Source of the DNA: Cyanobacteriota bacterium
GTDB lineage: Bacteria > Acidobacteriota > Vicinamibacteria > Vicinamibacterales > UBA2999
Direction: 5' to 3'
DNA length: 64,000 nt
Assembly: GCA_019752015.1 (NCBI GenBank)
Contig: JAIEMQ010000016.1
Span: forward strand, 62,001-126,000
The notes below the pieces were generated by a model. The model worked only from the letters and a program-made list of their open reading frames with translations. It searched no databases and was not told where the DNA came from. The translations under genes and the position numbers were made by a program. This document shows positions 1 to 64,000 of this stretch, in pieces (the first letter of the stretch is position 1; the number at the start of each line of letters is the position of its first letter).

Positions 1-731
1 TTGCCTTCGCGCAGATCGCCGCCGATCGGCTTGCCGAGCGCTTCGGCGGCGCCGGTAAAGTCCAGCAGATCGTCGACGAGCTGGAACATGATGCCGAGGC
101 TGAAGCCGTATTCGCGGAGCGCCTGCTCTTTTTCGGCGCCGACCTCGCCGAGCAGGCCGCCAATCTGCGCGCAGCCGCCGAACAGGTAGGCCGTCTTGCG
201 GCGGATGATTTCGAAGTGCTCATCCTCGGTCAGATCGACGACGCCGTTCTTGGTGAGCTGGTAGATCTCGCCTTCGATCATCCGCAGCGTCACGTCGCAC
301 AGCAGCCGGACGATGTCGAGGGTGTCCTGCGACAGCGCCATCGCCATCGACTTGATGTAGAGGAAATCGCCGGCCAGCACCGTGACGTCGTTGCCCCACT
401 GCGAGTGCACGGCTGTGCGGCCGCGCCGCACGTCGGCGTCGTCAATGATGTCGTCGTGCACCAGCGTGGCGGTGTGAATGAATTCCACGACCGCGGCGTT
501 GAGGACCGCGCGAGAGCCGGTGTAGCCGCACAGGCGCGCGCTCATCAGCAGCACCGCCGGGCGCACGCGCTTGCCGCCGCTCTTCAGCACGTAATTGCCG
601 ATTTCCGGGATGACGTGGATCTGCGACTGGACCTGGCGGGCAAACTCGCGCTCCACCGCCTCAAGATCCGCTCGGACGGGCTCGAATAATTGAAGTAAAT
701 CCGCCTGGGTCCGGGGCGCGGCGTTGGACAC
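1..731 (-). CDS. polyprenyl diphosphate synthase (3' end outside window)
   Basis: Trans-type polyprenyl synthase that condenses isopentenyl diphosphate onto allylic diphosphates, making the long isoprenoid chain of quinones. The visible 243 codons show the family order: GGKR at residues 52-55, the first aspartate-rich motif DDIIDD at 93-98, and the second Asp-rich motif around 217-225 (QLVDDLLDF). The C-terminal part lies beyond base 1. I chose the GTG at 731 because the protein then begins about 50 residues before GGKR, as is usual. There is no Shine-Dalgarno; TATGGT lies 13 nt upstream. Chain length (octaprenyl versus others) cannot be read from this. Confidence 0.93.
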   Translation of the reverse strand, partial: MSNAAPRTQADLLQLFEPVRADLEAVEREFARQVQSQIHVIPEIGNYVLKSGGKRVRPAVLLMSARLCGYTGSRAVLNAAVVEFIHTATLVHDDIIDDADVRRGRTAVHSQWGNDVTVLAGDFLYIKSMAMALSQDTLDIVRLLCDVTLRMIEGEIYQLTKNGVVDLTEDEHFEIIRRKTAYLFGGCAQIGGLLGEVGAEKEQALREYGFSLGIMFQLVDDLLDFTGAAEALGKPIGGDLREG

Positions 732-784
732 GTGCGTAGATCACACCATACGGCCCGCGCACTGTCAACGAGCGCGAGGCGGTT

Positions 785-810
785 AATGCTTTGAACTGCA
801 AAGCCTTAGC
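785..810 (-). terminator. possible weak terminator after tatD
   Basis: A hairpin with 6-bp stem GCTTTG/CAAAGC and loop AACTG overlaps the tatD stop codon on the minus strand and is followed by ATTAACC. There is no real T-run, so this is a weak candidate only. Confidence 0.25.
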
Positions 811-1594
811 GCCGTCGCGGGCGGAAGAGCCGGTCGAAATTGTGATCGGTCTGGGCGCCGATCTCGCCGGCAGTGACACCCCGCACGGCGGCGAGCTGCT
901 CTACCACCTTCGCGACATAAGCGGGCTCGTTGCGCTTGCCGCGATACGGAATCGGGGCGAGGTACGGGCTGTCGGTCTCGACCAGCAGTCGGTCCCCGGG
1001 CGCCGCCGCCGCGGCTTGCCGGAGCGTTTCGGCCTTTGGAAATGTCGCGACGCCGGGAATCGACAGGAAGAAGCCGGTCGCCAGCGCGCGATCGGCAGCG
1101 GCCTGATCGCCGGTGAAGCAGTGAAACACGCCGCGCAGCCGCCCCTGCCCTTCTTCACGGATGATGCGCAGCGTGTCGTCCTCGGCCTCGCGGGTGTGAA
1201 TCACGATCGGCAGATCGCGCTCGAGCGCGAGACGGATTTGCACGCGAAAGACGTCGTGCTGCACGGATCGCGGCGAAAAATCATAGTGATAGTCGAGACC
1301 GATCTCGCCAATCGCGCGGGCCGCCGGCAGCGCGTCCAGGCGCGCCGCAACCGTGTCCGCGGCCGCTTGCGGGTTCGACTCGAACACCCTGGCGTGATGA
1401 GGATGAACGCCGACCGAAAACCGGCATTCGGGCCACGCGGCAAGCACCGTGGCCGCTCTCGCAATCTCGGCGTCGTCTTCGGCCGCGAGGATCACGAGCG
1501 CGCGCGACACACCAGCGGCGCGCGCCCGCTCAACGACCGCATCGAGATCGCCGGCGAATTCCTTGCCGGCGATGTGGCAATGACTGTCTGTCAA
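806..1594 (-). CDS. tatD: TatD family metal-dependent deoxyribonuclease
   Basis: TatD/YcfH-type TIM-barrel hydrolase of 262 residues, the normal size. Metal ligands are visible in order: HCH at residues 5-7, the glutamate in GEIGLDYHYDF, the histidine in IVIHTREAEDD, the histidine in GVFHCFTG, and the aspartate in VETDSPYLAP. Members are cytosolic 3'-5' exonucleases or related hydrolases; the exact substrate here is unknown. It starts 3 bp after the upstream small gene, in one run with metG, which is a common bacterial neighbour of tatD. Confidence 0.94.
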   Translation of the reverse strand: MTDSHCHIAGKEFAGDLDAVVERARAAGVSRALVILAAEDDAEIARAATVLAAWPECRFSVGVHPHHARVFESNPQAAADTVAARLDALPAARAIGEIGLDYHYDFSPRSVQHDVFRVQIRLALERDLPIVIHTREAEDDTLRIIREEGQGRLRGVFHCFTGDQAAADRALATGFFLSIPGVATFPKAETLRQAAAAAPGDRLLVETDSPYLAPIPYRGKRNEPAYVAKVVEQLAAVRGVTAGEIGAQTDHNFDRLFRPRRR

Positions 1595-1597
1595 GGC

Positions 1598-1903
1598 TTA
1601 CGGCGCAATCGCGCCGGTCACCTGGAACTGATACTTGCTGCCGAACTCGGCCGCGCCGGGCTGGCTGTGCGCATGCTCACCGGCCGCTTCCCTGGCCTCG
1701 TGATCGCCGGCGCCAATCTTCACGAAGACGCCTTCGGCACTGGCCTTCTGCCCTTTGAGCGACATCGGAAACACGATCTTGCCGTCATGTTCGGCCTGGA
1801 AGCGCACGGCGTGATCGGGGTTATCGGTGGCGCCGATCGCCAGCCAGCCGTACGTGATCACCGCCAACGCCAACACGACGAACCGAATCATCACGCGCAG
1901 CAT
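1598..1903 (-). CDS. small exported or membrane-anchored protein, unknown function
   Basis: A 101-residue protein that I do not recognise as a named family. The N-terminus (MLRVMIRFVVLALAVITYGWLA) is one hydrophobic segment, either a signal peptide or a membrane anchor; the rest is polar. An upstream ATG at 1921 overlaps the metG stop as ATGA, but the ATG at 1903 has AGGAG at 5-nt spacing, so I prefer 1903. It lies between metG and tatD and is probably co-transcribed with both. Confidence 0.7.
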   Translation of the reverse strand: MLRVMIRFVVLALAVITYGWLAIGATDNPDHAVRFQAEHDGKIVFPMSLKGQKASAEGVFVKIGAGDHEAREAAGEHAHSQPGAAEFGSKYQFQVTGAIAP

Positions 1904-1920
1904 GTCCACTCCTCTCACCA

Positions 1921-3852
1921 TCAGCGAACCTTCGTGCCCGGCGGCGCCGGTTCTGAATTCAGCACGAACGCCTTGCCGCCATCCGGACTCGCGGCGAGCA
2001 CCATTCCGTTCGACTCGAGGCCCATCATTTTACGCGGCGCCAGGTTGGCGACGATCACGATCGACTTGCCGATCAGCTGCTCCGGCTCGTACGACTCGGC
2101 AATGCCGGCGAGGATCGTACGCGGCTCCGCTTCGCCGGCGTCGACCTTCAGCTTCAGCAGCCGCTGCGACTTCGGCATTTTCTCCGCTTCGAGCACTTTC
2201 GCGGTCTTCAATTCGATCTTCGCGAAATCATCAATCGTGATGATGGATGGTGTCGCGGCCACCGGCGCCGGGCCGGCTTGCGTTGCAGGCGCGGCTTCGG
2301 CCGGTTTTGGTGTCTCGTCGGTCACGTTGACTGCTCCCTTTTCTGCTTCGATGCGGGGCCACAGCGCACCCGCATTGAGAATCTGTTTCTCGCCTGACGT
2401 GCGCCAGGACGCATCGGTATCCAGCCGTCGATCTTTCGACGGTCGATCGTCGCCGAGGCGACGGAGCACTTCCCTCGCCGACGAGGGCATGATCGGCGAC
2501 AGCAGCGTCGCGGCAATGCGCACCGCTTCCGCCGAATCCGCCAGCACGCCGTTCAGCTGATCCGCATTCGCCGGATCCTTCGCGAGCGACCACGGCTGCT
2601 TCTCGGCAATGAAGTTGTTGGCGGCGCTGACCAGCCTGAATGCCGCCGCCGCGCCCTCATGAAGCGCGTGCACGTTCATGGCCGACTTGTAGGCCGCCAC
2701 GTTCTCAGCCGCGATGGCCGCCAGCGCGCCGCCTCCGGTCGTACGAATACGCCCCTGCTGATATCGCTCCGTCATCGAGGCGACGCGATTCACGAGGTTG
2801 CCGAGGTTGTTCGCGAGGTCGGCGTTGTATTTCTCCTCGAAACGCTCCCACGTGAAATCGCCATCGCCGCCGTACGGAATCTCTTTCGCCAGATACAGGC
2901 GCAACGGATCCGGACCGAACTTGTTCGCGGCATCGAGCGGATCGACGATGTTCCCCATCGTCTTGCTCATGCGCTCGCCCTTGAAATACACCCAGCCGTG
3001 ACCGAACACCTGCTCCGGCAGCGCCACGCGCGCGCTCATCAGCATCGCCGGCCAGATCACGCAGTGAAAGCGCGTGATGTCCTTGCCGACAACGTGGAGA
3101 TTGGCCGGCCACCATTTCTTGAACAGCGCATCATCCCAGCCGTAGCCAACGGCGGCCGCGTAGTTGATCAACGCGTCGAACCACACGTAGACCACGCTCG
3201 TCGGATCGAACGGCACGGGGATGCCCCACGATTGCCCGGCGCGGCTCATCGAGATGTCCTCGAGGCCGCCTTCGACCAGCCGCAGGATTTCGTTGCGGCG
3301 GATCTCCGGCTCGATGAACGACGGATGGTCGGCGTAATGTTTGAGGAGCGGCTGCTGGTATTTCGAGAGGCGGAAGAACCAGTTCTTCTCTTTGATCCAC
3401 TTGGGCGTCGTCTTGTGGATCGGACACGTCCCTTCGACCAGATCCTTCTCTGGCTTGAAGGCCTCGCAGCTTTCGCAATACCACCCTTCGTACGCGCCCT
3501 CGTAGATGTCGCCGTTGTCCAGGCAGGCTTGCGCCATCTTCTGGACCGCCGGGAAGTGCCGCTTGCGATCGGTGGTGCGAATGAAATCGTCGAACGACAG
3601 GTCGAGCCGCTTCCAGACGTCGCGGAAGACCTGCTCCATCCCGTCGCAGTAGGCGAGCGGATCCGTCCCCTGCTCCGCCGCCTTGCGAAACACGTTCTGC
3701 GAATGCTCGTCGTTGCCCATCAGGAAATGGGTGTCATACCCGGCGAGCCTGCGGTAACGGGCAATGATGTCGGCCGTGATCTTTTCGTACGCCGTGCCGA
3801 GGTGCGGCCGGCTGTTCACGAAATCGATCGCGGTTGTAAGGAAATAGCGCAT
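1921..3852 (-). CDS. metG: methionyl-tRNA synthetase
   Basis: Class I aminoacyl-tRNA synthetase that charges tRNA-Met. At 643 residues it is of the long form. The HIGH-type signature is SRPHLGTAY near residue 17, a zinc knuckle is CESC...CPIH around 125-145, and the KMSKS loop is ERMSKTMGN near residue 290. After a Pro/Ala-rich linker (about 505-540), residues from about 540 onward form the C-terminal EMAPII/Arc1p-like tRNA-binding domain (KIELKTAKVLEAEKM). A four-heptamer repeat lies just upstream of its ATG. It overlaps the next ORF by ATGA. Confidence 0.97.
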   Translation of the reverse strand: MRYFLTTAIDFVNSRPHLGTAYEKITADIIARYRRLAGYDTHFLMGNDEHSQNVFRKAAEQGTDPLAYCDGMEQVFRDVWKRLDLSFDDFIRTTDRKRHFPAVQKMAQACLDNGDIYEGAYEGWYCESCEAFKPEKDLVEGTCPIHKTTPKWIKEKNWFFRLSKYQQPLLKHYADHPSFIEPEIRRNEILRLVEGGLEDISMSRAGQSWGIPVPFDPTSVVYVWFDALINYAAAVGYGWDDALFKKWWPANLHVVGKDITRFHCVIWPAMLMSARVALPEQVFGHGWVYFKGERMSKTMGNIVDPLDAANKFGPDPLRLYLAKEIPYGGDGDFTWERFEEKYNADLANNLGNLVNRVASMTERYQQGRIRTTGGGALAAIAAENVAAYKSAMNVHALHEGAAAAFRLVSAANNFIAEKQPWSLAKDPANADQLNGVLADSAEAVRIAATLLSPIMPSSAREVLRRLGDDRPSKDRRLDTDASWRTSGEKQILNAGALWPRIEAEKGAVNVTDETPKPAEAAPATQAGPAPVAATPSIITIDDFAKIELKTAKVLEAEKMPKSQRLLKLKVDAGEAEPRTILAGIAESYEPEQLIGKSIVIVANLAPRKMMGLESNGMVLAASPDGGKAFVLNSEPAPPGTKVR

Positions 3853-3856
3853 GCGT

Positions 3857-3884
3857 TTGTTATTGGTAATTTGTTATTCGTTAT
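3857..3884. repeat. tandem heptamer repeat between larC and metG
   Basis: Four consecutive 7-mers (TTGTTAT, TGGTAAT, TTGTTAT, TCGTTAT) run from just upstream of the metG start into the larC stop codon, which the repeat supplies. It is strikingly A+T-rich beside its neighbours. Same period as the other heptamer arrays in this window, different unit. Confidence 0.75.
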
Positions 3885-5164
3885 TTCCTGTCAAGCCACG
3901 CCTTGTGCGCGAGCGCCTGGATGTCCTTGATTGGGATGCCGCGCTCCGCTGAAAGTTTCGCCAGATCTTCGAATTCCGGCTGCGCGTTCAGGATGCGGCC
4001 ATCGCGCCGCGCCACCTTGAATCGCACCGGGCCGAGACTGGTTGAGATCGTCACCATTTCGCGGTCGAGACACTCGCGCGACAGCTCCTGGTGACGGATG
4101 CCGATGGTCGTCGATTCCCTGAACACTATCTCCGTCATCGCGTCGCGCTGTTCGGGCGTCGCGACGATCGTCATCAACGTGCCAGGCCGGTTCTTCTTCA
4201 TCTGCACGGCGGAATAGAACACTTCGAGCGCGCCCGCCGCGTACAGCTTCTCCATCAGCACGCCGAAGATCTGCGGGTTCATGTCGTCGATCTCGCACTC
4301 GAGGACCACGACCCGCATCGACGTTCGGAGAGAGGCCGCTTTAGCGGCCTCTGCCTCATCGACGGCTGAAGCCGTCGCTCTCCGAACGTCTTCCTCGCCG
4401 ACGAGGACACGAACCACGTTCGGAGTCTCTTTTAGATCCCGATCACCAGCTCCATACCCGACGTGCTCGATCTTCATCGCCGGCACGGGGCCGTACTCAG
4501 TCGCGAACTCCGTCAGGATCAACGCGCCGGTCGGCGTCAGCAGCTCAGACTGGATGCCGGTCGAGTACACAGGCGCATTTCTTACGAGCGACACGGTCGC
4601 CGGCGCAGGCACCGGAAACACGCCGTGCTCGGTGCGAACCATGCCGCTGCCGACGTTGATCGGCGACACGACGATGCGATCGGCCTTGAACCATTCGATC
4701 GCGAACACCGCGCCAACGATGTCGATGATCGAATCGAGCGCGCCGACTTCGTGGAGGTGAACCTTGTCGATCGTGGTGCCGTGAATAGCCGCTTCCGCTT
4801 CGCCCAAACGGCGGAACATCGCGATCGCCCTGGCCTTGCCGGCATCGGTCAATGCCGAACGCCCGATCGCGGCTTCGATTTCTTTCAGCGAATGATGCGG
4901 CGCATGACTATGGCGATGAGGCTCACCAGCATGATCGTGATGAGAATGGGCAGCGGAATGGATGTGAGCATGTTCATGCACCCTGAACCTCGTTGCCGAA
5001 ACCCCCGTCTTGACGACGCGATCGACCGACACGTCCCAGCCTTCGATCGCGAGGCTGCCGAGGGCGTGCTTCAGCGCCTCGAGCGGCAGGCCCGCATCGA
5101 GCAGCGCGCCGACGATCATGTCGCCCGCCGCGCCCGCGAAACAGTCGAAGTACAGAACCTTCAC
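3881..5164 (-). CDS. larC: LarC-type nickel-pincer cofactor cyclometallase
   Basis: LarC (DUF111) inserts nickel into the pyridinium bis-thiocarboxylate cofactor of lactate racemase-type enzymes. The N-terminus MKVLYFDCFAGAAGDM and the later segments ECEIDDMNPQ and KKNRPGTL are family hallmarks. Residues 63-91 are His-rich (17 His), fitting nickel binding. In some bacteria larC needs a programmed frameshift; here it is one ORF of 427 codons. Residues about 259-282, the linker between the two halves, are encoded by a palindromic element (4320-4390). GTG start overlaps the radC stop (GTGA). No larA, larB or larE is in the window. Confidence 0.92.
   Translation of the reverse strand: MKVLYFDCFAGAAGDMIVGALLDAGLPLEALKHALGSLAIEGWDVSVDRVVKTGVSATRFRVHEHAHIHSAAHSHHDHAGEPHRHSHAPHHSLKEIEAAIGRSALTDAGKARAIAMFRRLGEAEAAIHGTTIDKVHLHEVGALDSIIDIVGAVFAIEWFKADRIVVSPINVGSGMVRTEHGVFPVPAPATVSLVRNAPVYSTGIQSELLTPTGALILTEFATEYGPVPAMKIEHVGYGAGDRDLKETPNVVRVLVGEEDVRRATASAVDEAEAAKAASLRTSMRVVVLECEIDDMNPQIFGVLMEKLYAAGALEVFYSAVQMKKNRPGTLMTIVATPEQRDAMTEIVFRESTTIGIRHQELSRECLDREMVTISTSLGPVRFKVARRDGRILNAQPEFEDLAKLSAERGIPIKDIQALAHKAWLDRK
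4320..4390 (-). repeat. compound palindromic element inside larC
   Basis: The 71-bp unit is bounded by the perfect 13-bp inverted repeat GACGTTCGGAGAG / CTCTCCGAACGTC and contains two further hairpins: AGGCCGC-TTTA-GCGGCCT type and GACGGC-TGAA-GCCGTC type. It is read through in frame and encodes an Ala-rich linker in LarC. A second copy with the same ends and a CTAAAG-centred hairpin is in the zinc-ribbon gene at 56755-56819. Confidence 0.8.
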
Positions 5165-5829
5165 TCGACTCCCTCTGCCTTGAAGCTGTAAAACTCTTTC
5201 CCGCCCAGGATGATGTGATCCATCAACGTAATGCCAACCAGCTCGCCCGCCGAGTGCAGGCGCCGCGTCATCAATCGATCCGTGACGCTCGGCCTCGGAT
5301 CGCCCGACGGGTGATTGTGAAACGCCACCACGAACGACGCCTGCGCCAGGATCGCGACGCGAAACATGTCGCGGGGACTCGAGACGCTTCCCTCGATCGT
5401 TCCGCTGGACAGGATCTCGCTGCGAATCACCCGCTGTTTCTGATCCAGCAGCATCACGCCGAACCGCTCGACGCTGAAGCCGCCATATCGTGGTAGCAGA
5501 TACGCGACCAGATCCCGGGTCGTCAACATCTGCGGCCGCTCGTCCCGATCACCGAACAAGGTGCGGCGCCCGAGCTCCACCGCCGCCATCAATCGCGCCG
5601 CCCGTGCCTGCCCCACTCCCGGAACGCGGCACAACTCGTCGAGGCCGATCCTGAGCAGGCCTTCGACGCCGTCCGCACCCGCGATCACATCGTGCGCCAC
5701 CTGCAACGCACCTCGCGATCGCGTTCCCGATCCCAGCACCAGCGCGACCAGCTCGTTGTCGCCCAGCGCCGCCGCGCCAGCGCGCGCCAGCTTCTCGCGC
5801 GGCCGATCCACGACCGGCACTTTTGCCAT
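5161..5829 (-). CDS. radC: RadC family protein (JAB/MPN domain)
   Basis: RadC/YeeS family, 222 residues. A helix-hairpin-helix region (LCRVPGVGQARAARL, about residue 65-80) is followed by the JAMM metalloprotease-like motif HNHPSGDPRPSVTD near residue 170. The biochemical role is uncertain in the family; a DNA-repair role has been questioned. The ORF extends to 5994, but the start at 5829 (MAKVPVVDRPREKL) matches the family start and has GGAGGG upstream, so I reject the extension. Divergent from the lipoprotein at 5921. Confidence 0.92.
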   Translation of the reverse strand: MAKVPVVDRPREKLARAGAAALGDNELVALVLGSGTRSRGALQVAHDVIAGADGVEGLLRIGLDELCRVPGVGQARAARLMAAVELGRRTLFGDRDERPQMLTTRDLVAYLLPRYGGFSVERFGVMLLDQKQRVIRSEILSSGTIEGSVSSPRDMFRVAILAQASFVVAFHNHPSGDPRPSVTDRLMTRRLHSAGELVGITLMDHIILGGKEFYSFKAEGVE

Positions 5830-5906
5830 CGCGCCGGACCCTCCATGGTAGCTGATTGACGCGTCTTGTGACGCGCCGCCACGCCGGCGGCGTTTCATCG
5901 CTGTCG

Positions 5907-5912
5907 TATACT
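5907..5912 (+). promoter_or_regulatory. -10 box for lipoprotein gene, probable leaderless start
   Basis: TATACT lies 8 nt before the ATG at 5921 with no Shine-Dalgarno between them, so transcription would begin at or next to the start codon. No convincing -35 is seen. Confidence 0.5.
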
Positions 5913-5920
5913 CGTCAGAC

Positions 5921-6499
5921 ATGCTTCGTTCGGTTCGTGGCCTGGCGTTTTTCATCGCGATCCTCTCAGCCAGCTGCGCCGAGCCTCCCAGCAAGGAAAT
6001 GAATCAGGCGCAGGGCGCGATCGACGCCGCCCGTGCCGCCGGTGCCGACAGGTTCGCCGCCGGCGAGTTCACCGCCGCCACCGATGCGCTCACGCGATCG
6101 GAGGAAGCGGTTGCCGCCGGCGATTACCGGCAGGCGCTCAGCCACGCGATCGACAGCCGCGAGCGCGCCCAGGCCGCCGCCAAGATGGCGGTCGAGGGCC
6201 GCGCCGACGCGCGGGGCCAGGCCGAGCGCGCCATCGCGGAAGTCGCCACCCTGCTCTCTCGAGCGCAATCGCAGTTGAAGGCTCCCGACGTCGCGCGGTT
6301 GAATGGCAAGGCCCTCAACACCGCGCGCGCAACGGCGGCCGGCGCTGAAAAGATGCTGCAAGAAGCTCGCGCAGCGCTGAAGACCGAGGACTATCCGGCG
6401 GTCACCAGGGCCTTGAATGGCGCTGCCGCCGAACTTCAGGCCGCTTTGACCGGGATCGACGCGGCCACCTCGCCGCGATCGGCACCGCGCAAGCGCTAG
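5921..6499 (+). CDS. alanine-rich lipoprotein with helical-repeat (DUF4398-like) region
   Basis: 192 residues. The N-terminus is a signal peptide (LAFFIAILSASC) ending in a probable lipidated Cys at 19 followed by AEPPSKE. The mature part is almost all Ala/Glu/Arg amphipathic helix with repeated AAGDYRQAL and KTEDYPAVTRAL-like units, which resembles DUF4398/tetratricopeptide-like envelope lipoproteins. The role is unknown. The lipobox has Ser rather than Leu at -3, so lipidation is likely but not certain. It converges on dapF with a hairpin between them. Confidence 0.75.
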   Translation: MLRSVRGLAFFIAILSASCAEPPSKEMNQAQGAIDAARAAGADRFAAGEFTAATDALTRSEEAVAAGDYRQALSHAIDSRERAQAAAKMAVEGRADARGQAERAIAEVATLLSRAQSQLKAPDVARLNGKALNTARATAAGAEKMLQEARAALKTEDYPAVTRALNGAAAELQAALTGIDAATSPRSAPRKR

Positions 6500-6513
6500 G
6501 GTCTTCGACCGCG

Positions 6514-6532
6514 GATCGCGGTTTTCGCGATC
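6514..6532. terminator. hairpin between convergent lipoprotein gene and dapF
   Basis: Perfect 7-bp stem GATCGCG/CGCGATC with loop GTTTT lies between two convergent genes. There is no long T-run on either strand, so termination activity is a guess. Confidence 0.35.
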
Positions 6533-6562
6533 GCCATCGACGCCGCGGTGATCAAGAAATGA

Positions 6563-7387
6563 TCAGGAGAGGTCGGCCGTCGACGGCACCCAGTGGCCGT
6601 CGAACACCACTTCAGCCCAGCCGGTGAGGTAGATCCCGTCGTCACGCCACTCCACTCGCTGGGTGCCGCCCGGCGCAATCACCTCGACGTCACGATCGCC
6701 GCCGCCGTGCGCGATCGCGGCAATCGCCGACGCGCAGGCTCCAGTGCCCGATGCATGCGTCGGTCCAACACCACGCTCCCAGATCAGAATGCGCACGCGA
6801 TTCGGAGCTTCGACGACAGCGAACTCGACGTTGGTGCCCTCGGGAAATCTCTGATGCGTGGACAGCGCGGGGCCGAGGCGGTGAAAGCGATCGAGCGCCG
6901 GCAGCTCTTTCATGAGCGCCACACATTGGGGATTGCCGATCGCAAGCGTCGTGACCGTCAGCGTTTCACCAGCCGCGGTGATTCGTTCCTCGGCGACTCG
7001 TTCCGGCAGACCCATCGCCGCGCGAAACATGTAACGGCCGCCCTGCCGGCTGATCAGCGATAGCGTCTTCCAGCCGGCGTCGGTATCCACTCGCACTTCG
7101 GTGATCGGCGGATTGCGCAGCTGCTCGCGGCGGTACAACACCAGCGCGGCAAGACAGCGCAGTCCGTTGCCCGACAGCTCCGAAGCGCTGCCATCGGCGT
7201 TCACCAACTTCATTTGCGCCGTTCCATCCGGCGCGATCGTGTAATAGATGACGCCGTCGCCGCCGACACCGGAATAGCGATCGCATAAACGGCGGGACAA
7301 CTGGTCCCGACGCAAGCCTTCGACCTGCTCGGCTGGCACGAACAGGAAATCGTTTCCGTACGCGTGGGCCTTCGAGACCGACAGCAT
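6563..7387 (-). CDS. dapF: diaminopimelate epimerase, both catalytic cysteines replaced by serine
   Basis: DapF fold protein of 274 residues that would convert LL- to meso-diaminopimelate for lysine and peptidoglycan. The fold is clear: AYGNDFLF at 10-16, the first active-site loop at 71-78 and the second at 205-218. In characterised DapF the two acid/base residues are the Cys of CGNG and the Cys of CG(T/S)GA. Here they read S72-GNG and S213-GTGA; the neighbouring non-catalytic Cys (C78, C218) are kept. It may be a working serine variant, a racemase of another substrate, or an impaired enzyme. The start is the ATG at 7387, overlapping the previous stop as ATGA. Confidence 0.88.
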   Translation of the reverse strand: MLSVSKAHAYGNDFLFVPAEQVEGLRRDQLSRRLCDRYSGVGGDGVIYYTIAPDGTAQMKLVNADGSASELSGNGLRCLAALVLYRREQLRNPPITEVRVDTDAGWKTLSLISRQGGRYMFRAAMGLPERVAEERITAAGETLTVTTLAIGNPQCVALMKELPALDRFHRLGPALSTHQRFPEGTNVEFAVVEAPNRVRILIWERGVGPTHASGTGACASAIAAIAHGGGDRDVEVIAPGGTQRVEWRDDGIYLTGWAEVVFDGHWVPSTADLS

Positions 7388-8247
7388 CAGGGAATCTTGA
7401 TGGCGTCGAACACCCACGTGAACCCGCCGGTGAAGCCAATCTGCGGATCGCGAGGGGTCAGGCCGACGAGGACGCCGGTGTCGAAGCGCACGCCGCTGAT
7501 CGTGTAGCGCGTGCCAAACCTCAGCAGGCCGCGGTCCTCGGCGCCTGGCGTGATGATGTTCGCGAAGTTGGCGCGGCCCACGAATTCGCCGACCACTTCG
7601 GCCCGCTGCGTGAGGGCGCGCGCGACCGACAGGCTGTAGATCAACAGGTCATCCTGCGCGGCCTGCCGTGTCGGGTTGCCGAGCATCAGCATGCCGATGT
7701 TCGCGACCACGCGAACGGACTGGACGGTCTTGCCGATCGTCACTGCGGACGCGAAGTCCTGCATGTCCTTGCCGAGGCCTGATTCATTCCCGGCGTTCGG
7801 CAGCCGCGTGCTGAACCAGCTGCCGAGCGCGGGCCGCCGCGCCGTTTCGCTGATCAGTTTCACCTTGGCGCCGATCTGGATGTCGTCGACGTCGGCGGTG
7901 CTGCCGCCATCGAGCCGCAGCAGATTCGAGAACGGCGCGTTCGGGGTGATCCCGGTGATGTAGAGCTTCTGATACAGCCCGGCATCGATCTGGATCTCGG
8001 CGATCGAGCTCACGCCCAGGCTGATGCCGAACGGCGGCACGATGAAATGATTGCCGCGCAGCCCCGACACCGGCAGGAACACGTCGCGGTTGTAGTCGAT
8101 GCCGGCTTCGATCAGGATGCGGCCGGAGCCGATCGTCTCGGGGTCTTCGGTCTTGAGGGGTCGTTGTTGCGCAAGAGAAGGGGCAGCGAGGCACAACTGG
8201 CAAAGAACGAAGAGCAAAGAACGAAGAACAAAGAATCGGCGCATCAT
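7387..8247 (-). CDS. outer-membrane beta-barrel-type secreted protein
   Basis: 286 residues with a signal peptide ending near SLAQQ and a mature part of alternating hydrophobic strands (VRVVANIGMLML, EVVGEFVGRANF, GVRFDTGVLVGL), finishing GGFTWVFDAIKIP. This resembles the uncharacterised barrel proteins grouped with the MetA-pathway phenol-degradation family; no substrate can be assigned. The signal peptide (FFVLRSLLFVLCQL) is encoded largely by five tandem heptamers at 8201-8235. The start codon overlaps the dtd stop as TAATG, and the stop overlaps dapF, so dtd, this gene and dapF form one unit. Confidence 0.7.
   Translation of the reverse strand: MMRRFFVLRSLLFVLCQLCLAAPSLAQQRPLKTEDPETIGSGRILIEAGIDYNRDVFLPVSGLRGNHFIVPPFGISLGVSSIAEIQIDAGLYQKLYITGITPNAPFSNLLRLDGGSTADVDDIQIGAKVKLISETARRPALGSWFSTRLPNAGNESGLGKDMQDFASAVTIGKTVQSVRVVANIGMLMLGNPTRQAAQDDLLIYSLSVARALTQRAEVVGEFVGRANFANIITPGAEDRGLLRFGTRYTISGVRFDTGVLVGLTPRDPQIGFTGGFTWVFDAIKIP
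8201..8235. repeat. five heptamers encoding a signal peptide
   Basis: Five 7-mers alternate CAAAGAA and CGAAGAR. On the minus strand they code for the hydrophobic core FFVLRSLLFVLC of the outer-membrane protein's signal peptide, so a heptad DNA repeat has become part of a protein. Confidence 0.7.
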
Positions 8248-8696
8248 TAAAACGTTTTCCTGCTGTCGAGAAGAATGGTTACGGGGCCGTCGTTGACGAG
8301 CGCGACCTGCATCATCGCCTGGAACTCGCCGGTCGCGACGTTCAGCCCACCAGCCGTCAATTCTCGCACGACATCTTCGTAGAGCGCCTCGGCAATTTGC
8401 GGCGGCGCCGCCGACGCGAACGACGGCCGCCGTCCGTTGCGCGCATCGCCCGACAGCGTGAACTGCGACACCACGAGCACGCTGCCGTTGGTGTCCTGCA
8501 CCGAGAGGTTCATCTTCCCGGCGTCGTCGGAAAAGATTCGCAGATCGCGAATCTTGGCCGTGATGTATTGCAGGTCCGACGGTCCATCGCCCTGCTCGAC
8601 GCCGAGGAGCACGAGCAGGCCCGGGCCGATCTCGCCGGTGACGCGGTCATCGACCGTGACCCTCGCCGAAGTCACACGTTGTACGACTGCGCGCAC
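8247..8696 (-). CDS. dtd: D-aminoacyl-tRNA deacylase
   Basis: DTD hydrolyses D-amino acids from mischarged tRNA. It is 149 residues, the usual size, beginning [15 protein letters not shown]. The two family signatures are present: [17 protein letters not shown] (SQFTL motif, residues about 79-95) and [11 protein letters not shown] (NxGPVT, near 138). GTG start at 8696. The Lys/Ala usually seen after SQFTL is SGD here, a minor variation. First gene of a dtd-OMP-dapF overlap chain. Confidence 0.95.
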
Positions 8697-8705
8697 AGGC
8701 TATTT

Positions 8706-8761
8706 CAAGACCTCACGACCTCAAGACCTCACGACCTCAAGACCTCACGACCTCAAGACCT
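8706..8761. repeat. seven octamers between dtd and ttcA
   Basis: Seven 8-mers alternate exactly CAAGACCT and CACGACCT. The ttcA stop codon (8753-8755) lies inside the array, so the repeat supplies it. The same CAAGACCT unit recurs at 49049-49096. Confidence 0.8.
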
Positions 8762-9571
8762 GACTGTCAAAGGGATGAGGGACGGCTCGGCGACGACCGA
8801 CGCGGTGATCTCGCCGATCGGGTTCAGCCGGCGATCGAGCAGATGGCGGGGCATCACGTTGCCGAGCGCCTTGATCATCGACGCCTTGACGTTGGGATGC
8901 TCGCGTTCGAGCTCGACGATCAGCCGCTTGACGCGCTGCCGCTGCAGGCTCAGATCACCGCAGGCCGGACAGCAGCAGCCGATGATGGGCAGCTCGCGCT
9001 CCTTGCAATAGGCGCGCGCTTCCTCCTCGGTGACGTAGACGAGCGGCCGGATCACCACGTGCTGGCCGTTGTCGGACGTCAGCCGCGCCGGCATGGCTTT
9101 GAGCGCGCCGGCGAAAAACAGATTGAGCAGGACCGTCTCGATGAAATCGTCGAGATGATGCCCGAGCGCGATCTTGGTGGCGCCGGTCTGCTTGGCCAGC
9201 CGATACAGCACGCCGCGCCGCAGCCGGGCGCACAACGAGCACGGCGTGTCGTCGCTCTCCAGCTTGTCGTCGATCACGGCGCCGATCGTGGTGTGCTCGC
9301 TGTGAAAATCCCAGCCGCGCTCCTGGCACGCCGCCGCGACCTGCGTGTGCTGATACCCCTCGTAGCCGGAGTCGACATTGACCGCAACGATCGAAAAGTC
9401 GATCGGCGCGCGCTGCTGCAGCACGTCGAGAATCTGGATCAGCGCCCAGCTGTCCTTGCCGCCCGACAGTCCGACCATGATCCGATCGCCGTCTTCGACC
9501 AGGTTGAAGTCGGTGATCGCCTTGGTCGCCTTCTTGGCAATGCGCGCTTCGAGCGGCGTCCGGTAACCCAC
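8753..9571 (-). CDS. ttcA: tRNA 2-thiocytidine biosynthesis protein TtcA
   Basis: PP-loop ATPase that makes 2-thiocytidine-32 in tRNA with a [4Fe-4S] cluster. The SGGKDS P-loop is near residue 40, CSLC near residue 117, and a cysteine group GCCCPACG near residue 207 takes the place of the usual CxxCG; two extra Cys precede it. The ORF is open upstream to 9802, but the TtcA-like sequence begins at GYRTPLEARI, so I place the start at the GTG at 9571. TATAAT lies 6 nt upstream and there is no Shine-Dalgarno. The last residues (VRS, stop) are encoded at the edge of the octamer array. Confidence 0.9.
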   Translation of the reverse strand: MGYRTPLEARIAKKATKAITDFNLVEDGDRIMVGLSGGKDSWALIQILDVLQQRAPIDFSIVAVNVDSGYEGYQHTQVAAACQERGWDFHSEHTTIGAVIDDKLESDDTPCSLCARLRRGVLYRLAKQTGATKIALGHHLDDFIETVLLNLFFAGALKAMPARLTSDNGQHVVIRPLVYVTEEEARAYCKERELPIIGCCCPACGDLSLQRQRVKRLIVELEREHPNVKASMIKALGNVMPRHLLDRRLNPIGEITASVVAEPSLIPLTVRS

Positions 9572-9577
9572 GGACTG

Positions 9578-9585
9578 ATTATACT
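9578..9585. promoter_or_regulatory. overlapping divergent -10 boxes, probable leaderless starts
   Basis: ATTATACT holds TATAAT on the minus strand (6 nt before the ttcA GTG) and TATACT on the plus strand (11 nt before the GTG at 9597). Both genes lack Shine-Dalgarno sequences. The shared box implies the two promoters exclude each other. Confidence 0.5.
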
Positions 9586-9596
9586 GAGGCGCATCC

Positions 9597-11246
9597 GTGA
9601 GCACCGGCGGGGAAAATAGAGAGCTGGCGGTCGCCACCGCGGCGTATGCCGTGCTGACCTTCCTGATGGCGCTGCCCTTTTCTCTGTCGCCGGGCAGCCA
9701 GGTCGTGGCCGACGTGCCCGACACACACCTGTATATCTGGACGCTGGCCTGGGACGCGCACGCGTTCCTGCACGAGCCGTGGCACATCTTCGACGCGAAC
9801 ATCTACTACCCGTTCGCCAACACGCTCGCCTATTCGGAGAACCTGATCGGCAGCGCATTTTTCGCGGCGCCGATCATCTGGCTGACCGGCAACATGGTGC
9901 TGGCGATGAACCTGACCGCGTTCATCACCTGCGTGTTGTGCGGCACGGGCGCCTATCTGCTGGCGCGCCGGCTTCACATCAGCGTGTTCGGCGCGTTCGT
10001 GTGCGGCGTGATCTTCGCGTTCGCGCCGCCGCGGTTTTTCCGGCTCGGTCAGCTGCATCTCACCGCGGTCGAGTGGATCCCGTTTTCGCTCGCGTTCCTC
10101 CACTCCTATCTGGAACGCGGCAAGCGGCGCGACCTGTTGCTCGCCATCGGCTGCTTTTCACTACAGGCGCTCTCGAGCGGGCACGGTGCAGCGTATCTGT
10201 TCGTCACGATCGTGGCGCTCCTCACGTGGCACGTCGCCACGGGCGGAGAGATCGCCTGGCGCCGGCGCCTGCGCGATTTTGGCGCCGCCGGTGCGTATCT
10301 GATCGCGCCGGCAGTCTGGGTGATGCTGCCGTATCGCATCGCGCAGAGCGAAGCGGGCCTGCGCCGCGGCTACCTGTCCGACTCGCAACCGGGGATCGAG
10401 AGCTTTCTGGCCTCGCCGTCCCGCTTTCATTTATTCCTGCAGGCGAAGTTCCTGGAGCCGTTTACCAGAGAAGCCGACGCGTATCTCTTCCCGGGCATTC
10501 TGGTCGTGATCCTCGCGCTCATCGCGATCAGCGGAGGGCCGTGGAAGCAAAAGCTTCGCGACAACCCGGTGGCGTTCTATCTCTTGATTGCCGTGCTCTC
10601 GACGTTGATGTTTATCGAGCGCCCGTTCGAGTTATGGCGGCACGTGTATTGGCTGCCCGGCTTCAATTTCATCCGCGTGCCGTCGCGTTTCATCATCCTG
10701 ACGATGCTGGCCCTCTCGGTGCTGGCGGCGATCGGCTTCGATCGTGTCGTGCTGCGCTGGTCGCAGCAGGCCCGCGCACTCGCCTTCGCGGTGATCTCGC
10801 TCCTTCTCCTCGGTGAGTATTCGAGCTATCCGTTCGCCGGCGTGCCTTACCGGCTGAACGTCCCCGCGATCGATCGCTGGCTCGATACGCGGCCCAAGCC
10901 ATTCGTCGTTGCGGAGATGCCGGTGCCGAGCCCGGGAGACCTCGGCAGGCTCGAGCGCGAGCAAACGCAGTCGATGCTGCACTCGACGGCGCATTTTCAG
11001 AAAACCATCCACGGTTACAGCGGCATCCGGCGTCCGGAGCACGAGCAGCTCTATCTCGAGCTCACCGCCTTTCCCGACGCGGCCAGTCTCAACAGCCTGC
11101 GCGATTTTGGCGTCACCTACGTCGTCGTGCACACCGACGACTACGGCGAGCAATGGCCGCGCGTCGAAGAACAGATTGCCAGGACACCGGCACTGCGCCT
11201 GGAACATATCGAAGGCGCCGGCCGCGTCTATTCACTACTGCCCTGA
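9597..11246 (+). CDS. GT-C type polytopic membrane protein, copy A
   Basis: 549 residues, roughly ten to twelve membrane segments, then a soluble C-terminal part from about residue 425. After the first membrane helix comes a conserved acidic loop (ADVPDTHLYIWTLAWD), as in GT-C glycosyltransferases that use polyprenyl-phosphate sugars at the outer face; an FIRVPSRFIIL segment is near residue 355. No named family can be given. The gene at 11301 is a same-length paralogue with long identical stretches (FANTLAYSENLIGSAFFAAPI region). GTG start, no Shine-Dalgarno. It begins the glycan region. Confidence 0.75.
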   Translation: MSTGGENRELAVATAAYAVLTFLMALPFSLSPGSQVVADVPDTHLYIWTLAWDAHAFLHEPWHIFDANIYYPFANTLAYSENLIGSAFFAAPIIWLTGNMVLAMNLTAFITCVLCGTGAYLLARRLHISVFGAFVCGVIFAFAPPRFFRLGQLHLTAVEWIPFSLAFLHSYLERGKRRDLLLAIGCFSLQALSSGHGAAYLFVTIVALLTWHVATGGEIAWRRRLRDFGAAGAYLIAPAVWVMLPYRIAQSEAGLRRGYLSDSQPGIESFLASPSRFHLFLQAKFLEPFTREADAYLFPGILVVILALIAISGGPWKQKLRDNPVAFYLLIAVLSTLMFIERPFELWRHVYWLPGFNFIRVPSRFIILTMLALSVLAAIGFDRVVLRWSQQARALAFAVISLLLLGEYSSYPFAGVPYRLNVPAIDRWLDTRPKPFVVAEMPVPSPGDLGRLEREQTQSMLHSTAHFQKTIHGYSGIRRPEHEQLYLELTAFPDAASLNSLRDFGVTYVVVHTDDYGEQWPRVEEQIARTPALRLEHIEGAGRVYSLLP

Positions 11247-11300
11247 CACCACAAATACGGATGAGACGGTGCCGCGCCGCCAGTGACATACTGACGTGTT

Positions 11301-12950
11301 GTGGTCCCCAGCCGCGAATCGAAACACCTGATCGTCGTCACGTTCGCCTACGCGGCGTTGACCTTCGTGATGGCGCTGCCGTTTTCGATCTCGCCTCACA
11401 CACACATCCTGGGCGACGTTCCCGACGCGCACATGTATGTGTGGACGCTGGCGTGGAATGCCTACGCATTTCTCAACCAGCCCCTCCACCTCTTCGATGC
11501 GAATATTTACCATCCATACGCCAACACGCTCGCCTATTCCGAAAACCTGATCGGCAGCGCGTTTTTTGCGGCGCCGATCACCTGGGCGACCGGCAACCTC
11601 CTGCTCGCCACCAACCTGACGGCGCTGCTGTCATGCGTGCTGTGCGGCGTTGGCGCGTACTTGCTCGCGCGGCGGCTGCACATGAGTATCGGCGCAGCCT
11701 TTATCTGCGGCCTGATCTTCGCGTTTGCTCCGCCGCGGTTTGTGCGGATGGGCCAGCTGCACATGACCGCGGTGCAGTGGATCCCGTTCTCGCTGGCGTT
11801 CCTCCATTCGTATTTCGAACACGGCCGCCGGCGCGATCTGCTGCTGGCGATAGGATTCTTCTCCTGGCAGGCGCTGTCGAGCGGCCATGGCGCGGCATAC
11901 CTCGTCATCGCGACGGTGGCGCTGCTTGCGTGGCAATTCGCGTTCGGCGCGCCGCTGACGATCCGGCAGCGCCTGAATGATTTCGGCGCGGCCGGCGCGT
12001 ACCTTCTGGCGCCCGCGGTCTGGGTCATGCTCCCCTATCGGATCGCGCAATCCGACGCGGGCCTCCGCCGCGGCTACCTGAGCGATGCGCAGCCGACCAT
12101 CGAAAGCTTCCTCGCCTCGCCGACGTGGCTGCATCAATCGCTGCAGGAGCGATTGTGGGGACCGTTCGAATCGGAACCGGATGCGTTCCTCTTTCCGGGG
12201 ATCTTCCTGCTGTTGTTGCCGCTCCTGACGATCGGCCGGTGGGTGCGGCGTCCGCTCCGCGACAACCACATTGCGTTCTACGTCGCGGTGGCCGTGCTGG
12301 CCACGTTGATGTTCGTGTCGTGGCCGTTCGAATTGTGGCGCTATGTCTATTGGCTGCCGGGCCTGAACTTCATCCGCATCCCGTCGCGATTCATCATCCT
12401 GACGGTGCTGGCCCTGGCGGTGCTGGCGGGTTTCGCCATCGATGGTCTAGTCGTCGGGCTTTCGAAGCGCCGGTCTGCCCTGACGACCGCAGTGTTCGCC
12501 GTCTTGATGCTGGTCGAGTTCCACGCGTATCCATTTACCGGCGTGCCGTTTGCCGTCAACCCGCCGGCGATCGATCGCTGGCTCGATACGCAGCCGAAGC
12601 CATTTGTCGTCGCCGAGGTGCCAGTGCCGAGTATCGGAGATCTCGGCGCGCTCGAACGGCACCAGACGCGCTCTATGTTTCACGCCACGGCGCACTGGCA
12701 GAAGACCGTTCATGGCTACAGCAGCCTGAGACGGCCGTTGCACGATCAGCTGTACCTGGAACTCACCGCGTTTCCCGACGCGACGAGTATTACGAGTCTG
12801 CAATCAGTCGGCGTGACTCACATCGTCGTTCACACCGGCGACTATGGTGATCGATGGCGCGGCATTGAAGATCGGATCGCCATGACGCCCGAGCTACGTC
12901 TACTGCACGTTGAGGGCGAGGGCCGGGTCTACTCGCTCTCGCTGCCTTAA
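11301..12950 (+). CDS. GT-C type polytopic membrane protein, copy B
   Basis: Tandem duplicate of the preceding gene: also 549 residues, with the same order of membrane segments, the acidic first loop (GDVPDAHMYVWTLAWN), and the same C-terminal soluble domain (DRWLDTQPKPFVVAE, TAHWQKTVHGYSSLRRP). Conservation along the whole length, including the soluble tail, suggests both copies work. The GTG start at 11301 has CATACT 8 nt upstream and no Shine-Dalgarno. Likely a membrane glycosyltransferase; substrate unknown. Confidence 0.75.
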   Translation: MVPSRESKHLIVVTFAYAALTFVMALPFSISPHTHILGDVPDAHMYVWTLAWNAYAFLNQPLHLFDANIYHPYANTLAYSENLIGSAFFAAPITWATGNLLLATNLTALLSCVLCGVGAYLLARRLHMSIGAAFICGLIFAFAPPRFVRMGQLHMTAVQWIPFSLAFLHSYFEHGRRRDLLLAIGFFSWQALSSGHGAAYLVIATVALLAWQFAFGAPLTIRQRLNDFGAAGAYLLAPAVWVMLPYRIAQSDAGLRRGYLSDAQPTIESFLASPTWLHQSLQERLWGPFESEPDAFLFPGIFLLLLPLLTIGRWVRRPLRDNHIAFYVAVAVLATLMFVSWPFELWRYVYWLPGLNFIRIPSRFIILTVLALAVLAGFAIDGLVVGLSKRRSALTTAVFAVLMLVEFHAYPFTGVPFAVNPPAIDRWLDTQPKPFVVAEVPVPSIGDLGALERHQTRSMFHATAHWQKTVHGYSSLRRPLHDQLYLELTAFPDATSITSLQSVGVTHIVVHTGDYGDRWRGIEDRIAMTPELRLLHVEGEGRVYSLSLP

Positions 12951-12951
12951 G

Positions 12952-13413
12952 TCATTTGCTGGGATGCTTCCGACGCCATTCGTCGGAGCCTTTGATCGCG
13001 TCCGCAATCGACTGGCGGGCTTCCGCGTCCGATTTTCCAGCAATGCGCGCCTGGAGATAGACGTCAAGCACCCAGGTGCCGATGGCTTCGGCATCCACCC
13101 GCTTCGCGTCGGGGATGTAGAGGCCGTCCGGACGCATCAATCCATCCGGCGATCGGTAGAGGTCGTCGACGAACGCGACGGCGTTGACGACTTCCTCGCG
13201 GTGACTCTTCAGCCGTTCGTCGGCCATCCGCTCGACGCGGGTCGTCAGCTCCCGCCTGGACTGGTCGAGGTCGGCCTTGAGCGAGCTGATTCGCATTTCC
13301 TGCCAGGCCACTTGTCCGAGCAGCAGCAGGATAACGATCGCCATGAACGTGTTGGTGGTTCGCAAAGCTGGTGTTGCCGATCGATCCGGAGCCGAGGGAC
13401 TGGCTTCAGCCAT
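12952..13413 (-). CDS. single-pass membrane protein with coiled coil, unknown function
   Basis: 153 residues: a short cytosolic tail, one membrane helix (FMAIVILLLLGQVAW, about residues 22-36), a coiled coil (LKADLDQSRRELTTRVERM, about 43-75), then a mixed region ending in DEWRRKHPSK. No family is recognised. The ORF extends to 13527, but MAEASPSAP at 13413 is preceded by AGGAAAA and TATAGG, so I chose it. The 3' end abuts the convergent GT-C copy B. Confidence 0.65.
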   Translation of the reverse strand: MAEASPSAPDRSATPALRTTNTFMAIVILLLLGQVAWQEMRISSLKADLDQSRRELTTRVERMADERLKSHREEVVNAVAFVDDLYRSPDGLMRPDGLYIPDAKRVDAEAIGTWVLDVYLQARIAGKSDAEARQSIADAIKGSDEWRRKHPSK

Positions 13414-13475
13414 CGAGCGGATTTTCCTATAGAGAATTTCTATCACACAATAATTTCGAGGAAAATGAGGCCGGC

Positions 13476-14672
13476 ATGCGTCTGCCGATCGACGTCTCCC
13501 TTTCCTTGAGGTCGATGCCAGTTGCACGGTCGCTGGTCCTGACCGTCATGGCGACCCTGCTCGCCGCCGCCGACTGGCTTCCTGAAAACCGCTACGTCGA
13601 TCCAGATCACCTCGAGTTCGCGCTGACGATCGCGCTGGGGCTCGCCGCGGTGACGCTGTCGCTTCACGACCGTCTCGACGCCGCCGCCGTCGCACGCCTG
13701 CGCAACCGCGTCATCCTGACGATGTTTACGCTCGCCCTGTCGTTGGGCCTCGCCGAGCCGGTGACGCGCATCATCTTCCGCGACGTCACCACGAGCTCGG
13801 ATAACGGCGGGTTTTTCTCGAGACGCTGGTTTCGAACAGGCGCGGTGCAGCTGAATAGCGCGGGCTTCCGGGAGCGCGGGTTCGCCGCGGAGAAACCAGC
13901 CGGGGTCTACCGGATCGTCGCCGTCGGCGATTCATTCACGTTCGGCAACGGCATCCGGGCGGACGAGCGCTACTCCGCAATCCTCCAGGCTCGCCTGCCG
14001 CAGCATTTCGAGGTGCTGAATTTCGGCGCCGCCGGCGCCAACACTCCGGGGCACCGCAGCCTCGTCGAGCGCTTGCTTGCGGAGATTCATCCCGACTTCG
14101 TCTTGTTGCAGTGGTACGTCAACGACGTTGAAGACGACGACTCATCCGGGCGCCCGACGTTCCATCCGCTGATGCCGATCCGCGCGCTTCACAATTGGCT
14201 CAACAATTCGTCCGCGCTCTATACGGTGGCGAACATGCAGTGGGCGGAAACGCAGGTGGCACTCGGCATGACCGCTTCGTATCCGGATTACTTGCGGCGA
14301 AGACTGGGCGACGAAAACAGCAGCGACTCACAGCTCGATCGCAACCTGCTCCTCGATCTGGTGGCCCGATGCCGGCGCGCCGGTGTGCCGCTCGGCATCG
14401 TGCTGTTCCCGGACACCGCGGGGACTGATTTCGGCGCCGGGTATCCGTTCGCGTACTTGCACGAGCGCGTGCTCGACGTCTGCCGCGCGCAGAATCTCAC
14501 CTGCCTGGACTTGCGAAATGATTTCTCGAAGGTCAGGGATCACCGGCTGTTGTGGGCCAACCGGCTCGATCATCACCCGAGCGCGCTGGCGAATGAGATC
14601 GCCGCGCAAAGAATTCTCGACACGTATTCAACACAATGGGCCGCGTCACCTCGCGGCAACGCGGCCCAATAA
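13476..14672 (+). CDS. membrane-anchored SGNH/GDSL hydrolase
   Basis: 398 residues. Three N-terminal hydrophobic segments (about 13-30, 40-58, 75-95) are followed by an SGNH hydrolase domain: block I GDSFTFGNGI near 150, the oxyanion Gly in FGAAGANTPGH near 185, block III Asn in WYVNDVEDD near 220, and block V DxxH as LDHHPSALAN near 375. Such proteins often add or remove O-acetyl groups on envelope glycans, fitting the neighbourhood. The start at 13476 has GAGG at about 5-nt spacing; the longer ORF start lacks this. Confidence 0.8.
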   Translation: MRLPIDVSLSLRSMPVARSLVLTVMATLLAAADWLPENRYVDPDHLEFALTIALGLAAVTLSLHDRLDAAAVARLRNRVILTMFTLALSLGLAEPVTRIIFRDVTTSSDNGGFFSRRWFRTGAVQLNSAGFRERGFAAEKPAGVYRIVAVGDSFTFGNGIRADERYSAILQARLPQHFEVLNFGAAGANTPGHRSLVERLLAEIHPDFVLLQWYVNDVEDDDSSGRPTFHPLMPIRALHNWLNNSSALYTVANMQWAETQVALGMTASYPDYLRRRLGDENSSDSQLDRNLLLDLVARCRRAGVPLGIVLFPDTAGTDFGAGYPFAYLHERVLDVCRAQNLTCLDLRNDFSKVRDHRLLWANRLDHHPSALANEIAAQRILDTYSTQWAASPRGNAAQ

Positions 14673-14707
14673 CTTGAAACCTGAAACTGTAAACTTCTAA
14701 CTTCTGT
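14673..14707. repeat. five heptamers exactly filling a convergent gap
   Basis: Five 7-mers (CTTGAAA, CCTGAAA, CTGTAAA, CTTCTAA, CTTCTGT) occupy exactly the 35 bp between the stop codon of the GDSL hydrolase and the stop codon of the convergent lipoprotein. Confidence 0.75.
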
Positions 14708-15598
14708 CTAGAAACGCCCCGCGCCTGTCCAGAAGCCCGGCTCTTCACCCGTGAACACGCGCCACGTCAACGACGGTGAGCCGCAGTGACCGCCCAGCAT
14801 GTCGACCAGGTGCACCTCAGGCGAGCCCTGATCGGGCCCAGCGCTGTAGTGATAGGCGGCCTCGTCACCAGCAGCCACGACCGGCACGCCGCTGTTGTCC
14901 GCGGCGGTGCGGGTCGGCTTCCCGTTGTAGCCCCAACGGGAATCTCGTTGACGGAACCCGTCGATGACGCGATCCTGCCAGGGGTTGTTGACGTACTTCA
15001 GGCCGCGCGGGCACGACTGGCTGTTCGAGAAATCGCCGCCGAGTTGTCCGACCAATCCACTGAAATCGGGAAGCGGCAGGCGAACGCCGGGCGGCGGATC
15101 GGCCGGGCGCGGGCCCGAAGCAACCGGGCCGGTCGGACTGGTCGGGGTCCCACCACCGCCAACAGTCGTGAAGGCCATGGTGTTCGACCAGGGACCCGTG
15201 GCGTCGTTCAATTCCGCGCGGACGCGCCAGACGTATCGCTTGTTGCCGGCCAGGGCGGTGTCGACGGTGAAACGCGCAACGCCGGAGGCATCAATCGAGC
15301 CCATGCCTTCGGTCGTGATGGTCGCGAAGTCATCGGCGCTCACCTGGAAGCGCTGGGCGAAGTTCGCTCGCTCATAGCGGCCCGCGCCGGCACGGGCGGC
15401 CAGGGTCGGAGTCGTCGAAATGTTCGTCGCCTCAAACAGCGGCGAAATCGCCAGCGGCGAGGACGCCTTGAGGTTGGAACCGTCGGCGTTCAGTGCTGAG
15501 CCGCTGCCCACCACCGCGCTCGGCGAGACCGGCGAACGCATCCCGCTTTCGCAGGCCACCGTAACCACTGCGCAAAGCACCAGTGCCGTCTTTTTCAT
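14708..15598 (-). CDS. secreted lipoprotein with Fn3-like and GHCG C-terminal domain (paralogue 1)
   Basis: 296 residues with a lipoprotein signal (ALVLCAVVTVAC) and an extended Ser/Pro-rich stretch. A fibronectin-III-like domain (KRYVWRVRAELND, WSNTMAFTT) ends at about 150; a Pro/Gly linker follows. The C-terminal domain carries RWGYNGK, AYHYSAGP, VHLVDMLGGHCG and a closing GAGRF. That domain recurs in the genes at 28652 and 34820, so it is a local family of exported proteins. Function unknown. Start at 15598 (MKKTALVL, AAGGAT upstream); ATG at 15616 is the alternative. Likely -10 TAAAAT lies upstream. Confidence 0.78.
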   Translation of the reverse strand: MKKTALVLCAVVTVACESGMRSPVSPSAVVGSGSALNADGSNLKASSPLAISPLFEATNISTTPTLAARAGAGRYERANFAQRFQVSADDFATITTEGMGSIDASGVARFTVDTALAGNKRYVWRVRAELNDATGPWSNTMAFTTVGGGGTPTSPTGPVASGPRPADPPPGVRLPLPDFSGLVGQLGGDFSNSQSCPRGLKYVNNPWQDRVIDGFRQRDSRWGYNGKPTRTAADNSGVPVVAAGDEAAYHYSAGPDQGSPEVHLVDMLGGHCGSPSLTWRVFTGEEPGFWTGAGRF

Positions 15599-15740
15599 TC
15601 GAAATCGATCCTTCATAAAGAGAGTTGCCTCGGGGTTAACCGCCGCCTATTTTATCGTAACTTGGCTGATTTGAGGTTAGCTTTTCGCCGTAAATCTGCG
15701 CCGCAGCAGGACTTCCAAGTGCTATGGTTAAGGGCAACGC

Positions 15741-16460
15741 ATGCGGTCCCCGGCCAGCTTGAGCGTCCTGGTTCCTATTTTCAACGAGCGAGCCACGATC
15801 GAGCGGCTGTTGAACGAGGTGGTAGCCGTCAAGACCGGGCTCACGGTCGAGGTGCTCGCCTGCGACGACGGATCGACGGACGGTACACGCGAAATCCTTT
15901 CCAGGATCTCGCTGCCGGGCGTAAAAGTGATCTTCATGGACGAGAACGTCGGCCGCGGCGGGGTCATCAAGCACCTGTGGAAGCAGGCGACCGGCGACGT
16001 GATCGTGCACCAGGACGCGGATCTCGAATACGACCCCCAGGACTACATTCCGATGCTCGAGCCGTTGATCGCCGATCGCGCCGACGTCGTCTATGGCAGC
16101 CGCTTCAAAGGCTCGATCGAAGGCATGCGGTTCCTCAACCGGATGGGCAACCTCACCATGACCGCGGCGGCGCGCGTCCTCTATGGCGTCAGGGTGTCCG
16201 ACCTGATGACCTGCTACAAGATGTATCGCTCGTCGTTGATCAACGACGTACACATCGAGGCGAACGGTTTCGACTTCGAGGCCGAGTTCACGGCGCGACT
16301 GGCGCAGCGCGGCGCCAGGTTCACCGAAGTCCCGGTCAGCTTCTCGGGACGCACGTTCGAGGAAGGCAAGAAGATTCGCGCCTTCGACGCGGTGCGCGTA
16401 ATGCGCGAGCTGCTGCGCTGCAAGGTGCAAGGCGAAAAGGCGGCGGGCGCGCATGGCTAG
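15741..16460 (+). CDS. family 2 glycosyltransferase (DPM1-like)
   Basis: GT-A fold glycosyltransferase of 239 residues like dolichol/polyprenyl-phosphate mannose synthases, which load a sugar onto a polyprenyl phosphate carrier. The nucleotide-binding part is LSVLVPIFNERATIERLL (7-24) and ACDDGSTDGTRE (about 40-51); the metal-binding DxD region is HQDADLEYDPQDY (about 90). No membrane helices follow, so it is the soluble type. TATGGT lies 12 nt before the ATG, without a Shine-Dalgarno. The last 8 bp overlap the nucleotidyltransferase start. Its product could feed the GT-C proteins nearby. Confidence 0.88.
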   Translation: MRSPASLSVLVPIFNERATIERLLNEVVAVKTGLTVEVLACDDGSTDGTREILSRISLPGVKVIFMDENVGRGGVIKHLWKQATGDVIVHQDADLEYDPQDYIPMLEPLIADRADVVYGSRFKGSIEGMRFLNRMGNLTMTAAARVLYGVRVSDLMTCYKMYRSSLINDVHIEANGFDFEAEFTARLAQRGARFTEVPVSFSGRTFEEGKKIRAFDAVRVMRELLRCKVQGEKAAGAHG

Positions 16461-17478
16461 CCTCAACAACGCGATGGTCGGCGTCATCCTCGCGGCCGGC
16501 AAGGGCGCGCGGATGTATCCGTTCTCGGAGCGCAGCCCCAAGCCGATCCTGCCGATCCTGAACCGGCCGCTGCTCGCCCATCAAATCGAGGTGATGCGCG
16601 ATTGCGGCATCTCCGACATCCACATTGTCGTCGGGCACCTCGGCTACCAGGTTGCGAGCTTCTTCGGCGACGGGTCGAGTTACGGGGTTCGCATTCACTT
16701 CGTCGAACAGGAAAGCACGTTGGGACTCGCGCATGCGCTTGGCGCGCTCGAATCGCGGATCCAGGTGCCGTTCCTGCTGATGCTCGGCGACATCTATTTC
16801 CACTTGAAGGCGCCGCTGCGTCCGCTGTGCGAGCAGGTGCTGTCCGGGGAGGTCAACGCCAACCTCGTCAGCATGTACGAGCCGGATCCCGAGATGGTGA
16901 AGCGGAACTTCGTCATCCAGGCCGACGAGAACGGGCGCGTGCACAAGGTGATCGAGAAGCCGCGTTACGTGAACAGCCAGTTGAAGGGCTGCGGCCTTTA
17001 CGTATTCGATCCGCACATCTTCGACGCGATTCGCCGCACGCCGCGGACGGCAATGCGCGACGAATACGAAATCACCGACAGCATCCAGATCCTGATCAAC
17101 GACGGCTACGTGACGCATCACCACCCGATCGCCGAGCGCGACTTGAATCTCACGAAGCCGGCGGATCTGCTGACGATCAACCTGATCGAGCTGGCGCGCA
17201 GCGGCATGGCGAAGCTGGTGGACGAATCGGTGAAGATGCCCGCGGGGACCCACATCGATCGCAGCGTGATCGGCAAGGGCGTCACCATCACCCATCCGAT
17301 CAGGATCACCAACACGGTGATCATGCCCGGCGTGACGGTGGCGGCGAGCACCGATCTTGATTCGGTGGTGATGGACGGCGAACACACCGTGTATTGCCCC
17401 GGTGTCGCCGCGCAGGCGCAGGCGGCGCTTCAGAGTTCCACCTTCGCGCAAAGCGCTACGGTGGACAGGCCCGCATGA
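16453..17478 (+). CDS. sugar-1-phosphate nucleotidyltransferase
   Basis: 341 residues. The N-terminal NTP-transferase domain shows VILAAGKGARMYPFSERSPKPILP (about 9-35), the signature of glucose-1-phosphate thymidylyl- and mannose-1-phosphate guanylyltransferases. The C-terminal part (from about 250) has hexapeptide-type turns (VIGKGVTITHPIRITNTVIMPG), i.e. a left-handed beta-helix. It makes an NDP-sugar; which sugar cannot be read. It overlaps the GT2 gene by 8 bp and the epimerase by ATGA. Confidence 0.87.
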   Translation: MASLNNAMVGVILAAGKGARMYPFSERSPKPILPILNRPLLAHQIEVMRDCGISDIHIVVGHLGYQVASFFGDGSSYGVRIHFVEQESTLGLAHALGALESRIQVPFLLMLGDIYFHLKAPLRPLCEQVLSGEVNANLVSMYEPDPEMVKRNFVIQADENGRVHKVIEKPRYVNSQLKGCGLYVFDPHIFDAIRRTPRTAMRDEYEITDSIQILINDGYVTHHHPIAERDLNLTKPADLLTINLIELARSGMAKLVDESVKMPAGTHIDRSVIGKGVTITHPIRITNTVIMPGVTVAASTDLDSVVMDGEHTVYCPGVAAQAQAALQSSTFAQSATVDRPA

Positions 17479-18410
17479 TTTCGTGGTCGCACGCTCTCGT
17501 TACCGGGGGCGCCGGCTTCATCGGATCACACCTCACCCGCGCGTTGCTGGCCGACGGCCGTGCCGTCACCGTCCTCGACAATCTTTCGGTCGGCCGGCGC
17601 GAAGTGGTGCCCGATGGCGCGCGCTTCGTTCACGGCGACATTCGCGATGAGCGGGCCGTCGCCGAGGCGCTGGCCGGCGTCGACTGCGTCTTCCATCTCG
17701 CCGCGCAGGTCACGATCCGCGGCAGCTTCGATCGCTTTCACGAGGATCTCGACACCAACGTGATGGGCACCGCTCGGCTGCTGCGCGCCGTCGATCCCAC
17801 GCGCGTCAAGTGGTTCACGCTGGCTTCGTCGATGGCGATCTACTCCGATTCTGATTCGCCGAAGCCGATCGACGAGTCTCATCCGAAGCGGCCGATCTCT
17901 CCGTACGGCGTCGGCAAGCTTGCCGCCGAGGATGTCTCGCAACAGGTGCTCGAAGCGCGCGGCATTCCGTTTACTGCAACGCGGTTCTTCAACACCTACG
18001 GTCCCGGACAGACGTTCACGCCATATGTCGGGGTGTTGACGATCTTCGTGACGCGGCTGTTGCGCGGTGAACCGATCACCATCTTCGGAGACGGCGAACA
18101 GCAGCGCGACTTCATCCACGTCAAGGACATCGTCGCCGGCGCGATGGCGGCACCCGGCCGCGAGCCGGGCCGCTACAACTTGGGCACCGGCCGCGGCACG
18201 TCCCTCAATCAGCTCGCGGCGATGGTGCTGGCGAAGCTCGCACCTGGCAAGCAAGCGAATCATGCGCCCGCGCAAGCCGGTGAGCTGCGGTTTTCGGTTG
18301 CCGACATCAGCGCGGCGCGACGGGCGCTTGGCTTTTCGCCGACGCGAACATTGCAGCAGGACATGGACGACGTGATCGAATGGGTGCGGCAGCGCGAGGT
18401 GACGAAGTAA
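17475..18410 (+). CDS. NAD-dependent sugar-nucleotide epimerase/dehydratase
   Basis: Extended short-chain dehydrogenase of 311 residues. The Rossmann signature is TGGAGFIGSH near residue 9-18, the catalytic S-Y-K set is SSMAIY...SPYGVGK (about 122-156), and RFFNTYGPGQ and GDGEQQRDFIHVKD mark a GalE/RmlB-like enzyme. It probably epimerises or dehydrates the NDP-sugar made by the preceding gene; the reaction is not certain. I chose the ATG at 17475, which overlaps the upstream stop as ATGA, over the longer ORF. Confidence 0.9.
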   Translation: MISWSHALVTGGAGFIGSHLTRALLADGRAVTVLDNLSVGRREVVPDGARFVHGDIRDERAVAEALAGVDCVFHLAAQVTIRGSFDRFHEDLDTNVMGTARLLRAVDPTRVKWFTLASSMAIYSDSDSPKPIDESHPKRPISPYGVGKLAAEDVSQQVLEARGIPFTATRFFNTYGPGQTFTPYVGVLTIFVTRLLRGEPITIFGDGEQQRDFIHVKDIVAGAMAAPGREPGRYNLGTGRGTSLNQLAAMVLAKLAPGKQANHAPAQAGELRFSVADISAARRALGFSPTRTLQQDMDDVIEWVRQREVTK

Positions 18411-20032
18411 TGCGCCGCCATGTCATTGGGATCGGCATCGCACTCCTGACGCTGATCGCCGGCGCGATCGTGATCGCGCGCGCCTATCCAACGCCGCGCG
18501 AGGCGATGATCACGCGCCACCTGGAAAACGCGCATTTCAATCCGCCGCCGCCGGCTCCATCAACCGGCGCCTTCGTCTCGACCCTGTGGGCCGATTTGTG
18601 GAGCGACAGCGGTGAAGCCTTCTGGCGCGCGATGGTGCCGAACCAGGCCGGCGTGCTGTGGATCGCACTGGCGGTGATGCTTGTGGTGGCGTTCGACTAC
18701 GCGCGTCCACGAGCCGGCCGCAATTTCGAGCTGATCCTGCTGCTGTCGCTCGGCTTTCTGCTCTTCAACGTGATGCGGTTCTTCGAGCTGCTCGGAGATC
18801 CGACCTACTTCTGGCTGATGGACCTCGTGTTCACCGGCATCGTGGCGGTGAGCCTGTCGCTGATCGCGGTGGCAATCTGGCGCGTCACACATCCGCATGA
18901 TGCGCCGTGGGAGCCGAACCTTGCCACGCGGCCATTGATGACGCTGGCGATCCTGCTGCTCTCGATGAACGTCGTCACCGGCCTCGCCAGCCCGCCCGAT
19001 GATGCGGGCTTCTACACGAATCTCGGCGCGCAGCGCCTGCGGGAGCGCGGCAAGTTTCCCTACGGCGATCCGCTGCTGACCAACAGCGCCGGCGCCGGCT
19101 ACGGCCCGCTGCTTTACCTCGCGCACCTGCCATTCCAGTTCATGCTGGACCCCACGCCGCTCAACTCGACCCAGCCGACGCGCGCGGACCTCGAAGCGGG
19201 CGCGCACTATCTGCTGCCGCCGGCGCTGGCGACGAAGCTGACGACGATCACGTTTCATCTGATCGGCTTCGCGGCGCTGGTGATGATCGGCCTGCAGCTC
19301 GCGAGCCCCAGCGTCGCCTGGGCGCTCGCCGCGTTGTATTGCGGCAGCGCCTACGTGATGGGTGTCGGCGGGCCGCGCGAAACGATTGGCGGCATGACCT
19401 TCATCTCTCACATCGCGCCACCGGCGGCGTCGATGGTCGCCTTCGCATTCCTGGCCCGGCCAATCGCGGCCGGCGCGCTGCTGGTGATGGCATCAGCAAC
19501 GGTGTTTTTCCCGGCGCTGTTCTTCCCGGCGTGGCTTGGCTATTACTGGGACCGCCGGCCTGACGCGATCAGGTTCGTCGGCGGCTGTGTGATCGCCGCC
19601 GTGCTGCTCGGCGTTCCGGTGGTGGCGCTGTCGACGGCGCTACCCGGGCAAAGCGTGGTCGCCACGGTGCTCAAGGAATCCGTCGGCCACCATCAGGGCA
19701 CGGACACCTACGGCCTCAGCACGTTTGGTTTTTGGGGACAGCGAGGCGGCCTCCGCGACTGGTTCCGCGAACCGTTCGTCGAGGGTCAGTTCACCACCAG
19801 TCCGATGTTCCTGATCACGATCGGATTTGCGGCGGCGATGTTCTTCATGGCGCGACGCACGGCGCCGTGGCAGCTGGCGCTCATCACCGCCACGGTCGGC
19901 ATCATCGCGCAGTGGTCGAAGATTCACGGCACGGGCGTCTACGTGAACTGGTACTACCCGTTCCTGCTGATTGGATTGCTGTGCAGTGCTCGCCCGTCCG
20001 CCAAGACCCGCGACGCCGAACTACGCGAGTAG
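18410..20032 (+). CDS. polytopic membrane protein, probable glycan-region component
   Basis: 540 residues with about ten membrane helices and a periplasmic loop after the first helix rich in Pro (PPPPAPSTG). The motif SPPDDAGFYTNLGAQRLRERGKFPYGDP, with paired Asp after a helix, resembles the acidic loop of GT-C or mannosyltransferase-like proteins. No family name can be given with confidence. The start overlaps the epimerase stop as TAATG, closing a four-gene operon (GT2, nucleotidyltransferase, epimerase, this). Its 3' end overlaps the convergent GT4 gene by 12 bp. Confidence 0.72.
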   Translation: MRRHVIGIGIALLTLIAGAIVIARAYPTPREAMITRHLENAHFNPPPPAPSTGAFVSTLWADLWSDSGEAFWRAMVPNQAGVLWIALAVMLVVAFDYARPRAGRNFELILLLSLGFLLFNVMRFFELLGDPTYFWLMDLVFTGIVAVSLSLIAVAIWRVTHPHDAPWEPNLATRPLMTLAILLLSMNVVTGLASPPDDAGFYTNLGAQRLRERGKFPYGDPLLTNSAGAGYGPLLYLAHLPFQFMLDPTPLNSTQPTRADLEAGAHYLLPPALATKLTTITFHLIGFAALVMIGLQLASPSVAWALAALYCGSAYVMGVGGPRETIGGMTFISHIAPPAASMVAFAFLARPIAAGALLVMASATVFFPALFFPAWLGYYWDRRPDAIRFVGGCVIAAVLLGVPVVALSTALPGQSVVATVLKESVGHHQGTDTYGLSTFGFWGQRGGLRDWFREPFVEGQFTTSPMFLITIGFAAAMFFMARRTAPWQLALITATVGIIAQWSKIHGTGVYVNWYYPFLLIGLLCSARPSAKTRDAELRE

Positions 20033-21058
20033 CTGCTGAATGGCTTTCGGCCACGTCATCTGCGCGGCCTGCTTGTGCCCCTCCTCGCCGAGACCTTGCG
20101 CGAGGTTGCGATCGTCCATCACCTTCCGCATCGCCATCGCGAGCGCTTCGGGCGTCGGCGCCGTCACGTAGCCGTTGTGTCCATCGCGCACCAGCTCCGC
20201 TGGACCGCCGCTGTCCGCGCACGTGATCACCGGTTTGCCGCACATGAACGCTTCGACCGTCACGAAGCCAAAGTCCTCGTTGAACGGCGGGAAGACGACG
20301 GCGCGGCAGCGCGCCAGGTGGTCGATCATCTCCGCATCCGTCAACCTGCCGACGAACTGGACGCGATGCTCGACATCGAGCTGCGTCGCGAGTCCGCGCA
20401 GCCGCTGCAGCTCCGCGCCTTCGCCGGCGATCACGAACTTGATGCCGGCCGCGACCGGTTCGGCGAGCGCCCGGAGAATCAGATCGAATCGCTTCAGTGG
20501 CGAGAGACGTGACACGCCGAACAAATAATCGCCGTAGCGATCGTGGCGGTATTCGCGTTGCGGCGGTGGTGGATACAGCACGTCGGTTTGAATACGGCCG
20601 AATCGCTGCTCGCGCGCCTGCACTGTCGCCGAAATCACGAAGCGCTTCCGCATCCGGCGCATCAGGTAGTTGTCGACGCGATGAATCAGCGCGCGGCGCA
20701 TGCCTTCCTTGATCCGGCCCTTCCACGACAGGTGCACGCGGAACTGATCCCAGAGATCGTAGTACTCGCGCATCCGGTGATTCAGCCACAACACGTGATT
20801 CGGATGCTGGACGGCATAACCGGGAAAGCGAAGGCTGATTACCCGATCCACCTTGCGCTCCTCGTGGGCGAGCTGAACGTCGGTGCACCAGGCCGCCAGG
20901 TAGGCGCTACCCTGCTGGCCGAATCGGTTCTGCGGCGTAACGACGAGGCCCGTATCGTGTCCCTCTTCGCGCAGCGCGCGCACCAGCTCGCGCGCCATCA
21001 CGAGGTGTCCGCCTTCCGCGAACGGCGGACTCGACGTGACGACGCAAATCGTGGCCAC
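20021..21058 (-). CDS. family 4 glycosyltransferase
   Basis: GT-B fold retaining glycosyltransferase of 345 residues. The N-terminal acceptor domain starts MATICVVTSSPPFAEGGHLVMARE; the C-terminal donor domain has FGVSRLSPLKRFDL (about 187-200), FVIAGEGAEL, and the EX7E element FPPFNEDFGFVTVEAF near residue 270. Donor and acceptor are unknown. GTG start overlaps the upstream stop as TAGTG, so it is co-translated with the GT-C gene at 21058. Last gene of the minus-strand operon 26409-20021. Confidence 0.9.
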   Translation of the reverse strand: MATICVVTSSPPFAEGGHLVMARELVRALREEGHDTGLVVTPQNRFGQQGSAYLAAWCTDVQLAHEERKVDRVISLRFPGYAVQHPNHVLWLNHRMREYYDLWDQFRVHLSWKGRIKEGMRRALIHRVDNYLMRRMRKRFVISATVQAREQRFGRIQTDVLYPPPPQREYRHDRYGDYLFGVSRLSPLKRFDLILRALAEPVAAGIKFVIAGEGAELQRLRGLATQLDVEHRVQFVGRLTDAEMIDHLARCRAVVFPPFNEDFGFVTVEAFMCGKPVITCADSGGPAELVRDGHNGYVTAPTPEALAMAMRKVMDDRNLAQGLGEEGHKQAAQMTWPKAIQQLLA

Positions 21059-22986
21059 TACCGGCCGTCTCCGTAAGTCGGAATCAGCCGCACCATCACG
21101 CCGAGAAAGCGGCTGTCGTTCGCGCCGTTCTCGAACATCGGCACGAATCCCGTCGACGAGGAGATCGACACCATGTAAACGTAATTCGTCGGAAAGCGCG
21201 GATCGTACTTGTAGGGCATGCCGTAGGGCATCGCGAGCTCGACTGTCTGTTGCGAGCTCGGCGCCATGTCGATGATCTGGCGATCGCCGCCGGTGGAAAT
21301 CACGACGCGATTGGGCCGCGGCCCGGTTTCGAGGATCGCCGTCAGCTTCGCGATGCGCAGCGATCGGGCGACTTCGACGCCGGCAGCGTCCGCTTCTGTC
21401 TGAATGCGCGCACGCAGCAGGATGTCGGCGCGCGACTCGCCGCGCACCCAGAACGCCTCGTTCTCACGATTGAAAACATTGTCGTCGAGGAAATACGCGA
21501 GGACTGGCGGCGTGCCGCCAAGCGGCTGCCGAAAGCGCGTGCTGGGTCCCGTGTTGATCGGCAGATCGTTGACCATCGTCAGCTCGGTCGGGAGCCAGCG
21601 GAATAAACCGGTCTTGGAGTGTTCAGCGGCATTGCGCGTGGCGAAAAACGGGCCTGAAATAATCGGCGATACGAACAGCGCGCTCAGCGCCATCGTCAGC
21701 AGGCCGCCGGCAGCGGTTTGCATCGGGGGCGCGAGGAACAGGAACACGCCGTAGGTGCCAAGGAAGTACCGATTGCCGACCGGACCGCCTCCGCCAGACC
21801 ACGTAAAGGGCATGTAGATCAGCAACACCGCCGCGGTGATCACCCCGGCCGCGAGGGTCAGCCATTGCCACATCGCGCGATCGCGCGTCGCCAGCATGAA
21901 CAGCAGGATCGCCATCACCCCCGGCAAGTAGTAAACGGCAAAGCCGGTGTGGCGGCCGAACAGGAAGTAGCCGACGTTGTGCGGGAAGACTTCCAGCAAC
22001 GCGTCGCGAGTGAACAGGACTCCGAACGATCCGCCGCCGACGCGTGCCGTGCCGACGGAGTCAAACGTCGCAGCGTCGTTCTGATAGGGGAATCCGCCGG
22101 CGAACGTGCCATCCCCGGCGCCAAGAAAAGTCTTGCGCTCGCCGCCCTGGTAATTCCAATCGCCGGTGAACGCAACATTCAACGCGAAGAGCAAGCCGGC
22201 CGTCCCGACAAACAGCACCGACATCCTGGCGGCTCTCGCCCACTGCTTTCGCAGCACCGCCGACACGAACAGCGGCATGAACAGCCCGATGTTGGTCGGC
22301 TTCGCGAACGTGGCCACGCCCAGCAAGATCGCCGCGATCGCATCCGAACGCGGTGCCAGCAGCCAGCGCGTGCGCAGCGCGTTGGGCCGATCGGCCGGCG
22401 GTCCACCGACTTCCTTGTAGCACCAGAAGAAGAAGCCGATCAGGACGATGGCAAAGATGAAGAAGTCGGGGCCGATCTGGACCATGTAGATCGGCACCAG
22501 CGACACGAACAGAAACGCGAACGCGAAGATCAGCGCCGCGACGGGATGACCGCGGGCGCTGACAAACGCGTATGCGCACGCAAAGCACGCCGTCATCAGC
22601 AACGCATGCAGCACCAGGAAGCCGTTGGTGCCGAACAGCCGGATGAACGGCGCCGCGACCAGCGGATAGATGTACGCCTTCGCGTAATAGATTCGGCCAC
22701 CGCTGCCCCGCTTCAGGAAGATCCCCTCGGGCCCCGACGGGAACTCCTTCCACACGCGCACGAGATCGTCGCGGCGATACTCGAAATCGAGGTCGTGCGC
22801 GAGGCTGTGGCCGAGCGTGTAATAGGTCGACGCGTCGCCGGCGAAGCCGCCGGACGCTTTCGGGAAATCGACCGACAGCGCCCACGCGGTCAGCACGACG
22901 CCAATCGCGGCGGTCGTCGACGCGCCAAGCCGCCAGGCTGGGCTACGCCCCTTCAATCGGTCCGCGACGCGGGTGTCGATCGTCAT
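21058..22986 (-). CDS. GT39/GT-C-like polytopic membrane glycosyltransferase
   Basis: 642 residues with about ten membrane helices and a C-terminal periplasmic part (from about 455). The first loop carries SGGFAGDASTYYTLGHSLAHDLDFEYRRDD, typical of PMT/ArnT-like enzymes with catalytic Asp after helix 1, followed by RIYYAKAYIYPLVAAP. These transfer a sugar from polyprenyl phosphate on the outer face of the inner membrane. The start overlaps the upstream GT4 stop (ATGA). Confidence 0.78.
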   Translation of the reverse strand: MTIDTRVADRLKGRSPAWRLGASTTAAIGVVLTAWALSVDFPKASGGFAGDASTYYTLGHSLAHDLDFEYRRDDLVRVWKEFPSGPEGIFLKRGSGGRIYYAKAYIYPLVAAPFIRLFGTNGFLVLHALLMTACFACAYAFVSARGHPVAALIFAFAFLFVSLVPIYMVQIGPDFFIFAIVLIGFFFWCYKEVGGPPADRPNALRTRWLLAPRSDAIAAILLGVATFAKPTNIGLFMPLFVSAVLRKQWARAARMSVLFVGTAGLLFALNVAFTGDWNYQGGERKTFLGAGDGTFAGGFPYQNDAATFDSVGTARVGGGSFGVLFTRDALLEVFPHNVGYFLFGRHTGFAVYYLPGVMAILLFMLATRDRAMWQWLTLAAGVITAAVLLIYMPFTWSGGGGPVGNRYFLGTYGVFLFLAPPMQTAAGGLLTMALSALFVSPIISGPFFATRNAAEHSKTGLFRWLPTELTMVNDLPINTGPSTRFRQPLGGTPPVLAYFLDDNVFNRENEAFWVRGESRADILLRARIQTEADAAGVEVARSLRIAKLTAILETGPRPNRVVISTGGDRQIIDMAPSSQQTVELAMPYGMPYKYDPRFPTNYVYMVSISSSTGFVPMFENGANDSRFLGVMVRLIPTYGDGR

Positions 22987-24167
22987 CTACGCTCGGTGGT
23001 CAGAAATGAGAGATCCGACTTCAGGATACCTGCCCGCCCGGTCGACCGCGAGGTCTCATGAAGGAGCTCATACAGCCGCTCCATTTTTCGGACGAAGGCG
23101 GCAATGTCATAACGCCGGCCGACTTTGCGAGCCTGCTCGCCCAGGCCGGCCGCGGCGTGCGGCCGTTCGAGCAAATACGAGATGGCATCCGCGAGGGCGC
23201 CGGCATCGGCCTTCGGCACGATCAGCGCGTCCTTGCGATCGGTCAGCACGTCGAGGAGACCGTCCGCGTCGGTGGCGACGATCGGCTTCCCCATCGCCAG
23301 CGTCTCAAAGACCGTCAGCGGGGTGCCTTCCCACAGGGATGGGAACACCACGATATCGAAGGCCGAGAGCGCGGCGGCAACGTCGCGCATGAAGCCGCTG
23401 AAGACGAACTTGTCGCCAAGTTGCAGCGCGCGCGCCTGGGCCTCGAGCTCCCCCTGCAGCTCGCCTTCGCCGACCATGAAGAAGCGAACCGCCGGATGCT
23501 TCGCGAGCACTTTCGGCGCCGCCTCGATCAGGTATTGATTGCCCTTCGACGGCATCAATCGCGTGATCGTGCCGATCGCGATTGTGCCCTGAGCGATCCC
23601 CATCGCCTGCCGCGCGGCGGCGATTTCCTGCTCGCTGCGCTCGCGCGCAAATTCATCGAGCGGCGCGCCGAGGTAAACGACCTTGGTGCGCTCCGCCGGC
23701 ATCAAGCGTGCGCGCGTCGTGAACTCACCGGTGGATTCAGACACGGCGATCGCCAGATCCGTATGCGGCGCCAGCAATCGATCCGCGATCTTCTGGAACC
23801 ACGGCGTGTCGCCATGATTCGCGTGCTCGTGCAGGATCGCTGGAATCCCCATCCGCCACGCGCACATCCGTCCAAACGTCGTCGCGCCGTAGCCATGCAG
23901 GTGGACGATATCGGCGCGCTTCTCGCGCAGCACTTTCAGCAAGGCCGGAAACGTCGCGGGATCGAACTTGTGCCGCGCCATGTAGCTGACGTCGATCCCG
24001 AATTCCTCGAGCGTGTCGGCCGACAGATCTTTCTTACGGAGGCTGATCAGCGAGACGTTGAAGCGCGACTTGTCGAAGCGCGGGATCATCCACGCGAAGA
24101 GCCGCTTCACGCCATGCATGCGAGAACCCTCCCAACCAAGGTGATCGCAAATATGCACGACATTCAA
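22983..24167 (-). CDS. family 4 glycosyltransferase
   Basis: 394 residues in GT-B form. It begins MNVVHICDHLGWEGSRMHGVKRLF, has HEHANHGD near residue 110, GTITRLMPSKGNQYLIEAAP (donor domain, about 205) and the EX7E motif FPSLWEGTPLTVFETLAMGKP (about 290-310). The ORF is open far upstream, but the family start falls at TTG 24167, immediately after a 35-bp heptamer array; the upstream extension encodes repeat-derived GSRLPAPGSR and is not family-like. Overlaps the GT-C gene by ATGA. Substrates unknown. Confidence 0.86.
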   Translation of the reverse strand: MNVVHICDHLGWEGSRMHGVKRLFAWMIPRFDKSRFNVSLISLRKKDLSADTLEEFGIDVSYMARHKFDPATFPALLKVLREKRADIVHLHGYGATTFGRMCAWRMGIPAILHEHANHGDTPWFQKIADRLLAPHTDLAIAVSESTGEFTTRARLMPAERTKVVYLGAPLDEFARERSEQEIAAARQAMGIAQGTIAIGTITRLMPSKGNQYLIEAAPKVLAKHPAVRFFMVGEGELQGELEAQARALQLGDKFVFSGFMRDVAAALSAFDIVVFPSLWEGTPLTVFETLAMGKPIVATDADGLLDVLTDRKDALIVPKADAGALADAISYLLERPHAAAGLGEQARKVGRRYDIAAFVRKMERLYELLHETSRSTGRAGILKSDLSFLTTERR

Positions 24168-24202
24168 CCGGGAGCCGGGAGCCGGGAGCCGGGAGCCGGA
24201 AG
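24168..24202. repeat. five CCGGGAG heptamers filling an operon gap
   Basis: Four perfect CCGGGAG units and one CCGGAAG fill exactly the 35 bp between the stop codon of the epimerase (24203-24205) and the TTG start of the GT4 gene (24167). The same unit in opposite orientation lies in the methyltransferase gene at 30615-30642. Confidence 0.85.
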
Positions 24203-25195
24203 TCACAACAAGCCCTCGGTGCGATACCAATCCGCGGTCAGCTTGATTCCTTCTTCCAGATCTACCTTCGGTGAGTATCCAAGTTCCTTCCGCGCGCGCG
24301 TCGTATCGAAGGCGCGGCTCTTGGTGTAGAAGTCCACGCGGCGGCGATAGATCGGCGGCTCGATGCGCAGCGGCACGCAGATCATTTCGCACAGCAGTCC
24401 CGCCGTCCAGAACGGCCAGACGGGCAGGTGGACGCGTGGCGGCGCGACGTTCAGCTCTTTGGCGACGAGGTGGACGAGCTGCTCGAGCGTCGTGTACCGC
24501 GGACCGGCCAGCATGTAAGCACGACCCTTCGCCGCCGGCACCGTGCCGCACAGTCGGAAGCCTTCGATCAGATCGTCGATGTACGTCAGGTGGTAGAACG
24601 CCTGGCCGCTGCCGATCATCGGAAAGCGCCCGCGCGCCAAGCCCCTGAACATCCGGAGAAAGCGCGTGTCGCCGGGCCCATAGATCCCGATCGGCCGCGC
24701 CACGACGACGTCGAGGCCCGACGAATTGCCGAACTCGCGCGCCAGCTTCTCCGCGGCGAGTTTCGTTTCCTGGTAGACGTCACCGGGATTGAACGGCGCG
24801 TCCTCGTTCGCCGGAGGATTCACGATGTGACCGTGCACGCCGCCCGTGCTGCAGTGCACGACGCGCCTGACGCCGGCGGCCTTCGCCGCTTCGAGAAGAT
24901 TGCGGGTGCCATCGACGTTGATGGCGCGGTAGGCGGAATCCGGCTGCCCCGCTTCTCGATACGTCGCCGCGATGTGATAGACGACCTCGACACCGTCCAC
25001 CGCGGCGCGAAGTGACGCGGCGTCGATGAGATCACCGTCGATCGCCGACACGCCTTTCGCAGGCAGCGGCGATGCATCAAATCTCGCACGGCTTTTCGGA
25101 CGCACCAGCGCCCGCACTTCATCACCACGTCCGGCCAGATACTGCGCGAGATGTCCACCTGTGAAACCGGTCGCGCCGGTCACGAGGACTTTCAC
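24203..25195 (-). CDS. NAD-dependent epimerase/dehydratase (dihydroflavonol-reductase-like)
   Basis: Extended SDR of 330 residues: Rossmann TGATGFTGGHLAQYL at 6-20, active site YQETKLAAEKLA (YxxxK, about 142-153), and ARPIGIYGPGD (about 165-175). It resembles HpnA/dihydroflavonol 4-reductase-like enzymes that act on sugar or hopanoid precursors; here the glycan context favours a sugar nucleotide. I chose the GTG at 25195, which overlaps the upstream GT4 stop (GTGA), over the ORF start at 25222. Confidence 0.88.
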   Translation of the reverse strand: MKVLVTGATGFTGGHLAQYLAGRGDEVRALVRPKSRARFDASPLPAKGVSAIDGDLIDAASLRAAVDGVEVVYHIAATYREAGQPDSAYRAINVDGTRNLLEAAKAAGVRRVVHCSTGGVHGHIVNPPANEDAPFNPGDVYQETKLAAEKLAREFGNSSGLDVVVARPIGIYGPGDTRFLRMFRGLARGRFPMIGSGQAFYHLTYIDDLIEGFRLCGTVPAAKGRAYMLAGPRYTTLEQLVHLVAKELNVAPPRVHLPVWPFWTAGLLCEMICVPLRIEPPIYRRRVDFYTKSRAFDTTRARKELGYSPKVDLEEGIKLTADWYRTEGLL

Positions 25196-26409
25196 CGGGC
25201 GTCCGCCTTCGCTCCATTCCATCCAGCGGAGCTTCGGCGAGACTTCGCTAGTCGATCGTAGGCGTGCGCAGTGCGTTTGAGATACGACTCGCGCGAGTAC
25301 TTTTCCTGCGCGACCGCTGCCGCGGCTGTGGCTAGTCGCCGGCGCTCCTCGGGCGAATCGATCAACGCGACCATCGCCGCGGCAAAGGGTTCCGGTTGCG
25401 GATCGACCAGCTTCGAAATCTCGGGCGTCAGCACCTGCGTGTGCGTCAGCAGATTCGTCGCCACGATCGGTTTGCCCGATCGCAGGTAGGAATAGATCTT
25501 CAACGGCGTGTTGGTGCCGCGAATGCGCGGTGAGACCAGCAGATCCGCGGCTTGCACGAATCCAGGAATCTCCTTCGCCGGTTGTTGCCCGGTGAAGATC
25601 ATCACCGGCGACGCGCCTGCTGCCTGCGCACGCGCCTTCGCCGCTTCGACCTGCCGGGGCTCGCCGCCGACAACCAGCACGCGGGCGTTGGGACGCGCTC
25701 TCGCGACGATCGCGACTGCGTCGATCAGCATGTCGACGCCTTGGTACGCCTCAAACGTCCCGGTGTACAAAGCGAGCGGCGCATCTGATGAAATGCCCCA
25801 CGCGCTCCGGATCTCAGTCGCCGTGCGGCTCGGCGGTTCATCCACATCTCCGCCCATCACGTTTTCGATCAACAGCGAGCGATCCGCCACACCCATTTCC
25901 GCGACGGTGTCCTGCAGCTCCTGGCAGATCGTGATCACGACGTCCGACTTGTGAACCATCTGATCTTCCGCCCACACGAACATGCTCTTCAGGAGCGATG
26001 ATTGGCTGTATTTGAAATTACTCAGCTGCTGAGGCAGGCTCGAATGCATGTCGTAGAGATGCGGGATGCGCAGCCACTTCGACAACCACACCCCAACCAA
26101 TCCCATTTCTTCATGCGAGTGAATCGCGTCGTAGCGCTCAGACCAGACACGCCGCGCAATCGTCAGCACCATAAGGACATCCAGAATTACTTTGGTGATC
26201 GATGGACCGATGCGGACGTTGCGGACGAACGGCGGACGCAGGCTGCGGAAGATCCGGAGATTCAGTAGCTCGACGTCGCCGCCGATCGGATAGGTAACGA
26301 GATCGACGTGATGGCCGAGCTCAACCAGCGCCTTGATGCGGTGGTACTCGCTGAAAGGTGTGCCGCGCGGCTCGAAGAACGGCTCGGGCGCCAGCATCAG
26401 GATACGCAC
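25192..26409 (-). CDS. family 4 glycosyltransferase
   Basis: 405 residues, GT-B form, beginning MRILMLAPEPFFEPRGTPFSEYHR, with HSHEEMGLVGVWL (about 105), ALYTGTFEAYQGVDMLI (donor domain, about 220) and SPRIRGTNTPLKIYSYLRSGKPIVATN (about 300-325), where the usual Glu-X7-Glu is degenerate. First gene of a five-gene minus-strand operon. GTG start with TATAAT ending 5 nt upstream and no Shine-Dalgarno. Confidence 0.88.
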   Translation of the reverse strand: MRILMLAPEPFFEPRGTPFSEYHRIKALVELGHHVDLVTYPIGGDVELLNLRIFRSLRPPFVRNVRIGPSITKVILDVLMVLTIARRVWSERYDAIHSHEEMGLVGVWLSKWLRIPHLYDMHSSLPQQLSNFKYSQSSLLKSMFVWAEDQMVHKSDVVITICQELQDTVAEMGVADRSLLIENVMGGDVDEPPSRTATEIRSAWGISSDAPLALYTGTFEAYQGVDMLIDAVAIVARARPNARVLVVGGEPRQVEAAKARAQAAGASPVMIFTGQQPAKEIPGFVQAADLLVSPRIRGTNTPLKIYSYLRSGKPIVATNLLTHTQVLTPEISKLVDPQPEPFAAAMVALIDSPEERRRLATAAAAVAQEKYSRESYLKRTAHAYDRLAKSRRSSAGWNGAKADAR

Positions 26410-26414
26410 GAGGT

Positions 26415-26420
26415 ATTATA
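26415..26420 (-). promoter_or_regulatory. -10 box for the GT4 operon, leaderless spacing
   Basis: Perfect TATAAT on the minus strand with 5 nt (ACCTC) to the GTG start codon: the expected transcription start would be the start codon itself. Candidate promoter of the operon 26409-20021. Confidence 0.6.
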
Positions 26421-26446
26421 TCTACTAAGCATATCCAACTGAGCCG

Positions 26447-27394
26447 ATGCCCCCGCTGCTGAAAGCACTTGTACGCCTTGGCATCAGCGCCGCCCTGTTG
26501 TATTTCGTGCTGCGTTCGATCGATCTCCCGGCGTTCTGGGAGCGGGTCAAAGGCATGAACCCGGCGTCGATGGTGCTCGCGCTCGCGGCCTACGCGTTCA
26601 CGCAGTCGATCGCGGTGTGGCGATGGAATCGATTGCTGCGCGCGCAACACATTGACGTGGAGCGGCGCCGGCTGACCGAGTCGATCTGGGTCAGCCTGTT
26701 TTTCAACAACTTCCTGCCGAGCAACATCGGCGGCGACGTTGTGCGGATTGCGGATACGGCGCCGGCGGCGGGATCGAAAACGCTGGCGATGACCGTGATC
26801 CTGATGGATCGCGTGCTCGGGTTGACGGCGCTGGTGATCATCGCCAGCTCGGGTGCGCTGGTTGCGTCGCTCGCTGGAGTACACATCCCCGGCGCACGAT
26901 GGTTGTGGCTGGTATCGGCTCTTGGAACAGTCGCTGCGATTTCTGTAATTGCGATGCCGCATTTAGTAGGAAACGCTGTAGGTCATGCGCTGATGCCGTT
27001 GAGGGCGTTAAACAGGCCGTGGCTGAGCGAACGCGCGCAACGCCTTGAAGATGCGGTAATTCGGTTCAGAAATGCGCCGTCCGCAGTGGCCGGCGCGTTC
27101 GCCGGCGCAATGGTGGTGCAGATCACAATTGTGGCCTTTTATTTGCTGACTGCTAAAGGACTATCAGTCCCTTTACCGATCTTCCTGGGCGCGGTGCTCA
27201 TTCCGGTGAGCCTGGTCGTCCAGATGGCGCCGGTCTCGATCAACGGGTTCGGTGTCCGTGAAGCAGTGTTCGCGTTTTTCTTTCGCCGGTTCGGGCTGCC
27301 AACTGATGCTGCTGTCGCACTCTCCCTCGTGTCGACCGGCATGGTGATGGGGCTCTCGCTGGTCGGCGGGTTGTTCTTTTTGCGTCGACGGTAG
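26447..27394 (+). CDS. YbhN/LPG-synthase-type flippase-like membrane protein
   Basis: 315 residues with about eight membrane helices. It matches the UPF0104/AglD/MprF-N-terminal family: LAAYAFTQSIAVWRWNRLLRAQ, FFNNFLPSNIGGDVVRIADTA and the late MAPVSINGFGVREAVFAFFFRRFG are the recognisable conserved stretches. Members are thought to move or synthesise lipid-linked substrates. A second member is at 36540. CATATC lies 11 nt before the ATG; divergent from the GT4 operon. Confidence 0.85.
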   Translation: MPPLLKALVRLGISAALLYFVLRSIDLPAFWERVKGMNPASMVLALAAYAFTQSIAVWRWNRLLRAQHIDVERRRLTESIWVSLFFNNFLPSNIGGDVVRIADTAPAAGSKTLAMTVILMDRVLGLTALVIIASSGALVASLAGVHIPGARWLWLVSALGTVAAISVIAMPHLVGNAVGHALMPLRALNRPWLSERAQRLEDAVIRFRNAPSAVAGAFAGAMVVQITIVAFYLLTAKGLSVPLPIFLGAVLIPVSLVVQMAPVSINGFGVREAVFAFFFRRFGLPTDAAVALSLVSTGMVMGLSLVGGLFFLRRR

Positions 27395-27462
27395 GCGCCG
27401 TCAGTCCGGAGCGCAAACGCTTCGGGAAGTGTGCAGTCGAAGTTTTTTGAGGGGACCCAGGA

Positions 27463-28560
27463 ATGATCAAGCGCTACCCCATTCGCGGGATCGGTGTGCT
27501 CGTCGGTGTGTTGTGGCTCGTCGGCTGCGAATCCGTCAAGAGCTCGAATCCCACGGCACCGTCGGTCGCCGGTCCGATTCCCGGCGTGAACATCACCGCG
27601 CCGCGCGCGCTCGAGCCGTTCGCCGGCCAGAAGCTGACGTTCACCGGTTCGCCGCAGACCCTGCTGATTGAAAACCCCGGCACGACCGGCGCTCGCGCCA
27701 TCACGCTCGAGATCGACGTGGCGACCGATGCGGCCTTCACGCAGCTGGTGCATCGCAACGACGCGGTCGTGCCCGGTGACGGCGGCCGCACGCTGTATCA
27801 GCTGCCGCAGGCGCTGCCCGCGGGCTACACCTACTACTGGCGCACCAAGGCGAACGACGGCGCGAACAGCGGGCCGTACTCGACCGCTTCGAGCTTCACC
27901 GTCGTGCCGCCGGTCGTGATCAACGCACCGATCGCCATGGCACCGAGCGGCCGCGTCAACACCAGCAATCCCGACTTCCGTGTCACCAACGGCGCCGTCT
28001 CGGGCACGAGCGGCGTCGCCTATCGCTTTGAAGTGGCGCGCGACGCCGGCTTCAACCAGATCCTCGCGATCGTCACGGTGCCCCTGAACGGCAGCGGCAG
28101 CACGACGATGTCGATCGGATCGTTGCCCTACTCGACGACGCTGTTCTGGCGCGTCAGAGGCAGCGACGGCTCAACTGAATCGGGTTACTCGAACACGCAG
28201 GCGTTCACGACACCGGAGCCTCCCGCGCCGGTGGCGCCGCCGGCCGGCGGACCGGATCCCGTCCCCGGCGATTCCGCCGCGTGGACCACCGCGCAGTGGA
28301 AGGACTACTTCTTCTCGCTCGTCGCGGCGAAGGGCGGACCGACCGTCTCCGACGCCGGCATGCGCGCAATGCGTGGCGACCTGCTCGCCCGTGGCGCGGA
28401 TTTCCAGAACGGCTGGCGCGGCGACATGCGTCCCCGCATTTTCCTGCCCGTGCCCGGTTGCCCGATCGCGAACCGGCCCGATGTCCCGCTGTGCTCGTAC
28501 GACCGCACCGTGGACCTCGGCCGCTACGGTGGAGCGTGGGATTGGATCCCGCGGTTCTAA
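27463..28560 (+). CDS. secreted lipoprotein with Fn3-like domains (paralogue 2, distinct C-terminus)
   Basis: 365 residues. Perfect lipobox LWLVGC, then ESVKSSNPTAPSVAGPIPG, a stretch shared word for word with the next gene. Two fibronectin-III-like modules follow (GYTYYWRTKANDG near 120; TTLFWRVRGSDG near 225), each ending in a VVPPVVI or TTPEPP linker. The C-terminus (about 265-365) is unlike the GHCG domain of the paralogues: WTTAQWKDYFFSL, AMRGDLLARGADFQ, FLPVPGCPIANRPDVPLCSYDRTVDL. Function unknown; an outer-surface protein of the glycan region. GAGGGG lies 8 nt before the ATG. Confidence 0.78.
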   Translation: MIKRYPIRGIGVLVGVLWLVGCESVKSSNPTAPSVAGPIPGVNITAPRALEPFAGQKLTFTGSPQTLLIENPGTTGARAITLEIDVATDAAFTQLVHRNDAVVPGDGGRTLYQLPQALPAGYTYYWRTKANDGANSGPYSTASSFTVVPPVVINAPIAMAPSGRVNTSNPDFRVTNGAVSGTSGVAYRFEVARDAGFNQILAIVTVPLNGSGSTTMSIGSLPYSTTLFWRVRGSDGSTESGYSNTQAFTTPEPPAPVAPPAGGPDPVPGDSAAWTTAQWKDYFFSLVAAKGGPTVSDAGMRAMRGDLLARGADFQNGWRGDMRPRIFLPVPGCPIANRPDVPLCSYDRTVDLGRYGGAWDWIPRF

Positions 28561-28579
28561 GCCTGCCTCGCCGAAGCCG
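28561..28579 (+). repeat. intergenic imperfect-palindrome family, half copy (E1)
   Basis: GCCTGCCTCGCCGAAGCCG follows the stop codon directly. It matches one arm of the family also found at 31173, 43400, 49857 and 50337 (GCCTGTCTCGCCGAAGC... GCGAAGGCGGA). The second arm is not recognisable here. Confidence 0.45.
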
Positions 28580-28651
28580 TGGAGCTGGGGGCGGGTGCTG
28601 ACCTGTAAAGCTGTGAGAAGTAATGGCCGATACCAAATGTTGAGGGATTCC

Positions 28652-29863
28652 ATGTTGTCGAGTAACCACCTCTTTCGAGGGCTGAGCGCTCTCGTGGCTG
28701 TTGTGTGTCTGGCCGGCTGTGAGTCGGTCAAGAGCTCGAACCCGACGGCGCCGTCGGTCGCCGGACCGATCCCGGGCGTGAACATCAGCGCCCCGCGTCC
28801 GCTCGAGCCGTACGCCGGCTCGACACTCGTCTACAACGGCGAGCCGCCGACGCTGCTGATCGAGAACGCCGGCACCAGCGGCGCGCGCAACATCTGGCTG
28901 CAACTCGAGCTGAGCACCGATACCGGGTTCTCGAACATGGTGCACCAGGCCGATCAGATCGCGCTCGGCGATGGCGGCCGTACGACGTATCGCCTGCCCT
29001 CACCACTCGGCGCCGGCTACACCTACTACTGGCGCACGCGCGCGGTTGACGGCGCGAACGTGGGGCCGTACTCGGCCGTCTCGAACTTCGAAGTCGTACC
29101 GCCGGTGGTGATCGATGCGCCGACTGCGATCGCGCCGTCAGGCAAGATCAATACGAACAAGCCTGAGTTCCGCGTCACCAACGGCGCCATCTCCGGAACC
29201 ACCGGCGTGGTCTACCGCTTCGAGGTCTCGCGGGCCGCCGACTTCAGCTCGATGATTGCGGTCGTTACCGCGATCCCGAACGGCAGCGGCTCGACGACGA
29301 TGACGCTCGGCGAGCTGCCGTATAAGACGACTTACTACTGGCGCGTGAAGGGCTCGGACGGCAGCAAGGAATCGCCGTACTCGAACACGCAATCGTTCAC
29401 GACGCCGGATCCGCCGGCGGCGCCGCCATCTGGTGGCCCCGGCGGCGTGCCGGTCGGCGTACCGACGGGCCCCGGTGGACGTGCTCCGGACAACGGCCCG
29501 CTCCCGAGCTATGGCGCCGGTGTGGTCGCCGCGGTGGCGCGTGCGAACCCGGGCGCCCTGGCGAATTCCTGCCAGGAGAATGGCGGCAGCTGGCAATTCA
29601 TGGACCAGGTCGTGGACACGCTGCGCACGTATGACACGCGCTGGGGCTACAACGGCAAGCGCGGCGACGCGAACAATCCGTCGCTGGACGTCGTGACGTA
29701 TCACTACGGGCCGGGGCCGGACGCGAACTCGACGGATGTCTATATCATCGACGTCATCGGCGGCCATTGCGGCGCGACGCCTTCGGCGAGCTGGAATGAC
29801 GTGACGCAGATCACGCTGTCGTCCGGAACGATCGGCCGCTGGATTTCCCGCGGGCGATTCTAG
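28652..29863 (+). CDS. secreted lipoprotein with Fn3-like and GHCG C-terminal domain (paralogue 3)
   Basis: 403 residues. The lipobox is VCLAGC; the next 20 residues repeat those of the preceding gene almost exactly, as do two Fn3-like modules (GYTYYWRTRAVDG, TTYYWRVKGSDG). After a Gly/Pro linker the C-terminal domain (about 300-403) reads SCQENGGSWQFMDQ, RWGYNGKRGD, DVVTYHYGPG, VYIIDVIGGHCG, SWNDVT. This domain is shared with the genes at 14708 and 34820. Start at 28652 has GAGGG at 5-nt spacing; the long upstream ORF is a shadow of the previous gene. Confidence 0.8.
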   Translation: MLSSNHLFRGLSALVAVVCLAGCESVKSSNPTAPSVAGPIPGVNISAPRPLEPYAGSTLVYNGEPPTLLIENAGTSGARNIWLQLELSTDTGFSNMVHQADQIALGDGGRTTYRLPSPLGAGYTYYWRTRAVDGANVGPYSAVSNFEVVPPVVIDAPTAIAPSGKINTNKPEFRVTNGAISGTTGVVYRFEVSRAADFSSMIAVVTAIPNGSGSTTMTLGELPYKTTYYWRVKGSDGSKESPYSNTQSFTTPDPPAAPPSGGPGGVPVGVPTGPGGRAPDNGPLPSYGAGVVAAVARANPGALANSCQENGGSWQFMDQVVDTLRTYDTRWGYNGKRGDANNPSLDVVTYHYGPGPDANSTDVYIIDVIGGHCGATPSASWNDVTQITLSSGTIGRWISRGRF

Positions 29864-29880
29864 GGATCAGGGATCAGGGC
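29864..29880. repeat. short GGATCAG heptamer repeat
   Basis: Two perfect GGATCAG units plus a partial third fill the space between the convergent lipoprotein and methyltransferase stops; the methyltransferase stop codon is inside the second unit. Confidence 0.5.
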
Positions 29881-31145
29881 TTCGTCGCGATCGCGGCGAA
29901 GTCCTGATACGAGAACATTCGATCGTTCAGACGATCGACGTTGCGATTGAAGGACGACACGAGCTCCGTGAGACCATCCGGAGCCGTACCGTAATGTTCG
30001 GGACGCGGTGACACCTTCTGCAAGCGTCCCTCCTGCGCGATCGGCGCCCGGTACACAATCTCCACATTCGAAAAGCCGCTCGCCTGCAGCAGGTACTGCA
30101 GCGTCTCGGGATGGATTGGCTTCACGTGCGTGAGGTCGCGGATGAAGCTCTCGAAGAACGCGACCCAGCATGACGGGTTGATGGTCTCGAGGATGATCCT
30201 GCCCCCGGGCCGGATCTTGTCGAACGCCAGGCCGAGCATCTCGGTGAGATACGGCGGCTGCAAATGTTCAACGACCTGCACCGCGATCACGCCGCCGAGC
30301 GATTCGTCCGGCAGCCCCTGCAAATAACTTCTCGCGTCGCCTGAAGCCGCATCCAGGCCGCGCGATCGACAGACGTCGATCATCTCGGGATTCAGGTCGA
30401 TGCCTCTGGCGCTGATGCCGCTAGCCTTCAGCAGCGAGAGAAATTCACCGCGCCCGCAGCCGACATCGAGCACGTTCGACTGACCCGCGAAATACGGCAC
30501 GTAGTCCTTCAGGCGTGCGCCGATCTCCTCTTCAGAGCCGCGGAAACGATCTTCAAAACCCACATATTGAAACGACTGCTGGTCAGATGCCGCGACTTGG
30601 AGATCCGCATTGGCGGCTCCCGGCTCCCGGCTCCCGGCTCCAGGTGACATGGCCCGACGCTCGACTTCGCGCTTGGCCAACATGGCGGTCTTCTGGGCGA
30701 CGTCCGTCACTGATCGGAGCTGCGTGAGCGCGTCGCTGATTTCGCGATAGTGCGTGTCGGAGAGCGGCGTGATCGTCTGGAGGAACTGCACGAGCAGCGA
30801 CTCGAAGCGGACCAGCGAATCGAAGCCGTCGCGGAGCGCCGGCAGCGCGCGCTCGAGCGCCACATGCGCCTCGCGATGCGCGTTGACGTTACGATTCAAG
30901 TGTTCGACGACAGCGGCATTGAACGCCATCTGCCTGTCGAACAACTGTTTCGTGTCGCCGGCGGTTCCCGACGTGATCTGCCACGTGTCATTGATCTTCG
31001 GCAGCAGCGTCTCGTCGTATCCGGGCGGCGCTTTCGGAAAATCGGGAGCGGCTTGAACGGCGCGATCGAGCAGCGTCAGCGCTTCGTTGTAACGGCGATG
31101 CGCCTCCTTGCGCTCGGCCAGCAGACGGTTCAGGAGCTCTGTCAT
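29874..31145 (-). CDS. SAM-dependent methyltransferase with N-terminal coiled coil
   Basis: 423 residues. Residues about 1-165 are helical and coiled-coil-like (HLNRNVNAHREAHVALERAL). Then a repeat-derived linker (168-177, GAGSREPGA) precedes a class I methyltransferase domain: VLDVGCGRGEFLSLL (motif I, near 225), GIDLNPEMIDVC (motif post I), VVEHLQPPYLTEML, and ETINPSCWVAFFESFIRD. The same layout occurs in methyltransferases that cap O-antigen-like chains, but with the coil elsewhere; that role is inference. Convergent with paralogue 3. Confidence 0.84.
   Translation of the reverse strand: MTELLNRLLAERKEAHRRYNEALTLLDRAVQAAPDFPKAPPGYDETLLPKINDTWQITSGTAGDTKQLFDRQMAFNAAVVEHLNRNVNAHREAHVALERALPALRDGFDSLVRFESLLVQFLQTITPLSDTHYREISDALTQLRSVTDVAQKTAMLAKREVERRAMSPGAGSREPGAANADLQVAASDQQSFQYVGFEDRFRGSEEEIGARLKDYVPYFAGQSNVLDVGCGRGEFLSLLKASGISARGIDLNPEMIDVCRSRGLDAASGDARSYLQGLPDESLGGVIAVQVVEHLQPPYLTEMLGLAFDKIRPGGRIILETINPSCWVAFFESFIRDLTHVKPIHPETLQYLLQASGFSNVEIVYRAPIAQEGRLQKVSPRPEHYGTAPDGLTELVSSFNRNVDRLNDRMFSYQDFAAIATKP
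30615..30642. repeat. four GGCTCCC heptamers in frame inside the methyltransferase
   Basis: Three perfect GGCTCCC units and one GGCTCCA. They encode the linker between the coiled coil and the methyltransferase domain. Same unit as 24168-24202, inverted on the plus strand. Confidence 0.75.
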
Positions 31146-31172
31146 TGAATCAGAAGCACGATAGCACTTCTT

Positions 31173-31204
31173 GCCACGCCGAAGCCGCCAGGCGAAGGCG
31201 GGTC
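31173..31204 (+). repeat. intergenic imperfect-palindrome family (E2)
   Basis: GCCACGCCGAAGCC followed by GCCAGGCGAAGGCGGGTC fills most of the gap between the methyltransferase start and the stop of the membrane protein, matching both arms of the family consensus. Confidence 0.5.
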
Positions 31205-33806
31205 AATGGATCGCAATCCACGCAGCCAGCGACCGCACATCGCGGCTGGCTGGATCGCGCTCCGATGGACGGAAGCCGGCCCCCGATCGAATCGATAACA
31301 CCCAGGTGCCGTTCGTCGCCGGGGGCAACATCACGTCGAACTTCTGCCCCGCCGCCAGCGTGACGGTTTCTTCCCATCGGCCAACTTCGATCGTCACCGT
31401 CGTCGCCACCGCGCCGGCGGTAATCGAAATCGGCAGGCCCGATAGCCGCGTGCCTTCGTCGGTATCGATGACCACGGTCGCGCGGCTGTTCGCGCGTGTC
31501 CAGAAACCATCGGGTTCCAGGTAGGCCTGTTCATCCAGGAAGAACGCACGTGCATGGCCGTAGCGCCCTGCGCGGTACGCGGGTCGACTGACCGGAGCCC
31601 TGACCACGCCCACGGGCCGAAGCGTGTAGGAGGCCATTTCGTCCCGAGGCGCGGGGCGCAGAGCAAAGTTGAGCGTTCGCAACATCACCGGCAGGCGGAG
31701 GCGGAACGGATGGGCAGGATCGCGAAGATCATCGACATTGGGCGACGCGAGAGCTGGATCGGTGCGGCCGACGAACATGGTCAGCGAGCCGGCGACGATT
31801 GGCGGCTCCACGTACAGTTCATATTCTCCGGCGGGAACGTAATCGAGCCGCATGTCCCCCGCCATGGACATACTCTGCCGGTTCAGGAAATCGCGCGGCG
31901 TCTTTCTGGTCAGTTCAGGCCATTCAAGAATCGTCGGCTGCCAGCCTGGGTGGAAGCGTTCGACCGCGGCGTGTTGCGAGCGAAGCGTGAAGATGCCGTC
32001 GCCCCGATGGCGCAGCCACACTCCGGTCGCTGCCAGCATGACGGCGATCGATCCGAACAACCCGGTAATGGCGAATGCCGTGCCGCGAGAACGTGCCCGG
32101 GCCACTCGAACCGACAGCGCGCCGAAGAAACCGACGCTGGCCAGCCACACCATGGCATCGCGCCCCGCCTTCATGCCGCCCGACTGATGCACGCTCGGAA
32201 CAGCCCGCGCGAAATCGGTCTGATCTGACAGCCAACGCAAGGTCGGATCGACGCCGCCGCGATTGTTGAAGATGAAGCGCCCACCGTTCTCGATCGCGCG
32301 CGGCAAAACGAGCGAGACACTCACCACGAGGAGTAGGACGACGAGCGGTGCGAAGGCTCCTCGTTCGTCGTCCGACACCACCAACGCAATCGGCAGCGCT
32401 GCCAGCGGCAGTATCGAGACCAGGAAGCGTGCCGGCGCGGCAGACCCGGCCCACCACATCGCGTACGACGCGACCGTGACCGCATACACGACGGCGAGCA
32501 CGACGAGTTCGATCGTGAGTCGAGGATTGCGCTTCGCAAACGGCCGGAGACCGATCAGCGCCATCGCGTAGACAGGCGCGGTGGCCACGACACCAAACTG
32601 TTGATCGACCGACAAGCCGATCAAGCCGCGGACGATGTAGCTCGCCGATGTACTGGTATCCGCGCCGTAAGGAGCCGCCGGACTCGGGCTGCCCCAGATG
32701 ACATGGAAGTACGCAAACCACGCCGCGCCAAAGACCGCGGGCACGATGAGGACCGTCGTGATGTTTCGCACCGCCGACGGGCGACCCGCCAGTCGCGCAA
32801 TGATGAAGATCCCCAGCAACGCGGCAAGCACCGCAAACCTGCTGTGCAGCCAGGGCAACACCGCGAGCGCGAATCCGATCGCGATCAACGCACGCGTGGA
32901 AACGTCGCCGCCATCGTTCAACTCCACCAGCAGCCACACCCCGCACATCACGCACAGGCTGCCGATGATCTCCGGATAAATCGTGAAGGTGTGAAAGAAA
33001 TACGGCGCCGTCACAAACACCGCGATGACGCCCGCCCAGGCACCGGCAGCGCTCGCTGAGACGCGATAGGCGATTCGCCAGGTGAGCGCCGCCGTCAGCG
33101 CCGCGATCAGCATCATCGTGATCGCGGCGGCGGCGTAACCGCCAATCGCAAACGCCGGCAACACGATCACCGAGACGCCGGGCGCGTGAATCGAATAGAT
33201 CTCGCCGCTCGTCGATCGTTTCAGGAAATGCGGTTCGAGACGGCCTGGAAAGTACTCGAGATAGTCGCCATTGGCGTAATTGTTGGCGACGCGAAGATCG
33301 GCATCCTCGAGAATGCTTTGCGTTGCGGCAAGGTAATGCGGCTCGTCACCGCCGGGAACAACCTCGCGCACGTGGCTGAACACCGCGAGCGATGCGAGAC
33401 CCAGCATCGCGGCGGCAATCCAGGGCGCGATCGAGGGATTCGAACACGCCGCCGGCAGGCGCGGCCGGTTCGCGGCAATCAGCCCGGCAATGACGATGCC
33501 CCACACCACCGCTTCGATCGGACCTTCCCAAATCAGAAACGCGGCAGGAACCCCGAATGGAAGAAACGGCAGCCACAAGACGATGCTGATCGCGAGCGGC
33601 CACACGTCGTCGAGCTCAAGCTTCGCGAACCACACCGCGGCAGGAAGCACCGCGGCGAGACCGATGAGAATCCAGAATGAAGGAAGCGCGGCGATACGGG
33701 ACGTATCGCCGCCGGGAACGCTGAGGATGCCGAGCGACAGCCAGATCGAGACGGCGGTCAGGAGCGCCAGGACCGACGCCGCAACTCGCGAGCGCCGATC
33801 CAGCAT
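31203..33806 (-). CDS. large GT-C-like polytopic membrane protein
   Basis: 867 residues: about fourteen membrane helices up to about 600, then a soluble periplasmic domain rich in beta structure (APRDEMASYTLRPVGVV; TVIDTD-like strands). The acidic loop HVREVVPGGDEPHYLAATQSILEDADLRVANNYANGDY resembles the Asp-containing first periplasmic loop of GT-C enzymes, and RSTSGEIYSIHAPGVSVIVLPAF follows. Probably a membrane glycosyltransferase. Start at 33806 has AAGG at 5-nt spacing; a GTG two codons earlier is possible. Confidence 0.72.
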   Translation of the reverse strand: MLDRRSRVAASVLALLTAVSIWLSLGILSVPGGDTSRIAALPSFWILIGLAAVLPAAVWFAKLELDDVWPLAISIVLWLPFLPFGVPAAFLIWEGPIEAVVWGIVIAGLIAANRPRLPAACSNPSIAPWIAAAMLGLASLAVFSHVREVVPGGDEPHYLAATQSILEDADLRVANNYANGDYLEYFPGRLEPHFLKRSTSGEIYSIHAPGVSVIVLPAFAIGGYAAAAITMMLIAALTAALTWRIAYRVSASAAGAWAGVIAVFVTAPYFFHTFTIYPEIIGSLCVMCGVWLLVELNDGGDVSTRALIAIGFALAVLPWLHSRFAVLAALLGIFIIARLAGRPSAVRNITTVLIVPAVFGAAWFAYFHVIWGSPSPAAPYGADTSTSASYIVRGLIGLSVDQQFGVVATAPVYAMALIGLRPFAKRNPRLTIELVVLAVVYAVTVASYAMWWAGSAAPARFLVSILPLAALPIALVVSDDERGAFAPLVVLLLVVSVSLVLPRAIENGGRFIFNNRGGVDPTLRWLSDQTDFARAVPSVHQSGGMKAGRDAMVWLASVGFFGALSVRVARARSRGTAFAITGLFGSIAVMLAATGVWLRHRGDGIFTLRSQHAAVERFHPGWQPTILEWPELTRKTPRDFLNRQSMSMAGDMRLDYVPAGEYELYVEPPIVAGSLTMFVGRTDPALASPNVDDLRDPAHPFRLRLPVMLRTLNFALRPAPRDEMASYTLRPVGVVRAPVSRPAYRAGRYGHARAFFLDEQAYLEPDGFWTRANSRATVVIDTDEGTRLSGLPISITAGAVATTVTIEVGRWEETVTLAAGQKFDVMLPPATNGTWVLSIRSGAGFRPSERDPASRDVRSLAAWIAIH

Positions 33807-33822
33807 CGGCACCTTGTCGAGA

Positions 33823-34590
33823 CTAGAAGCGCAGGCGCCCGCCGAAGCCGAATTGCACGCCGCCGACCTTGGTCGGCACGCCGGTGCCGCTCAACATCTC
33901 GACATTCATATCCGCCTGGGTGAAGCGAACGAATCCGCCCGCGCCGACGCGCACGCTGTCGTTCGACCACACGATGTAAGTCGCGTCCATCCCGGCGTTG
34001 TAGCCGGTCTGGCTCTTCTTGCGCTCGGTGATGGTCGGTGTCGTCACGACGGTGGTAAAGGCGCCGCCCTCCTCGCCGATGCGAACTTCGCTGACGGCCT
34101 CCTGCGTCAACCGGAAGAACGACGGGCCGCCGTAGACCATCACGTCGAACTTGCTGCCGATCGGGATCACCCAGCCAATTTGCAAGTGCGTCGCCTGCTC
34201 CTTGCGATTGAGGCCCGGCACGGCCTGAGCGAGCGTGCGCGGACGATTGAAGAACACCGGGCTCGGAATCGAGCCGGTCAACCGGCCTTCGGTATCGTTT
34301 TGTTCCTGGTGGTACCCCGCGCCGACAGTCAGGTTGCGCCAGACGCGCAGGCCGACGCCGACGTCGAACAGGCTTCCGGACGTAAAGTCGCTGGACGACG
34401 AGAGGGTTCCCGTTTCCTCGTAGATCGAAAGGGATCGTGTATCCGTCATGGCGGAAGACCCAGACTCCACGCCCCAGCCGATGTTGATGTAGCCACGGTC
34501 CGCCCAGGTCGCGCCCTGGGCTGAGGCCTGGCGGGCCGTACTTGCGAACACACCACACACGATCAAAAGCGTCACTACTGATTTATTCAT
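33823..34590 (-). CDS. outer-membrane beta-barrel protein
   Basis: 255 residues. Signal peptide with cleavage after ASA (QASAQG). The mature chain is a series of amphipathic strands (YINIGWGVES, LFDVGVGLRVWRNLTVGAGYH, HLQIGWVIPIGSKFDVMVYGG, SVRVGAGGFVRF) ending GFGGRLRF, with the terminal Phe that the BAM machinery recognises. This fits a small eight- to ten-strand barrel like OmpW/OmpA types; no specific function. AAGGAT precedes the ATG. Upstream of the membrane protein and likely co-transcribed. Confidence 0.8.
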   Translation of the reverse strand: MNKSVVTLLIVCGVFASTARQASAQGATWADRGYINIGWGVESGSSAMTDTRSLSIYEETGTLSSSSDFTSGSLFDVGVGLRVWRNLTVGAGYHQEQNDTEGRLTGSIPSPVFFNRPRTLAQAVPGLNRKEQATHLQIGWVIPIGSKFDVMVYGGPSFFRLTQEAVSEVRIGEEGGAFTTVVTTPTITERKKSQTGYNAGMDATYIVWSNDSVRVGAGGFVRFTQADMNVEMLSGTGVPTKVGGVQFGFGGRLRF

Positions 34591-34679
34591 TCGTAATCCT
34601 TGGGCTCCGATAACTCTGTAACAGGGCCTGGGTTGCCCTACCGGACGGCCATGTTAGCATGAGAAAAACCGCGAAGTCC

Positions 34680-34736
34680 TATAATTCTATGGAAAATACG
34701 GAGTTATTCCACCACTCTGTGAAATTCTGCTACAAT
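34680..34736 (+). promoter_or_regulatory. A+T-rich promoter region of lipoprotein paralogue 4
   Basis: In the 230-bp gap between divergent genes two -10-like boxes face the lipoprotein: TATAAT at 34680-34685 and TACAAT at 34731-34736. Neither has a convincing -35. Apart from these I see nothing else in this gap. Confidence 0.4.
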
Positions 34737-34819
34737 CCGTGCCGGCCAAGTGAGTGCACGGGTCCCCAGCTCTTTGCACCCTCACAGCATTCCGCCGGCC
34801 ACATCTGGAGATTTGTTTG

Positions 34820-35752
34820 ATGAAGTTTTTTCGAGTTGGCTCGTGCCTTGCCGTGTTGATGGCTGGCGCCGCGTGCAGCCAGACGCCCCAGGCCCTGACA
34901 GGTCCCACAGCCGCCGCCGGCGGTGCCACCGCCGCAACGGCCGCTGCCGACGGATCGACGCTGAAGGTGACGGCGCCCGCGCTGATCTCTCCGGTCGACT
35001 CGCAGCGCGCGGAGGATCGCCGCCCCACACTCATCTGGCTTAACTCGAGCGGCAAGTACGGCGGCATTGGCGTCGCCTACGACATCGAGCTCAGTACGCC
35101 GACCACAGTCGTGTACTCGCGGACGGTTGGCGAATCGCCCGACGTCGGCGCGCACCTGATCGACATGGAGCTGGAGTACGACACGGTGTACTCCTGGCGC
35201 GCCCGCGCGCACATCGGAAATCCAGACACCTACGGTCCGTGGTCGGCGTGGGCGAGCTTTCTGTCGCCGACGCGTCCGGTGGCCGTGGTGCCGGTTGGCA
35301 ACACCATCGCAGGTGGCTGCGCGGCGCCGATTTCGCCGCTCGGTCCCGGTGAAACGCGCAAGCCGCGCCCGAACGACTCGGCGATCGTCCGCGCGGTGAA
35401 CTCGCAGTTTCCGACCTTGCTGGCGCGCTCATGTCAGGATGCGGGCGGCACCTGGGAATTCATGGATCGCTCAGTCGACGCGCTGCGCGCCAAGGACGGC
35501 CGGTACGGCTACAATTGCAAGCGGGGCAACTGCAACGATCCGTCGGTCGACGTCATCAGCTACTACTGGGGCGGAGGCAACAATATCCAGGGCAGCAACC
35601 AGGTGTACATCTTCGACCTCATTGCGGGTCACTGCGGTCCGACGCCGTCGGTCATCTGGAACGACGTGACGGACATCACCTACAGCTCCGGCACCGAAGG
35701 CCGTACGACCTATCCGCGCCCGGGCCGCGTCGTCGGGCCCTGCACACCGTAA
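34820..35752 (+). CDS. secreted lipoprotein with Fn3-like and GHCG C-terminal domain (paralogue 4)
   Basis: 310 residues with lipobox LMAGAAC, an Ala/Thr-rich spacer, and one Fn3-like module (YDTVYSWRARAHIGN, near 110-125). The C-terminal domain reads SCQDAGGTWEFMD, RYGYNCKRGNCNDPS, DVISYYWGGG, VYIFDLIAGHCG, IWNDVT. Two extra Cys (NCKRGNC) appear where paralogue 3 has NGKRGD, and a Cys lies close to the C-terminus, suggesting additional disulfides. Start at 34820 has GGAG about 10 nt upstream; the ORF open to 34754 has no signal-peptide start. Confidence 0.78.
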   Translation: MKFFRVGSCLAVLMAGAACSQTPQALTGPTAAAGGATAATAAADGSTLKVTAPALISPVDSQRAEDRRPTLIWLNSSGKYGGIGVAYDIELSTPTTVVYSRTVGESPDVGAHLIDMELEYDTVYSWRARAHIGNPDTYGPWSAWASFLSPTRPVAVVPVGNTIAGGCAAPISPLGPGETRKPRPNDSAIVRAVNSQFPTLLARSCQDAGGTWEFMDRSVDALRAKDGRYGYNCKRGNCNDPSVDVISYYWGGGNNIQGSNQVYIFDLIAGHCGPTPSVIWNDVTDITYSSGTEGRTTYPRPGRVVGPCTP

Positions 35753-35766
35753 GTTTCCGATGACCC

Positions 35767-35788
35767 GGGGCCGGCCGACGCCGGCTCC
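35767..35788. other. strong GC hairpin without T-tract
   Basis: A 9-bp stem GGGGCCGGC/GCCGGCTCC (one G-T pair) closes a CGAC tetraloop between the lipoprotein and the methyltransferase genes. It is followed by GGGATCCCCCCCC, not T residues, so an intrinsic terminator is unproven; it could stabilise a 3' end. Confidence 0.4.
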
Positions 35789-35823
35789 GGGATCCCCCCC
35801 CGACAGCCGCCTTCTTTCCCGAA

Positions 35824-36540
35824 GTGGCCGACGACACGTTCTACAAGTCCTTCTCGGAAAAAAGCCTGACCACTTATGGCGCCGGACGCCGCTCGCGAAT
35901 CGAGCGTCATCGTCTCGGCCTGCTCGAGCGCTTCAAGAAGGCGCCAGGCGCGTTCTTCGAGATTGGCCCCGGCCACGGCACGCTCGGCGAGCTCGCGGTT
36001 GCTTCCGGCTGGCAATACACCGCCATCGAAGCGAGCCCGCTTCTCATGGACGTCCTCAGGAAGAAGGGACTCACCGTGATCGAGGCGTGGACGCCGCCAC
36101 TGCCAATGACGGATGGGGCCGCGGACGTCGTCTACGCCGATCAAGTGCTCGAACACATGCGTGGTATCGACGATGCCCGGCAGTTCACCGCGGAGGCGCT
36201 CAGATCGCTCAAGCCCGGCGGAATCTTTTTTGTTGTCGTCCCTGATTACCTGAAGGAAGGCAAATTTTTTTGGGACGTCGACTACACGCATAACTTCGTC
36301 ACGACCGAACGCCGCATCCGGCAACTGTTCAACGACGGCGGCTTCGAGATCCTGCACATGGAACGCGGGATCGGAATGGCGACGGGCATCAAGCGCGATC
36401 TGCTTGCGGCCGCCGCGGTGTTCATCAACATTCCCGGTGTTGATGCGATCTCGCGCTGGACCCACACGGAAGATCTCGTCTTCAAGATCCGCAAGAACCT
36501 TTTCGAAACACTCACCTTTATCGCGCGTAAGCCTGCGTAA
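35824..36540 (+). CDS. SAM-dependent methyltransferase
   Basis: 238 residues, class I Methyltransf_11-like: FFEIGPGHGTLGELA (motif I, near 40-55), YTAIEASPLLMDVL (motif post I), DVVYADQVLEHM (near 100) and SLKPGGIFFVVVPDYL. Substrate unknown, likely a sugar or lipid of the glycan region. GTG start. Its stop overlaps the next start (TAATG), tying it to the flippase-like gene. Confidence 0.87.
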   Translation: MADDTFYKSFSEKSLTTYGAGRRSRIERHRLGLLERFKKAPGAFFEIGPGHGTLGELAVASGWQYTAIEASPLLMDVLRKKGLTVIEAWTPPLPMTDGAADVVYADQVLEHMRGIDDARQFTAEALRSLKPGGIFFVVVPDYLKEGKFFWDVDYTHNFVTTERRIRQLFNDGGFEILHMERGIGMATGIKRDLLAAAAVFINIPGVDAISRWTHTEDLVFKIRKNLFETLTFIARKPA

Positions 36541-37484
36541 TGATCGTTCGCATCGCGATCACGGCGATCATCCTCGCGATTCTCGCGACGGGGATCGACA
36601 TGGGCGAATCGGCGCGCGCGATCGCGGCGATCGATCTCCGCTATCTCGCGCTCGTGCTTGGCCTCGTCGCGATCGATCGGATGGTGATGATCCTGCGATG
36701 GATCCTGCTCCTGCGCGCCAGCGGCATTGCCATTTCCACCGGCAACGCGGCTCGCCTGTTTCTGGTCAGTTCGTTCGTCGGCAGTTTTTTGCCGGCCGGG
36801 GTGGGCGCGGATGCGGCGCGCGCATACGGTTTGTCGCGAGGGTCTTCCGATTTGCAAGCCCCAAGCCCCAAGCCCCAAGCCCCCGCCAGCGAAGCACTCG
36901 CATCAGTCGCCGTGGATCGCATCCTGGGTGTGTTTTCGATCGTCGTGATGTCGATGGTCGGCGTGCTGGCGTGGGCGCCGGCCCGTGAGGACTGGCGCAT
37001 TGCGGCGGCCATCCTGGCGCTCACGATCGCGTGCAGCGCCGTGTTCTGGGCCAGCGACTGGCTGCGGTGGGCCATCCCGGACGCCCATCATGATCATTCC
37101 ATTGCCCGCCGCGTCCTGCGTTTGAGCGACGCGGTCGGCCGTTATCGCGGCCGCAGCGGGGTCCTCGCGCATGTCATGGCGTGGTCCCTGTTCGTGCAGT
37201 TGCTCCGCATCACCCAGGCCTACTTCCTCGGGTTGGGGCTCGGCATTGCGGTGCCTTATAGCTACTACCTCCTGTTCATGCCGCTGGGCTTGCTGATGCT
37301 GCTGTTACCTATTTCGATTAGCGGCTTCGGAGTACCTCAGGGAGCAATCGTCTGGCTGCTGCGTCCGGTGGGTGTTCCGGATGCTCAGTCATTTGCCCTA
37401 TCGACGCTGATCGTCCTGACAGGGCTGGCTGGAAACCTTCCCGGATTGTGGCTGTGGTTGCGGCAGCGCCGGGAAATCCTGTAA
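36540..37484 (+). CDS. YbhN/LPG-synthase-type flippase-like membrane protein 2
   Basis: 314 residues with about eight membrane helices, same family as the gene at 26447: VSSFVGSFLPAGVGADAARAYGLSR near 78-100 and LLPISISGFGVPQGAIVWLLRPVG near 260. Residues about 106-115 (QAPSPKPQAP) are encoded by four tandem CAAGCCC units and form a loop after the third helix, so the repeat has been accepted in the protein. Overlaps the methyltransferase stop. Confidence 0.82.
   Translation: MIVRIAITAIILAILATGIDMGESARAIAAIDLRYLALVLGLVAIDRMVMILRWILLLRASGIAISTGNAARLFLVSSFVGSFLPAGVGADAARAYGLSRGSSDLQAPSPKPQAPASEALASVAVDRILGVFSIVVMSMVGVLAWAPAREDWRIAAAILALTIACSAVFWASDWLRWAIPDAHHDHSIARRVLRLSDAVGRYRGRSGVLAHVMAWSLFVQLLRITQAYFLGLGLGIAVPYSYYLLFMPLGLLMLLLPISISGFGVPQGAIVWLLRPVGVPDAQSFALSTLIVLTGLAGNLPGLWLWLRQRREIL
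36855..36882. repeat. four CAAGCCC heptamers in frame in a membrane protein
   Basis: Four perfect units encode the loop QAPSPKPQAP. No stop or frameshift results although 28 bp is not a multiple of three. Confidence 0.8.
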
Positions 37485-37487
37485 AAT
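37458..37487 (+). promoter_or_regulatory. possible sigma70-like promoter of radical SAM gene
   Basis: TTGCGG (37458-37463), 18 nt, TAAAAT (37482-37487). A second box, TATAAC, lies 9 nt before the ATG at 37504. Confidence 0.4.
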
Positions 37488-37503
37488 CTATAACTTAGAC
37501 CGA

Positions 37504-38652
37504 ATGGCCCAAACATACGCCGCGAAGTATCTCGCGAAAGCCGCGATGAGCGCGCCCAGGGATTTTGTCCGGGCAGCGGTCTCGAAGTACACCCCGCTCC
37601 ATCCGACCGTCTTCATCTTCCATTGCACGTTCGTGTGCGACGCCCGTTGCGAGATGTGCAGCAACTGGACGCGCGGCAACCGTAAGGAAGACATGACGCT
37701 GGCGCAGATCGAGCAGGCGTTCAGCTCGAATCTCTGGAAGGACATCGAGAACGCGTCGATCTCCGGCGGCGAGCCGACCACGCGCAACGACCTGGTCGAC
37801 ATCGCGCGCGTAATGATCGACAAGTTCCCGAAGCTGCGGAAGCTGACGCTCAACACGACCGGCATCACGCATCACCGCGCCATCCCGATGCTGACGAAGA
37901 TCGTGCAGCTCTGCAACGAGCGCAACGTGATCTTCTCGACGCGCGTCTCGATCGACGGCGTCAACGAGATGCACGGGTCGGTCAGGAACGTCCGCAACGC
38001 CTTCGAAAAAGCCGGCAAGACGATCGCCGCCATGAAGGAGCTGCAGAAGACGCATCGCTTCAACTTCGGCATCTCGTCGACGATCTTCTCGAAGAACCTC
38101 GAGGACGCCGACAACATCCTGGCCTGGGCGAAGAAGGAAAAACTCGACATTGTCTTCAACATGGTGCGCTTCACCGACGCCATGCTGGGCAACGCCGAGC
38201 TCGAGAAGGGCCTGAAGCCGATGGGCGTCGAGGAACAGAAGATGCGCACGTTCTTCCTCGATCGCGTGCGCCAGGATCCGCTGCTCGACGGCCAGAACTA
38301 CATCTACATGCACTACGCGGACATGATCGCCAACGGCTATCACCGCACGGCGCCCTGCCCGTTCATGACGCAGGGCATCATGTTGAACCCGAACGGCGAC
38401 ATGTTCTTCTGCGAGAACAGCGACGTCATCGGCAACGTGACGAAGGAGGATCCGGAAGCGATTTACTTCCGCGAAACGGCGCAGACGCATCGTCGCGACA
38501 TCCGCGATCACAAGTGCCCGACCTGCCTCAGCCCGTGCCAGATGAACGTCGCGGCGATCAAGCAGGTGGTGCCCTACGCGCGCTTCCTGGTGCGCGCGTC
38601 GATGGAAAAGCGCCGCACCGGCGCCGAGCCGGTCGCGGCCCATCCCGCATAG
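37504..38652 (+). CDS. radical SAM protein with SPASM-like C-terminal cysteines
   Basis: 382 residues. The radical SAM cluster motif is C45-DAR-C49-EM-C52, preceded by C41; SISGGEPTTRNDL (about 81-93) is the GGE SAM-binding motif. The C-terminal part has CPFMTQGIMLNPNGDMFFCEN and CPTCLSPC, matching SPASM/Twitch auxiliary-cluster ligands. Such enzymes modify peptides or carbohydrates; no precursor peptide is recognised nearby, so the target may be a sugar or lipid. The promoter lies just upstream. Confidence 0.85.
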   Translation: MAQTYAAKYLAKAAMSAPRDFVRAAVSKYTPLHPTVFIFHCTFVCDARCEMCSNWTRGNRKEDMTLAQIEQAFSSNLWKDIENASISGGEPTTRNDLVDIARVMIDKFPKLRKLTLNTTGITHHRAIPMLTKIVQLCNERNVIFSTRVSIDGVNEMHGSVRNVRNAFEKAGKTIAAMKELQKTHRFNFGISSTIFSKNLEDADNILAWAKKEKLDIVFNMVRFTDAMLGNAELEKGLKPMGVEEQKMRTFFLDRVRQDPLLDGQNYIYMHYADMIANGYHRTAPCPFMTQGIMLNPNGDMFFCENSDVIGNVTKEDPEAIYFRETAQTHRRDIRDHKCPTCLSPCQMNVAAIKQVVPYARFLVRASMEKRRTGAEPVAAHPA

Positions 38653-38661
38653 CCGGCGCGC

Positions 38662-39162
38662 ATGGCGCGTGACCCCATCCGAAAACGCGGCCGGCCGCAG
38701 AAATTCGGGCGCGCCGCACAGCTCATCAGCCTGACGCTGCCCCAGGACGTGATCGACTGGCTGACGTCGATCGACGATGACCTCGGCTGGGCGATGGTCA
38801 AGCTTCACGAGCGGTCCACGAAAAAAACGCGTGACGGAGGCGGCGAGGTGGCGCAGCTGGTGCGCTTTCCGGGCGACCGCGCGCTGATCCTGGTGCGCGC
38901 CGAGTTGTTCAAGGAGATGCCCGGCGTGTCGCTGATTCCGCTGTCCGACGGCCGCGCGTTTCTGGCGCTGGACCACGGCAAGGGCGTTGCCGACCTCGAG
39001 TTGATCGTCATCGATCGCATCGACGACAAGCGGGTCATGGACGTCGAGCGTGCGGCGCTGGAAACGCTGCGCGAGCTGCTCAAGAAGTGGCGCCAGGATG
39101 GCGTCCGGTTCGAATCGCGCTCGATCGTCGTCGCGCATCATCGCCGAGGATCGACGCGGTGA
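38662..39162 (+). CDS. small protein with AT-hook-like N-terminus, possible DNA-binding regulator
   Basis: 166 residues. It starts with a basic AT-hook-like segment (RKRGRPQKFGR) and then LISLTLPQDVIDWLTSIDDD, which could be a ribbon-helix-helix. The rest (SLIPLSDGRAFLALD; LELIVIDRIDD; VERAALETLRELLKKWR) is a compact mixed fold. No family is recognised. Directly downstream of the radical SAM gene (9 bp) and overlapping the next gene by GTGA, so it may regulate this operon. Confidence 0.6.
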   Translation: MARDPIRKRGRPQKFGRAAQLISLTLPQDVIDWLTSIDDDLGWAMVKLHERSTKKTRDGGGEVAQLVRFPGDRALILVRAELFKEMPGVSLIPLSDGRAFLALDHGKGVADLELIVIDRIDDKRVMDVERAALETLRELLKKWRQDGVRFESRSIVVAHHRRGSTR

Positions 39163-41174
39163 TAATCATCGCGGTGATGGCGTGCCTGGCCGCGTATCTG
39201 GCGGTGGCGGGCCCCGCCGCGCTGGTATTTGGACTGCTCTCGCAGGCGATTTTCGTTGCGCCGGGCCTGTTGATCGTTCGCGCGATTGCGCCATCGACAG
39301 GATGGCTGGCGATCGCCGCCTTCGGGCCGCTTATTGGCCAGGCCCTCGGCTCCCTCGTCATGACATTGTTGTGGGTCGCCGGAGGGCGGGGCCCGTGGCT
39401 GATCATCGCCGCGCCGATCATCGTCGGTGCGCTGATTCCACTGGCGCGCCGTCTTGAAGGCCGGTGGACGCTTCCTGCAACGGCGAAAGGCGACTCGATC
39501 GCCGCCGGGCTGTTGATTGTCCTCGTCATGCTGGTCGTCGCGTGGCCTTTCGCGCATGTCGGCGACATCACGCCCGCGGGACAGGCGTATCGGGCCTATT
39601 TCACCGCGGATTACGTCTGGCGCCGCGCGGTGGTCATTGAGCTCGCCAAGGGTGCGTCACCGCTGCCGGTCAATCCGTATTTCGCCGGCGACGTGCTCCA
39701 TTACTACTGGATGCCGCATATTCTGCCCGGCGTTCAATATCGATTCGCCGCTGCGTGGGCTTCGCTCGATGAGCTGCTGCTGATTCAATCAATCTCGATC
39801 GACGTCTTTTTCATCCTGTTTCTTTACGGCATGGCGCGGCTGTTTCGCGTCAAGCCATGGGCCGCCGCTTGCGGCACTGCCTTCGTCATCGTCTCAACCA
39901 GCTTCGAAGGTCTCTACGCGCTGTTTGATTTTTCGTCGAAGAACGTTTCGATCGCGGCCGTCAGGGATTTGAACATCGACGCGATCAGCCGCTGGTATTT
40001 CCAGGGCATCCCGATCGACGGACTGCAGCGTCTGCTGTTCTATCAACCGCATCACATCATCGGCTACTGCATCGGGCTGATCGGTCTGGTCGCATTGGCG
40101 GTGCGAGCGCGGGCCGTGGATCCAGCGGCATTCTTCGTCAGCGGCATCTGCCTCGGATTGTCGATTGCGATCAGTTCGTTTGCCGGACTGATGGTCACAT
40201 CGGCCGCGATGTTGTACGAGCTGGTCGGCGTGGTGCGCACGCTGGACTGGAGGCGCGTCATCACACACGCGATTGCCGCGGCCATACCATTGCTCGCGTC
40301 GGTCGGCGTCGTCTTCTGGCTGGGCTATGTCGATCGCAGCGGCAGTGTCGTGGAATTCACCGTCAACCCGGTCGCGGTGCATCGATTCTGGTGGACGACG
40401 TTTCTGAGCATGGGGCCGATCCTGATCGTCGCGGCGCTGGCGATTCCGGCGCTGATTGCGGAGCGCCGCGGCCTCGCCGTCCTCGGCGCGCTGACGGTCA
40501 CATCGATCGTCTTCTACTTCTTCATCAACGTGCGCGATCACCAGGACGTCTACGTCGGTTGGCGAGTCGGCCACTTCATGTTCATGTCGGCAGCGGTCGT
40601 GATCGGCGTGTTGCTCGAATACCTCAGCGCCAGGCCCTCGGCCTGGCAGCCGGTGTTGTGGGGCGTGATCGTGGCGGCATTGCTCGCGGGGCTGCCGACG
40701 ACGATCATCGACATCTACAACACGCAGGACATCAGCGAGCACGGCGAGGCGCCGTATTGGACGTTGATGTTGCGTCCCGACGAGTTGCAGGCGTTTGACT
40801 GGATCAAGAAGAACACGCGGCTGGACGCCACGTTCCAGGTGGATCCGATGATCAGGTTCCTGGACGGCTGGGCCTATCTGCCCGCATTTGCCGAGCGTCG
40901 AATGGCTGTCGGCTTTCCCATCTCAATGATTCCGCTGCGCAAGTACGAACAGGGCTCGAACGCGATTAACGCCATCTTCGACGAAGCGCCGCTCGCCGCC
41001 TACGAACGCGGCATCCGCGCCGGGGTGCACTACGTATTGATCGGGCCGCCCGAGCGAAAAGCGCATCCGGGCGTCGAAGAGCGATTCAATTCGATTCCCA
41101 ACCAGATGCCGCTCGCGTGGAAGAACGGGACCATCTCGATATACGAAGTCCGCCAGGGTTTTCCTCAATTTTAA
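39159..41174 (+). CDS. large polytopic membrane protein, GT-C-like
   Basis: 671 residues, about fourteen membrane helices with a soluble C-terminal tail from about 560. The loop PAGQAYRAYFTADYVWRRAVVIELAKGASPLPVNPYFAGDVLHYYWMPH (about 140-190) resembles the periplasmic loop of YYY/DUF2298 or GT-C proteins. GTG start overlaps the upstream stop (GTGA), which is why I reject the start at 39087. Function in glycan transfer is inferred. Confidence 0.72.
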   Translation: MIIIAVMACLAAYLAVAGPAALVFGLLSQAIFVAPGLLIVRAIAPSTGWLAIAAFGPLIGQALGSLVMTLLWVAGGRGPWLIIAAPIIVGALIPLARRLEGRWTLPATAKGDSIAAGLLIVLVMLVVAWPFAHVGDITPAGQAYRAYFTADYVWRRAVVIELAKGASPLPVNPYFAGDVLHYYWMPHILPGVQYRFAAAWASLDELLLIQSISIDVFFILFLYGMARLFRVKPWAAACGTAFVIVSTSFEGLYALFDFSSKNVSIAAVRDLNIDAISRWYFQGIPIDGLQRLLFYQPHHIIGYCIGLIGLVALAVRARAVDPAAFFVSGICLGLSIAISSFAGLMVTSAAMLYELVGVVRTLDWRRVITHAIAAAIPLLASVGVVFWLGYVDRSGSVVEFTVNPVAVHRFWWTTFLSMGPILIVAALAIPALIAERRGLAVLGALTVTSIVFYFFINVRDHQDVYVGWRVGHFMFMSAAVVIGVLLEYLSARPSAWQPVLWGVIVAALLAGLPTTIIDIYNTQDISEHGEAPYWTLMLRPDELQAFDWIKKNTRLDATFQVDPMIRFLDGWAYLPAFAERRMAVGFPISMIPLRKYEQGSNAINAIFDEAPLAAYERGIRAGVHYVLIGPPERKAHPGVEERFNSIPNQMPLAWKNGTISIYEVRQGFPQF

Positions 41175-41213
41175 TTGGCGCGCCACGGCGATCCCGCTAT
41201 TGTCGGGCCTCGC

Positions 41214-41633
41214 TTGGCCATCCTGCTTTCACTACTGGCGATGCTCGGAGGCTCGCCGGCCCCGGCGCGCATCACACCGAGGCCCGGGCTGCCGCGCCAC
41301 TCGACCGCCAGCCAGTCGTGCGTGGTCGACGCGCCCTCGGCCTATCGCGAACACACCCGGCAGATCTGGTGCAGCGATGCGCAGGTGGCAAAGGTCAGCC
41401 TCCGGACCGACACCCGCAACTACATCGCGCAGGTGTATCTGTCTCGGGAAGCGGAATCGGCGTGGCGCACGTCGCCTGAGGACGTGATGGCGCCGTTCAG
41501 ACACTTGATCGACAGGCTGTCGCAGTCAATTCGCATGAACGTGGCGGTAACGGTGCGCACTGCCGCCGGCGCGCGGCTCGCCATCTGCTCGCGCGATCTG
41601 ATCAGCAGAAGCGCGACCTGCGTCGTTCGCTGA
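41214..41633 (+). CDS. small secreted protein with four cysteines, unknown function
   Basis: 139 residues from the TTG at 41214 (an alternative TTG is at 41175). N-terminal hydrophobic signal (LAILLSLLAMLGG), then a mature region with four Cys (SCVVDAP; IWCSDAQ; AICSRD; ATCVVR), enough for two disulfides. No family is recognised. TATTGT lies 10 nt before the TTG. Downstream of the GT-C-like gene; existence is likely but not proven. Confidence 0.45.
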   Translation: MAILLSLLAMLGGSPAPARITPRPGLPRHSTASQSCVVDAPSAYREHTRQIWCSDAQVAKVSLRTDTRNYIAQVYLSREAESAWRTSPEDVMAPFRHLIDRLSQSIRMNVAVTVRTAAGARLAICSRDLISRSATCVVR

Positions 41634-41732
41634 CGTCCCGTCGCAATCGCCCTCGCGACTGCCCGCTCGACTGCACGCAATTCGAGGTTTTTGCGCGCAA
41701 CATCCGACGCGGTTTCCCCAAGGCCTCTAACG

Positions 41733-41738
41733 TAAAAT
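41733..41738 (+). promoter_or_regulatory. -10 box of the G3P dehydrogenase-like gene
   Basis: TAAAAT ends 11 nt before the ATG at 41750 with no Shine-Dalgarno between. Confidence 0.4.
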
Positions 41739-41749
41739 GAAACGCTCAG

Positions 41750-43390
41750 ATGCAGCGCGATCTCCGCCGGCTGGCGGATACGAAATTCGATGTCGTCGTG
41801 GTCGGCGCCGGCTTCTACGGAGTCACGGCGGCGTGGGACGCCGCCCAGCGCGGACTGTCGGTGGCGATCATCGACAAGGACGATTTCGGCGCGGCGACCT
41901 CGTTCAACAACCTGAAAACGCTCCACGGCGGGCTGCGCTCGCTGCAGGCCTTCAACGTCCCGCAGATGCGGCTGTTCATCCGCGAGCGGCGGGCGCTGGC
42001 GCGCATCCTGCCCCACCTGGTCCGGCCGCTGCCCTTCGTCGTGCCGACGACGCGGAATCCGCGACGGAGCGCGATGGTGATGCGGCTTGCGATGGCGATC
42101 AGCGATGCGGTCGCTCGCGATCGCAACCTCGGGCTGCCCGATCCGGGCACGCACTTGCCCGACAGCACGATCGTGTCACGCGACGAAGCGCTGCGTTTGA
42201 ATCCTGTCGTCGCGCCGGATGGCGTCACCGGCGGCGCGGTCTGGTACGACTACCAGATGCTCAGCACGGATCGCGTGACGCTGTCGTTCCTGCTCTCCGC
42301 CGTCGATGCCGGCGCCAGCGCTGCGAATTACGTCCAGGTCAATCGCTTCCTGCAGCAGAACAATCGCGTTATCGGCGTCAAGGTCGAGGACCGCATCACG
42401 AACGAAACCTTCTCGATTCGCGGCTCCGTTGTCGTCAACGCGGCGGGCCCGTGGGCGGCGAGCCTGCTGTCGGATCTGCCGGCCGCGGCGCAAGGCGCGC
42501 CGCCGCCTCGACTCTCGCGCGCCATGAACATCATCACGCGCAAGGTCGTGAACGATCATGCCTGCGGCGGCCTCGCCAACGGACGTTACCTGTTCATGAT
42601 TCCGTGGCGTGACGTGTCGATGCTGGGCACCAGCCACGACGCGCACGAGGGCGGTCCCGACGAGCTCAAGGTCTCGCGATGGGATCTCGAGGCGTTCCTG
42701 AAGGACGCGCGCCAGGCCTTTCCGCACGCGAACCTGACGACCGCCGATGTCAGATTGATCCATCGCGGGCTGCTGCCGATGGTCTCCGGCGACGGCACGC
42801 ACGTGAACCTGGTCAAGGAAAGCCAGGTGGTCGATCACTCGAAACACGGCCTGCCGGGGCTGGTGTCGATGTTCGGCGTCCGCTACACGACCGCTCGACA
42901 CACGGCGCAGGAAGCCGTTGATGCCGTGTTCCGGGTGCTTGGCCATGGAACGCCGCCACCGTGCCGGACGGCGGAAACGCCGCTCCAGGGCGGCAGCATC
43001 CACCGGATGGATACATTTTTGAAAGCGGTGACGCAGCGGGACGTCGACGGGATTCTTCCCGGCACGTTGAAGCGCATTGCCACGACCTACGGCACCGGCT
43101 ACGACCAGGTCCTCCAGATGGCGCGAGACATTCCGGCGCTGGCACGGCCTCTCGGGCGGGATTGCGAGGTAATCGGGGCCGAAATCCTCTATGCGGCTCG
43201 GAAGGAAATGGCGTTGAAACTCTCCGACGCCCTCGTGCGCCGCACCGAAGCGGGCGCCGCCGGGCACCCGGGCGCCGACGCCGTCGAGCGCGCCGCGGCC
43301 ATCATGGCGCGCGCGCACGGGTGGGATGAGTGGCGCACGCGGAACGAGATCAGCGAGGTCGAAAGCTTCTTCAGGCTTCCACGGGACTAA
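41750..43390 (+). CDS. glpD: FAD-dependent glycerol-3-phosphate dehydrogenase-like oxidoreductase
   Basis: 546 residues in the GlpD/GlpA family, which oxidises glycerol-3-phosphate to dihydroxyacetone phosphate. The FAD-binding GxGxxG is at 19-24 (VVVVGAGFYGVTAAWD). NNLKTLHGGLRSLQ (about 51-64) is the conserved segment (often SRLIHGGVR), VVNAAGPWA near 226, and the C-terminal domain with GTGYDQVLQM and ILYAARKEMALKLSDALVRRT. The second Gly-rich pieces fit, so function is likely; the electron acceptor is unknown. GlpD can also act on other substrates. It stands alone with no glpK or glpF in sight. Confidence 0.85.
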   Translation: MQRDLRRLADTKFDVVVVGAGFYGVTAAWDAAQRGLSVAIIDKDDFGAATSFNNLKTLHGGLRSLQAFNVPQMRLFIRERRALARILPHLVRPLPFVVPTTRNPRRSAMVMRLAMAISDAVARDRNLGLPDPGTHLPDSTIVSRDEALRLNPVVAPDGVTGGAVWYDYQMLSTDRVTLSFLLSAVDAGASAANYVQVNRFLQQNNRVIGVKVEDRITNETFSIRGSVVVNAAGPWAASLLSDLPAAAQGAPPPRLSRAMNIITRKVVNDHACGGLANGRYLFMIPWRDVSMLGTSHDAHEGGPDELKVSRWDLEAFLKDARQAFPHANLTTADVRLIHRGLLPMVSGDGTHVNLVKESQVVDHSKHGLPGLVSMFGVRYTTARHTAQEAVDAVFRVLGHGTPPPCRTAETPLQGGSIHRMDTFLKAVTQRDVDGILPGTLKRIATTYGTGYDQVLQMARDIPALARPLGRDCEVIGAEILYAARKEMALKLSDALVRRTEAGAAGHPGADAVERAAAIMARAHGWDEWRTRNEISEVESFFRLPRD

Positions 43391-43399
43391 CAGGTGGAA

Positions 43400-43435
43400 G
43401 CCTGTCTCGCCGAAGCGCGAAACGCGAAGGCGGAT
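43400..43435 (+). repeat. intergenic imperfect-palindrome family (E3)
   Basis: GCCTGTCTCGCCGAAGC, then a CGCGAAACGCG mini-hairpin, then GAAGGCGGAT, just downstream of the oxidoreductase stop. Matches E4 at 50337 in both arms while the centre differs. Confidence 0.55.
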
Positions 43436-43458
43436 TCCCATAGGAGAATTCGTGCTTT

Positions 43459-43487
43459 TTCATAGGGAGAAAGTGTGAATTTATAGT
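43459..43487 (+). promoter_or_regulatory. promoter of the SWIB gene
   Basis: TTCATA (43459-43464), 17 nt, TATAGT (43482-43487). Transcription would begin near 43494 and give a leader of about 44 nt with a hairpin (43503-43521) and AGGGAGA as Shine-Dalgarno 4 nt before the ATG. Confidence 0.5.
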
Positions 43488-43502
43488 AATCTCCCTCTGC
43501 AC

Positions 43503-43521
43503 GCTGCCGTGAGCCGGCAGC
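43503..43521 (+). promoter_or_regulatory. hairpin in the leader of the SWIB gene
   Basis: A 7-bp stem GCTGCCG/CGGCAGC with loop TGAGC is followed by TTTATA, just upstream of the Shine-Dalgarno AGGGAGA. It could moderate translation or transcription; that is inference. Confidence 0.35.
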
Positions 43522-43537
43522 TTTATAGGGAGATCAG

Positions 43538-43819
43538 ATGGCCAAGAAAGCAAAGAAAGCCGCGAAGCCGCGCAAGGCAAACGCCGCGTTCATGAAGCCG
43601 GTGACGCCAAGCGCAACTCTCGCAGAAGTGGTCGGCAGCAAGCCGATGCCGCGTACCGAGGTCACCAAGAAGCTTTGGGCCTACATCAAGAAGAATGGCC
43701 TGCAGGACAAGAAGAACAAGCGGATGATCAACGCCGACGACAACTTGAAGGCGGTCTTCAAGAAGGGCACCGTCAACATGTTCGAAATGACGAAGTTGGT
43801 CAGCAAGCACCTGTCGTAA
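43538..43819 (+). CDS. stand-alone SWIB/MDM2 domain protein
   Basis: 93 residues: a Lys/Ala-rich basic tail (1-16) followed by a SWIB domain. The core is ATLAEVVGSKPMPRTEVTKKLWAYIKKNGLQ (27-57), NKRMINADDNLKAVF and a closing MFEMTKLVSKHL. SWIB domains are eukaryotic chromatin-factor modules that also occur in some bacteria, notably fused to topoisomerase I in Chlamydia. The basic tail suggests nucleic-acid binding and a nucleoid-associated role, not shown by experiment. It is monocistronic, with its own promoter and a strong terminator. Confidence 0.9.
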   Translation: MAKKAKKAAKPRKANAAFMKPVTPSATLAEVVGSKPMPRTEVTKKLWAYIKKNGLQDKKNKRMINADDNLKAVFKKGTVNMFEMTKLVSKHLS

Positions 43820-43853
43820 AAGCCGCAACACCCCTCTGTTACGGTGATCACGG

Positions 43854-43884
43854 GCGCGCGGGCAACCGCGCGCTCTTCTTTTTT
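43854..43884 (+). terminator. rho-independent terminator of the SWIB gene
   Basis: An 8-bp GC stem GCGCGCGG/CCGCGCGC closed by a GCAA (GNRA-type) tetraloop is followed by TCTTCTTTTTT. It is the clearest intrinsic terminator in the window, just before the AACTTTT repeat. Confidence 0.85.
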
Positions 43885-43933
43885 CACTTTTAACTTTTAA
43901 CTTTTAACTTTTAACTTTTAACTTTTAACTTCG
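43885..43933. repeat. seven AACTTTT-type heptamers
   Basis: CACTTTT, five perfect AACTTTT and AACTTCG run from the terminator T-tract into the end of asnB; the asnB stop codon (43925-43927) is formed by the repeat. Confidence 0.85.
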
Positions 43934-45814
43934 GAGATGTTCCGTCGCCCAGCGCTCGAAGACCATCAGCGGGAAGAGCGTGTGCGCGTAGTTCTCGCGC
44001 CCCTCGGTGTGCTCGTCCATCAGCTCGGTCACGACATCAGGATCGAAGAGACCGCGCCTCGCGACGCGATCGCGTGACAGCAGGTCGCGCATCAACGGCT
44101 GCAGCTCGCGGCGCAGCCAGTTCTTCATCGGGATGCTGAAGCCCTCCTTCTTGCGATTGCGGATCGTGGCCGGCAGCACGTCCTGCATCGCCTGCTTCAG
44201 GATCCACTTGCGCTCGCCGTTGCGAATCTTGAGATGACCGGGCATCGAGAAGGCCAGCTCCATCAGATCGCCGTCGAGGAACGGCGCGCGCGTCTCGAGT
44301 GACGTCGCCATGCTCATGCGATCGACTTTCACGAGGATGTCGTCGGCGAGATACAGGCTCAAGTCCGCATACAACTGCCGATTCAGCACATCGTCCTGGC
44401 CGAATCGGCCGAGCGCCTCTCGAACGGGCGCGTAGACGTCGGTGGCGCCGAGGGCATCGCGCAAGCGCGCGTTGTACAAGCGGGCCTTGTCGCGGGCGCC
44501 GAGATACACCATCCAGCGATAGTGCCCAAGATCCTGCGGCGCGCTGGTCGCGCCGGCGCTGAAGCGCTTGACCGTGTTGACGAGGCCCTTCTTCTTCTCA
44601 GTCGGCGGCAGCGCCGATGCCACGCCTGCGAGCGCAGGCATGAGTGCATCCCCCATCCATCCGAGCTTCGCCGCCAGCGCCTGCGCCTGATAGGCGTCGT
44701 AGCCGCCAAACAGCTCATCGCCGCCGTCGCCCGACAACACGCACTTCACGTGTTCGCGCGCCAGCTCGGACACGCTGAACGTCGGGAACATCGACACGTC
44801 CGCAAACGGCTCATCGAGATGGACGATCAACCGCTCGAACATGTCGCCGAGGTCGGGTGACGCCTGCCGCTCGCGGTGGTTGGTCTTGAAGAGCGCCGCG
44901 ACTTCGCGCGCATACGGCAGCTCGTTGTAGGTGCCGTCCGAAAACCCGATGCTGAACGTGTTGATCGGCATCGACGAAGACGCGCTCATCAGCGCAACGA
45001 TCGAGCTCGAATCAATGCCGCCGGACAGGAACGCGCCGAGCGGCACATCCGCCATCAGCTGGCGATCGACCGACGTCTTCAGCGCCGCTCTTAGCGCCTC
45101 GGCAGCTTCGGCGTCGCGCCATTCGCGCAGCGGTACAGCGGCGGCGTCCCAGTAGCGATGCACCGTCGCCTGTCCGTCGCGGTATTTCAGGAAATGCGCC
45201 GGCGGCACCTTGTGCACACCCTTGAGTATTGTCCGCGGCGCGAGCACGTATTCGTAGGTGAGGAATTGATCGAGCGCGATCGGATCGATCTCTCGCGATA
45301 CTTCGGCACGCACGAGCAGCGCCTTGACCTCTGAGGCGAGAAGCAGCCCCTTTGGCGTCTCGGTCCAATAGAGCGGCTTCTCTCCGGCACGATCGCGCGC
45401 CGCAATCAGCGTGCGCGTGCGGCCGTCCCAGATCGCGAGCGCAAACATGCCGCGCAGCCGGACCAGGAAGTCCTCGCCCCATTGCTCATAGGCGTGGACC
45501 ATGACCTCGATGTCCGAATTGCGCGAATGGAACCGGTGGCCGTGGCCTTCGAGCTCGCACTGCAGCTCGCGGAAATTGTAGATTTCGCCGTTGGCGACGA
45601 TTTTGATGTCGCCGGTCTCGTTCAGGATTGGCTGCTGTCCGCCGGCGAGATCGACAATCGCCAGGCGGCGCATGCCAAGACCGACGCCGGGCAGTGTGAT
45701 GCTCCCCTCTTCGTCGGGGCCGCGATGGTGCAGCTGCTCCACCATGCGCGCGAGATCGTCAGCAGCGACTTGCCGCGTCTGGTCTCTCTCGATGATTCCG
45801 ACGATGCCGCACAT
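43925..45814 (-). CDS. asnB: asparagine synthase (glutamine-hydrolysing)
   Basis: 629 residues. N-terminal class II glutaminase domain with the catalytic Cys2 (MCGIVGIIE) and the GDIKIVANGEIYNFRE glutamine pocket; C-terminal synthetase domain with the PP-loop SGGIDSSSIVAL (about 258). Such AsnB proteins in polysaccharide clusters often amidate sugars rather than make free asparagine; here either is possible. The last two codons and stop are in the AACTTTT array. The start overlaps the acyltransferase stop as TAATG, so it is the last gene of a GT2-acyltransferase-asnB unit. Confidence 0.93.
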   Translation of the reverse strand: MCGIVGIIERDQTRQVAADDLARMVEQLHHRGPDEEGSITLPGVGLGMRRLAIVDLAGGQQPILNETGDIKIVANGEIYNFRELQCELEGHGHRFHSRNSDIEVMVHAYEQWGEDFLVRLRGMFALAIWDGRTRTLIAARDRAGEKPLYWTETPKGLLLASEVKALLVRAEVSREIDPIALDQFLTYEYVLAPRTILKGVHKVPPAHFLKYRDGQATVHRYWDAAAVPLREWRDAEAAEALRAALKTSVDRQLMADVPLGAFLSGGIDSSSIVALMSASSSMPINTFSIGFSDGTYNELPYAREVAALFKTNHRERQASPDLGDMFERLIVHLDEPFADVSMFPTFSVSELAREHVKCVLSGDGGDELFGGYDAYQAQALAAKLGWMGDALMPALAGVASALPPTEKKKGLVNTVKRFSAGATSAPQDLGHYRWMVYLGARDKARLYNARLRDALGATDVYAPVREALGRFGQDDVLNRQLYADLSLYLADDILVKVDRMSMATSLETRAPFLDGDLMELAFSMPGHLKIRNGERKWILKQAMQDVLPATIRNRKKEGFSIPMKNWLRRELQPLMRDLLSRDRVARRGLFDPDVVTELMDEHTEGRENYAHTLFPLMVFERWATEHLRS

Positions 45815-46581
45815 TACTGATCTTTACGGTTGCGGGTGACCTTTGCCGGTATGCCTGTCGCGACTGAACACTCAGGGATTTCGCCGACCACGACCGCCCC
45901 TGCTCCAATGATGGCATCACGGCCGATGGTCGATCCATCAGTAACGACAACGTGCGTGCCGAGCCAGGTGCCGTCGCCAACATCAATGCCCTTGGCGGTC
46001 CTGCCCTGCTGCAGGACCGGGATGTCGATCCGATCGTAGAGGTGATCGCCGCCGACGAGATAGGTGTAGGCGGCGATCAGAATGTCCTTGCCAACTCGCA
46101 CGCGCGACGCCGAGAAGATTTCGCAGTTGAACCCGATGTTGGCGCGGTCCTCGATGATGATGTCGCCGTTCTTGCAGCTGAGGATCGTATTGCGCCCGAC
46201 GAACACGCCGTTGCCAATCGTGATCCCCTTGTTGTCGGTGCCCTTCGCGTCGAGGCAGCACAGATCGTCGATCACGACGTTGTCGCCAATGTGAATCTTG
46301 TGCGGATGGCGGAGCGTGACGTTCGCGCCGAAGACGACGTTCCGTCCCACCGAGCCGAGCACCATCGGAAACAGACGCGATCGCAGCACCAGGCCGATCG
46401 CTCCGGGGACCCAGCTCGCCAGCACCATCGCCAGTTCGTATTTGACGAGCGCCCAGACACCGGGCTTGCCGACGAACAGCTCGCGGTACTTGTCGCCTTT
46501 CGATCGCTTCTCGTTGAACAGCTCGGACTGGATGACGGTGATGCGCGGATCGTGCTCGCGGACCGGTCGCTCGACCGTCAT
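45814..46581 (-). CDS. hexapeptide-repeat acyltransferase
   Basis: 255 residues. After an N-terminal helical region, residues about 85-240 show the left-handed beta-helix rhythm (IHIGDNVVIDDLC, GITIGNGVFVGRNT, DIIIEDRANIGFNC, STIGRDAIIGAGAVVVGEIPECSVATGIPA), typical of LbetaH/CysE/WbbJ O-acetyltransferases. A Cys-rich strand (DDLCCLD) is unusual. It would acylate a sugar in the glycan. Starts at 46581, overlapping the GT2 stop (ATGA). Confidence 0.9.
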   Translation of the reverse strand: MTVERPVREHDPRITVIQSELFNEKRSKGDKYRELFVGKPGVWALVKYELAMVLASWVPGAIGLVLRSRLFPMVLGSVGRNVVFGANVTLRHPHKIHIGDNVVIDDLCCLDAKGTDNKGITIGNGVFVGRNTILSCKNGDIIIEDRANIGFNCEIFSASRVRVGKDILIAAYTYLVGGDHLYDRIDIPVLQQGRTAKGIDVGDGTWLGTHVVVTDGSTIGRDAIIGAGAVVVGEIPECSVATGIPAKVTRNRKDQ

Positions 46582-47549
46582 CGCCCGACCGGGGTGAGGT
46601 CGGTGCTCTCGCGGACCTCGCGAATGACGTAGGTGGGCTTGTCCTGCGATTCGTAGTACGTGCGCGCCATGACCTCGGCCAGCAAGCCGAACGTCAGCAG
46701 CTGCACGCCAATGAAGATCAACATCACGCCCAGCAACAAGAGCGGACGATCGCCGATCCCCTGTGTGGTGAACAAGCGGATGTATGCGAGGTATGCGGTA
46801 ATCAGCGCCCCGACGCCGCCGGTGAGCAGGCCAATCAGGCCGAAGATCTGCAACGGCCGCGTGGAGTAACTGAGCAGGAACTTCACCGTGGCGAGATCGA
46901 GCAGCACGCGGATGGTGCGGCCAATGCCGTACTTCGTCTCGCCGGCCTGGCGCGGCCGGTGATTGACGACCATCTCCGCGATCTTGACGCCGAACTGGCT
47001 TGCGATCGCCGGCATGAAACGGTGCATCTCGCCATACAGGCGCAGCGGCTTCACCACTTCGGCGCGAAACACTTTCAGCGAGCAGCCGTAGTCGTGCAGC
47101 TCGACGCCGGTCGCCCACGAGATCAGCTTGTTCGCGAGCACGCTCGGCAGCCGCCGGTTCACGAACGTGTCTTTTCGATCCTTGCGCCAGCCGCAGACAA
47201 TGTCGTTGCCGTCTTCGATCAGCTTGACCATGGCCGGAATGTCACGCGGATCGTTCTGCAGATCGCCGTCGGAGGTCACCACCAGGCGGCCGCGCGCGTG
47301 GGCGAAGCCGGCGGCAAACGCCGCCGTCTGGCCGAAGTTGCGGCGGAAGCGAATGACTCGAAGATGCGGATCGCGCGCCTGCAATGACGAGAGCTGGTCG
47401 AACGAATCGTCCGTGCTGCCGTCGTCAACAATGATCAGCTCGTAGCTCCGCCCGTACTGAACCAGCGTCTGGGTCAGCTCGTCATAAAGGGGCTTGATGT
47501 TCGGGGACTCGTTCTGGACCGGAATGACGATGGAAAGCTCTGGAGCCAT
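46578..47549 (-). CDS. membrane-anchored family 2 glycosyltransferase (ArnC/GtrB-like)
   Basis: 323 residues. The GT-A domain has LSIVIPVQNESPNIKPLYDEL (5-25), IIVDDGSTDDSFDQ (about 38-50), VVTSDGDLQNDPRDIP (DxD, about 90) and FRRNFGQTAAFAAGFAHARG. Two membrane helices end the protein (LQIFGLIGLLTGGVGALITAYLAY; LLLLGVMLIFIGVQLLTFGLLAEV), as in enzymes that attach a sugar to polyprenyl phosphate. Start ATG at 47549; TATAAT lies 20 nt upstream on the minus strand. Confidence 0.9.
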   Translation of the reverse strand: MAPELSIVIPVQNESPNIKPLYDELTQTLVQYGRSYELIIVDDGSTDDSFDQLSSLQARDPHLRVIRFRRNFGQTAAFAAGFAHARGRLVVTSDGDLQNDPRDIPAMVKLIEDGNDIVCGWRKDRKDTFVNRRLPSVLANKLISWATGVELHDYGCSLKVFRAEVVKPLRLYGEMHRFMPAIASQFGVKIAEMVVNHRPRQAGETKYGIGRTIRVLLDLATVKFLLSYSTRPLQIFGLIGLLTGGVGALITAYLAYIRLFTTQGIGDRPLLLLGVMLIFIGVQLLTFGLLAEVMARTYYESQDKPTYVIREVRESTDLTPVGR

Positions 47550-47569
47550 CAATTGAAGTGAATCAAGGC

Positions 47570-47576
47570 ATTATAG
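47570..47576. promoter_or_regulatory. shared divergent -10 region between GT2 and GT-C genes
   Basis: ATTATAG gives TATAAT on the minus strand for the GT2 operon and TTATAG on the plus strand, 9 nt before the GTG at 47586. As at 9578, one A+T core could serve both directions. Confidence 0.45.
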
Positions 47577-47585
47577 AACGAGACG

Positions 47586-49091
47586 GTGCCCTCCTTCGAT
47601 CGACTTTCGCGTGCCCTCGGCGTCCTCGCCGCCATTCTGGGCACATTCGCCGCCGCCGTGTATTGGCGTGCAGGGCTCTCGCTCAGCCACTACGACGCGA
47701 AGGCGCACCTGGTGGTCGCGCGCCGTATTTTCGACAGCCTGACTCCGGGCTGGGAGCAAATTGGCGCCGTGTGGCTGCCGCTGCCCCACGTGATCAACGC
47801 CCTCCCGGTCCAGATCGATTTTTTCTATCGCACCGGCGCGTTCGCGATCGCGGTCTCGATCGTGTCGTTCGCGATCACGACCGCGTGTGTCGCTGCGATC
47901 GTGCGCGCGATCACCAAATCGCGCACGGGAGCCTTTCTTGCTGCTGCCCTGTTCGCGCTGAACCCGAACGTGCTCTACCTGCAGAGCACGCCGATGACCG
48001 AACCGCTGCTGTTCGCGCTGACGTCGCTCAGCGTGCTGCAGTTGATCGAGTGGGCGAAGTCCGACTTGCCGGCGCCGCGTCCTGCGGCAGGCTGGACGAT
48101 GGTGCTGGCGTGCCTGACTCGTTATGAAGCGTGGCCAGTTGTCGGCGCGGCAGTCGTGGCGGCCACGTATTTCAAATGGCGCCGCGGTCTGCCAGGCTTC
48201 GCCGCGATCCATGAAGGTGCGCGGCTGGCCGGCTATCCGATCGGCACGGCGATCTTCTTCATGGGCATGAGCTTCGCTTCGACCGGCGAATGGTTCGTCA
48301 CCGGTGGTTTCTATGTGCCCGATCCGAAGCTCCAGGGCCAGGCCGGCGAAGTCTATCGGGCGATCCGTCAGGGCCTGATCGATCTTGCGGGCACGCGATT
48401 CGTGACGGCGGCCACCTATGCGATTCCTGTTATCGCGATCGCGGCGCTGATTCGGCGCAACTGGTCGGGGCTGCTGTTGCCCACGGCGTTGATGGCGTCG
48501 ATGGCGTTGCCGTTCTATGCCTTCTATTCCGGCCACCCGTTTCGAATCCGCTACGAAGTGCCGCTGATTCTCGGCGGCGCGGCCTGCATTGGCGCGGCCG
48601 TTTCGCTGCTGCGGTTTGCCGCGCCCCTGGTGGCGATACCATTACTGATCGCCGTCACGATGCAGGCGCGGCCATTCGATCGCGAGGCGCCGATGATCGT
48701 CGAGGCGCAGCTCGATCGGCAGAACAGCATCGGCCGCCGCGCGGTGACGGAGTGCCTGCGGCAGTCGTACGACGGCACCACGATCATGGCCAGCATGGGT
48801 TCGCTCGCGCACTACATGCAGGAGCTGTCGCTGGCGGGTTTCGATCTCGACGATTTCATCCACGAGGGCAGCGGCCCGATCTGGCAGCGATCGTATTACT
48901 ACGAGCCGTCGCTCTTTGCCGGCTGGGTGCTCGTTGAAGAGGCCGCTGAGGGCGGCGACATGCTCGCGCAGAAACAAAAGGCCTGGCCGCAATTCCTGGC
49001 CGCGTACGATCGTGTGTGCGAAGGCGGAAACGTCGCGCTCTACCAGCGCAAGACCGCAAGACCTCAAGACCGCAAGACCTCAAGACCTTAA
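47586..49091 (+). CDS. GT-C-like polytopic membrane protein
   Basis: 501 residues, about nine membrane helices. The loop after the first helix (LSHYDAKAHLVVARRIFDSLTPGWEQIG) has the acidic start typical of GT-C/PMT proteins, and the first helices match dolichyl-phosphate-mannose transferase-like membrane enzymes. GTG start, no Shine-Dalgarno. The last dozen residues (KTARPQDRKTSRP) are encoded by the octamer array and look like recent read-through extension; the stop is inside the array. Confidence 0.74.
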   Translation: MPSFDRLSRALGVLAAILGTFAAAVYWRAGLSLSHYDAKAHLVVARRIFDSLTPGWEQIGAVWLPLPHVINALPVQIDFFYRTGAFAIAVSIVSFAITTACVAAIVRAITKSRTGAFLAAALFALNPNVLYLQSTPMTEPLLFALTSLSVLQLIEWAKSDLPAPRPAAGWTMVLACLTRYEAWPVVGAAVVAATYFKWRRGLPGFAAIHEGARLAGYPIGTAIFFMGMSFASTGEWFVTGGFYVPDPKLQGQAGEVYRAIRQGLIDLAGTRFVTAATYAIPVIAIAALIRRNWSGLLLPTALMASMALPFYAFYSGHPFRIRYEVPLILGGAACIGAAVSLLRFAAPLVAIPLLIAVTMQARPFDREAPMIVEAQLDRQNSIGRRAVTECLRQSYDGTTIMASMGSLAHYMQELSLAGFDLDDFIHEGSGPIWQRSYYYEPSLFAGWVLVEEAAEGGDMLAQKQKAWPQFLAAYDRVCEGGNVALYQRKTARPQDRKTSRP

Positions 49092-49096
49092 GACCT
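49049..49096. repeat. six CAAGACCT-type octamers at a convergent gene end
   Basis: CAAGACCG and CAAGACCT alternate, ending TAAGACCT. The array provides the stop codons of both convergent genes (TAA at 49089-49091 for the GT-C gene, TGA for suhB at 49080-49082). Same unit as 8706-8761. Confidence 0.85.
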
Positions 49097-49862
49097 CCAA
49101 CACCTCGTCGTGAATCAGGCCGTTGGTCGCAACGATGTGGCCGTCGTACGGATCCCACGCTTCTCCAGCCATTCCCGTCACACGGCCGCCGGCTTCTTCA
49201 AGGATTAGCGCGGCGGCTCGCATGTCCCACGCCTTGAGGCTCGCCTCCCAGAAACCGTCCATTCGCCCGGCGGCCACCCAGCAGATATCGATCGCCGCTG
49301 AACCGAGCCGTCGAATGGCGCGCGCGTGCTTCAGCACCTGCGCGAACACTTTCACGAACTCGTCCGTCTTCTCGTGAATGTTGTAGGGAAAGCCGGTGAC
49401 CAGCATTGACTCGAGCACGGTGGCCTTACCCGATACTTTCAAGCGCCGGCCGTTCATCCACGAGCCAACGCCGGCTTCCGCGGTGAAGAGCTCCTTGCGG
49501 TTCGGATCGTACACCGCCGCGACGATGGCCTTGCCGTCGATCTCGAGCGCGAGCGAAGCGCAGAAGATCGGCACGCCGTGCGCGAAGTTGGTGGTGCCGT
49601 CGAGCGGATCGAAGACCCAGCGGTGCCGCGCGCCGGTCGAGGCGATATCCATCTCCTCGGCGAGCACATCGTGATCGGGAAACCGCTCCGCGATCATCGC
49701 GCGGAACATTTTCTCGACTTCGAGATCGACTTCGGTGACGAGATCGATGGCGCCTTTCTTTTCGACACGCACGCCGGTGCCGAATTTCGCCATCTGCAGA
49801 TCGCCGGCGCGGACGACCGCTTCGATCGCGGTTGCGAGGAATAGTGGATTCGCTTTATCCAC
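49080..49862 (-). CDS. suhB: inositol monophosphatase family protein
   Basis: 260 residues of the IMPase/SuhB/CysQ superfamily. Metal-binding and substrate motifs are AEEMD, WVFDPLDGTTNFAHG (DPIDGT, near 85-97), and AWDMRAAALILEEAGG (WD..A, near 209-225). It hydrolyses phosphate monoesters such as inositol-1-phosphate, or others. The GTG start at 49862 lies in a palindromic repeat (49857-49884). Convergent with the GT-C gene; the ends overlap by 12 bp in the octamer array. Confidence 0.92.
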   Translation of the reverse strand: MDKANPLFLATAIEAVVRAGDLQMAKFGTGVRVEKKGAIDLVTEVDLEVEKMFRAMIAERFPDHDVLAEEMDIASTGARHRWVFDPLDGTTNFAHGVPIFCASLALEIDGKAIVAAVYDPNRKELFTAEAGVGSWMNGRRLKVSGKATVLESMLVTGFPYNIHEKTDEFVKVFAQVLKHARAIRRLGSAAIDICWVAAGRMDGFWEASLKAWDMRAAALILEEAGGRVTGMAGEAWDPYDGHIVATNGLIHDEVLEVLRS

Positions 49863-49884
49863 CGTAGCCTTGGCGAAGGTGGAT
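49857..49884. repeat. intergenic palindrome carrying the suhB start (E5)
   Basis: ATCCACCGTAGCC-TTGGCGAAGGTGGAT: 7-bp ends ATCCACC/GGTGGAT. The minus strand resembles one arm of the CCGCCTTCGCC...GGCTACGGCGG family. It fills the entire gap between suhB and the RsbW-like gene and supplies the suhB GTG. Confidence 0.55.
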
Positions 49885-50324
49885 CACGCGCCGGCGCGTT
49901 GGAGCTTCTTGACCATGCGAATCTCCATGCCGCCGGCGACTTTCTTCAGCACCGTTTCGTCCATGAAGTTGCGGATCAGGAAGATGCCGCGGCCGCTCGA
50001 CTTGAGGATGTTCTCGGGCGCGAGCGGATCGGCCACTTCTTCCGGCACGAACCCCTCGCCCTGGTCTTCGATGCGAATCACAAGTTCATCCGACGCCGTC
50101 GACGGCACCGGGCTGAACTCGACGATGACGCGCTTGTTCGGATCGTTCTTGTTGCCGTGCTTGATCGCGTTGACGACCGACTCGCGCACCGCGACGCTGA
50201 CCCAGTGCAGCTCGTCTTCGTCGAGGCCGGCCGCCTTGCCGACGTGATCGGACACCGCCTGCACGAAGTCGAGCATGTCGAAGGCGCTGTGGAATTCGAT
50301 GCGGACCGTGTGCGGTGGGATCAT
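49884..50324 (-). CDS. RsbW-like ATP-binding anti-sigma/histidine-kinase-fold protein
   Basis: 146 residues with the GHKL ATPase motifs in order: N-box VAVRESVVNAIKHGN (about 44-58), G1 IEDQGEGFVPEEV (about 86-98), G2 SSGRGIFLIRNFMD (about 110-123). The size and layout fit serine-kinase anti-sigma factors (RsbW/SpoIIAB, HATPase_c_2). No cognate anti-anti-sigma or sigma gene is adjacent. A palindromic repeat (E4) lies just upstream. ATG start, no Shine-Dalgarno. Confidence 0.85.
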   Translation of the reverse strand: MIPPHTVRIEFHSAFDMLDFVQAVSDHVGKAAGLDEDELHWVSVAVRESVVNAIKHGNKNDPNKRVIVEFSPVPSTASDELVIRIEDQGEGFVPEEVADPLAPENILKSSGRGIFLIRNFMDETVLKKVAGGMEIRMVKKLQRAGA

Positions 50325-50336
50325 CGATGGGAGGCA

Positions 50337-50375
50337 GCCTGTCTCGACGTAGCTACCGAAGGTAGCGAAGTCGGA
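50337..50375 (+). repeat. intergenic imperfect-palindrome family (E4)
   Basis: GCCTGTCTCGACGTAGC, central perfect hairpin GCTACC-GAA-GGTAGC, then GAAGTCGGA. It lies between the divergent RsbW-like gene and aroA. The outer arms match E3, the centre is different but also hairpin-forming. Confidence 0.6.
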
Positions 50376-50427
50376 CGCCGCATGTGCTGGTTAAGTACCA
50401 TAGCGCTTTCAACACGGTCAAGCACGT

Positions 50428-50433
50428 TATAGT
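50428..50433 (+). promoter_or_regulatory. -10 box of aroA, probable leaderless start
   Basis: TATAGT ends 8 nt before the ATG at 50442 and no Shine-Dalgarno lies between; TTTCAA further upstream is a weak -35. Confidence 0.45.
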
Positions 50434-50441
50434 TGAACGTT

Positions 50442-51767
50442 ATGCGAGCGGCCGACACCGTCACTGTCACTGTCACCCCCGCGCTGTCGATCGCCGGCGC
50501 ACTCCGCGTGCCCGGCGACAAATCCATTTCGCATCGCTACGCCCTGCTTGCCGCGATCGCCGACGGACGATCGACGATTGCCAACTACGCGCCGGGCGCC
50601 GACTGCGCATCGACGCTCGCATGCGTCGCCGCCCTCGGCGCTATCGTCTCACGAACCCCAGCAGCGGCGCCCGGTGAACCGCCGCTCGTCACCATTGACG
50701 GCCGCGGCTTGCGCGGCCTTGCCGCGCCCGGCGCGGCGCTCGATTGCGGCAATTCCGGCAGCACCATGCGGATGCTGGGCGGTGTGCTCGCGGCACACCC
50801 CTTCATATCGACCTTAATCGGCGACGCTTCACTGTCGCGCCGGCCGATGCGCCGCATCATCGGCCCGCTGTCGCAAATGGGGGCCACCGTGACCGCCGGT
50901 CCCGGGGACCGGCCGCCAGTAACTATCCAGGGGGCAAACCTGACCGGCATTCACTTCACGCCCGAAACACCCAGTGCGCAGGTGAAATCGGCCGTGCTGC
51001 TGGCAGGGCTGCAGGCGAGCGGGGAAACCACGGTGTTGGAGCCCGCTTCTACTCGTGATCATACGGAACGGGCGCTCGTTGCGTTCGGCGCCCGGGTCAC
51101 CGTGGACGGCCGATTGATCACGGTAAAAGGCGGCCAGCGGCTGTCCGGCGTGTCTCTGAATGTACCCGGCGACATTTCATCGGCGGCCTTCGTGGCCGTC
51201 GCCGCGGCGGCCATCGCCGGCTCCGACGTGTCGATCACCAACGTCGGCCTGAACCCCAGCCGCGCCGCGCTCCTCGATGTGCTGAAGCGTTTTGGCGCCG
51301 AGGTCGAGGCGACGGTCGAGGGTCAGTGGAACGGCGAGCCGGTCGGCCGCCTGCGCGTCAGGCACGGCGCGATGAAGGACCTCGTCATCACGCCGGATGA
51401 AGTGCCCGAAGTGATCGACGAGCTGCCCGTGCTCGCGACGCTCGGCACCTTCGGCGGCAGCGTGTCGGTGTCGGGCGCGGGCGAGCTGCGCGTCAAGGAA
51501 AGCGATCGCATCGCGGAGCTCGTGGCGGGCTTGCGCGCGATGGGCGCGGATGCCGACGAGCGGCCCGATGGATTCCAGGTGCGCGGGGGGCGGCGTCTCA
51601 CGGGCGGCACCGTGCACGCGCGCCACGATCATCGCCTCGCGATGGCCTTCGCGATTGCCGCGCTTGGCGCCACCGGACCGACGCGCATCGAAGGCGCCGA
51701 CGCGGTCGCGGTCTCCTACCCCGCGTTTTTTGAAGATCTCGATCGACTCGCGCAAAGGCCGAATTGA
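50442..51767 (+). CDS. aroA: 3-phosphoshikimate 1-carboxyvinyltransferase (EPSP synthase)
   Basis: Sixth step of the shikimate pathway, joining shikimate-3-phosphate and PEP. 441 residues in the two-domain family. Motifs: PGDKSISHRYALL (about 22-34), CGNSGSTMRML (about 103-113), RRPMRRIIGPLSQMGA, and DHTERALVAFGA; the C-terminal half has DRIAELVAGLRAMGAD and DHRLAMAFAIAALGA. Start is the ATG at 50442. Overlaps aroK as TTGA. Confidence 0.96.
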   Translation: MRAADTVTVTVTPALSIAGALRVPGDKSISHRYALLAAIADGRSTIANYAPGADCASTLACVAALGAIVSRTPAAAPGEPPLVTIDGRGLRGLAAPGAALDCGNSGSTMRMLGGVLAAHPFISTLIGDASLSRRPMRRIIGPLSQMGATVTAGPGDRPPVTIQGANLTGIHFTPETPSAQVKSAVLLAGLQASGETTVLEPASTRDHTERALVAFGARVTVDGRLITVKGGQRLSGVSLNVPGDISSAAFVAVAAAAIAGSDVSITNVGLNPSRAALLDVLKRFGAEVEATVEGQWNGEPVGRLRVRHGAMKDLVITPDEVPEVIDELPVLATLGTFGGSVSVSGAGELRVKESDRIAELVAGLRAMGADADERPDGFQVRGGRRLTGGTVHARHDHRLAMAFAIAALGATGPTRIEGADAVAVSYPAFFEDLDRLAQRPN

Positions 51768-52264
51768 AGACCGACAAGATTTACCTCGTGGGCTTCATGG
51801 GCGCCGGCAAATCGAGCGTGGCGCGCGCGCTCGGCAAGCGCCTCGACTGGAAAGTCGAGGACATCGACACGCGCATCGAGCAGTCCGAGCGCCGCGACAT
51901 CCCCGCCATCTTCCGCGAGAAGGGCGAGCCGTACTTTCGCGCCCGCGAGCGCGAGACGCTCGTCGGCCTGCTCGCCGAACGCGGCGCGGTGGTCGCTTCC
52001 GGCGGCGGCACCTTCGCGGATGCGTCAAACCGTGAACTGATGTTGAGGGACGGCGCCGTCGTCTGGCTCGATGCGCCGTTGCAAACTGTGCTGCAACGCG
52101 TGCCTCAGGATGGGCGGCGTCCGCTGGCTGCGGATCGGCTGGGAATGGAACAGCTTTATAATCAGCGCCTCGCGGCCTACCGCCAGGCGCACCTCCGGGT
52201 GGACGCAGGACGCGGCTCCGTCGAGGAGCTCGTCGATCTCATCATGGAGTGGCTGGACACTTAG
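51764..52264 (+). CDS. aroK: shikimate kinase
   Basis: Phosphorylates shikimate at C3, one step before aroA. 166 residues. Walker A GFMGAGKSSVARALG (10-24), DIDTRIEQSERR (shikimate-binding Asp near 34), Gly-rich ASGGGTFAD, and LID-domain DGRRPLAADR. TTG start at 51764 overlaps the aroA stop, so the two are translationally coupled. Confidence 0.95.
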   Translation: MKTDKIYLVGFMGAGKSSVARALGKRLDWKVEDIDTRIEQSERRDIPAIFREKGEPYFRARERETLVGLLAERGAVVASGGGTFADASNRELMLRDGAVVWLDAPLQTVLQRVPQDGRRPLAADRLGMEQLYNQRLAAYRQAHLRVDAGRGSVEELVDLIMEWLDT

Positions 52265-52269
52265 ACCGC

Positions 52270-53013
52270 ATGCGCTACCTGGTAATCAGCGACATACACG
52301 CGAACCTCGAGGCCTTCGAGACCGTGATGGCCGAGGCCAAGACGATCGGCTACGACAAGGTGCTGCTGCTTGGCGACCTGGTCGGCTACGGCGCCGATCC
52401 GAACGCCATTTGCGAGAAGGTTCGCGAGCTGAAGCCCGACGCGCTGATCCGCGGCAATCACGACAAGGTGGGTTCGGGCGTCGAAAGTCCAGAAGGCTTC
52501 AACGCGGTCGCGCGGAGCGCCATCAAGTGGACTTACGAAACGCTGACGAAGGAGAACCGCGAGTGGCTCGCGGGACTGCCCGCCGGCCCGATGATCGTCG
52601 ACGATACGATCGAGATCTGCCACGGCACGCCGTTCGACGAAGACGCCTACGTGTTCGACGATCTGGACGCGCTGCGCGCGATGCACGCGGCGCGGCGGCC
52701 GCTCTGCCTGTTCGGCCACACTCACGTGCAGGTGGGCCACTATCTGTCACGCGATCAATTCGGCCTCGCGACCGCCGACGATCAACGGCCGCTCGGCATT
52801 CCGCTCGACGCAGCGAATCGTTATCTGGTGAATCCCGGCTCGGTCGGCCAGCCGCGCGACGGCGATCCGCGCGCCGGCTTCGGCATTGTCGATATCGACG
52901 CGCGTGAGATGACGATCTATCGCGTGGAATATCCGATCGCGCAGGCGCAGGCCCGCATCATCGAAGAGGGATTGCCGGACGTGCTCGCGCAGCGGCTCGC
53001 GCTCGGCCGCTAA
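52270..53013 (+). CDS. calcineurin-like metallophosphoesterase
   Basis: 247 residues. Metal-binding motifs in order: SDIHANLEAF (DxH, about 7-16), GDLVGYGADP (GDxxxxG), IRGNHDKVG (GNHD), and GHTHVQVG (GHxH), all intact. Close to YfcE-type and bacterial diadenosine-tetraphosphatase-like phosphoesterases; substrate unknown. Start is the ATG at 52270, 5 bp after aroK, so it is probably in the aroA-aroK operon. Its stop overlaps the repeat-encoded end of the convergent small gene. Confidence 0.9.
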   Translation: MRYLVISDIHANLEAFETVMAEAKTIGYDKVLLLGDLVGYGADPNAICEKVRELKPDALIRGNHDKVGSGVESPEGFNAVARSAIKWTYETLTKENREWLAGLPAGPMIVDDTIEICHGTPFDEDAYVFDDLDALRAMHAARRPLCLFGHTHVQVGHYLSRDQFGLATADDQRPLGIPLDAANRYLVNPGSVGQPRDGDPRAGFGIVDIDAREMTIYRVEYPIAQAQARIIEEGLPDVLAQRLALGR

Positions 53014-53192
53014 CGTTCTGCCTTTTGCCTTTTGCCTTCTGCCTTTTGCGTCCTGCCTTCTGCCTTCTTCAGCTGCGCGGCGAAAGCATCCTGCGTGGCC
53101 CGCGAACCGAGAATCCAGCCGATTACGACGCCAATCAACAACACCGCGGGGATGAAGATGAAGTGCGACGCGGTTGGAATGCCGATTTCCAT
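53010..53192 (-). CDS. small single-pass membrane protein at end of ccm operon
   Basis: 60 residues: one membrane helix (FIFIPAVLLIGVVIGWILGSR, about 10-30) and a basic tail QLKKAEGRTQKAEGKRQKAER of which most is encoded by the TGCCTTT repeat. Directly abuts the ccmD-like gene (stop TAG immediately before its ATG). Probably an accessory of heme export or a ccm-linked remnant; not a named family. The tail is likely an accident of repeat expansion. Confidence 0.55.
   Translation of the reverse strand: MEIGIPTASHFIFIPAVLLIGVVIGWILGSRATQDAFAAQLKKAEGRTQKAEGKRQKAER
53019..53067. repeat. seven TGCCTTT-type heptamers
   Basis: TGCCTTT, TGCCTTT, TGCCTTC, TGCCTTT, TGCGTCC, TGCCTTC, TGCCTTC lie just after the phosphoesterase stop and encode, on the minus strand, the basic tail of the small membrane protein. 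The same unit inverted is at 56641-56667. Confidence 0.85.
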
Positions 53193-53453
53193 CTACTTCC
53201 TTCTTGATTCGAGATCGCTCAGCTCGCTTTCCACGTGCTTGAGGCGCCGCGCGATCGACCAGACATAGCCGAGCACCGCGACCCAGACGAAGCCATACGC
53301 GGCGGCGACCATGTTGATAGCGGGGATTTGCTCGCCGGGCGGCACTTCGTCAACGGGAACGAATTCCTTCGGCGGCTGGGGCTGGAGAGCCAGTGCCGGT
53401 GCCGCGGCGCCAAGCGCCAATATCAGTACGCACACGCGCAACCAGTGCCTCAT
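53193..53453 (-). CDS. ccmD: CcmD-like small membrane protein
   Basis: 86 residues: a signal-like N-terminus (VCVLILALGAAAPALA), a Pro/Glu-rich segment (FVPVDEVPPGEQIPAIN), then one membrane helix (MVAAAYGFVWVAVLGYVWSI) and a coiled coil (HVESELSDLESRRK). The YGF-V-W-Y-W pattern and position right after ccmC match CcmD, which stabilises the CcmABC heme exporter. The extra signal-like segment is unusual. I chose 53453 (ATGA overlap with ccmC) over the longer ORF. Confidence 0.72.
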   Translation of the reverse strand: MRHWLRVCVLILALGAAAPALALQPQPPKEFVPVDEVPPGEQIPAINMVAAAYGFVWVAVLGYVWSIARRLKHVESELSDLESRRK

Positions 53454-54109
53454 GCTTCGTCCTCGTCGAGATACAACGCTTCGATGCGCGCCTGCTGCAG
53501 CGCCAGCGTGGCGCGCAGGTTCAACAGCGCGATAAACAGCATCGTGAACGCCGCAAAGCAAAACCACAGCGGAATGCCGAATTCAGTCGGCAGCGTCGGC
53601 ACCACCGACGTCATCGGGTGCAGCGTGCGCCAGATGTTCACCGACACGTAAATGAACGGGACGTTGAGCATGCCGAATAGCGCCATGCCCGCGGCCAGCT
53701 TGTCCGACCCGGGCCCGCCGAACTTCCGCAGGATCGTGTAGGCCGCGAAAATCAGGAACAGCACCAGGCTCATCGTCAGGCGCGGATCCCAGACCCACCA
53801 CACCCCCCATGCCTTGCGCGCCCAGAGCGGGCCGGTCACGAGCGTCAGCGCGCCGAACAGCAGGCCCAGCTCCGCGCTCGCGATCGCCCACGCGTCGGCC
53901 GAGGCCTTCTTGAAGAACAGGAACCGGATGCTGGCGATGCCGCAGACGATCGCCGAGACCAGAAACAGGATCGCCGCCGGGAAGTGGAAGTAAAAGATCT
54001 TCTGCACCAGGCCCATCGTCGATTCAAAGGGCGCCATGTTGATCAGCCACGGCGCGACGAAGAGCATGCCGGCGGAGAGTCCGATGAATGGAGTCGTCAG
54101 CTTGCGCAT
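53450..54109 (-). CDS. ccmC: heme exporter permease CcmC
   Basis: 219 residues, six membrane helices. The tryptophan-rich heme-handling motif is WGVWWVWDPRLT (about 105-116), and conserved His flank it (FYFHFPAA near 40; WRTLHPMTS near 165). CcmC hands heme to CcmE. The gene follows ccmB by 16 bp and overlaps ccmD by ATGA. Confidence 0.95.
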   Translation of the reverse strand: MRKLTTPFIGLSAGMLFVAPWLINMAPFESTMGLVQKIFYFHFPAAILFLVSAIVCGIASIRFLFFKKASADAWAIASAELGLLFGALTLVTGPLWARKAWGVWWVWDPRLTMSLVLFLIFAAYTILRKFGGPGSDKLAAGMALFGMLNVPFIYVSVNIWRTLHPMTSVVPTLPTEFGIPLWFCFAAFTMLFIALLNLRATLALQQARIEALYLDEDEA

Positions 54110-54125
54110 GGCTCGTGCTGAAATT

Positions 54126-54809
54126 CTACTCCGTCATGACGGGCTCGAACGTCCAGAGCGACAGCGTCACGAAGATCACGTCCCAGGCAATGAGAATCGC
54201 GATCCACAGCCGCGCGAGCGGCTCGTCAGGGGTCGCCTGGAACAGCGCGGCCGTGCCGCGGACGCCGCAGATCATCACCGGGACGGTGATCGGATACAGC
54301 AGGACCGGCAGCAGCGTGTCGCGGCTGCGGACGCGCACCAGCATCGCCGCGAACAGCGTGCCGACCGCGGCAAAGCCGAGCGTCCCCGCGATCAGCAGCG
54401 TGATCAGCTTCCCGGGAAACGCCAGGATCGGGGCGTTGAACAGCAGCGCGACCAGCGGCACGAGGATGATCTCCACGAGTCCGAGCAACAGCAGGAGCCC
54501 AAGGAGCTTCCCCGCATAAATCGCAGGGCGATCGGCCGGCGCCAGCAGCAGCGCGCGCAAGGTGTCGTTGTAGCGCTCGCGCTCGAAGGTCCGCCCCATC
54601 GCGAGCGTGCCGGCAAACGAGATCGCCACCCACAGGATGCCGGCGGCGACATCATCCGGCGCGCGGCCTTCGCGAACGATCGCAAACGAGAAGATCAGCA
54701 CCACCGACACCGCGAACAGCAGCGTCGTCAGCACGATCTCCTTGCTACGGACCTCCACCGTCATGTCCTTGCGCACCACCTGCCACGCGACGCGGAAGAA
54801 GCCGCTCAC
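54126..54809 (-). CDS. ccmB: heme exporter permease CcmB
   Basis: 227 residues with six membrane helices (FAVSVVLIFSFAIV; WVAISFAGTLAMG; LLGLLLLLGLVEIILVPLVALLF and others). It shares the CcmB pattern FERERYNDTLRALLLAPADRPAIYAGK near 80-106. Partner of CcmA. GTG start overlaps the ccmA stop (GTGA). Confidence 0.93.
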   Translation of the reverse strand: MSGFFRVAWQVVRKDMTVEVRSKEIVLTTLLFAVSVVLIFSFAIVREGRAPDDVAAGILWVAISFAGTLAMGRTFERERYNDTLRALLLAPADRPAIYAGKLLGLLLLLGLVEIILVPLVALLFNAPILAFPGKLITLLIAGTLGFAAVGTLFAAMLVRVRSRDTLLPVLLYPITVPVMICGVRGTAALFQATPDEPLARLWIAILIAWDVIFVTLSLWTFEPVMTE

Positions 54810-55501
54810 GATCGAATCGTCCGCCTGTAACGATCGACGAGGCCGCGGCTGTCGGTATCGCTGCCGACAATGCGTCCCTCTTTGAGGTAGATGGCACGGC
54901 TCAGCAACCCTTCGGCCACGTCCAGATCGTGCGTCGCCAACACGATCAGACAGCCGGCCTGCTGCCGCTCGCGCAGACGCGCCACCAGCGCGGCGGTCGA
55001 CGTCTGATCGAGTCCCGTAAACGGCTCGTCGAGCAGGATCAATTGAGGGCCGTGCAGCAGCGCGCGCTCGAGCGCGACGCGCTGCCGCATGCCGCGCGAG
55101 AAGCTGGACACATAGTCATCGGCGCGATCGGAGAGATTCGCCTGCGCTAGCGCGGATGAGACGGTGCCGGCGACGTCCGCGACCCCATATAAGTGAGCAA
55201 AGAACGTCAGGTTCTCGCGCGCGGTCAGCTCGGGGTAGAGAAACAGATCGTGCCCGAGCATGCCGATCGTCGCACGGATCGCGGCACCGCCGCTTTCACC
55301 CGGGGCTCGATCGCCGTATGTGACCTGGCCGCGAGACGGTGTGACGATGGTCGCGAGAATGCTCAGCAGCGTGGACTTGCCGGCGCCGTTCGGGCCGAGC
55401 AGGCCGACGATCTCACCGGCGTCGCAGGTGAATGAGATTTGCGAGAGGGCCTTCCGTCTTCCGTAATATCTTGCGACATCGACGACGGAGAGGTGGTTCA
55501 C
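54806..55501 (-). CDS. ccmA: heme exporter ATP-binding protein CcmA
   Basis: 231 residues: ABC ATPase. Walker A GPNGAGKST (about 36-44), signature SRGMRQRVALERALL (variant, near 128), Walker B LILLDEPFTGLD, and H-loop THD. Supplies energy to the CcmABC complex that releases holo-CcmE. GTG start overlaps the upstream stop (GTGA). Confidence 0.95.
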   Translation of the reverse strand: MNHLSVVDVARYYGRRKALSQISFTCDAGEIVGLLGPNGAGKSTLLSILATIVTPSRGQVTYGDRAPGESGGAAIRATIGMLGHDLFLYPELTARENLTFFAHLYGVADVAGTVSSALAQANLSDRADDYVSSFSRGMRQRVALERALLHGPQLILLDEPFTGLDQTSTAALVARLRERQQAGCLIVLATHDLDVAEGLLSRAIYLKEGRIVGSDTDSRGLVDRYRRTIRS

Positions 55502-56688
55502 GCCGCCGCACCTCGATCGAGCTCGGCGAGCACCCGCTCGAGATCGGCCGTCGCCCGCTGCAGCCGCGCTTCATCGGCGCCGGACAGCGGCTTGCTTTGC
55601 CGCTTCCGCTCGAGCGCCACCAGTTCGTTCATCAGCTTCTCGCGGCGGGCGACGAGCTTCGCATCCTCTGCCGCGTGGGCTTTCGCCGGCGACAGCGCGA
55701 ACCATGCGCCGATCACGAAGATCAGCACTGCGGCGATCAGGCCGGCGTTTCGAGGCGTGTTGCTGTGCGCCGGCAGACCGGTCAACCGCAGCACCATGGT
55801 GTCGCCGGCATTCAGCCGCGGGCCGGTCGCCATGATGAACGGCTGGCCGGCGGAGTTCATCTCGCGCACGTCGGTCAGCTGCGGCGACGCGATCTGCATG
55901 TTGCCGATCTTCTCCATGCCGACGAACACTTGCGCGAGCGCCGCCGGCCAGGTCTGGCGCAATTCATAATTGGCGCCGGCGTTCGGCAGCGAGAAGCCGA
56001 CCTGCGCCACCGTCTTGCCGGGCGGGAACGGACCGGTGATGGTCAGCATGTCGCCCTTGGCGCTGGCGTGCGTCGACGAGCCTTGCATCACCGACGCACC
56101 GGCCGCGCCGGTCGGTAAACGAATCAGCAGCGGGCCGCCGATGTCGATCGGCGTTCGTGCGTTGTTGATCACCTCGAGCAGGTAGAACACCGTCAGGTTG
56201 TCGTCCTGGTATTCGATGATGATGCGGGACTCGGGTCCGATCTCGACGACGCCCGGCCGCGCCGGCAGTTTCGCCGCCGCCTCCGCTTCAGATTTCTCCT
56301 TGGCGGCCGCGGCCGCGATTCCGGCGATGAGCGCCACGCGTACGCCGCCCGTCGCCGGAACCGGAAACTCTTGCGAGGTCAGGGTCTCGCCATCAACCGT
56401 CGTCGTCGCCTGCACCGGCGTGCCGACGGTGAGGCCATCGAACTGCGCGCGGCCTTGCGCATCGGTCTTGCCGGTGCGCGTCGTCGTGCCGACCGTGAGC
56501 GTGACTTCCTGTCCGGCGATGTTGTTGCCCATCCGCTCGCGGACGACACGCACCGTCACCGTGCGATCAGGCAGCTCCGGTGCGGGCAAAGGCGTCCCTG
56601 CGATGGCGGATGGATCGGGCATGTTGACTTGTGCTTCCGCAAAGGCAAAAGGCAGAAGGCACAAGGCAAAACACAGGAGTCGTCTCAC
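55498..56688 (-). CDS. secreted carboxypeptidase-regulatory-like/membrane protein in ccm operon, unknown function
   Basis: 396 residues. Signal peptide (LLCFALCLLPFAFAEAQ) encoded by heptamers at 56641-56667. Then a carboxypeptidase-regulatory-like fold (VTLTVGTTTRTGKTDAQGRAQFDGLTVG), a second beta domain (about 170-315), a membrane helix (NAGLIAAVLIFVIGAWFALS, about 320-340), and a C-terminal coiled coil (LVARREKLMNELVALERKR). It lies between ccmA and the zinc-ribbon gene with GTGA overlaps on both sides, so it belongs to the operon, but it is not a canonical Ccm protein. A candidate heme-handling or apocytochrome-binding accessory by context only. Confidence 0.7.
   Translation of the reverse strand: MRRLLCFALCLLPFAFAEAQVNMPDPSAIAGTPLPAPELPDRTVTVRVVRERMGNNIAGQEVTLTVGTTTRTGKTDAQGRAQFDGLTVGTPVQATTTVDGETLTSQEFPVPATGGVRVALIAGIAAAAAKEKSEAEAAAKLPARPGVVEIGPESRIIIEYQDDNLTVFYLLEVINNARTPIDIGGPLLIRLPTGAAGASVMQGSSTHASAKGDMLTITGPFPPGKTVAQVGFSLPNAGANYELRQTWPAALAQVFVGMEKIGNMQIASPQLTDVREMNSAGQPFIMATGPRLNAGDTMVLRLTGLPAHSNTPRNAGLIAAVLIFVIGAWFALSPAKAHAAEDAKLVARREKLMNELVALERKRQSKPLSGADEARLQRATADLERVLAELDRGAAA
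56641..56667. repeat. AAAAGGC-type heptamers encoding a signal peptide
   Basis: About four units (partial AAAGGC, AAAAGGC, AGAAGGC, ACAAGGC). Read on the minus strand they encode the hydrophobic core of the signal peptide of the 55498-56688 protein. Reverse complement of the unit at 53019. Confidence 0.7.
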
Positions 56689-57290
56689 AACCTGGCTCCG
56701 CAGTTCTTGCAGAACTTCGCATCGGGGTCGTTCTCGGTCTCGCATTCTGCGCAGGACGTTCGGAGAGCGACAGCTTTAGCTGTCGCTGAACCCGCGTTAT
56801 CGCGTTCATCGTTCGAACGACCAAGTCTTTCCTGAACTTCCTTGGCGATCTGCTCTCGATACCCCCCGCCCGCATCGAGCTGTTTCATCAAGCCGAGCGC
56901 GCGGGCGCGCAGGCGGTTCGACATCTCGTCGAAGTCGGCCTTGGCGATCTTCCCCATTGCGAAATCGAACTCGAGCTCTTTAATCGAGCGCAGCACCAGC
57001 GTCTTCTCGCGCTCGAGCGCAACACGTGTGCGGCCGCCGAAGGTGATCGGCGTTTCTGGTTGATCGGACACCAGCGGAGAAAGGATGCGGTACGCGCCGA
57101 GACCGACGAAACTCACCGACACGACGGTCAGGCTGAGGATGACGATGTTGGCGGGCGACTGCCCGGTCGCGACGATCACCGTCGCCGTTGCCGCCAGCAT
57201 TCCTCCCAGCAGAAAGAACTGCCAGGGCTGAAGGAATGGCTCCTCCTCCGCGCGGCGCGCTTCGGAGGACAGGTCCTTGTCGTCAGTCAA
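56685..57290 (-). CDS. membrane protein with C-terminal zinc ribbon in ccm operon
   Basis: 201 residues from the TTG at 57290 (alternative TTG at 57311). Two membrane helices (FFLLGGMLAATATVIVATG; NIVILSLTVVSVSFVGLGAYRI) are followed by a helical cytosolic part (EKTLVLRSIKELEFDFAMGKI) and a C-terminal zinc ribbon CAECETENDPDAKFCKNCGARL. Just before the ribbon, residues encoded by 56755-56819 come from a palindromic element. The layout resembles CcmI/CycH-like helpers that lie in ccm operons (cytosolic helical pair GKI-KADFDEM), but the ribbon is not standard. Function inferred only from position. Confidence 0.72.
   Translation of the reverse strand: MTDDKDLSSEARRAEEEPFLQPWQFFLLGGMLAATATVIVATGQSPANIVILSLTVVSVSFVGLGAYRILSPLVSDQPETPITFGGRTRVALEREKTLVLRSIKELEFDFAMGKIAKADFDEMSNRLRARALGLMKQLDAGGGYREQIAKEVQERLGRSNDERDNAGSATAKAVALRTSCAECETENDPDAKFCKNCGARL
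56755..56819 (-). repeat. compound palindromic element inside the zinc-ribbon gene
   Basis: Bounded by GACGTTCGGAGAG and CGTTCGAACGA, with a perfect hairpin GCGACAG-CTTTAG-type CTGTCGC and a second, GCG-TTATCGC stem. Same ends and same CTAAAG-centred hairpin as 4320-4390; read in frame. Confidence 0.75.
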
Positions 57291-59751
57291 GATCGCGGAG
57301 TTCGTCGTCAAGGCGGGCGGCCATCTCGGGATCTTCGATGCCGGCCGGCATGCCGGCGAGCTGCGGACGGCGCGACCAGCGCATCGCCAGGTAGGCGACC
57401 GTCAGGAAGCCGCCGACGCCGATGACAACCGGCATTGCCCACACCACGCGACCCGATCCGCTGTTCGGCGGCTCGCTCAGCACCTGGTTGCCGCCGAACG
57501 TCGTGACGTAATAATCGAGGATCTGCGCCTCGCTCTTGCCTTCCTTCAGCATGCCGTCGATCTCGGAGCGCTTGATCGCGCACATGGCGCACGAACACTG
57601 CCCCATCGGCAAGCGAGAGCAGCCGCCGCACCAGCACGCGAGCTTCTGAGCGATGTCCCGCGACTGCGGTGAGACGAGCTGCAGCCGCGGATCCTGCCCG
57701 GTCTCGACGTGCTGCGCGAACGCGGATCCGCTCGACAACAGGATCGAGAGCAGCAATACCGTTGCGGTGACGGCTTCCGCAGGAAGCTTCGCCAGCGCGA
57801 ACGACATCGAGGCCTCCGGCAGCAGCGCAATGCCGGTGCCGATCGCGAGAATGCCGAAGCCAAACCACACCCAGTTGACGAGCGGGTTGATGTGCACCTC
57901 GACGCTGGCGGTCTGCTCGTCGATCGCAAACGCCGCCATCACGATGTAGAGGTCTTCGGCAAACGTTCGACGAATCGCGACTTCCGTCGTCGGCGCGTCC
58001 TCGTGCTTGCGGAAGTACCACCGCGCCGGCCGCATCTGATCGATCACTTCACCGTTGGCGTTCTTGACCGTGATGTGGCCGGTGATCATCTGCTTCTGCC
58101 CGTCGTCTGTCACGCGCAGCGCGTCGAGATGGATGGTGTAGTCGCCGACGGTCTGCTCTTCACCAGGCTTCAGCAGCATTTGCTGATCGCGGCTGAAACC
58201 CTCTCCGGCAAAGCCGAGGAAGATCAGCACGATGCCGGCGTGGACCACGTAACCGCCGTAGCGCCGCTTGTTGCGCGACACGAGACCGATCATCGCGGTG
58301 ACAATGTCGGTGCCGGTCATGCCGCGGCGGACGTTGGCGCCGCGCACCAGTTCCTGGATCAGCGTGCCCGACACGAATGCGGCGAGCGCGAAGCAAAGGC
58401 CCGAGCTCCAGACGCGCACGCCCATCGCCACGACAATGCCCGCGGTGATCAGGCCTGACAGCACCGGCCACATGAACTGGTCTTTGAGGTTCGCCACCGT
58501 CGACTTGCGCCACGCGAGCAGCGGCCCGACGCCCGTCAGCAGCAGCAGGATGAGACCGATCGGCACCATCCAGCGGTTGAAGAACGGCGGACCAACCGTC
58601 AGACGCTCGCCGTTGATCGCCTCGGTGATCGTCGGGAACACCGTGGCGAACAGCACGAACAGCGCCGAGAACAACAGGATCCAGTTGTTGGCGAGGAACG
58701 CGGCTTCCTTCGACATCCACGAGTCGAGCTCGTGGCGCGCCTTGAGCAGCGGCAGGCGGTAGATCACCCAACCGAAGCAGAACACGATCGTCGAGAGCAT
58801 GAAGCCGACGAAGTAGCGGGCCAGCTGGGGATCCTCACCGAACGCGTGAATCGACTGCACCACGCCCGATCTGGTCAGGAAGGTGCCGACGATCGTCAGC
58901 AGGAACGTGATGATGACGAGCGTGACGTTCCAGACGCGCAGCATGCCGCGCCGCTCCTGGACCATTACCGAATGCAGGAACGCGGTGGCGGTGAACCACG
59001 GCAGCATGCCGGCGTTCTCGACCGGATCCCATCCCCAGTAGCCGCCCCAGCCGAGCTCTTCGTACGCCCAGATCATGCCGAGCGTGAGGCCGAGCGACAG
59101 GAAGAACCAGGAGAACATCGTCCAGCGGCGAACGGCGCGCAGCCACGAATCATCGAGATGACCCGTGAAGAGCGCCGCCATGCCGAACGCAAATGGAATG
59201 GTCAGCCCGACGAAGCCGAGATACATGGTCGGCGGATGGATCGCCATGTAGAAGTTCTGCAGCAGCGGATTGAGGCCGCGGCCGTCGGTCGGCAACTCGG
59301 TCAGGTAAGTAGTGAACGGGTTGTTGTGAATCACCATCAGGAAGAGGAAGAACATCTCTACTGATGCGATGACCGCGACCACGTACGGAATCAGCTCGCG
59401 ATGCCGCTCGCGATTCACCTTCACCGCCACGGCGCCGAAGATCGACAGCAGGAAGACCCAGAACATCACCGAGCCGTCGAGCCCGCCCCAGTACGACGTG
59501 ATCTTGTAGAAGAGCGGCTGGACGCTGTCGGAGTAACGGCGGACGTAGCGGATCGAATAATCGCCCGCGACGAACGCGTAGATGATCACGCCCGACGCCA
59601 CGGTCATGATCGCGGCGATGGTGTAAAACGCGCCGATGGCGCTTTCAATCAGGCGGGTGTTGCGGCGGCGCGCGCCGGCAACGGCGGCCGCGACCGTGTA
59701 GGCCGCGGTGACGAACGCGATCAGCAGTAAGAGGGCGCCGAGTGAGGCCAT
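57283..59751 (-). CDS. ccmF: CcmF-CcmH fusion, cytochrome c heme lyase
   Basis: 822 residues. Residues 1 to about 650 are CcmF: about fifteen helices with the WWD heme-binding motif GWGGYWGWDPVENAGMLPW (235-252) and conserved His (FLHSVMVQERRG). After an additional helix, residues from about 698 on form a CcmH-like domain: RDIAQKLACWCGGCSRLPMGQCSCAMCAIKR has six Cys (706, 708, 711, 719, 721, 724), then IDGMLKEGKSEAQILDYYVTTFG, typical of CcmH, then another helix. Separate genes in proteobacteria. TTG start candidates of the next gene overlap the stop. Confidence 0.9.
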   Translation of the reverse strand: MASLGALLLLIAFVTAAYTVAAAVAGARRRNTRLIESAIGAFYTIAAIMTVASGVIIYAFVAGDYSIRYVRRYSDSVQPLFYKITSYWGGLDGSVMFWVFLLSIFGAVAVKVNRERHRELIPYVVAVIASVEMFFLFLMVIHNNPFTTYLTELPTDGRGLNPLLQNFYMAIHPPTMYLGFVGLTIPFAFGMAALFTGHLDDSWLRAVRRWTMFSWFFLSLGLTLGMIWAYEELGWGGYWGWDPVENAGMLPWFTATAFLHSVMVQERRGMLRVWNVTLVIITFLLTIVGTFLTRSGVVQSIHAFGEDPQLARYFVGFMLSTIVFCFGWVIYRLPLLKARHELDSWMSKEAAFLANNWILLFSALFVLFATVFPTITEAINGERLTVGPPFFNRWMVPIGLILLLLTGVGPLLAWRKSTVANLKDQFMWPVLSGLITAGIVVAMGVRVWSSGLCFALAAFVSGTLIQELVRGANVRRGMTGTDIVTAMIGLVSRNKRRYGGYVVHAGIVLIFLGFAGEGFSRDQQMLLKPGEEQTVGDYTIHLDALRVTDDGQKQMITGHITVKNANGEVIDQMRPARWYFRKHEDAPTTEVAIRRTFAEDLYIVMAAFAIDEQTASVEVHINPLVNWVWFGFGILAIGTGIALLPEASMSFALAKLPAEAVTATVLLLSILLSSGSAFAQHVETGQDPRLQLVSPQSRDIAQKLACWCGGCSRLPMGQCSCAMCAIKRSEIDGMLKEGKSEAQILDYYVTTFGGNQVLSEPPNSGSGRVVWAMPVVIGVGGFLTVAYLAMRWSRRPQLAGMPAGIEDPEMAARLDDELRDLD

Positions 59752-59761
59752 GGGCGGCCGC

Positions 59762-60187
59762 CTAGTATTTTCCAGCGGGCGCCGACGTGGCCCCCGGCTT
59801 GGCTTCGTACTTCGACGGGCACTTCGCCATCACGCCGTTAGGCTGCACTTTGAAGCCGTCAGCGGAGAGCGTGCCTTTGAGCACGACTTCGGATTCGCTT
59901 TTGAACGTGTCGGGCATCACGCCGGTGTAAGTGGCGCTCACGATCTTGCCGTTACTCTGCACCTGGAACCAGTGGTCGAGGGTGTTGGGCTTGCGGGCCC
60001 ACGAGTTGGGCACGACGAAGCCATGCATCTGCAGCTTCTTGCCGTACCACTGATCGGGCTGCGTCATCACTTCGTCGACGTGCTTGTAGTACTCGGTGCC
60101 CTCGGCAAGGGTCGTGTAGAGCAGACCGCCGAAGGTCAGGGCGAGCACCAGACTCGTGAGACCGATCTTCAAGCCTTTGTTTTTCAT
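59762..60187 (-). CDS. ccmE: CcmE heme chaperone, cysteine (CxxxY) type
   Basis: 141 residues: one N-terminal membrane helix (LKIGLTSLVLALTFGGLLYTT, about 6-26) and a periplasmic OB-fold. The heme attachment site, His in E. coli CcmE (H-xxx-Y), is a Cys here: VMAKCPSKYE puts C123 and Y127. A CxxxY CcmE is known in archaea and some bacteria. The chaperone carries heme from CcmC to CcmF/H. It is the first gene of the operon, 10 bp upstream of ccmF. Confidence 0.93.
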   Translation of the reverse strand: MKNKGLKIGLTSLVLALTFGGLLYTTLAEGTEYYKHVDEVMTQPDQWYGKKLQMHGFVVPNSWARKPNTLDHWFQVQSNGKIVSATYTGVMPDTFKSESEVVLKGTLSADGFKVQPNGVMAKCPSKYEAKPGATSAPAGKY

Positions 60188-60197
60188 AATGTGGGAG

Positions 60198-60749
60198 TTA
60201 ACCCTCGCTCAGGATACTACTGACCAGAGCGACCGGCAACCCTACAACGTTGCTGTACGAGCCCTCGATGCGCGGGATAAAACGCGACGCAAACCCCTGG
60301 ATTGCATAGGCGCCGGCGCGATCCACCGGCTCCCCTGTCGCGACGTACCACGAGATGTCTTCGTCTGTCATTGCCGCGAACCACACGCGCGTCGTGTCGA
60401 CCGCCGAACGAGCGCCCGCGGCGCTCACGAGCGCGACGCCGGTGTGAACCTCGTGAGGCCGGCCGTTGAGGAGGCGCAACATGCGTAACGCGTCCGCCTC
60501 ATCAACGGGCTTGCCGAGAATCTCACCGTCGATCGTGACCGTCGTGTCGGCGCCAAGTACGCGCGCGTCGGGACGCAACGCGAACACGGCGCGCGCTTTC
60601 TCGATCGCGAGCCGCTCGACGTATTTGGCGGGCGCCTCGTTGGCGTGGGGAGTTTCGTCGATGTCCGCCGCCAGCACCTCGAACGAGATGCCGGCGGCCT
60701 TGAGCAATGCCGATCGCCGCGGCGAGCGGCTGGCGAGGATTAACTGCAC
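60198..60749 (-). CDS. maf: Maf family nucleoside triphosphate pyrophosphatase
   Basis: 183 residues. Starts [21 protein letters not shown], the Maf signature; SxR near 7-9, [22 protein letters not shown] (about 36-57), [18 protein letters not shown] (about 64-81), and [14 protein letters not shown] (about 167-180). It hydrolyses dTTP/UTP-like nucleotides and prevents their misuse. GTG start, immediately beside the CAGGCACC repeat array. Ten bp upstream of ccmE and in line with it. Confidence 0.95.
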
Positions 60750-60866
60750 CCAGGCACCTCAGGCACCCAGGCACCCGGCACCCAGGCACCCGGCACCCAG
60801 GCACCCGGCACCCAGGCACCCGGCACCCAGGCACCCAGGCACCCAGGCACCCAGGCACCCAGGCAC
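60750..60866. repeat. 117-bp tandem array of CAGGCACC/CGGCACC units
   Basis: Alternating 8-mer CAGGCACC and 7-mer CGGCACC in the middle, then pure CAGGCACC copies; it fills the whole gap between maf and the FG-GAP gene, and the gene's stop (TAG at 60867-60869) comes right after. Longest array in the window and the best VNTR candidate. Confidence 0.9.
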
Positions 60867-62111
60867 CTATTTCCCTTTGTTCTCGTACCAGCGAACGACG
60901 CCGCTGGCACCACCGCACACCAGATCGTTCCTCTTGTCCTTGTTGATGTCGACACCGACGCAACTGTTCATGCCGAGCTTGTCCTCGAGGCGGAGGTACT
61001 GCCACTCACCTTTCGCCGCATCGTCCGGCGCGAAGAACACATGGACTCCGCCCGTCGGCGCGTTGGGGTTGTTCTGCGTCGCGCCGCGCGCGTTGTCGTT
61101 GGCCACGATGTCGTCACGGCCGTCGCCGTTCAGATCGACGACGGCGATCTCGTGGCCGGAGGCGATCTTGTCGAAGATCACGCGACGGGTAAAGTTGGTC
61201 CCGCTGCCGGTATAGATGACAACTTCGTTACCGTGCCACGGCTCAACGGAAGCGAAGAAGCGCCGGCCGTCCTGCATGCCGACGCCGACATCGCTCGCGC
61301 CGAGACGCGGCGCCTTCTCTTCATGCCCCTTCGACAGCACCACCTTCTCGAACTTCATGTTCTCGCCGCTGCCGGTGGCGCGATACATGACAATGCCCTC
61401 GAAGCTCGCGACGAGGATCTGTTCGCGATTGCCGCTGTCCCATTTCACCGGGCGCACGCGGTGGATGATGCCCGGCACTGAATCGGTCATCGTGTGGCGT
61501 TTCCACCCACCCTGGTCGTACCAGAACACCGGCGCCTTATCCTGATCGTAGGTGGGCGCAAGGCTGCCGGCGCCGATGAGCGGCGCGTTGATCAGTTCTT
61601 TCTTGCCGTCGCCATCGAGGTCCGCCCACACGATGTGATGCGACGTGGGGAACGTGTCGAACTTCTCCGCCTTCCACGGCTGGCCTGGCCCGGACGATCG
61701 CGCGATCCAGTTGACGCCCTCGCTCTTCGCCGCCTGCATGGCGAACGAGCTCTGGAACGCAAGCTCGGGAATGCCGTCGCCGTTGATGTCGGCCGGCGCC
61801 TGGTTCACGATCTGCATCGTGTCCGACACGATGACGTGGCGCTCCCATGCCGGATTTTCGTACCAGGCGAGGTCCCGCGCGCCGAGCGAGTTGGCGATCA
61901 CGTCGAGCTTGCCGTCGTTGTTGAAGTCCGCGGTGTTCACCGCATATGCACCCGGCAGCTTCGGGTCGATGTCATGCGCTTCGAACTTGACCGGACCCGC
62001 GGCCGGTGCACCCGATAGTGTGACGACCACCAACGCGAATCCGATTCCAGTTACGGCGAGCTTGCCCTGAGCGAGCGCCAGCGAGTCGAAGGGTTTCATG
62101 CGGGGAATCAT
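60867..62111 (-). CDS. secreted FG-GAP/VCBS repeat protein
   Basis: 414 residues with a signal-like N-terminus (LAVTGIGFALVVVTLSGAPAAG). At least five calcium-binding DxDxDG-type loops: DFNNDGKLD (near 63), DINGDGIPE, DLDGDGKKE, DLNGDGRDD and DINKDKRND (near 395), spaced as in beta-propeller FG-GAP repeats. Unusual small propeller; a binding or scaffold role outside the cytoplasm is likely. Start at 62111 or 62099; divergent from the DciA-like gene. Confidence 0.86.
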   Translation of the reverse strand: MIPRMKPFDSLALAQGKLAVTGIGFALVVVTLSGAPAAGPVKFEAHDIDPKLPGAYAVNTADFNNDGKLDVIANSLGARDLAWYENPAWERHVIVSDTMQIVNQAPADINGDGIPELAFQSSFAMQAAKSEGVNWIARSSGPGQPWKAEKFDTFPTSHHIVWADLDGDGKKELINAPLIGAGSLAPTYDQDKAPVFWYDQGGWKRHTMTDSVPGIIHRVRPVKWDSGNREQILVASFEGIVMYRATGSGENMKFEKVVLSKGHEEKAPRLGASDVGVGMQDGRRFFASVEPWHGNEVVIYTGSGTNFTRRVIFDKIASGHEIAVVDLNGDGRDDIVANDNARGATQNNPNAPTGGVHVFFAPDDAAKGEWQYLRLEDKLGMNSCVGVDINKDKRNDLVCGGASGVVRWYENKGK

Positions 62112-62128
62112 CTGCTACGATCGAACCC

Positions 62129-62410
62129 GTGATCAAGGCCAATCAGGTCATGCCCGCCGTGGTGGCGGACGTCATCCGCAAGGCGCCTCTCACCGACGAA
62201 AAGGTCGCGTTCGCGTGGCGGCTGGCGGTCGGTCCGGCCGTTGCCAAAGCAACGACCGTTCGGCTGGCGGCGGATGGAACGTTGTATGTGAGCGCGGAAT
62301 CCAAAGCATGGGTGGATTCCATCCGCGCGTCGGTCGGCCTGATCCGATCGAGACTCGCCCACTTCCTGGGTGACGACGCGGTCAAGAGGATGTCTTACGA
62401 CGATGCGTAG
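62129..62410 (+). CDS. DciA-like (DUF721) protein
   Basis: 93 residues. [39 protein letters not shown] follows the DUF721/DciA pattern (W..AVG..VA..T......G.L.V...S..W...L), a KH-like fold. DciA loads the replicative helicase in bacteria lacking DnaC, but short DUF721 proteins exist with unknown roles. GTG start with TACGAT 7 nt upstream. Its last 8 bp overlap the thiolase start. Confidence 0.85.
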
Positions 62411-63584
62411 CGCGTTCATTGTCAGTGCGGTCCGTATTCCGACCGGAAGATTTCTCGGCACGCTGAAGGACTTCGCCGCGCCCGAGCTTGGCGCGATGGT
62501 CGTGCGCGAGGCCGTCGCGCGCGCCGGCATCGATCCCGCGATCGTCGACGAATGCATCATGGGCAACGTGGTGTCGGGCGGCGTCGGGCAGGCACCGGCG
62601 CGACAGGCCGCGCTCAAGGGCGGCTTGAAGGATCACGTCGCGGCCCTCACCATCAACAAGGTGTGTGGATCGGGTCTCAAGGCAGTGATGCTGGCGCAGC
62701 AAGGCATCCAGACCGGCGACATCGACATTGCGGTCGCGGGCGGCATGGAGTCGATGAGCAACTGTCCGTACATCATCCCGAAGGTGCGCGAAGGCTTGCG
62801 CATGGGTCACGGCTCGGTCATCGATCTGATGATTCACGACGGGCTGTGGTGCCCGTTCGAGAACTGGCACATGGGCAACGCCGGCGAGACGGTGGCGGAC
62901 ACCTACAAGGTCACGCGCGATCAGCAGGATCAGTATTCAGTCGAGAGCCACAAGAAGGCCGCGGCGGCGCAGGCTGCCGGGAAATTCAATGCCGAGATTC
63001 TTCCGGTCACGATCCCTCAGAAGAAGGGCGAGCCGATCATCTTCAACAAGGATGAATCGGTGCGCGGCGATACCACGCCGGACGCGTTGCGCGCCCTGAA
63101 GCCCGCCTTCAAGAAGGATGGCTCGGTGACCGCCGGCAACGCGCCGCCGGTGAACGACGGCGCGGCCGCGCTCGTCGTGATGGCGGAAGACAAGATGAAG
63201 TCGCTGAACGCGACGCCGATGGCTCGCATTGTCGCGCAAGCCACGAGCGGCCTGGCGCCGAAGATGCTGCTGATGACACCGGTCGAAGCCACGCGCAGGG
63301 TCCTGAAGAAGGCGGGCTGGTCGATGAACGACGTCGACTTGCTCGAGCTCAACGAAGCGTTCGCGGTGCAGGCTGTTGCGGTCGGCAACGAGCTTGGCCT
63401 CGACATGAACAAGGTGAACGTCAACGGCGGCGCTGTCGCGCTCGGCCATCCGATCGGCGCATCCGGCGCTCGCATCCTGACGACGTTGATCTATGCGCTG
63501 AAGGAACGCGGATTGAAGCGCGGTATCGCTACGCTGTGCCTGGGCGGCGGGAACGGCGTCGCGCTCGCCATCGAAATGGTCTGA
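62403..63584 (+). CDS. acetyl-CoA acetyltransferase (thiolase)
   Basis: Thiolase of 393 residues that makes or cleaves acetoacetyl-CoA. The nucleophilic Cys is in [16 protein letters not shown] (near 89), the His in [16 protein letters not shown] (near 349), and the second Cys in [13 protein letters not shown] (near 379). MESMSNCPY is the conserved substrate loop. Starts at 62403 (ATGCGTAG overlap with the DUF721 stop); the earlier ORF start is out of character. Role may be in fatty acid or polyhydroxyalkanoate metabolism. Confidence 0.95.
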
Positions 63585-63592
63585 TCCGCCGC

Positions 63593-64000
63593 ATGACCAA
63601 GATCGGCCGCAACGATTCTGTCGGTGTGGCAGCGGCAAGAAATACAAGCACTGCTGCCTTGATCGGCCGCAGACCGCCACCGGCATCACTCCGACGCATC
63701 GAACGACCGCGTTCGAAGCGCTCCTGAAATATTCCCGTCGCGAACCATTCGACGCGATCGTCGCACACGCCGCGGTCGGCTGGGCGGGACTGGCAACCGA
63801 TAATCCGGGTGAAGCGCTGCAACTTGCGGTTGTACCAAGTCTTGACGGTGCAGCGCGGCGCGGACAGCGGCGGTTGGAAGAGATCCCCGGACCGCTCGCG
63901 GTGCGTCGTGAGGAGCACCGGGAACTCGCGCATCAGGAGGTCTCGATGGCGGGTTCGCCAGCCGGAACGCTCGATCCGTGCGCCATTCCGGAGTTACAGT
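63593..64000 (+). pseudogene. SEC-C motif protein, frameshifted near its start, 3' end outside window
   Basis: An ATG at 63593 opens MTKIGRND, then the frame fails. From 63619 a second frame reads CRCGSGKKYKHCCL, completing a zinc-binding SEC-C motif whose usual form is GRND(P)CxCGSGKKYKxCC. Two bases (63617-63618) lie where three are expected, i.e. one base is missing; the shifted frame then stays open to the window end. Either a true pseudogene or a sequencing/assembly slip. The rest of the protein is unknown. Confidence 0.7.

Follow-up and report, generated by a model that had tools for sequence, protein, structure and literature searches.

A C-terminal domain shared by three lipoproteins of an acidobacterial surface-glycan locus, a candidate envelope-binding module

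Three lipoproteins encoded in a surface-glycan locus of the order Vicinamibacterales end in the same C-terminal domain of about 119 residues. We tentatively explain this domain as a small binding module without catalytic activity, stapled by a disulfide, at the tip of Ig/Fn3-stalked outer-envelope lipoproteins; it would most likely bind the glycan of the locus, or the peptidoglycan beneath it, in a tethering or organising role. The genes lie in a stretch of 64,000 nucleotides, referred to here as the window.

Results

Three lipoproteins share an undescribed C-terminal domain

A sequence-only reading of the window had assigned a common C-terminal domain to genes at 14708, 28652 and 34820, and all three were found at these places (LP1, LP2 and LP3, respectively; Table 1). 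With the LP2 domain as query, LP3 was recovered with an E value of 3.1e-35 (59% identity) and LP1 with an E value of 7.9e-16 (49% identity), a likeness far beyond chance; nothing else in the 5.9 Mb genome reached E <= 0.01. The motifs that had been listed for the domain were mostly confirmed, namely RWGYNGK (RYGYNCK in LP3), the D/Y stretch and V(Y/H)xxD(V/M/L)(I/L)(G/A)GHCG, except that YHY occurs in only two of the three copies and is YYW in the third. For LP2, an ATG upstream at 28637 is also possible as a start, the open frame beginning at 28373.

Table 1. Genes of the lipoproteins and of the surrounding locus, in window coordinates
Feature	Position	Strand	Remarks
LP1	14708-15616	minus	lipoprotein, Ig-like stalk and C-terminal domain (14711-15070)
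Glycosyltransferases	15741; 20021; 22983	plus; minus; minus	further glycan genes, within 15741-25222
Nucleotidyltransferase	16453	plus	glycan gene
Epimerases	17394; 24203	plus; minus	glycan genes
Membrane proteins	18380; 21058	plus; minus	no Pfam match
Glycosyltransferase, GT4 type	25192-26409	minus	locus marker
LPG_synthase_TM family membrane protein	26447-27394	plus	directly upstream of lipoprotein genes
Fourth lipoprotein	27463-28560	plus	N-terminal half that of LP2, C-terminal domain unrelated
LP2	28652-29863	plus	lipoprotein, Ig/Fn3-like repeats and C-terminal domain (29504-29860)
Methyltransferase	29874-31145	minus	
Large membrane protein	31203-33812	minus	
Probable outer-membrane beta-barrel	33823-34590	minus	judged by eye: signal peptide and C-terminal pattern
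LP3	34820-35752	plus	lipoprotein, Ig-like stalk and C-terminal domain (35369-35728)
Methyltransferase (35824), LPG_synthase_TM (36540), radical SAM protein (37504)	35824-38652	plus	

The designation as lipoproteins was borne out by a visible lipobox in LP1, LP2 and LP3 (VVTVAC, VCLAGC and MAGAAC, respectively) and by hydrophobic N-termini, both read from sequence patterns without a dedicated signal-peptide program. The proposed Fn3-like spacers fared less clearly: the stalks do match Ig/Fn3 families, but all of these matches are below the curated Pfam cut-offs. In the fourth lipoprotein, a PhoD_N match exceeds its cut-off (32.8 vs. 30 bits). The C-terminal domain of this protein was detected (E <= 1e-5) in 1 of the 162 genomes of the order, the source genome itself, and the viral scan yielded no viral relatives of it. 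Across the 71 bacterial open frames examined, the shared domain always ends no more than 30 residues from the stop codon, and a simple pattern identified a lipobox in 39 of them.

Relatives of the domain occur in 48 of the 162 genomes of the order and, outside it, at seven Myxococcota loci and on six viral contigs. On two contigs labelled Acidimicrobiia (L005 and L015), the domain sequences are the same as in G004, which belongs to the source genus, and the label is therefore probably wrong. Searches of Pfam, NCBIfam, PHROGs and PDB sequences gave no significant match (no PDB relative with E below 0.38), the Pfam glycosidase, peptidase and carbohydrate-binding families included, and literature searches outside subscription journals gave no description of the domain, 'GHCG motif' appearing in none of the papers covered. 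By these comparisons the family is undescribed, as had been supposed. For A3, 73 of 76 domains were used, three of under 100 residues being left out; the conservation alignment holds 88 of 91 rows, three having been dropped as sub-strings or as shorter than 90 residues. In the tree, the LP1 domain belongs to a branch of its own (12 rows, support 100/99) with an extra loop after RWGYNGKP, and the LP3 domain, which carries an added Cys pair (GYNCKRGNC), to a branch of five rows (support 99/93).

The domain is tied to a surface-glycan locus

Pfam matches of the neighbouring genes confirmed that the lipoproteins are encoded within a glycan cluster; gene 38662 and several membrane proteins lack a match. 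The linkage also holds in other genomes and is real: by hand count, the domain and the locus glycosyltransferase lie on one contig, no more than 4.3 kb apart, in 28 of the 41 genomes having both, and at least two other locus genes are present at 15 of the 30 domain loci compared. The genes at 35824, 36540 and 37504 are adjacent in relatives as well, and several families of the order have the lipoprotein genes fixed in the conserved locus. The locus glycosyltransferase is also found in 55 of the 114 genomes of the order where no domain was detected. In Myxococcota (all seven loci) and in a second acidobacterial group, the domain is encoded away from the glycan locus, so the glycan of the locus cannot be the sole ligand.

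The beta-barrel gene sits between LP2 and LP3, and does so in several relatives. This would fit a domain serving as a docking or assembly part for a protein partner, either the barrel or the membrane glycosyltransferases, and aiding glycan export or assembly; different partners would be in keeping with the presence of two to three paralogues at each locus, and LP1 and LP3 represent old branches of the tree. However, the domain occurs alone, in the company of neither barrel nor glycosyltransferase, in Myxococcota and phages, and we consider a docking role unlikely.

The GHCG cysteine co-occurs with a second conserved cysteine

The His and Cys of GHCG had been proposed to act either in a metal site or in the active centre of a hydrolase or peptidase, and within the narrow family both are well kept (of the 88 aligned rows, 74 have His88 and 78 have Cys89). 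However, Cys89 goes with a second conserved cysteine at position 23 ('SC' in most members) that had gone unmentioned: 77 domains have both, 8 neither and 3 are mixed (Fisher p 6e-9, kinship of rows not corrected for). This co-occurrence suggests that Cys23 and Cys89 form a structural disulfide. Furthermore, in two other genomes (L097 and L099) the lipoproteins at the same locus position have MRGAES for GGHCG, with neither cysteine present, and in three phage relatives GHCG is replaced by GAAG; a GHCG motif not kept in orthologues had been named beforehand as an outcome that would refute the proposal. No second conserved His or Cys nucleophile exists across the 88 rows, and no peptidase family is matched. 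Because of the MRGAES lipoproteins and the joint presence or absence of the two cysteines, we rejected His-Cys catalysis, which now appears highly improbable.

The conserved aspartate invoked in the same proposal held up: D83 is present in 88/88 rows, which leaves an Asp-based site possible. D62 (87/88) and D44 (86/88) are nearly invariant as well, next to an aromatic residue at position 47 (88/88), G48 (86/88) and R46 (83/88). Together with Arg46, Asn50 and Lys52, these three aspartates might make up an active site, a point that counts against a binding-only function.

Phage relatives lie close to lysins

Of four phage lineages, three have the domain gene near a lysin gene or in the lysis region, the lysin neighbours being Phage_lysozyme in L085, Glyco_hydro_108 in L087 and Hydrolase_2 in L093. 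The phage domain proteins of L085, L089 and L093 have a signal-peptide-like start. In L084, a coiled-coil/collagen-like protein adjoining a very large phage protein ends in the domain; L084 has both cysteines, yet no export signal.

These neighbourhoods bear on the idea that the domain is an enzyme using acidic residues (D62, D83 and perhaps D44 with K52 or R46) on the locus glycan or peptidoglycan, for example a hydrolase or a transglycosylase-like enzyme. The conserved polar residues (D83, D62, D44 and R46) map to the central helix-strand core, and the phage copies adjoin peptidoglycan hydrolase genes as the bacterial copies do glycan genes. On the other hand, the Asp and Arg of DxRWG may be structural, no Pfam glycosidase family is matched, and the phage neighbours include a recognisable lysin, so that a second enzyme is not required. 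An acidic-residue enzyme is, in our estimate, about as doubtful as a docking part.

A phage origin of the lipoproteins themselves, as acquired modules acting as receptor decoys or superinfection blockers, is less probable still. It would be in keeping with the six viral contigs, with the C-terminal module swapping seen in the fourth lipoprotein and with the model in BFVD of an uncharacterised Caudovirales protein, A0A6J5QSJ9, which carries no annotation and has the same predicted fold (E 8.3e-9, TM 0.77, 26% identity). Against it, tblastn with the window domain found no relatives among 50,697 named phage records (at E 1) or 72,556 plasmid records (at E 0.01), and three divergent copies used as queries found none in the named phages either; no prophage genes adjoin the lipoprotein genes within the window, and the bacterial genes have the fixed place in the locus described above. 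When viral sequences were scanned for the Cys-less bacterial branch, none of the 117 pattern matches was confirmed.

The predicted fold gives a weak papain-like lead

The AlphaFold2 model of the LP2 domain is confident (pLDDT 96.9), and DSSP assigned it a helix (31-43) followed by four strands (47-51, 59-67, 79-86 and 94-99), a second model showing a similar order. Along the chain, this order is like that described in PMC10318531 for the core of the papain-like/transglutaminase-like superfamily, to which LapG C93 and the C-terminal domain of Marasmius oreades agglutinin (MOA) belong. Among the VIA-align matches listed, the best were LapG for the first model (Z 3.6) and MOA for the second (Z 3.8); no papain-like match reaches Z 4, and an unrelated kinetochore chain scores level with them. 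With Foldseek, neither model matched a PDB entry at E <= 0.001, and hhalign against 27 Transglut_core and 28 NLPC_P60 sequences from the order, the two families compared, gave probabilities of 0.2-1.1%. The BTLCP family (PF06035) was found in none of 149 genomes of the phylum and, among 14 controls, in Caulobacter only. The papain-like nature of the modelled fold is therefore a weak lead only.

Unlike the catalytic members of the superfamily, the domain has no Cys at the place of the nucleophile: where the long helix begins (reference columns 24-35), 87 of 88 rows lack Cys, the single exception being at column 29, and there is therefore no papain-type nucleophile. Should the fold lead prove correct, DUF1175 (PF06672), which PMC10318531 presents as an inactive papain-like family binding peptidoglycan, would offer a parallel as a papain-like shape without catalysis that binds an envelope glycan; our domain has no sequence match to any Pfam family. 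One could then imagine a degenerate papain-like fold turned into a general envelope-glycan-binding module, used in Vicinamibacterales glycan loci, Myxococcota and phage lysis cassettes. The three invariant Asp would have taken over from the former catalytic centre (D62 in the position of the His and D83 in that of the Asp) to hold a ligand or calcium, and the disulfide of GHCG would be an add-on of the exported bacterial branch. We regard this scenario as improbable, though less so than a phage origin.

Discussion

Since the His-Cys signature looks like part of a structural disulfide, the tip domain is more likely to bind the envelope than to be an enzyme. In the binding-module explanation that we prefer, the Ig/Fn3-like stalk would lift the domain to the tip of an outer-envelope lipoprotein, displayed at the surface, and the putative Cys23-Cys89 disulfide would staple it; the domain would bind, and not cut, most likely the glycan of the locus or the underlying peptidoglycan, and the lipoproteins would tether or organise the bound glycan.

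Ig/Fn3-stalked surface lipoproteins and extracellular carbohydrate-binding proteins are systems of this kind. They likewise have a lipobox, Ig-like repeats and a small C-terminal tip domain, but the tip domain described here matches no known carbohydrate-binding family in Pfam.

The domain is, as far as we could find, absent from Pfam, NCBIfam and PHROGs, yet it is present in 48 of 162 genomes of an environmental order of Acidobacteriota and on some phage contigs. A tempting catalytic interpretation of its His-Cys motif is corrected here. That phage copies occur next to lysin genes points to a possible target in the envelope, and the fixed place of the domain in a surface-glycan locus offers a way to approach an envelope polymer in bacteria that are difficult to study.

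Domain, lipoproteins and stalks

LP1, LP2 and LP3 carry the only copies of the shared domain in the genome, as found in a whole-genome search with the LP2 copy (E ≤ 0.01; E-values of 7.4e-72, 3.1e-35 and 7.9e-16). Their stalks give Ig/Fn3-like Pfam matches with scores under the curated cut-offs, and the domain lies at most 30 residues from the frame end in 71 of 71 frames. It had no significant match in Pfam (three full proteins, 73 members and 8 divergent proteins), NCBIfam (three full proteins and 35 members), PHROGs or PDB sequences (single sequence and profile; best E 0.38); weak family matches above E 0.01 were taken as chance.

A fourth lipoprotein gene lies among them. Its C-terminus was found in none of the other genomes searched in the order Vicinamibacterales (162 in all, E ≤ 1e-5). 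The LP2-type N-terminal half, together with this otherwise unfound C-terminal domain, suggests a fresh exchange of the C-terminal module.

Lipoproteins and selected genes of the glycan locus (window positions)
Feature	Position	Strand	Description
LP1	14708-15616	-	lipoprotein, shared domain of ~119 residues at C-terminus
LP2	28652-29863	+	lipoprotein, shared domain of ~119 residues at C-terminus
LP3	34820-35752	+	lipoprotein, shared domain of ~119 residues at C-terminus
Fourth lipoprotein	27463-28560		N-terminal half as in LP2, C-terminus unrelated
Marker glycosyltransferase	25192-26409		GT4 type
Beta-barrel	33823-34590	-	probable outer-membrane protein, LP2-LP3 interval; kept in several relatives
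Radical SAM protein	37504-38652		77-89% identity in L011, L096 and L100

Conserved residues and the GHCG motif

Residue counts were made over 88 non-redundant domains. D83 is present in all 88, D62 in 87, D44 and G48 in 86 each and R46 in 83, and position 47 is always aromatic; His88 is found in 74 and Cys89 in 78. Cys23 and Cys89 occur together in 77 domains and are jointly missing from 8, and 3 domains are mixed (L100 and L101, which have other cysteines close by, and L052 at 506-865, a badly aligned copy). The Fisher p of 6e-9 for this co-occurrence is overstated, as relatives share ancestry; joint absence was seen in at least three separate sets, namely a bacterial branch, the L089/L093 phages and the L087 phage. 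From these alignments, a Cys23-Cys89 disulfide would be the simplest account.

The sequence-only reading had proposed that the conserved His-Cys and Asp point to a metal site or a hydrolase/peptidase, and had named beforehand the conservation of GHCG in orthologues as one point on which this could fail. In L097 and L099, an LP2-like lipoprotein adjoins the same glycosyltransferase and epimerase genes as in the window; its N-terminal half matches that of LP2 (39% over 242 residues in L099, 29% over 215 in L097) and its C-terminal domain is recognised by the family profile at E about 1e-7 (reciprocal match E 6e-12). Both proteins have MRGAES in place of GGHCG, and lack Cys23. The lipoprotein in the LP3 place of L100 has LGAGG at this site, and the phage copies of L089, L093 and L087 have GAAG. 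Because GHCG is lost in all of these, catalysis by the His-Cys pair is not borne out.

Predicted fold

An AlphaFold2 model from a 73-row alignment (pLDDT 96.9, pTM 0.90) has a helix at residues 31-43 followed by four strands, and this element order recurs in the second model, built for the Cys-less domain of L103 (89.1 and 0.85). Foldseek gave no PDB match at E ≤ 0.001 for either model. For the first model, the best VIA-align rows were LapG (Z 3.6; 94 residues at 4.0 A) and SseI (Z 3.1). For the second, MOA came first with Z 3.8 (80 residues at 3.7 A) and filled six of the top seven rows; further down, a Pasteurella toxin domain scored Z 2.5 and an arylamine N-acetyltransferase Z 2.1. All papain-like matches have Z below 4, which means little according to VIA-align's own note. 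Apart from MOA, C93 and Acetyltransf_2, we take the matches to be papain-like, in part from their entry titles. An unrelated kinetochore chain ties at Z 3.7, and copper amine oxidases and others are also listed. A passage of PMC4764322 places MOA in the papain-like superfamily, and one of PMC10318531 does so for C93 and Acetyltransf_2. Profile comparison with two papain-like families was negative.

By element order in the models, D62 would take the place of the superfamily His and D83 that of its Asp, a lead that assumes a particular triad spacing for LapG. The modelled order of a helix and then strands would match that of the superfamily core; at the place of the nucleophile Cys (C137 in LapG, in a passage of PMC6642083), 87 of 88 rows have no Cys. 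The modelled papain-like fold is a lead, not a finding.

Distribution and the glycan locus

Among named genomes, a scan picked up the domain at 30 loci. Their titles are Acidobacteria, Acidobacteriota or Vicinamibacterales for 21, Myxococcota or Deltaproteobacteria for 7 and Acidimicrobiia for 2. The latter two public contigs (L005 and L015) share their domain sequences exactly with G004, which belongs to the same acidobacterial genus as the window, and their title is probably a mislabel. Among whole genomes, the domain was found in 22 of 60 relatives, in at least 10 of 297 in a phylum sample (best 15 candidates per genome scored) and in at least 48 of 162 of the order (best 28 scored). Five of seven Myxococcota genomes have two domains within one gene. 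Six viral contigs of four lineages carry the domain; it was not found in named phages and plasmids.

In a second acidobacterial group, the domain occurs in tandem secreted proteins without a lipobox. Long secreted proteins follow tandem domain genes in L021 (13605-15593; Pfam Matrixin and fn3 matches) and L027 (10505-12496; by eye, a Matrixin-like stretch and fn3 repeats). In L095 (G050), three secreted proteins, encoded in tandem and each roughly 790-800 residues long, have middle repeats and end in the domain.

Pfam matches around the window lipoproteins comprise three GT4-type and one GT2 glycosyltransferases, a nucleotidyltransferase, two epimerases, two LPG_synthase_TM proteins, two methyltransferases and a radical SAM protein. 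By tblastn with the locus genes, 15 of the 30 named-genome loci, several of them short, carry at least two, and none of the seven Myxococcota loci carries any. Of the order's 162 genomes, 96 have the marker glycosyltransferase (E ≤ 1e-90), among them 41 of the 48 with the domain (best 28 candidates per genome). Both are on one contig in 28 of these 41, within 3.6 kb in 27 and at 4.3 kb in G409, and on different contigs, some short, in 13. Since the glycosyltransferase is also present in 55 of 114 genomes without a domain match (best 28 candidates scored), the domain is not a necessary part of the locus. In one family of the order (f10), the glycosyltransferase homologue appears to have one in-frame TGA in six genomes, G199, G215, G055, G381, G382 and G383.

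Phage copies and a possible binding role

The domain gene of L085 may start at 5929, beside a Phage_lysozyme gene whose end is at 5932. A Hydrolase_2 gene lies one gene from the domain gene in L093, and a Glyco_hydro_108 gene about 0.9 kb away in L087, with a weak C92-like match between. The open frame between lysin and domain gene in L093 (963-1475, minus strand) has a signal-like stretch and an Ig-like look, and appears to be another exported phage protein. In L084, the domain is the end of a coiled-coil and collagen-like protein; two neighbours scanned had no Pfam match. A signal-peptide-like N-terminal stretch is seen in L085, L089 and L093 and is absent from L087 and L084. Both settings, near a lysin and at the end of a coiled-coil and collagen-like protein, point to the cell envelope or virion surface.

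An enzyme working through the conserved aspartates seems to us unlikely. As far as sequence and context allow, the domain may instead be a binding tip, the better fit and our tentative preference, because it is always C-terminal on an Ig-like stalk, because its motif can drop His and Cys without loss of the locus, and because phages use it near lysins.
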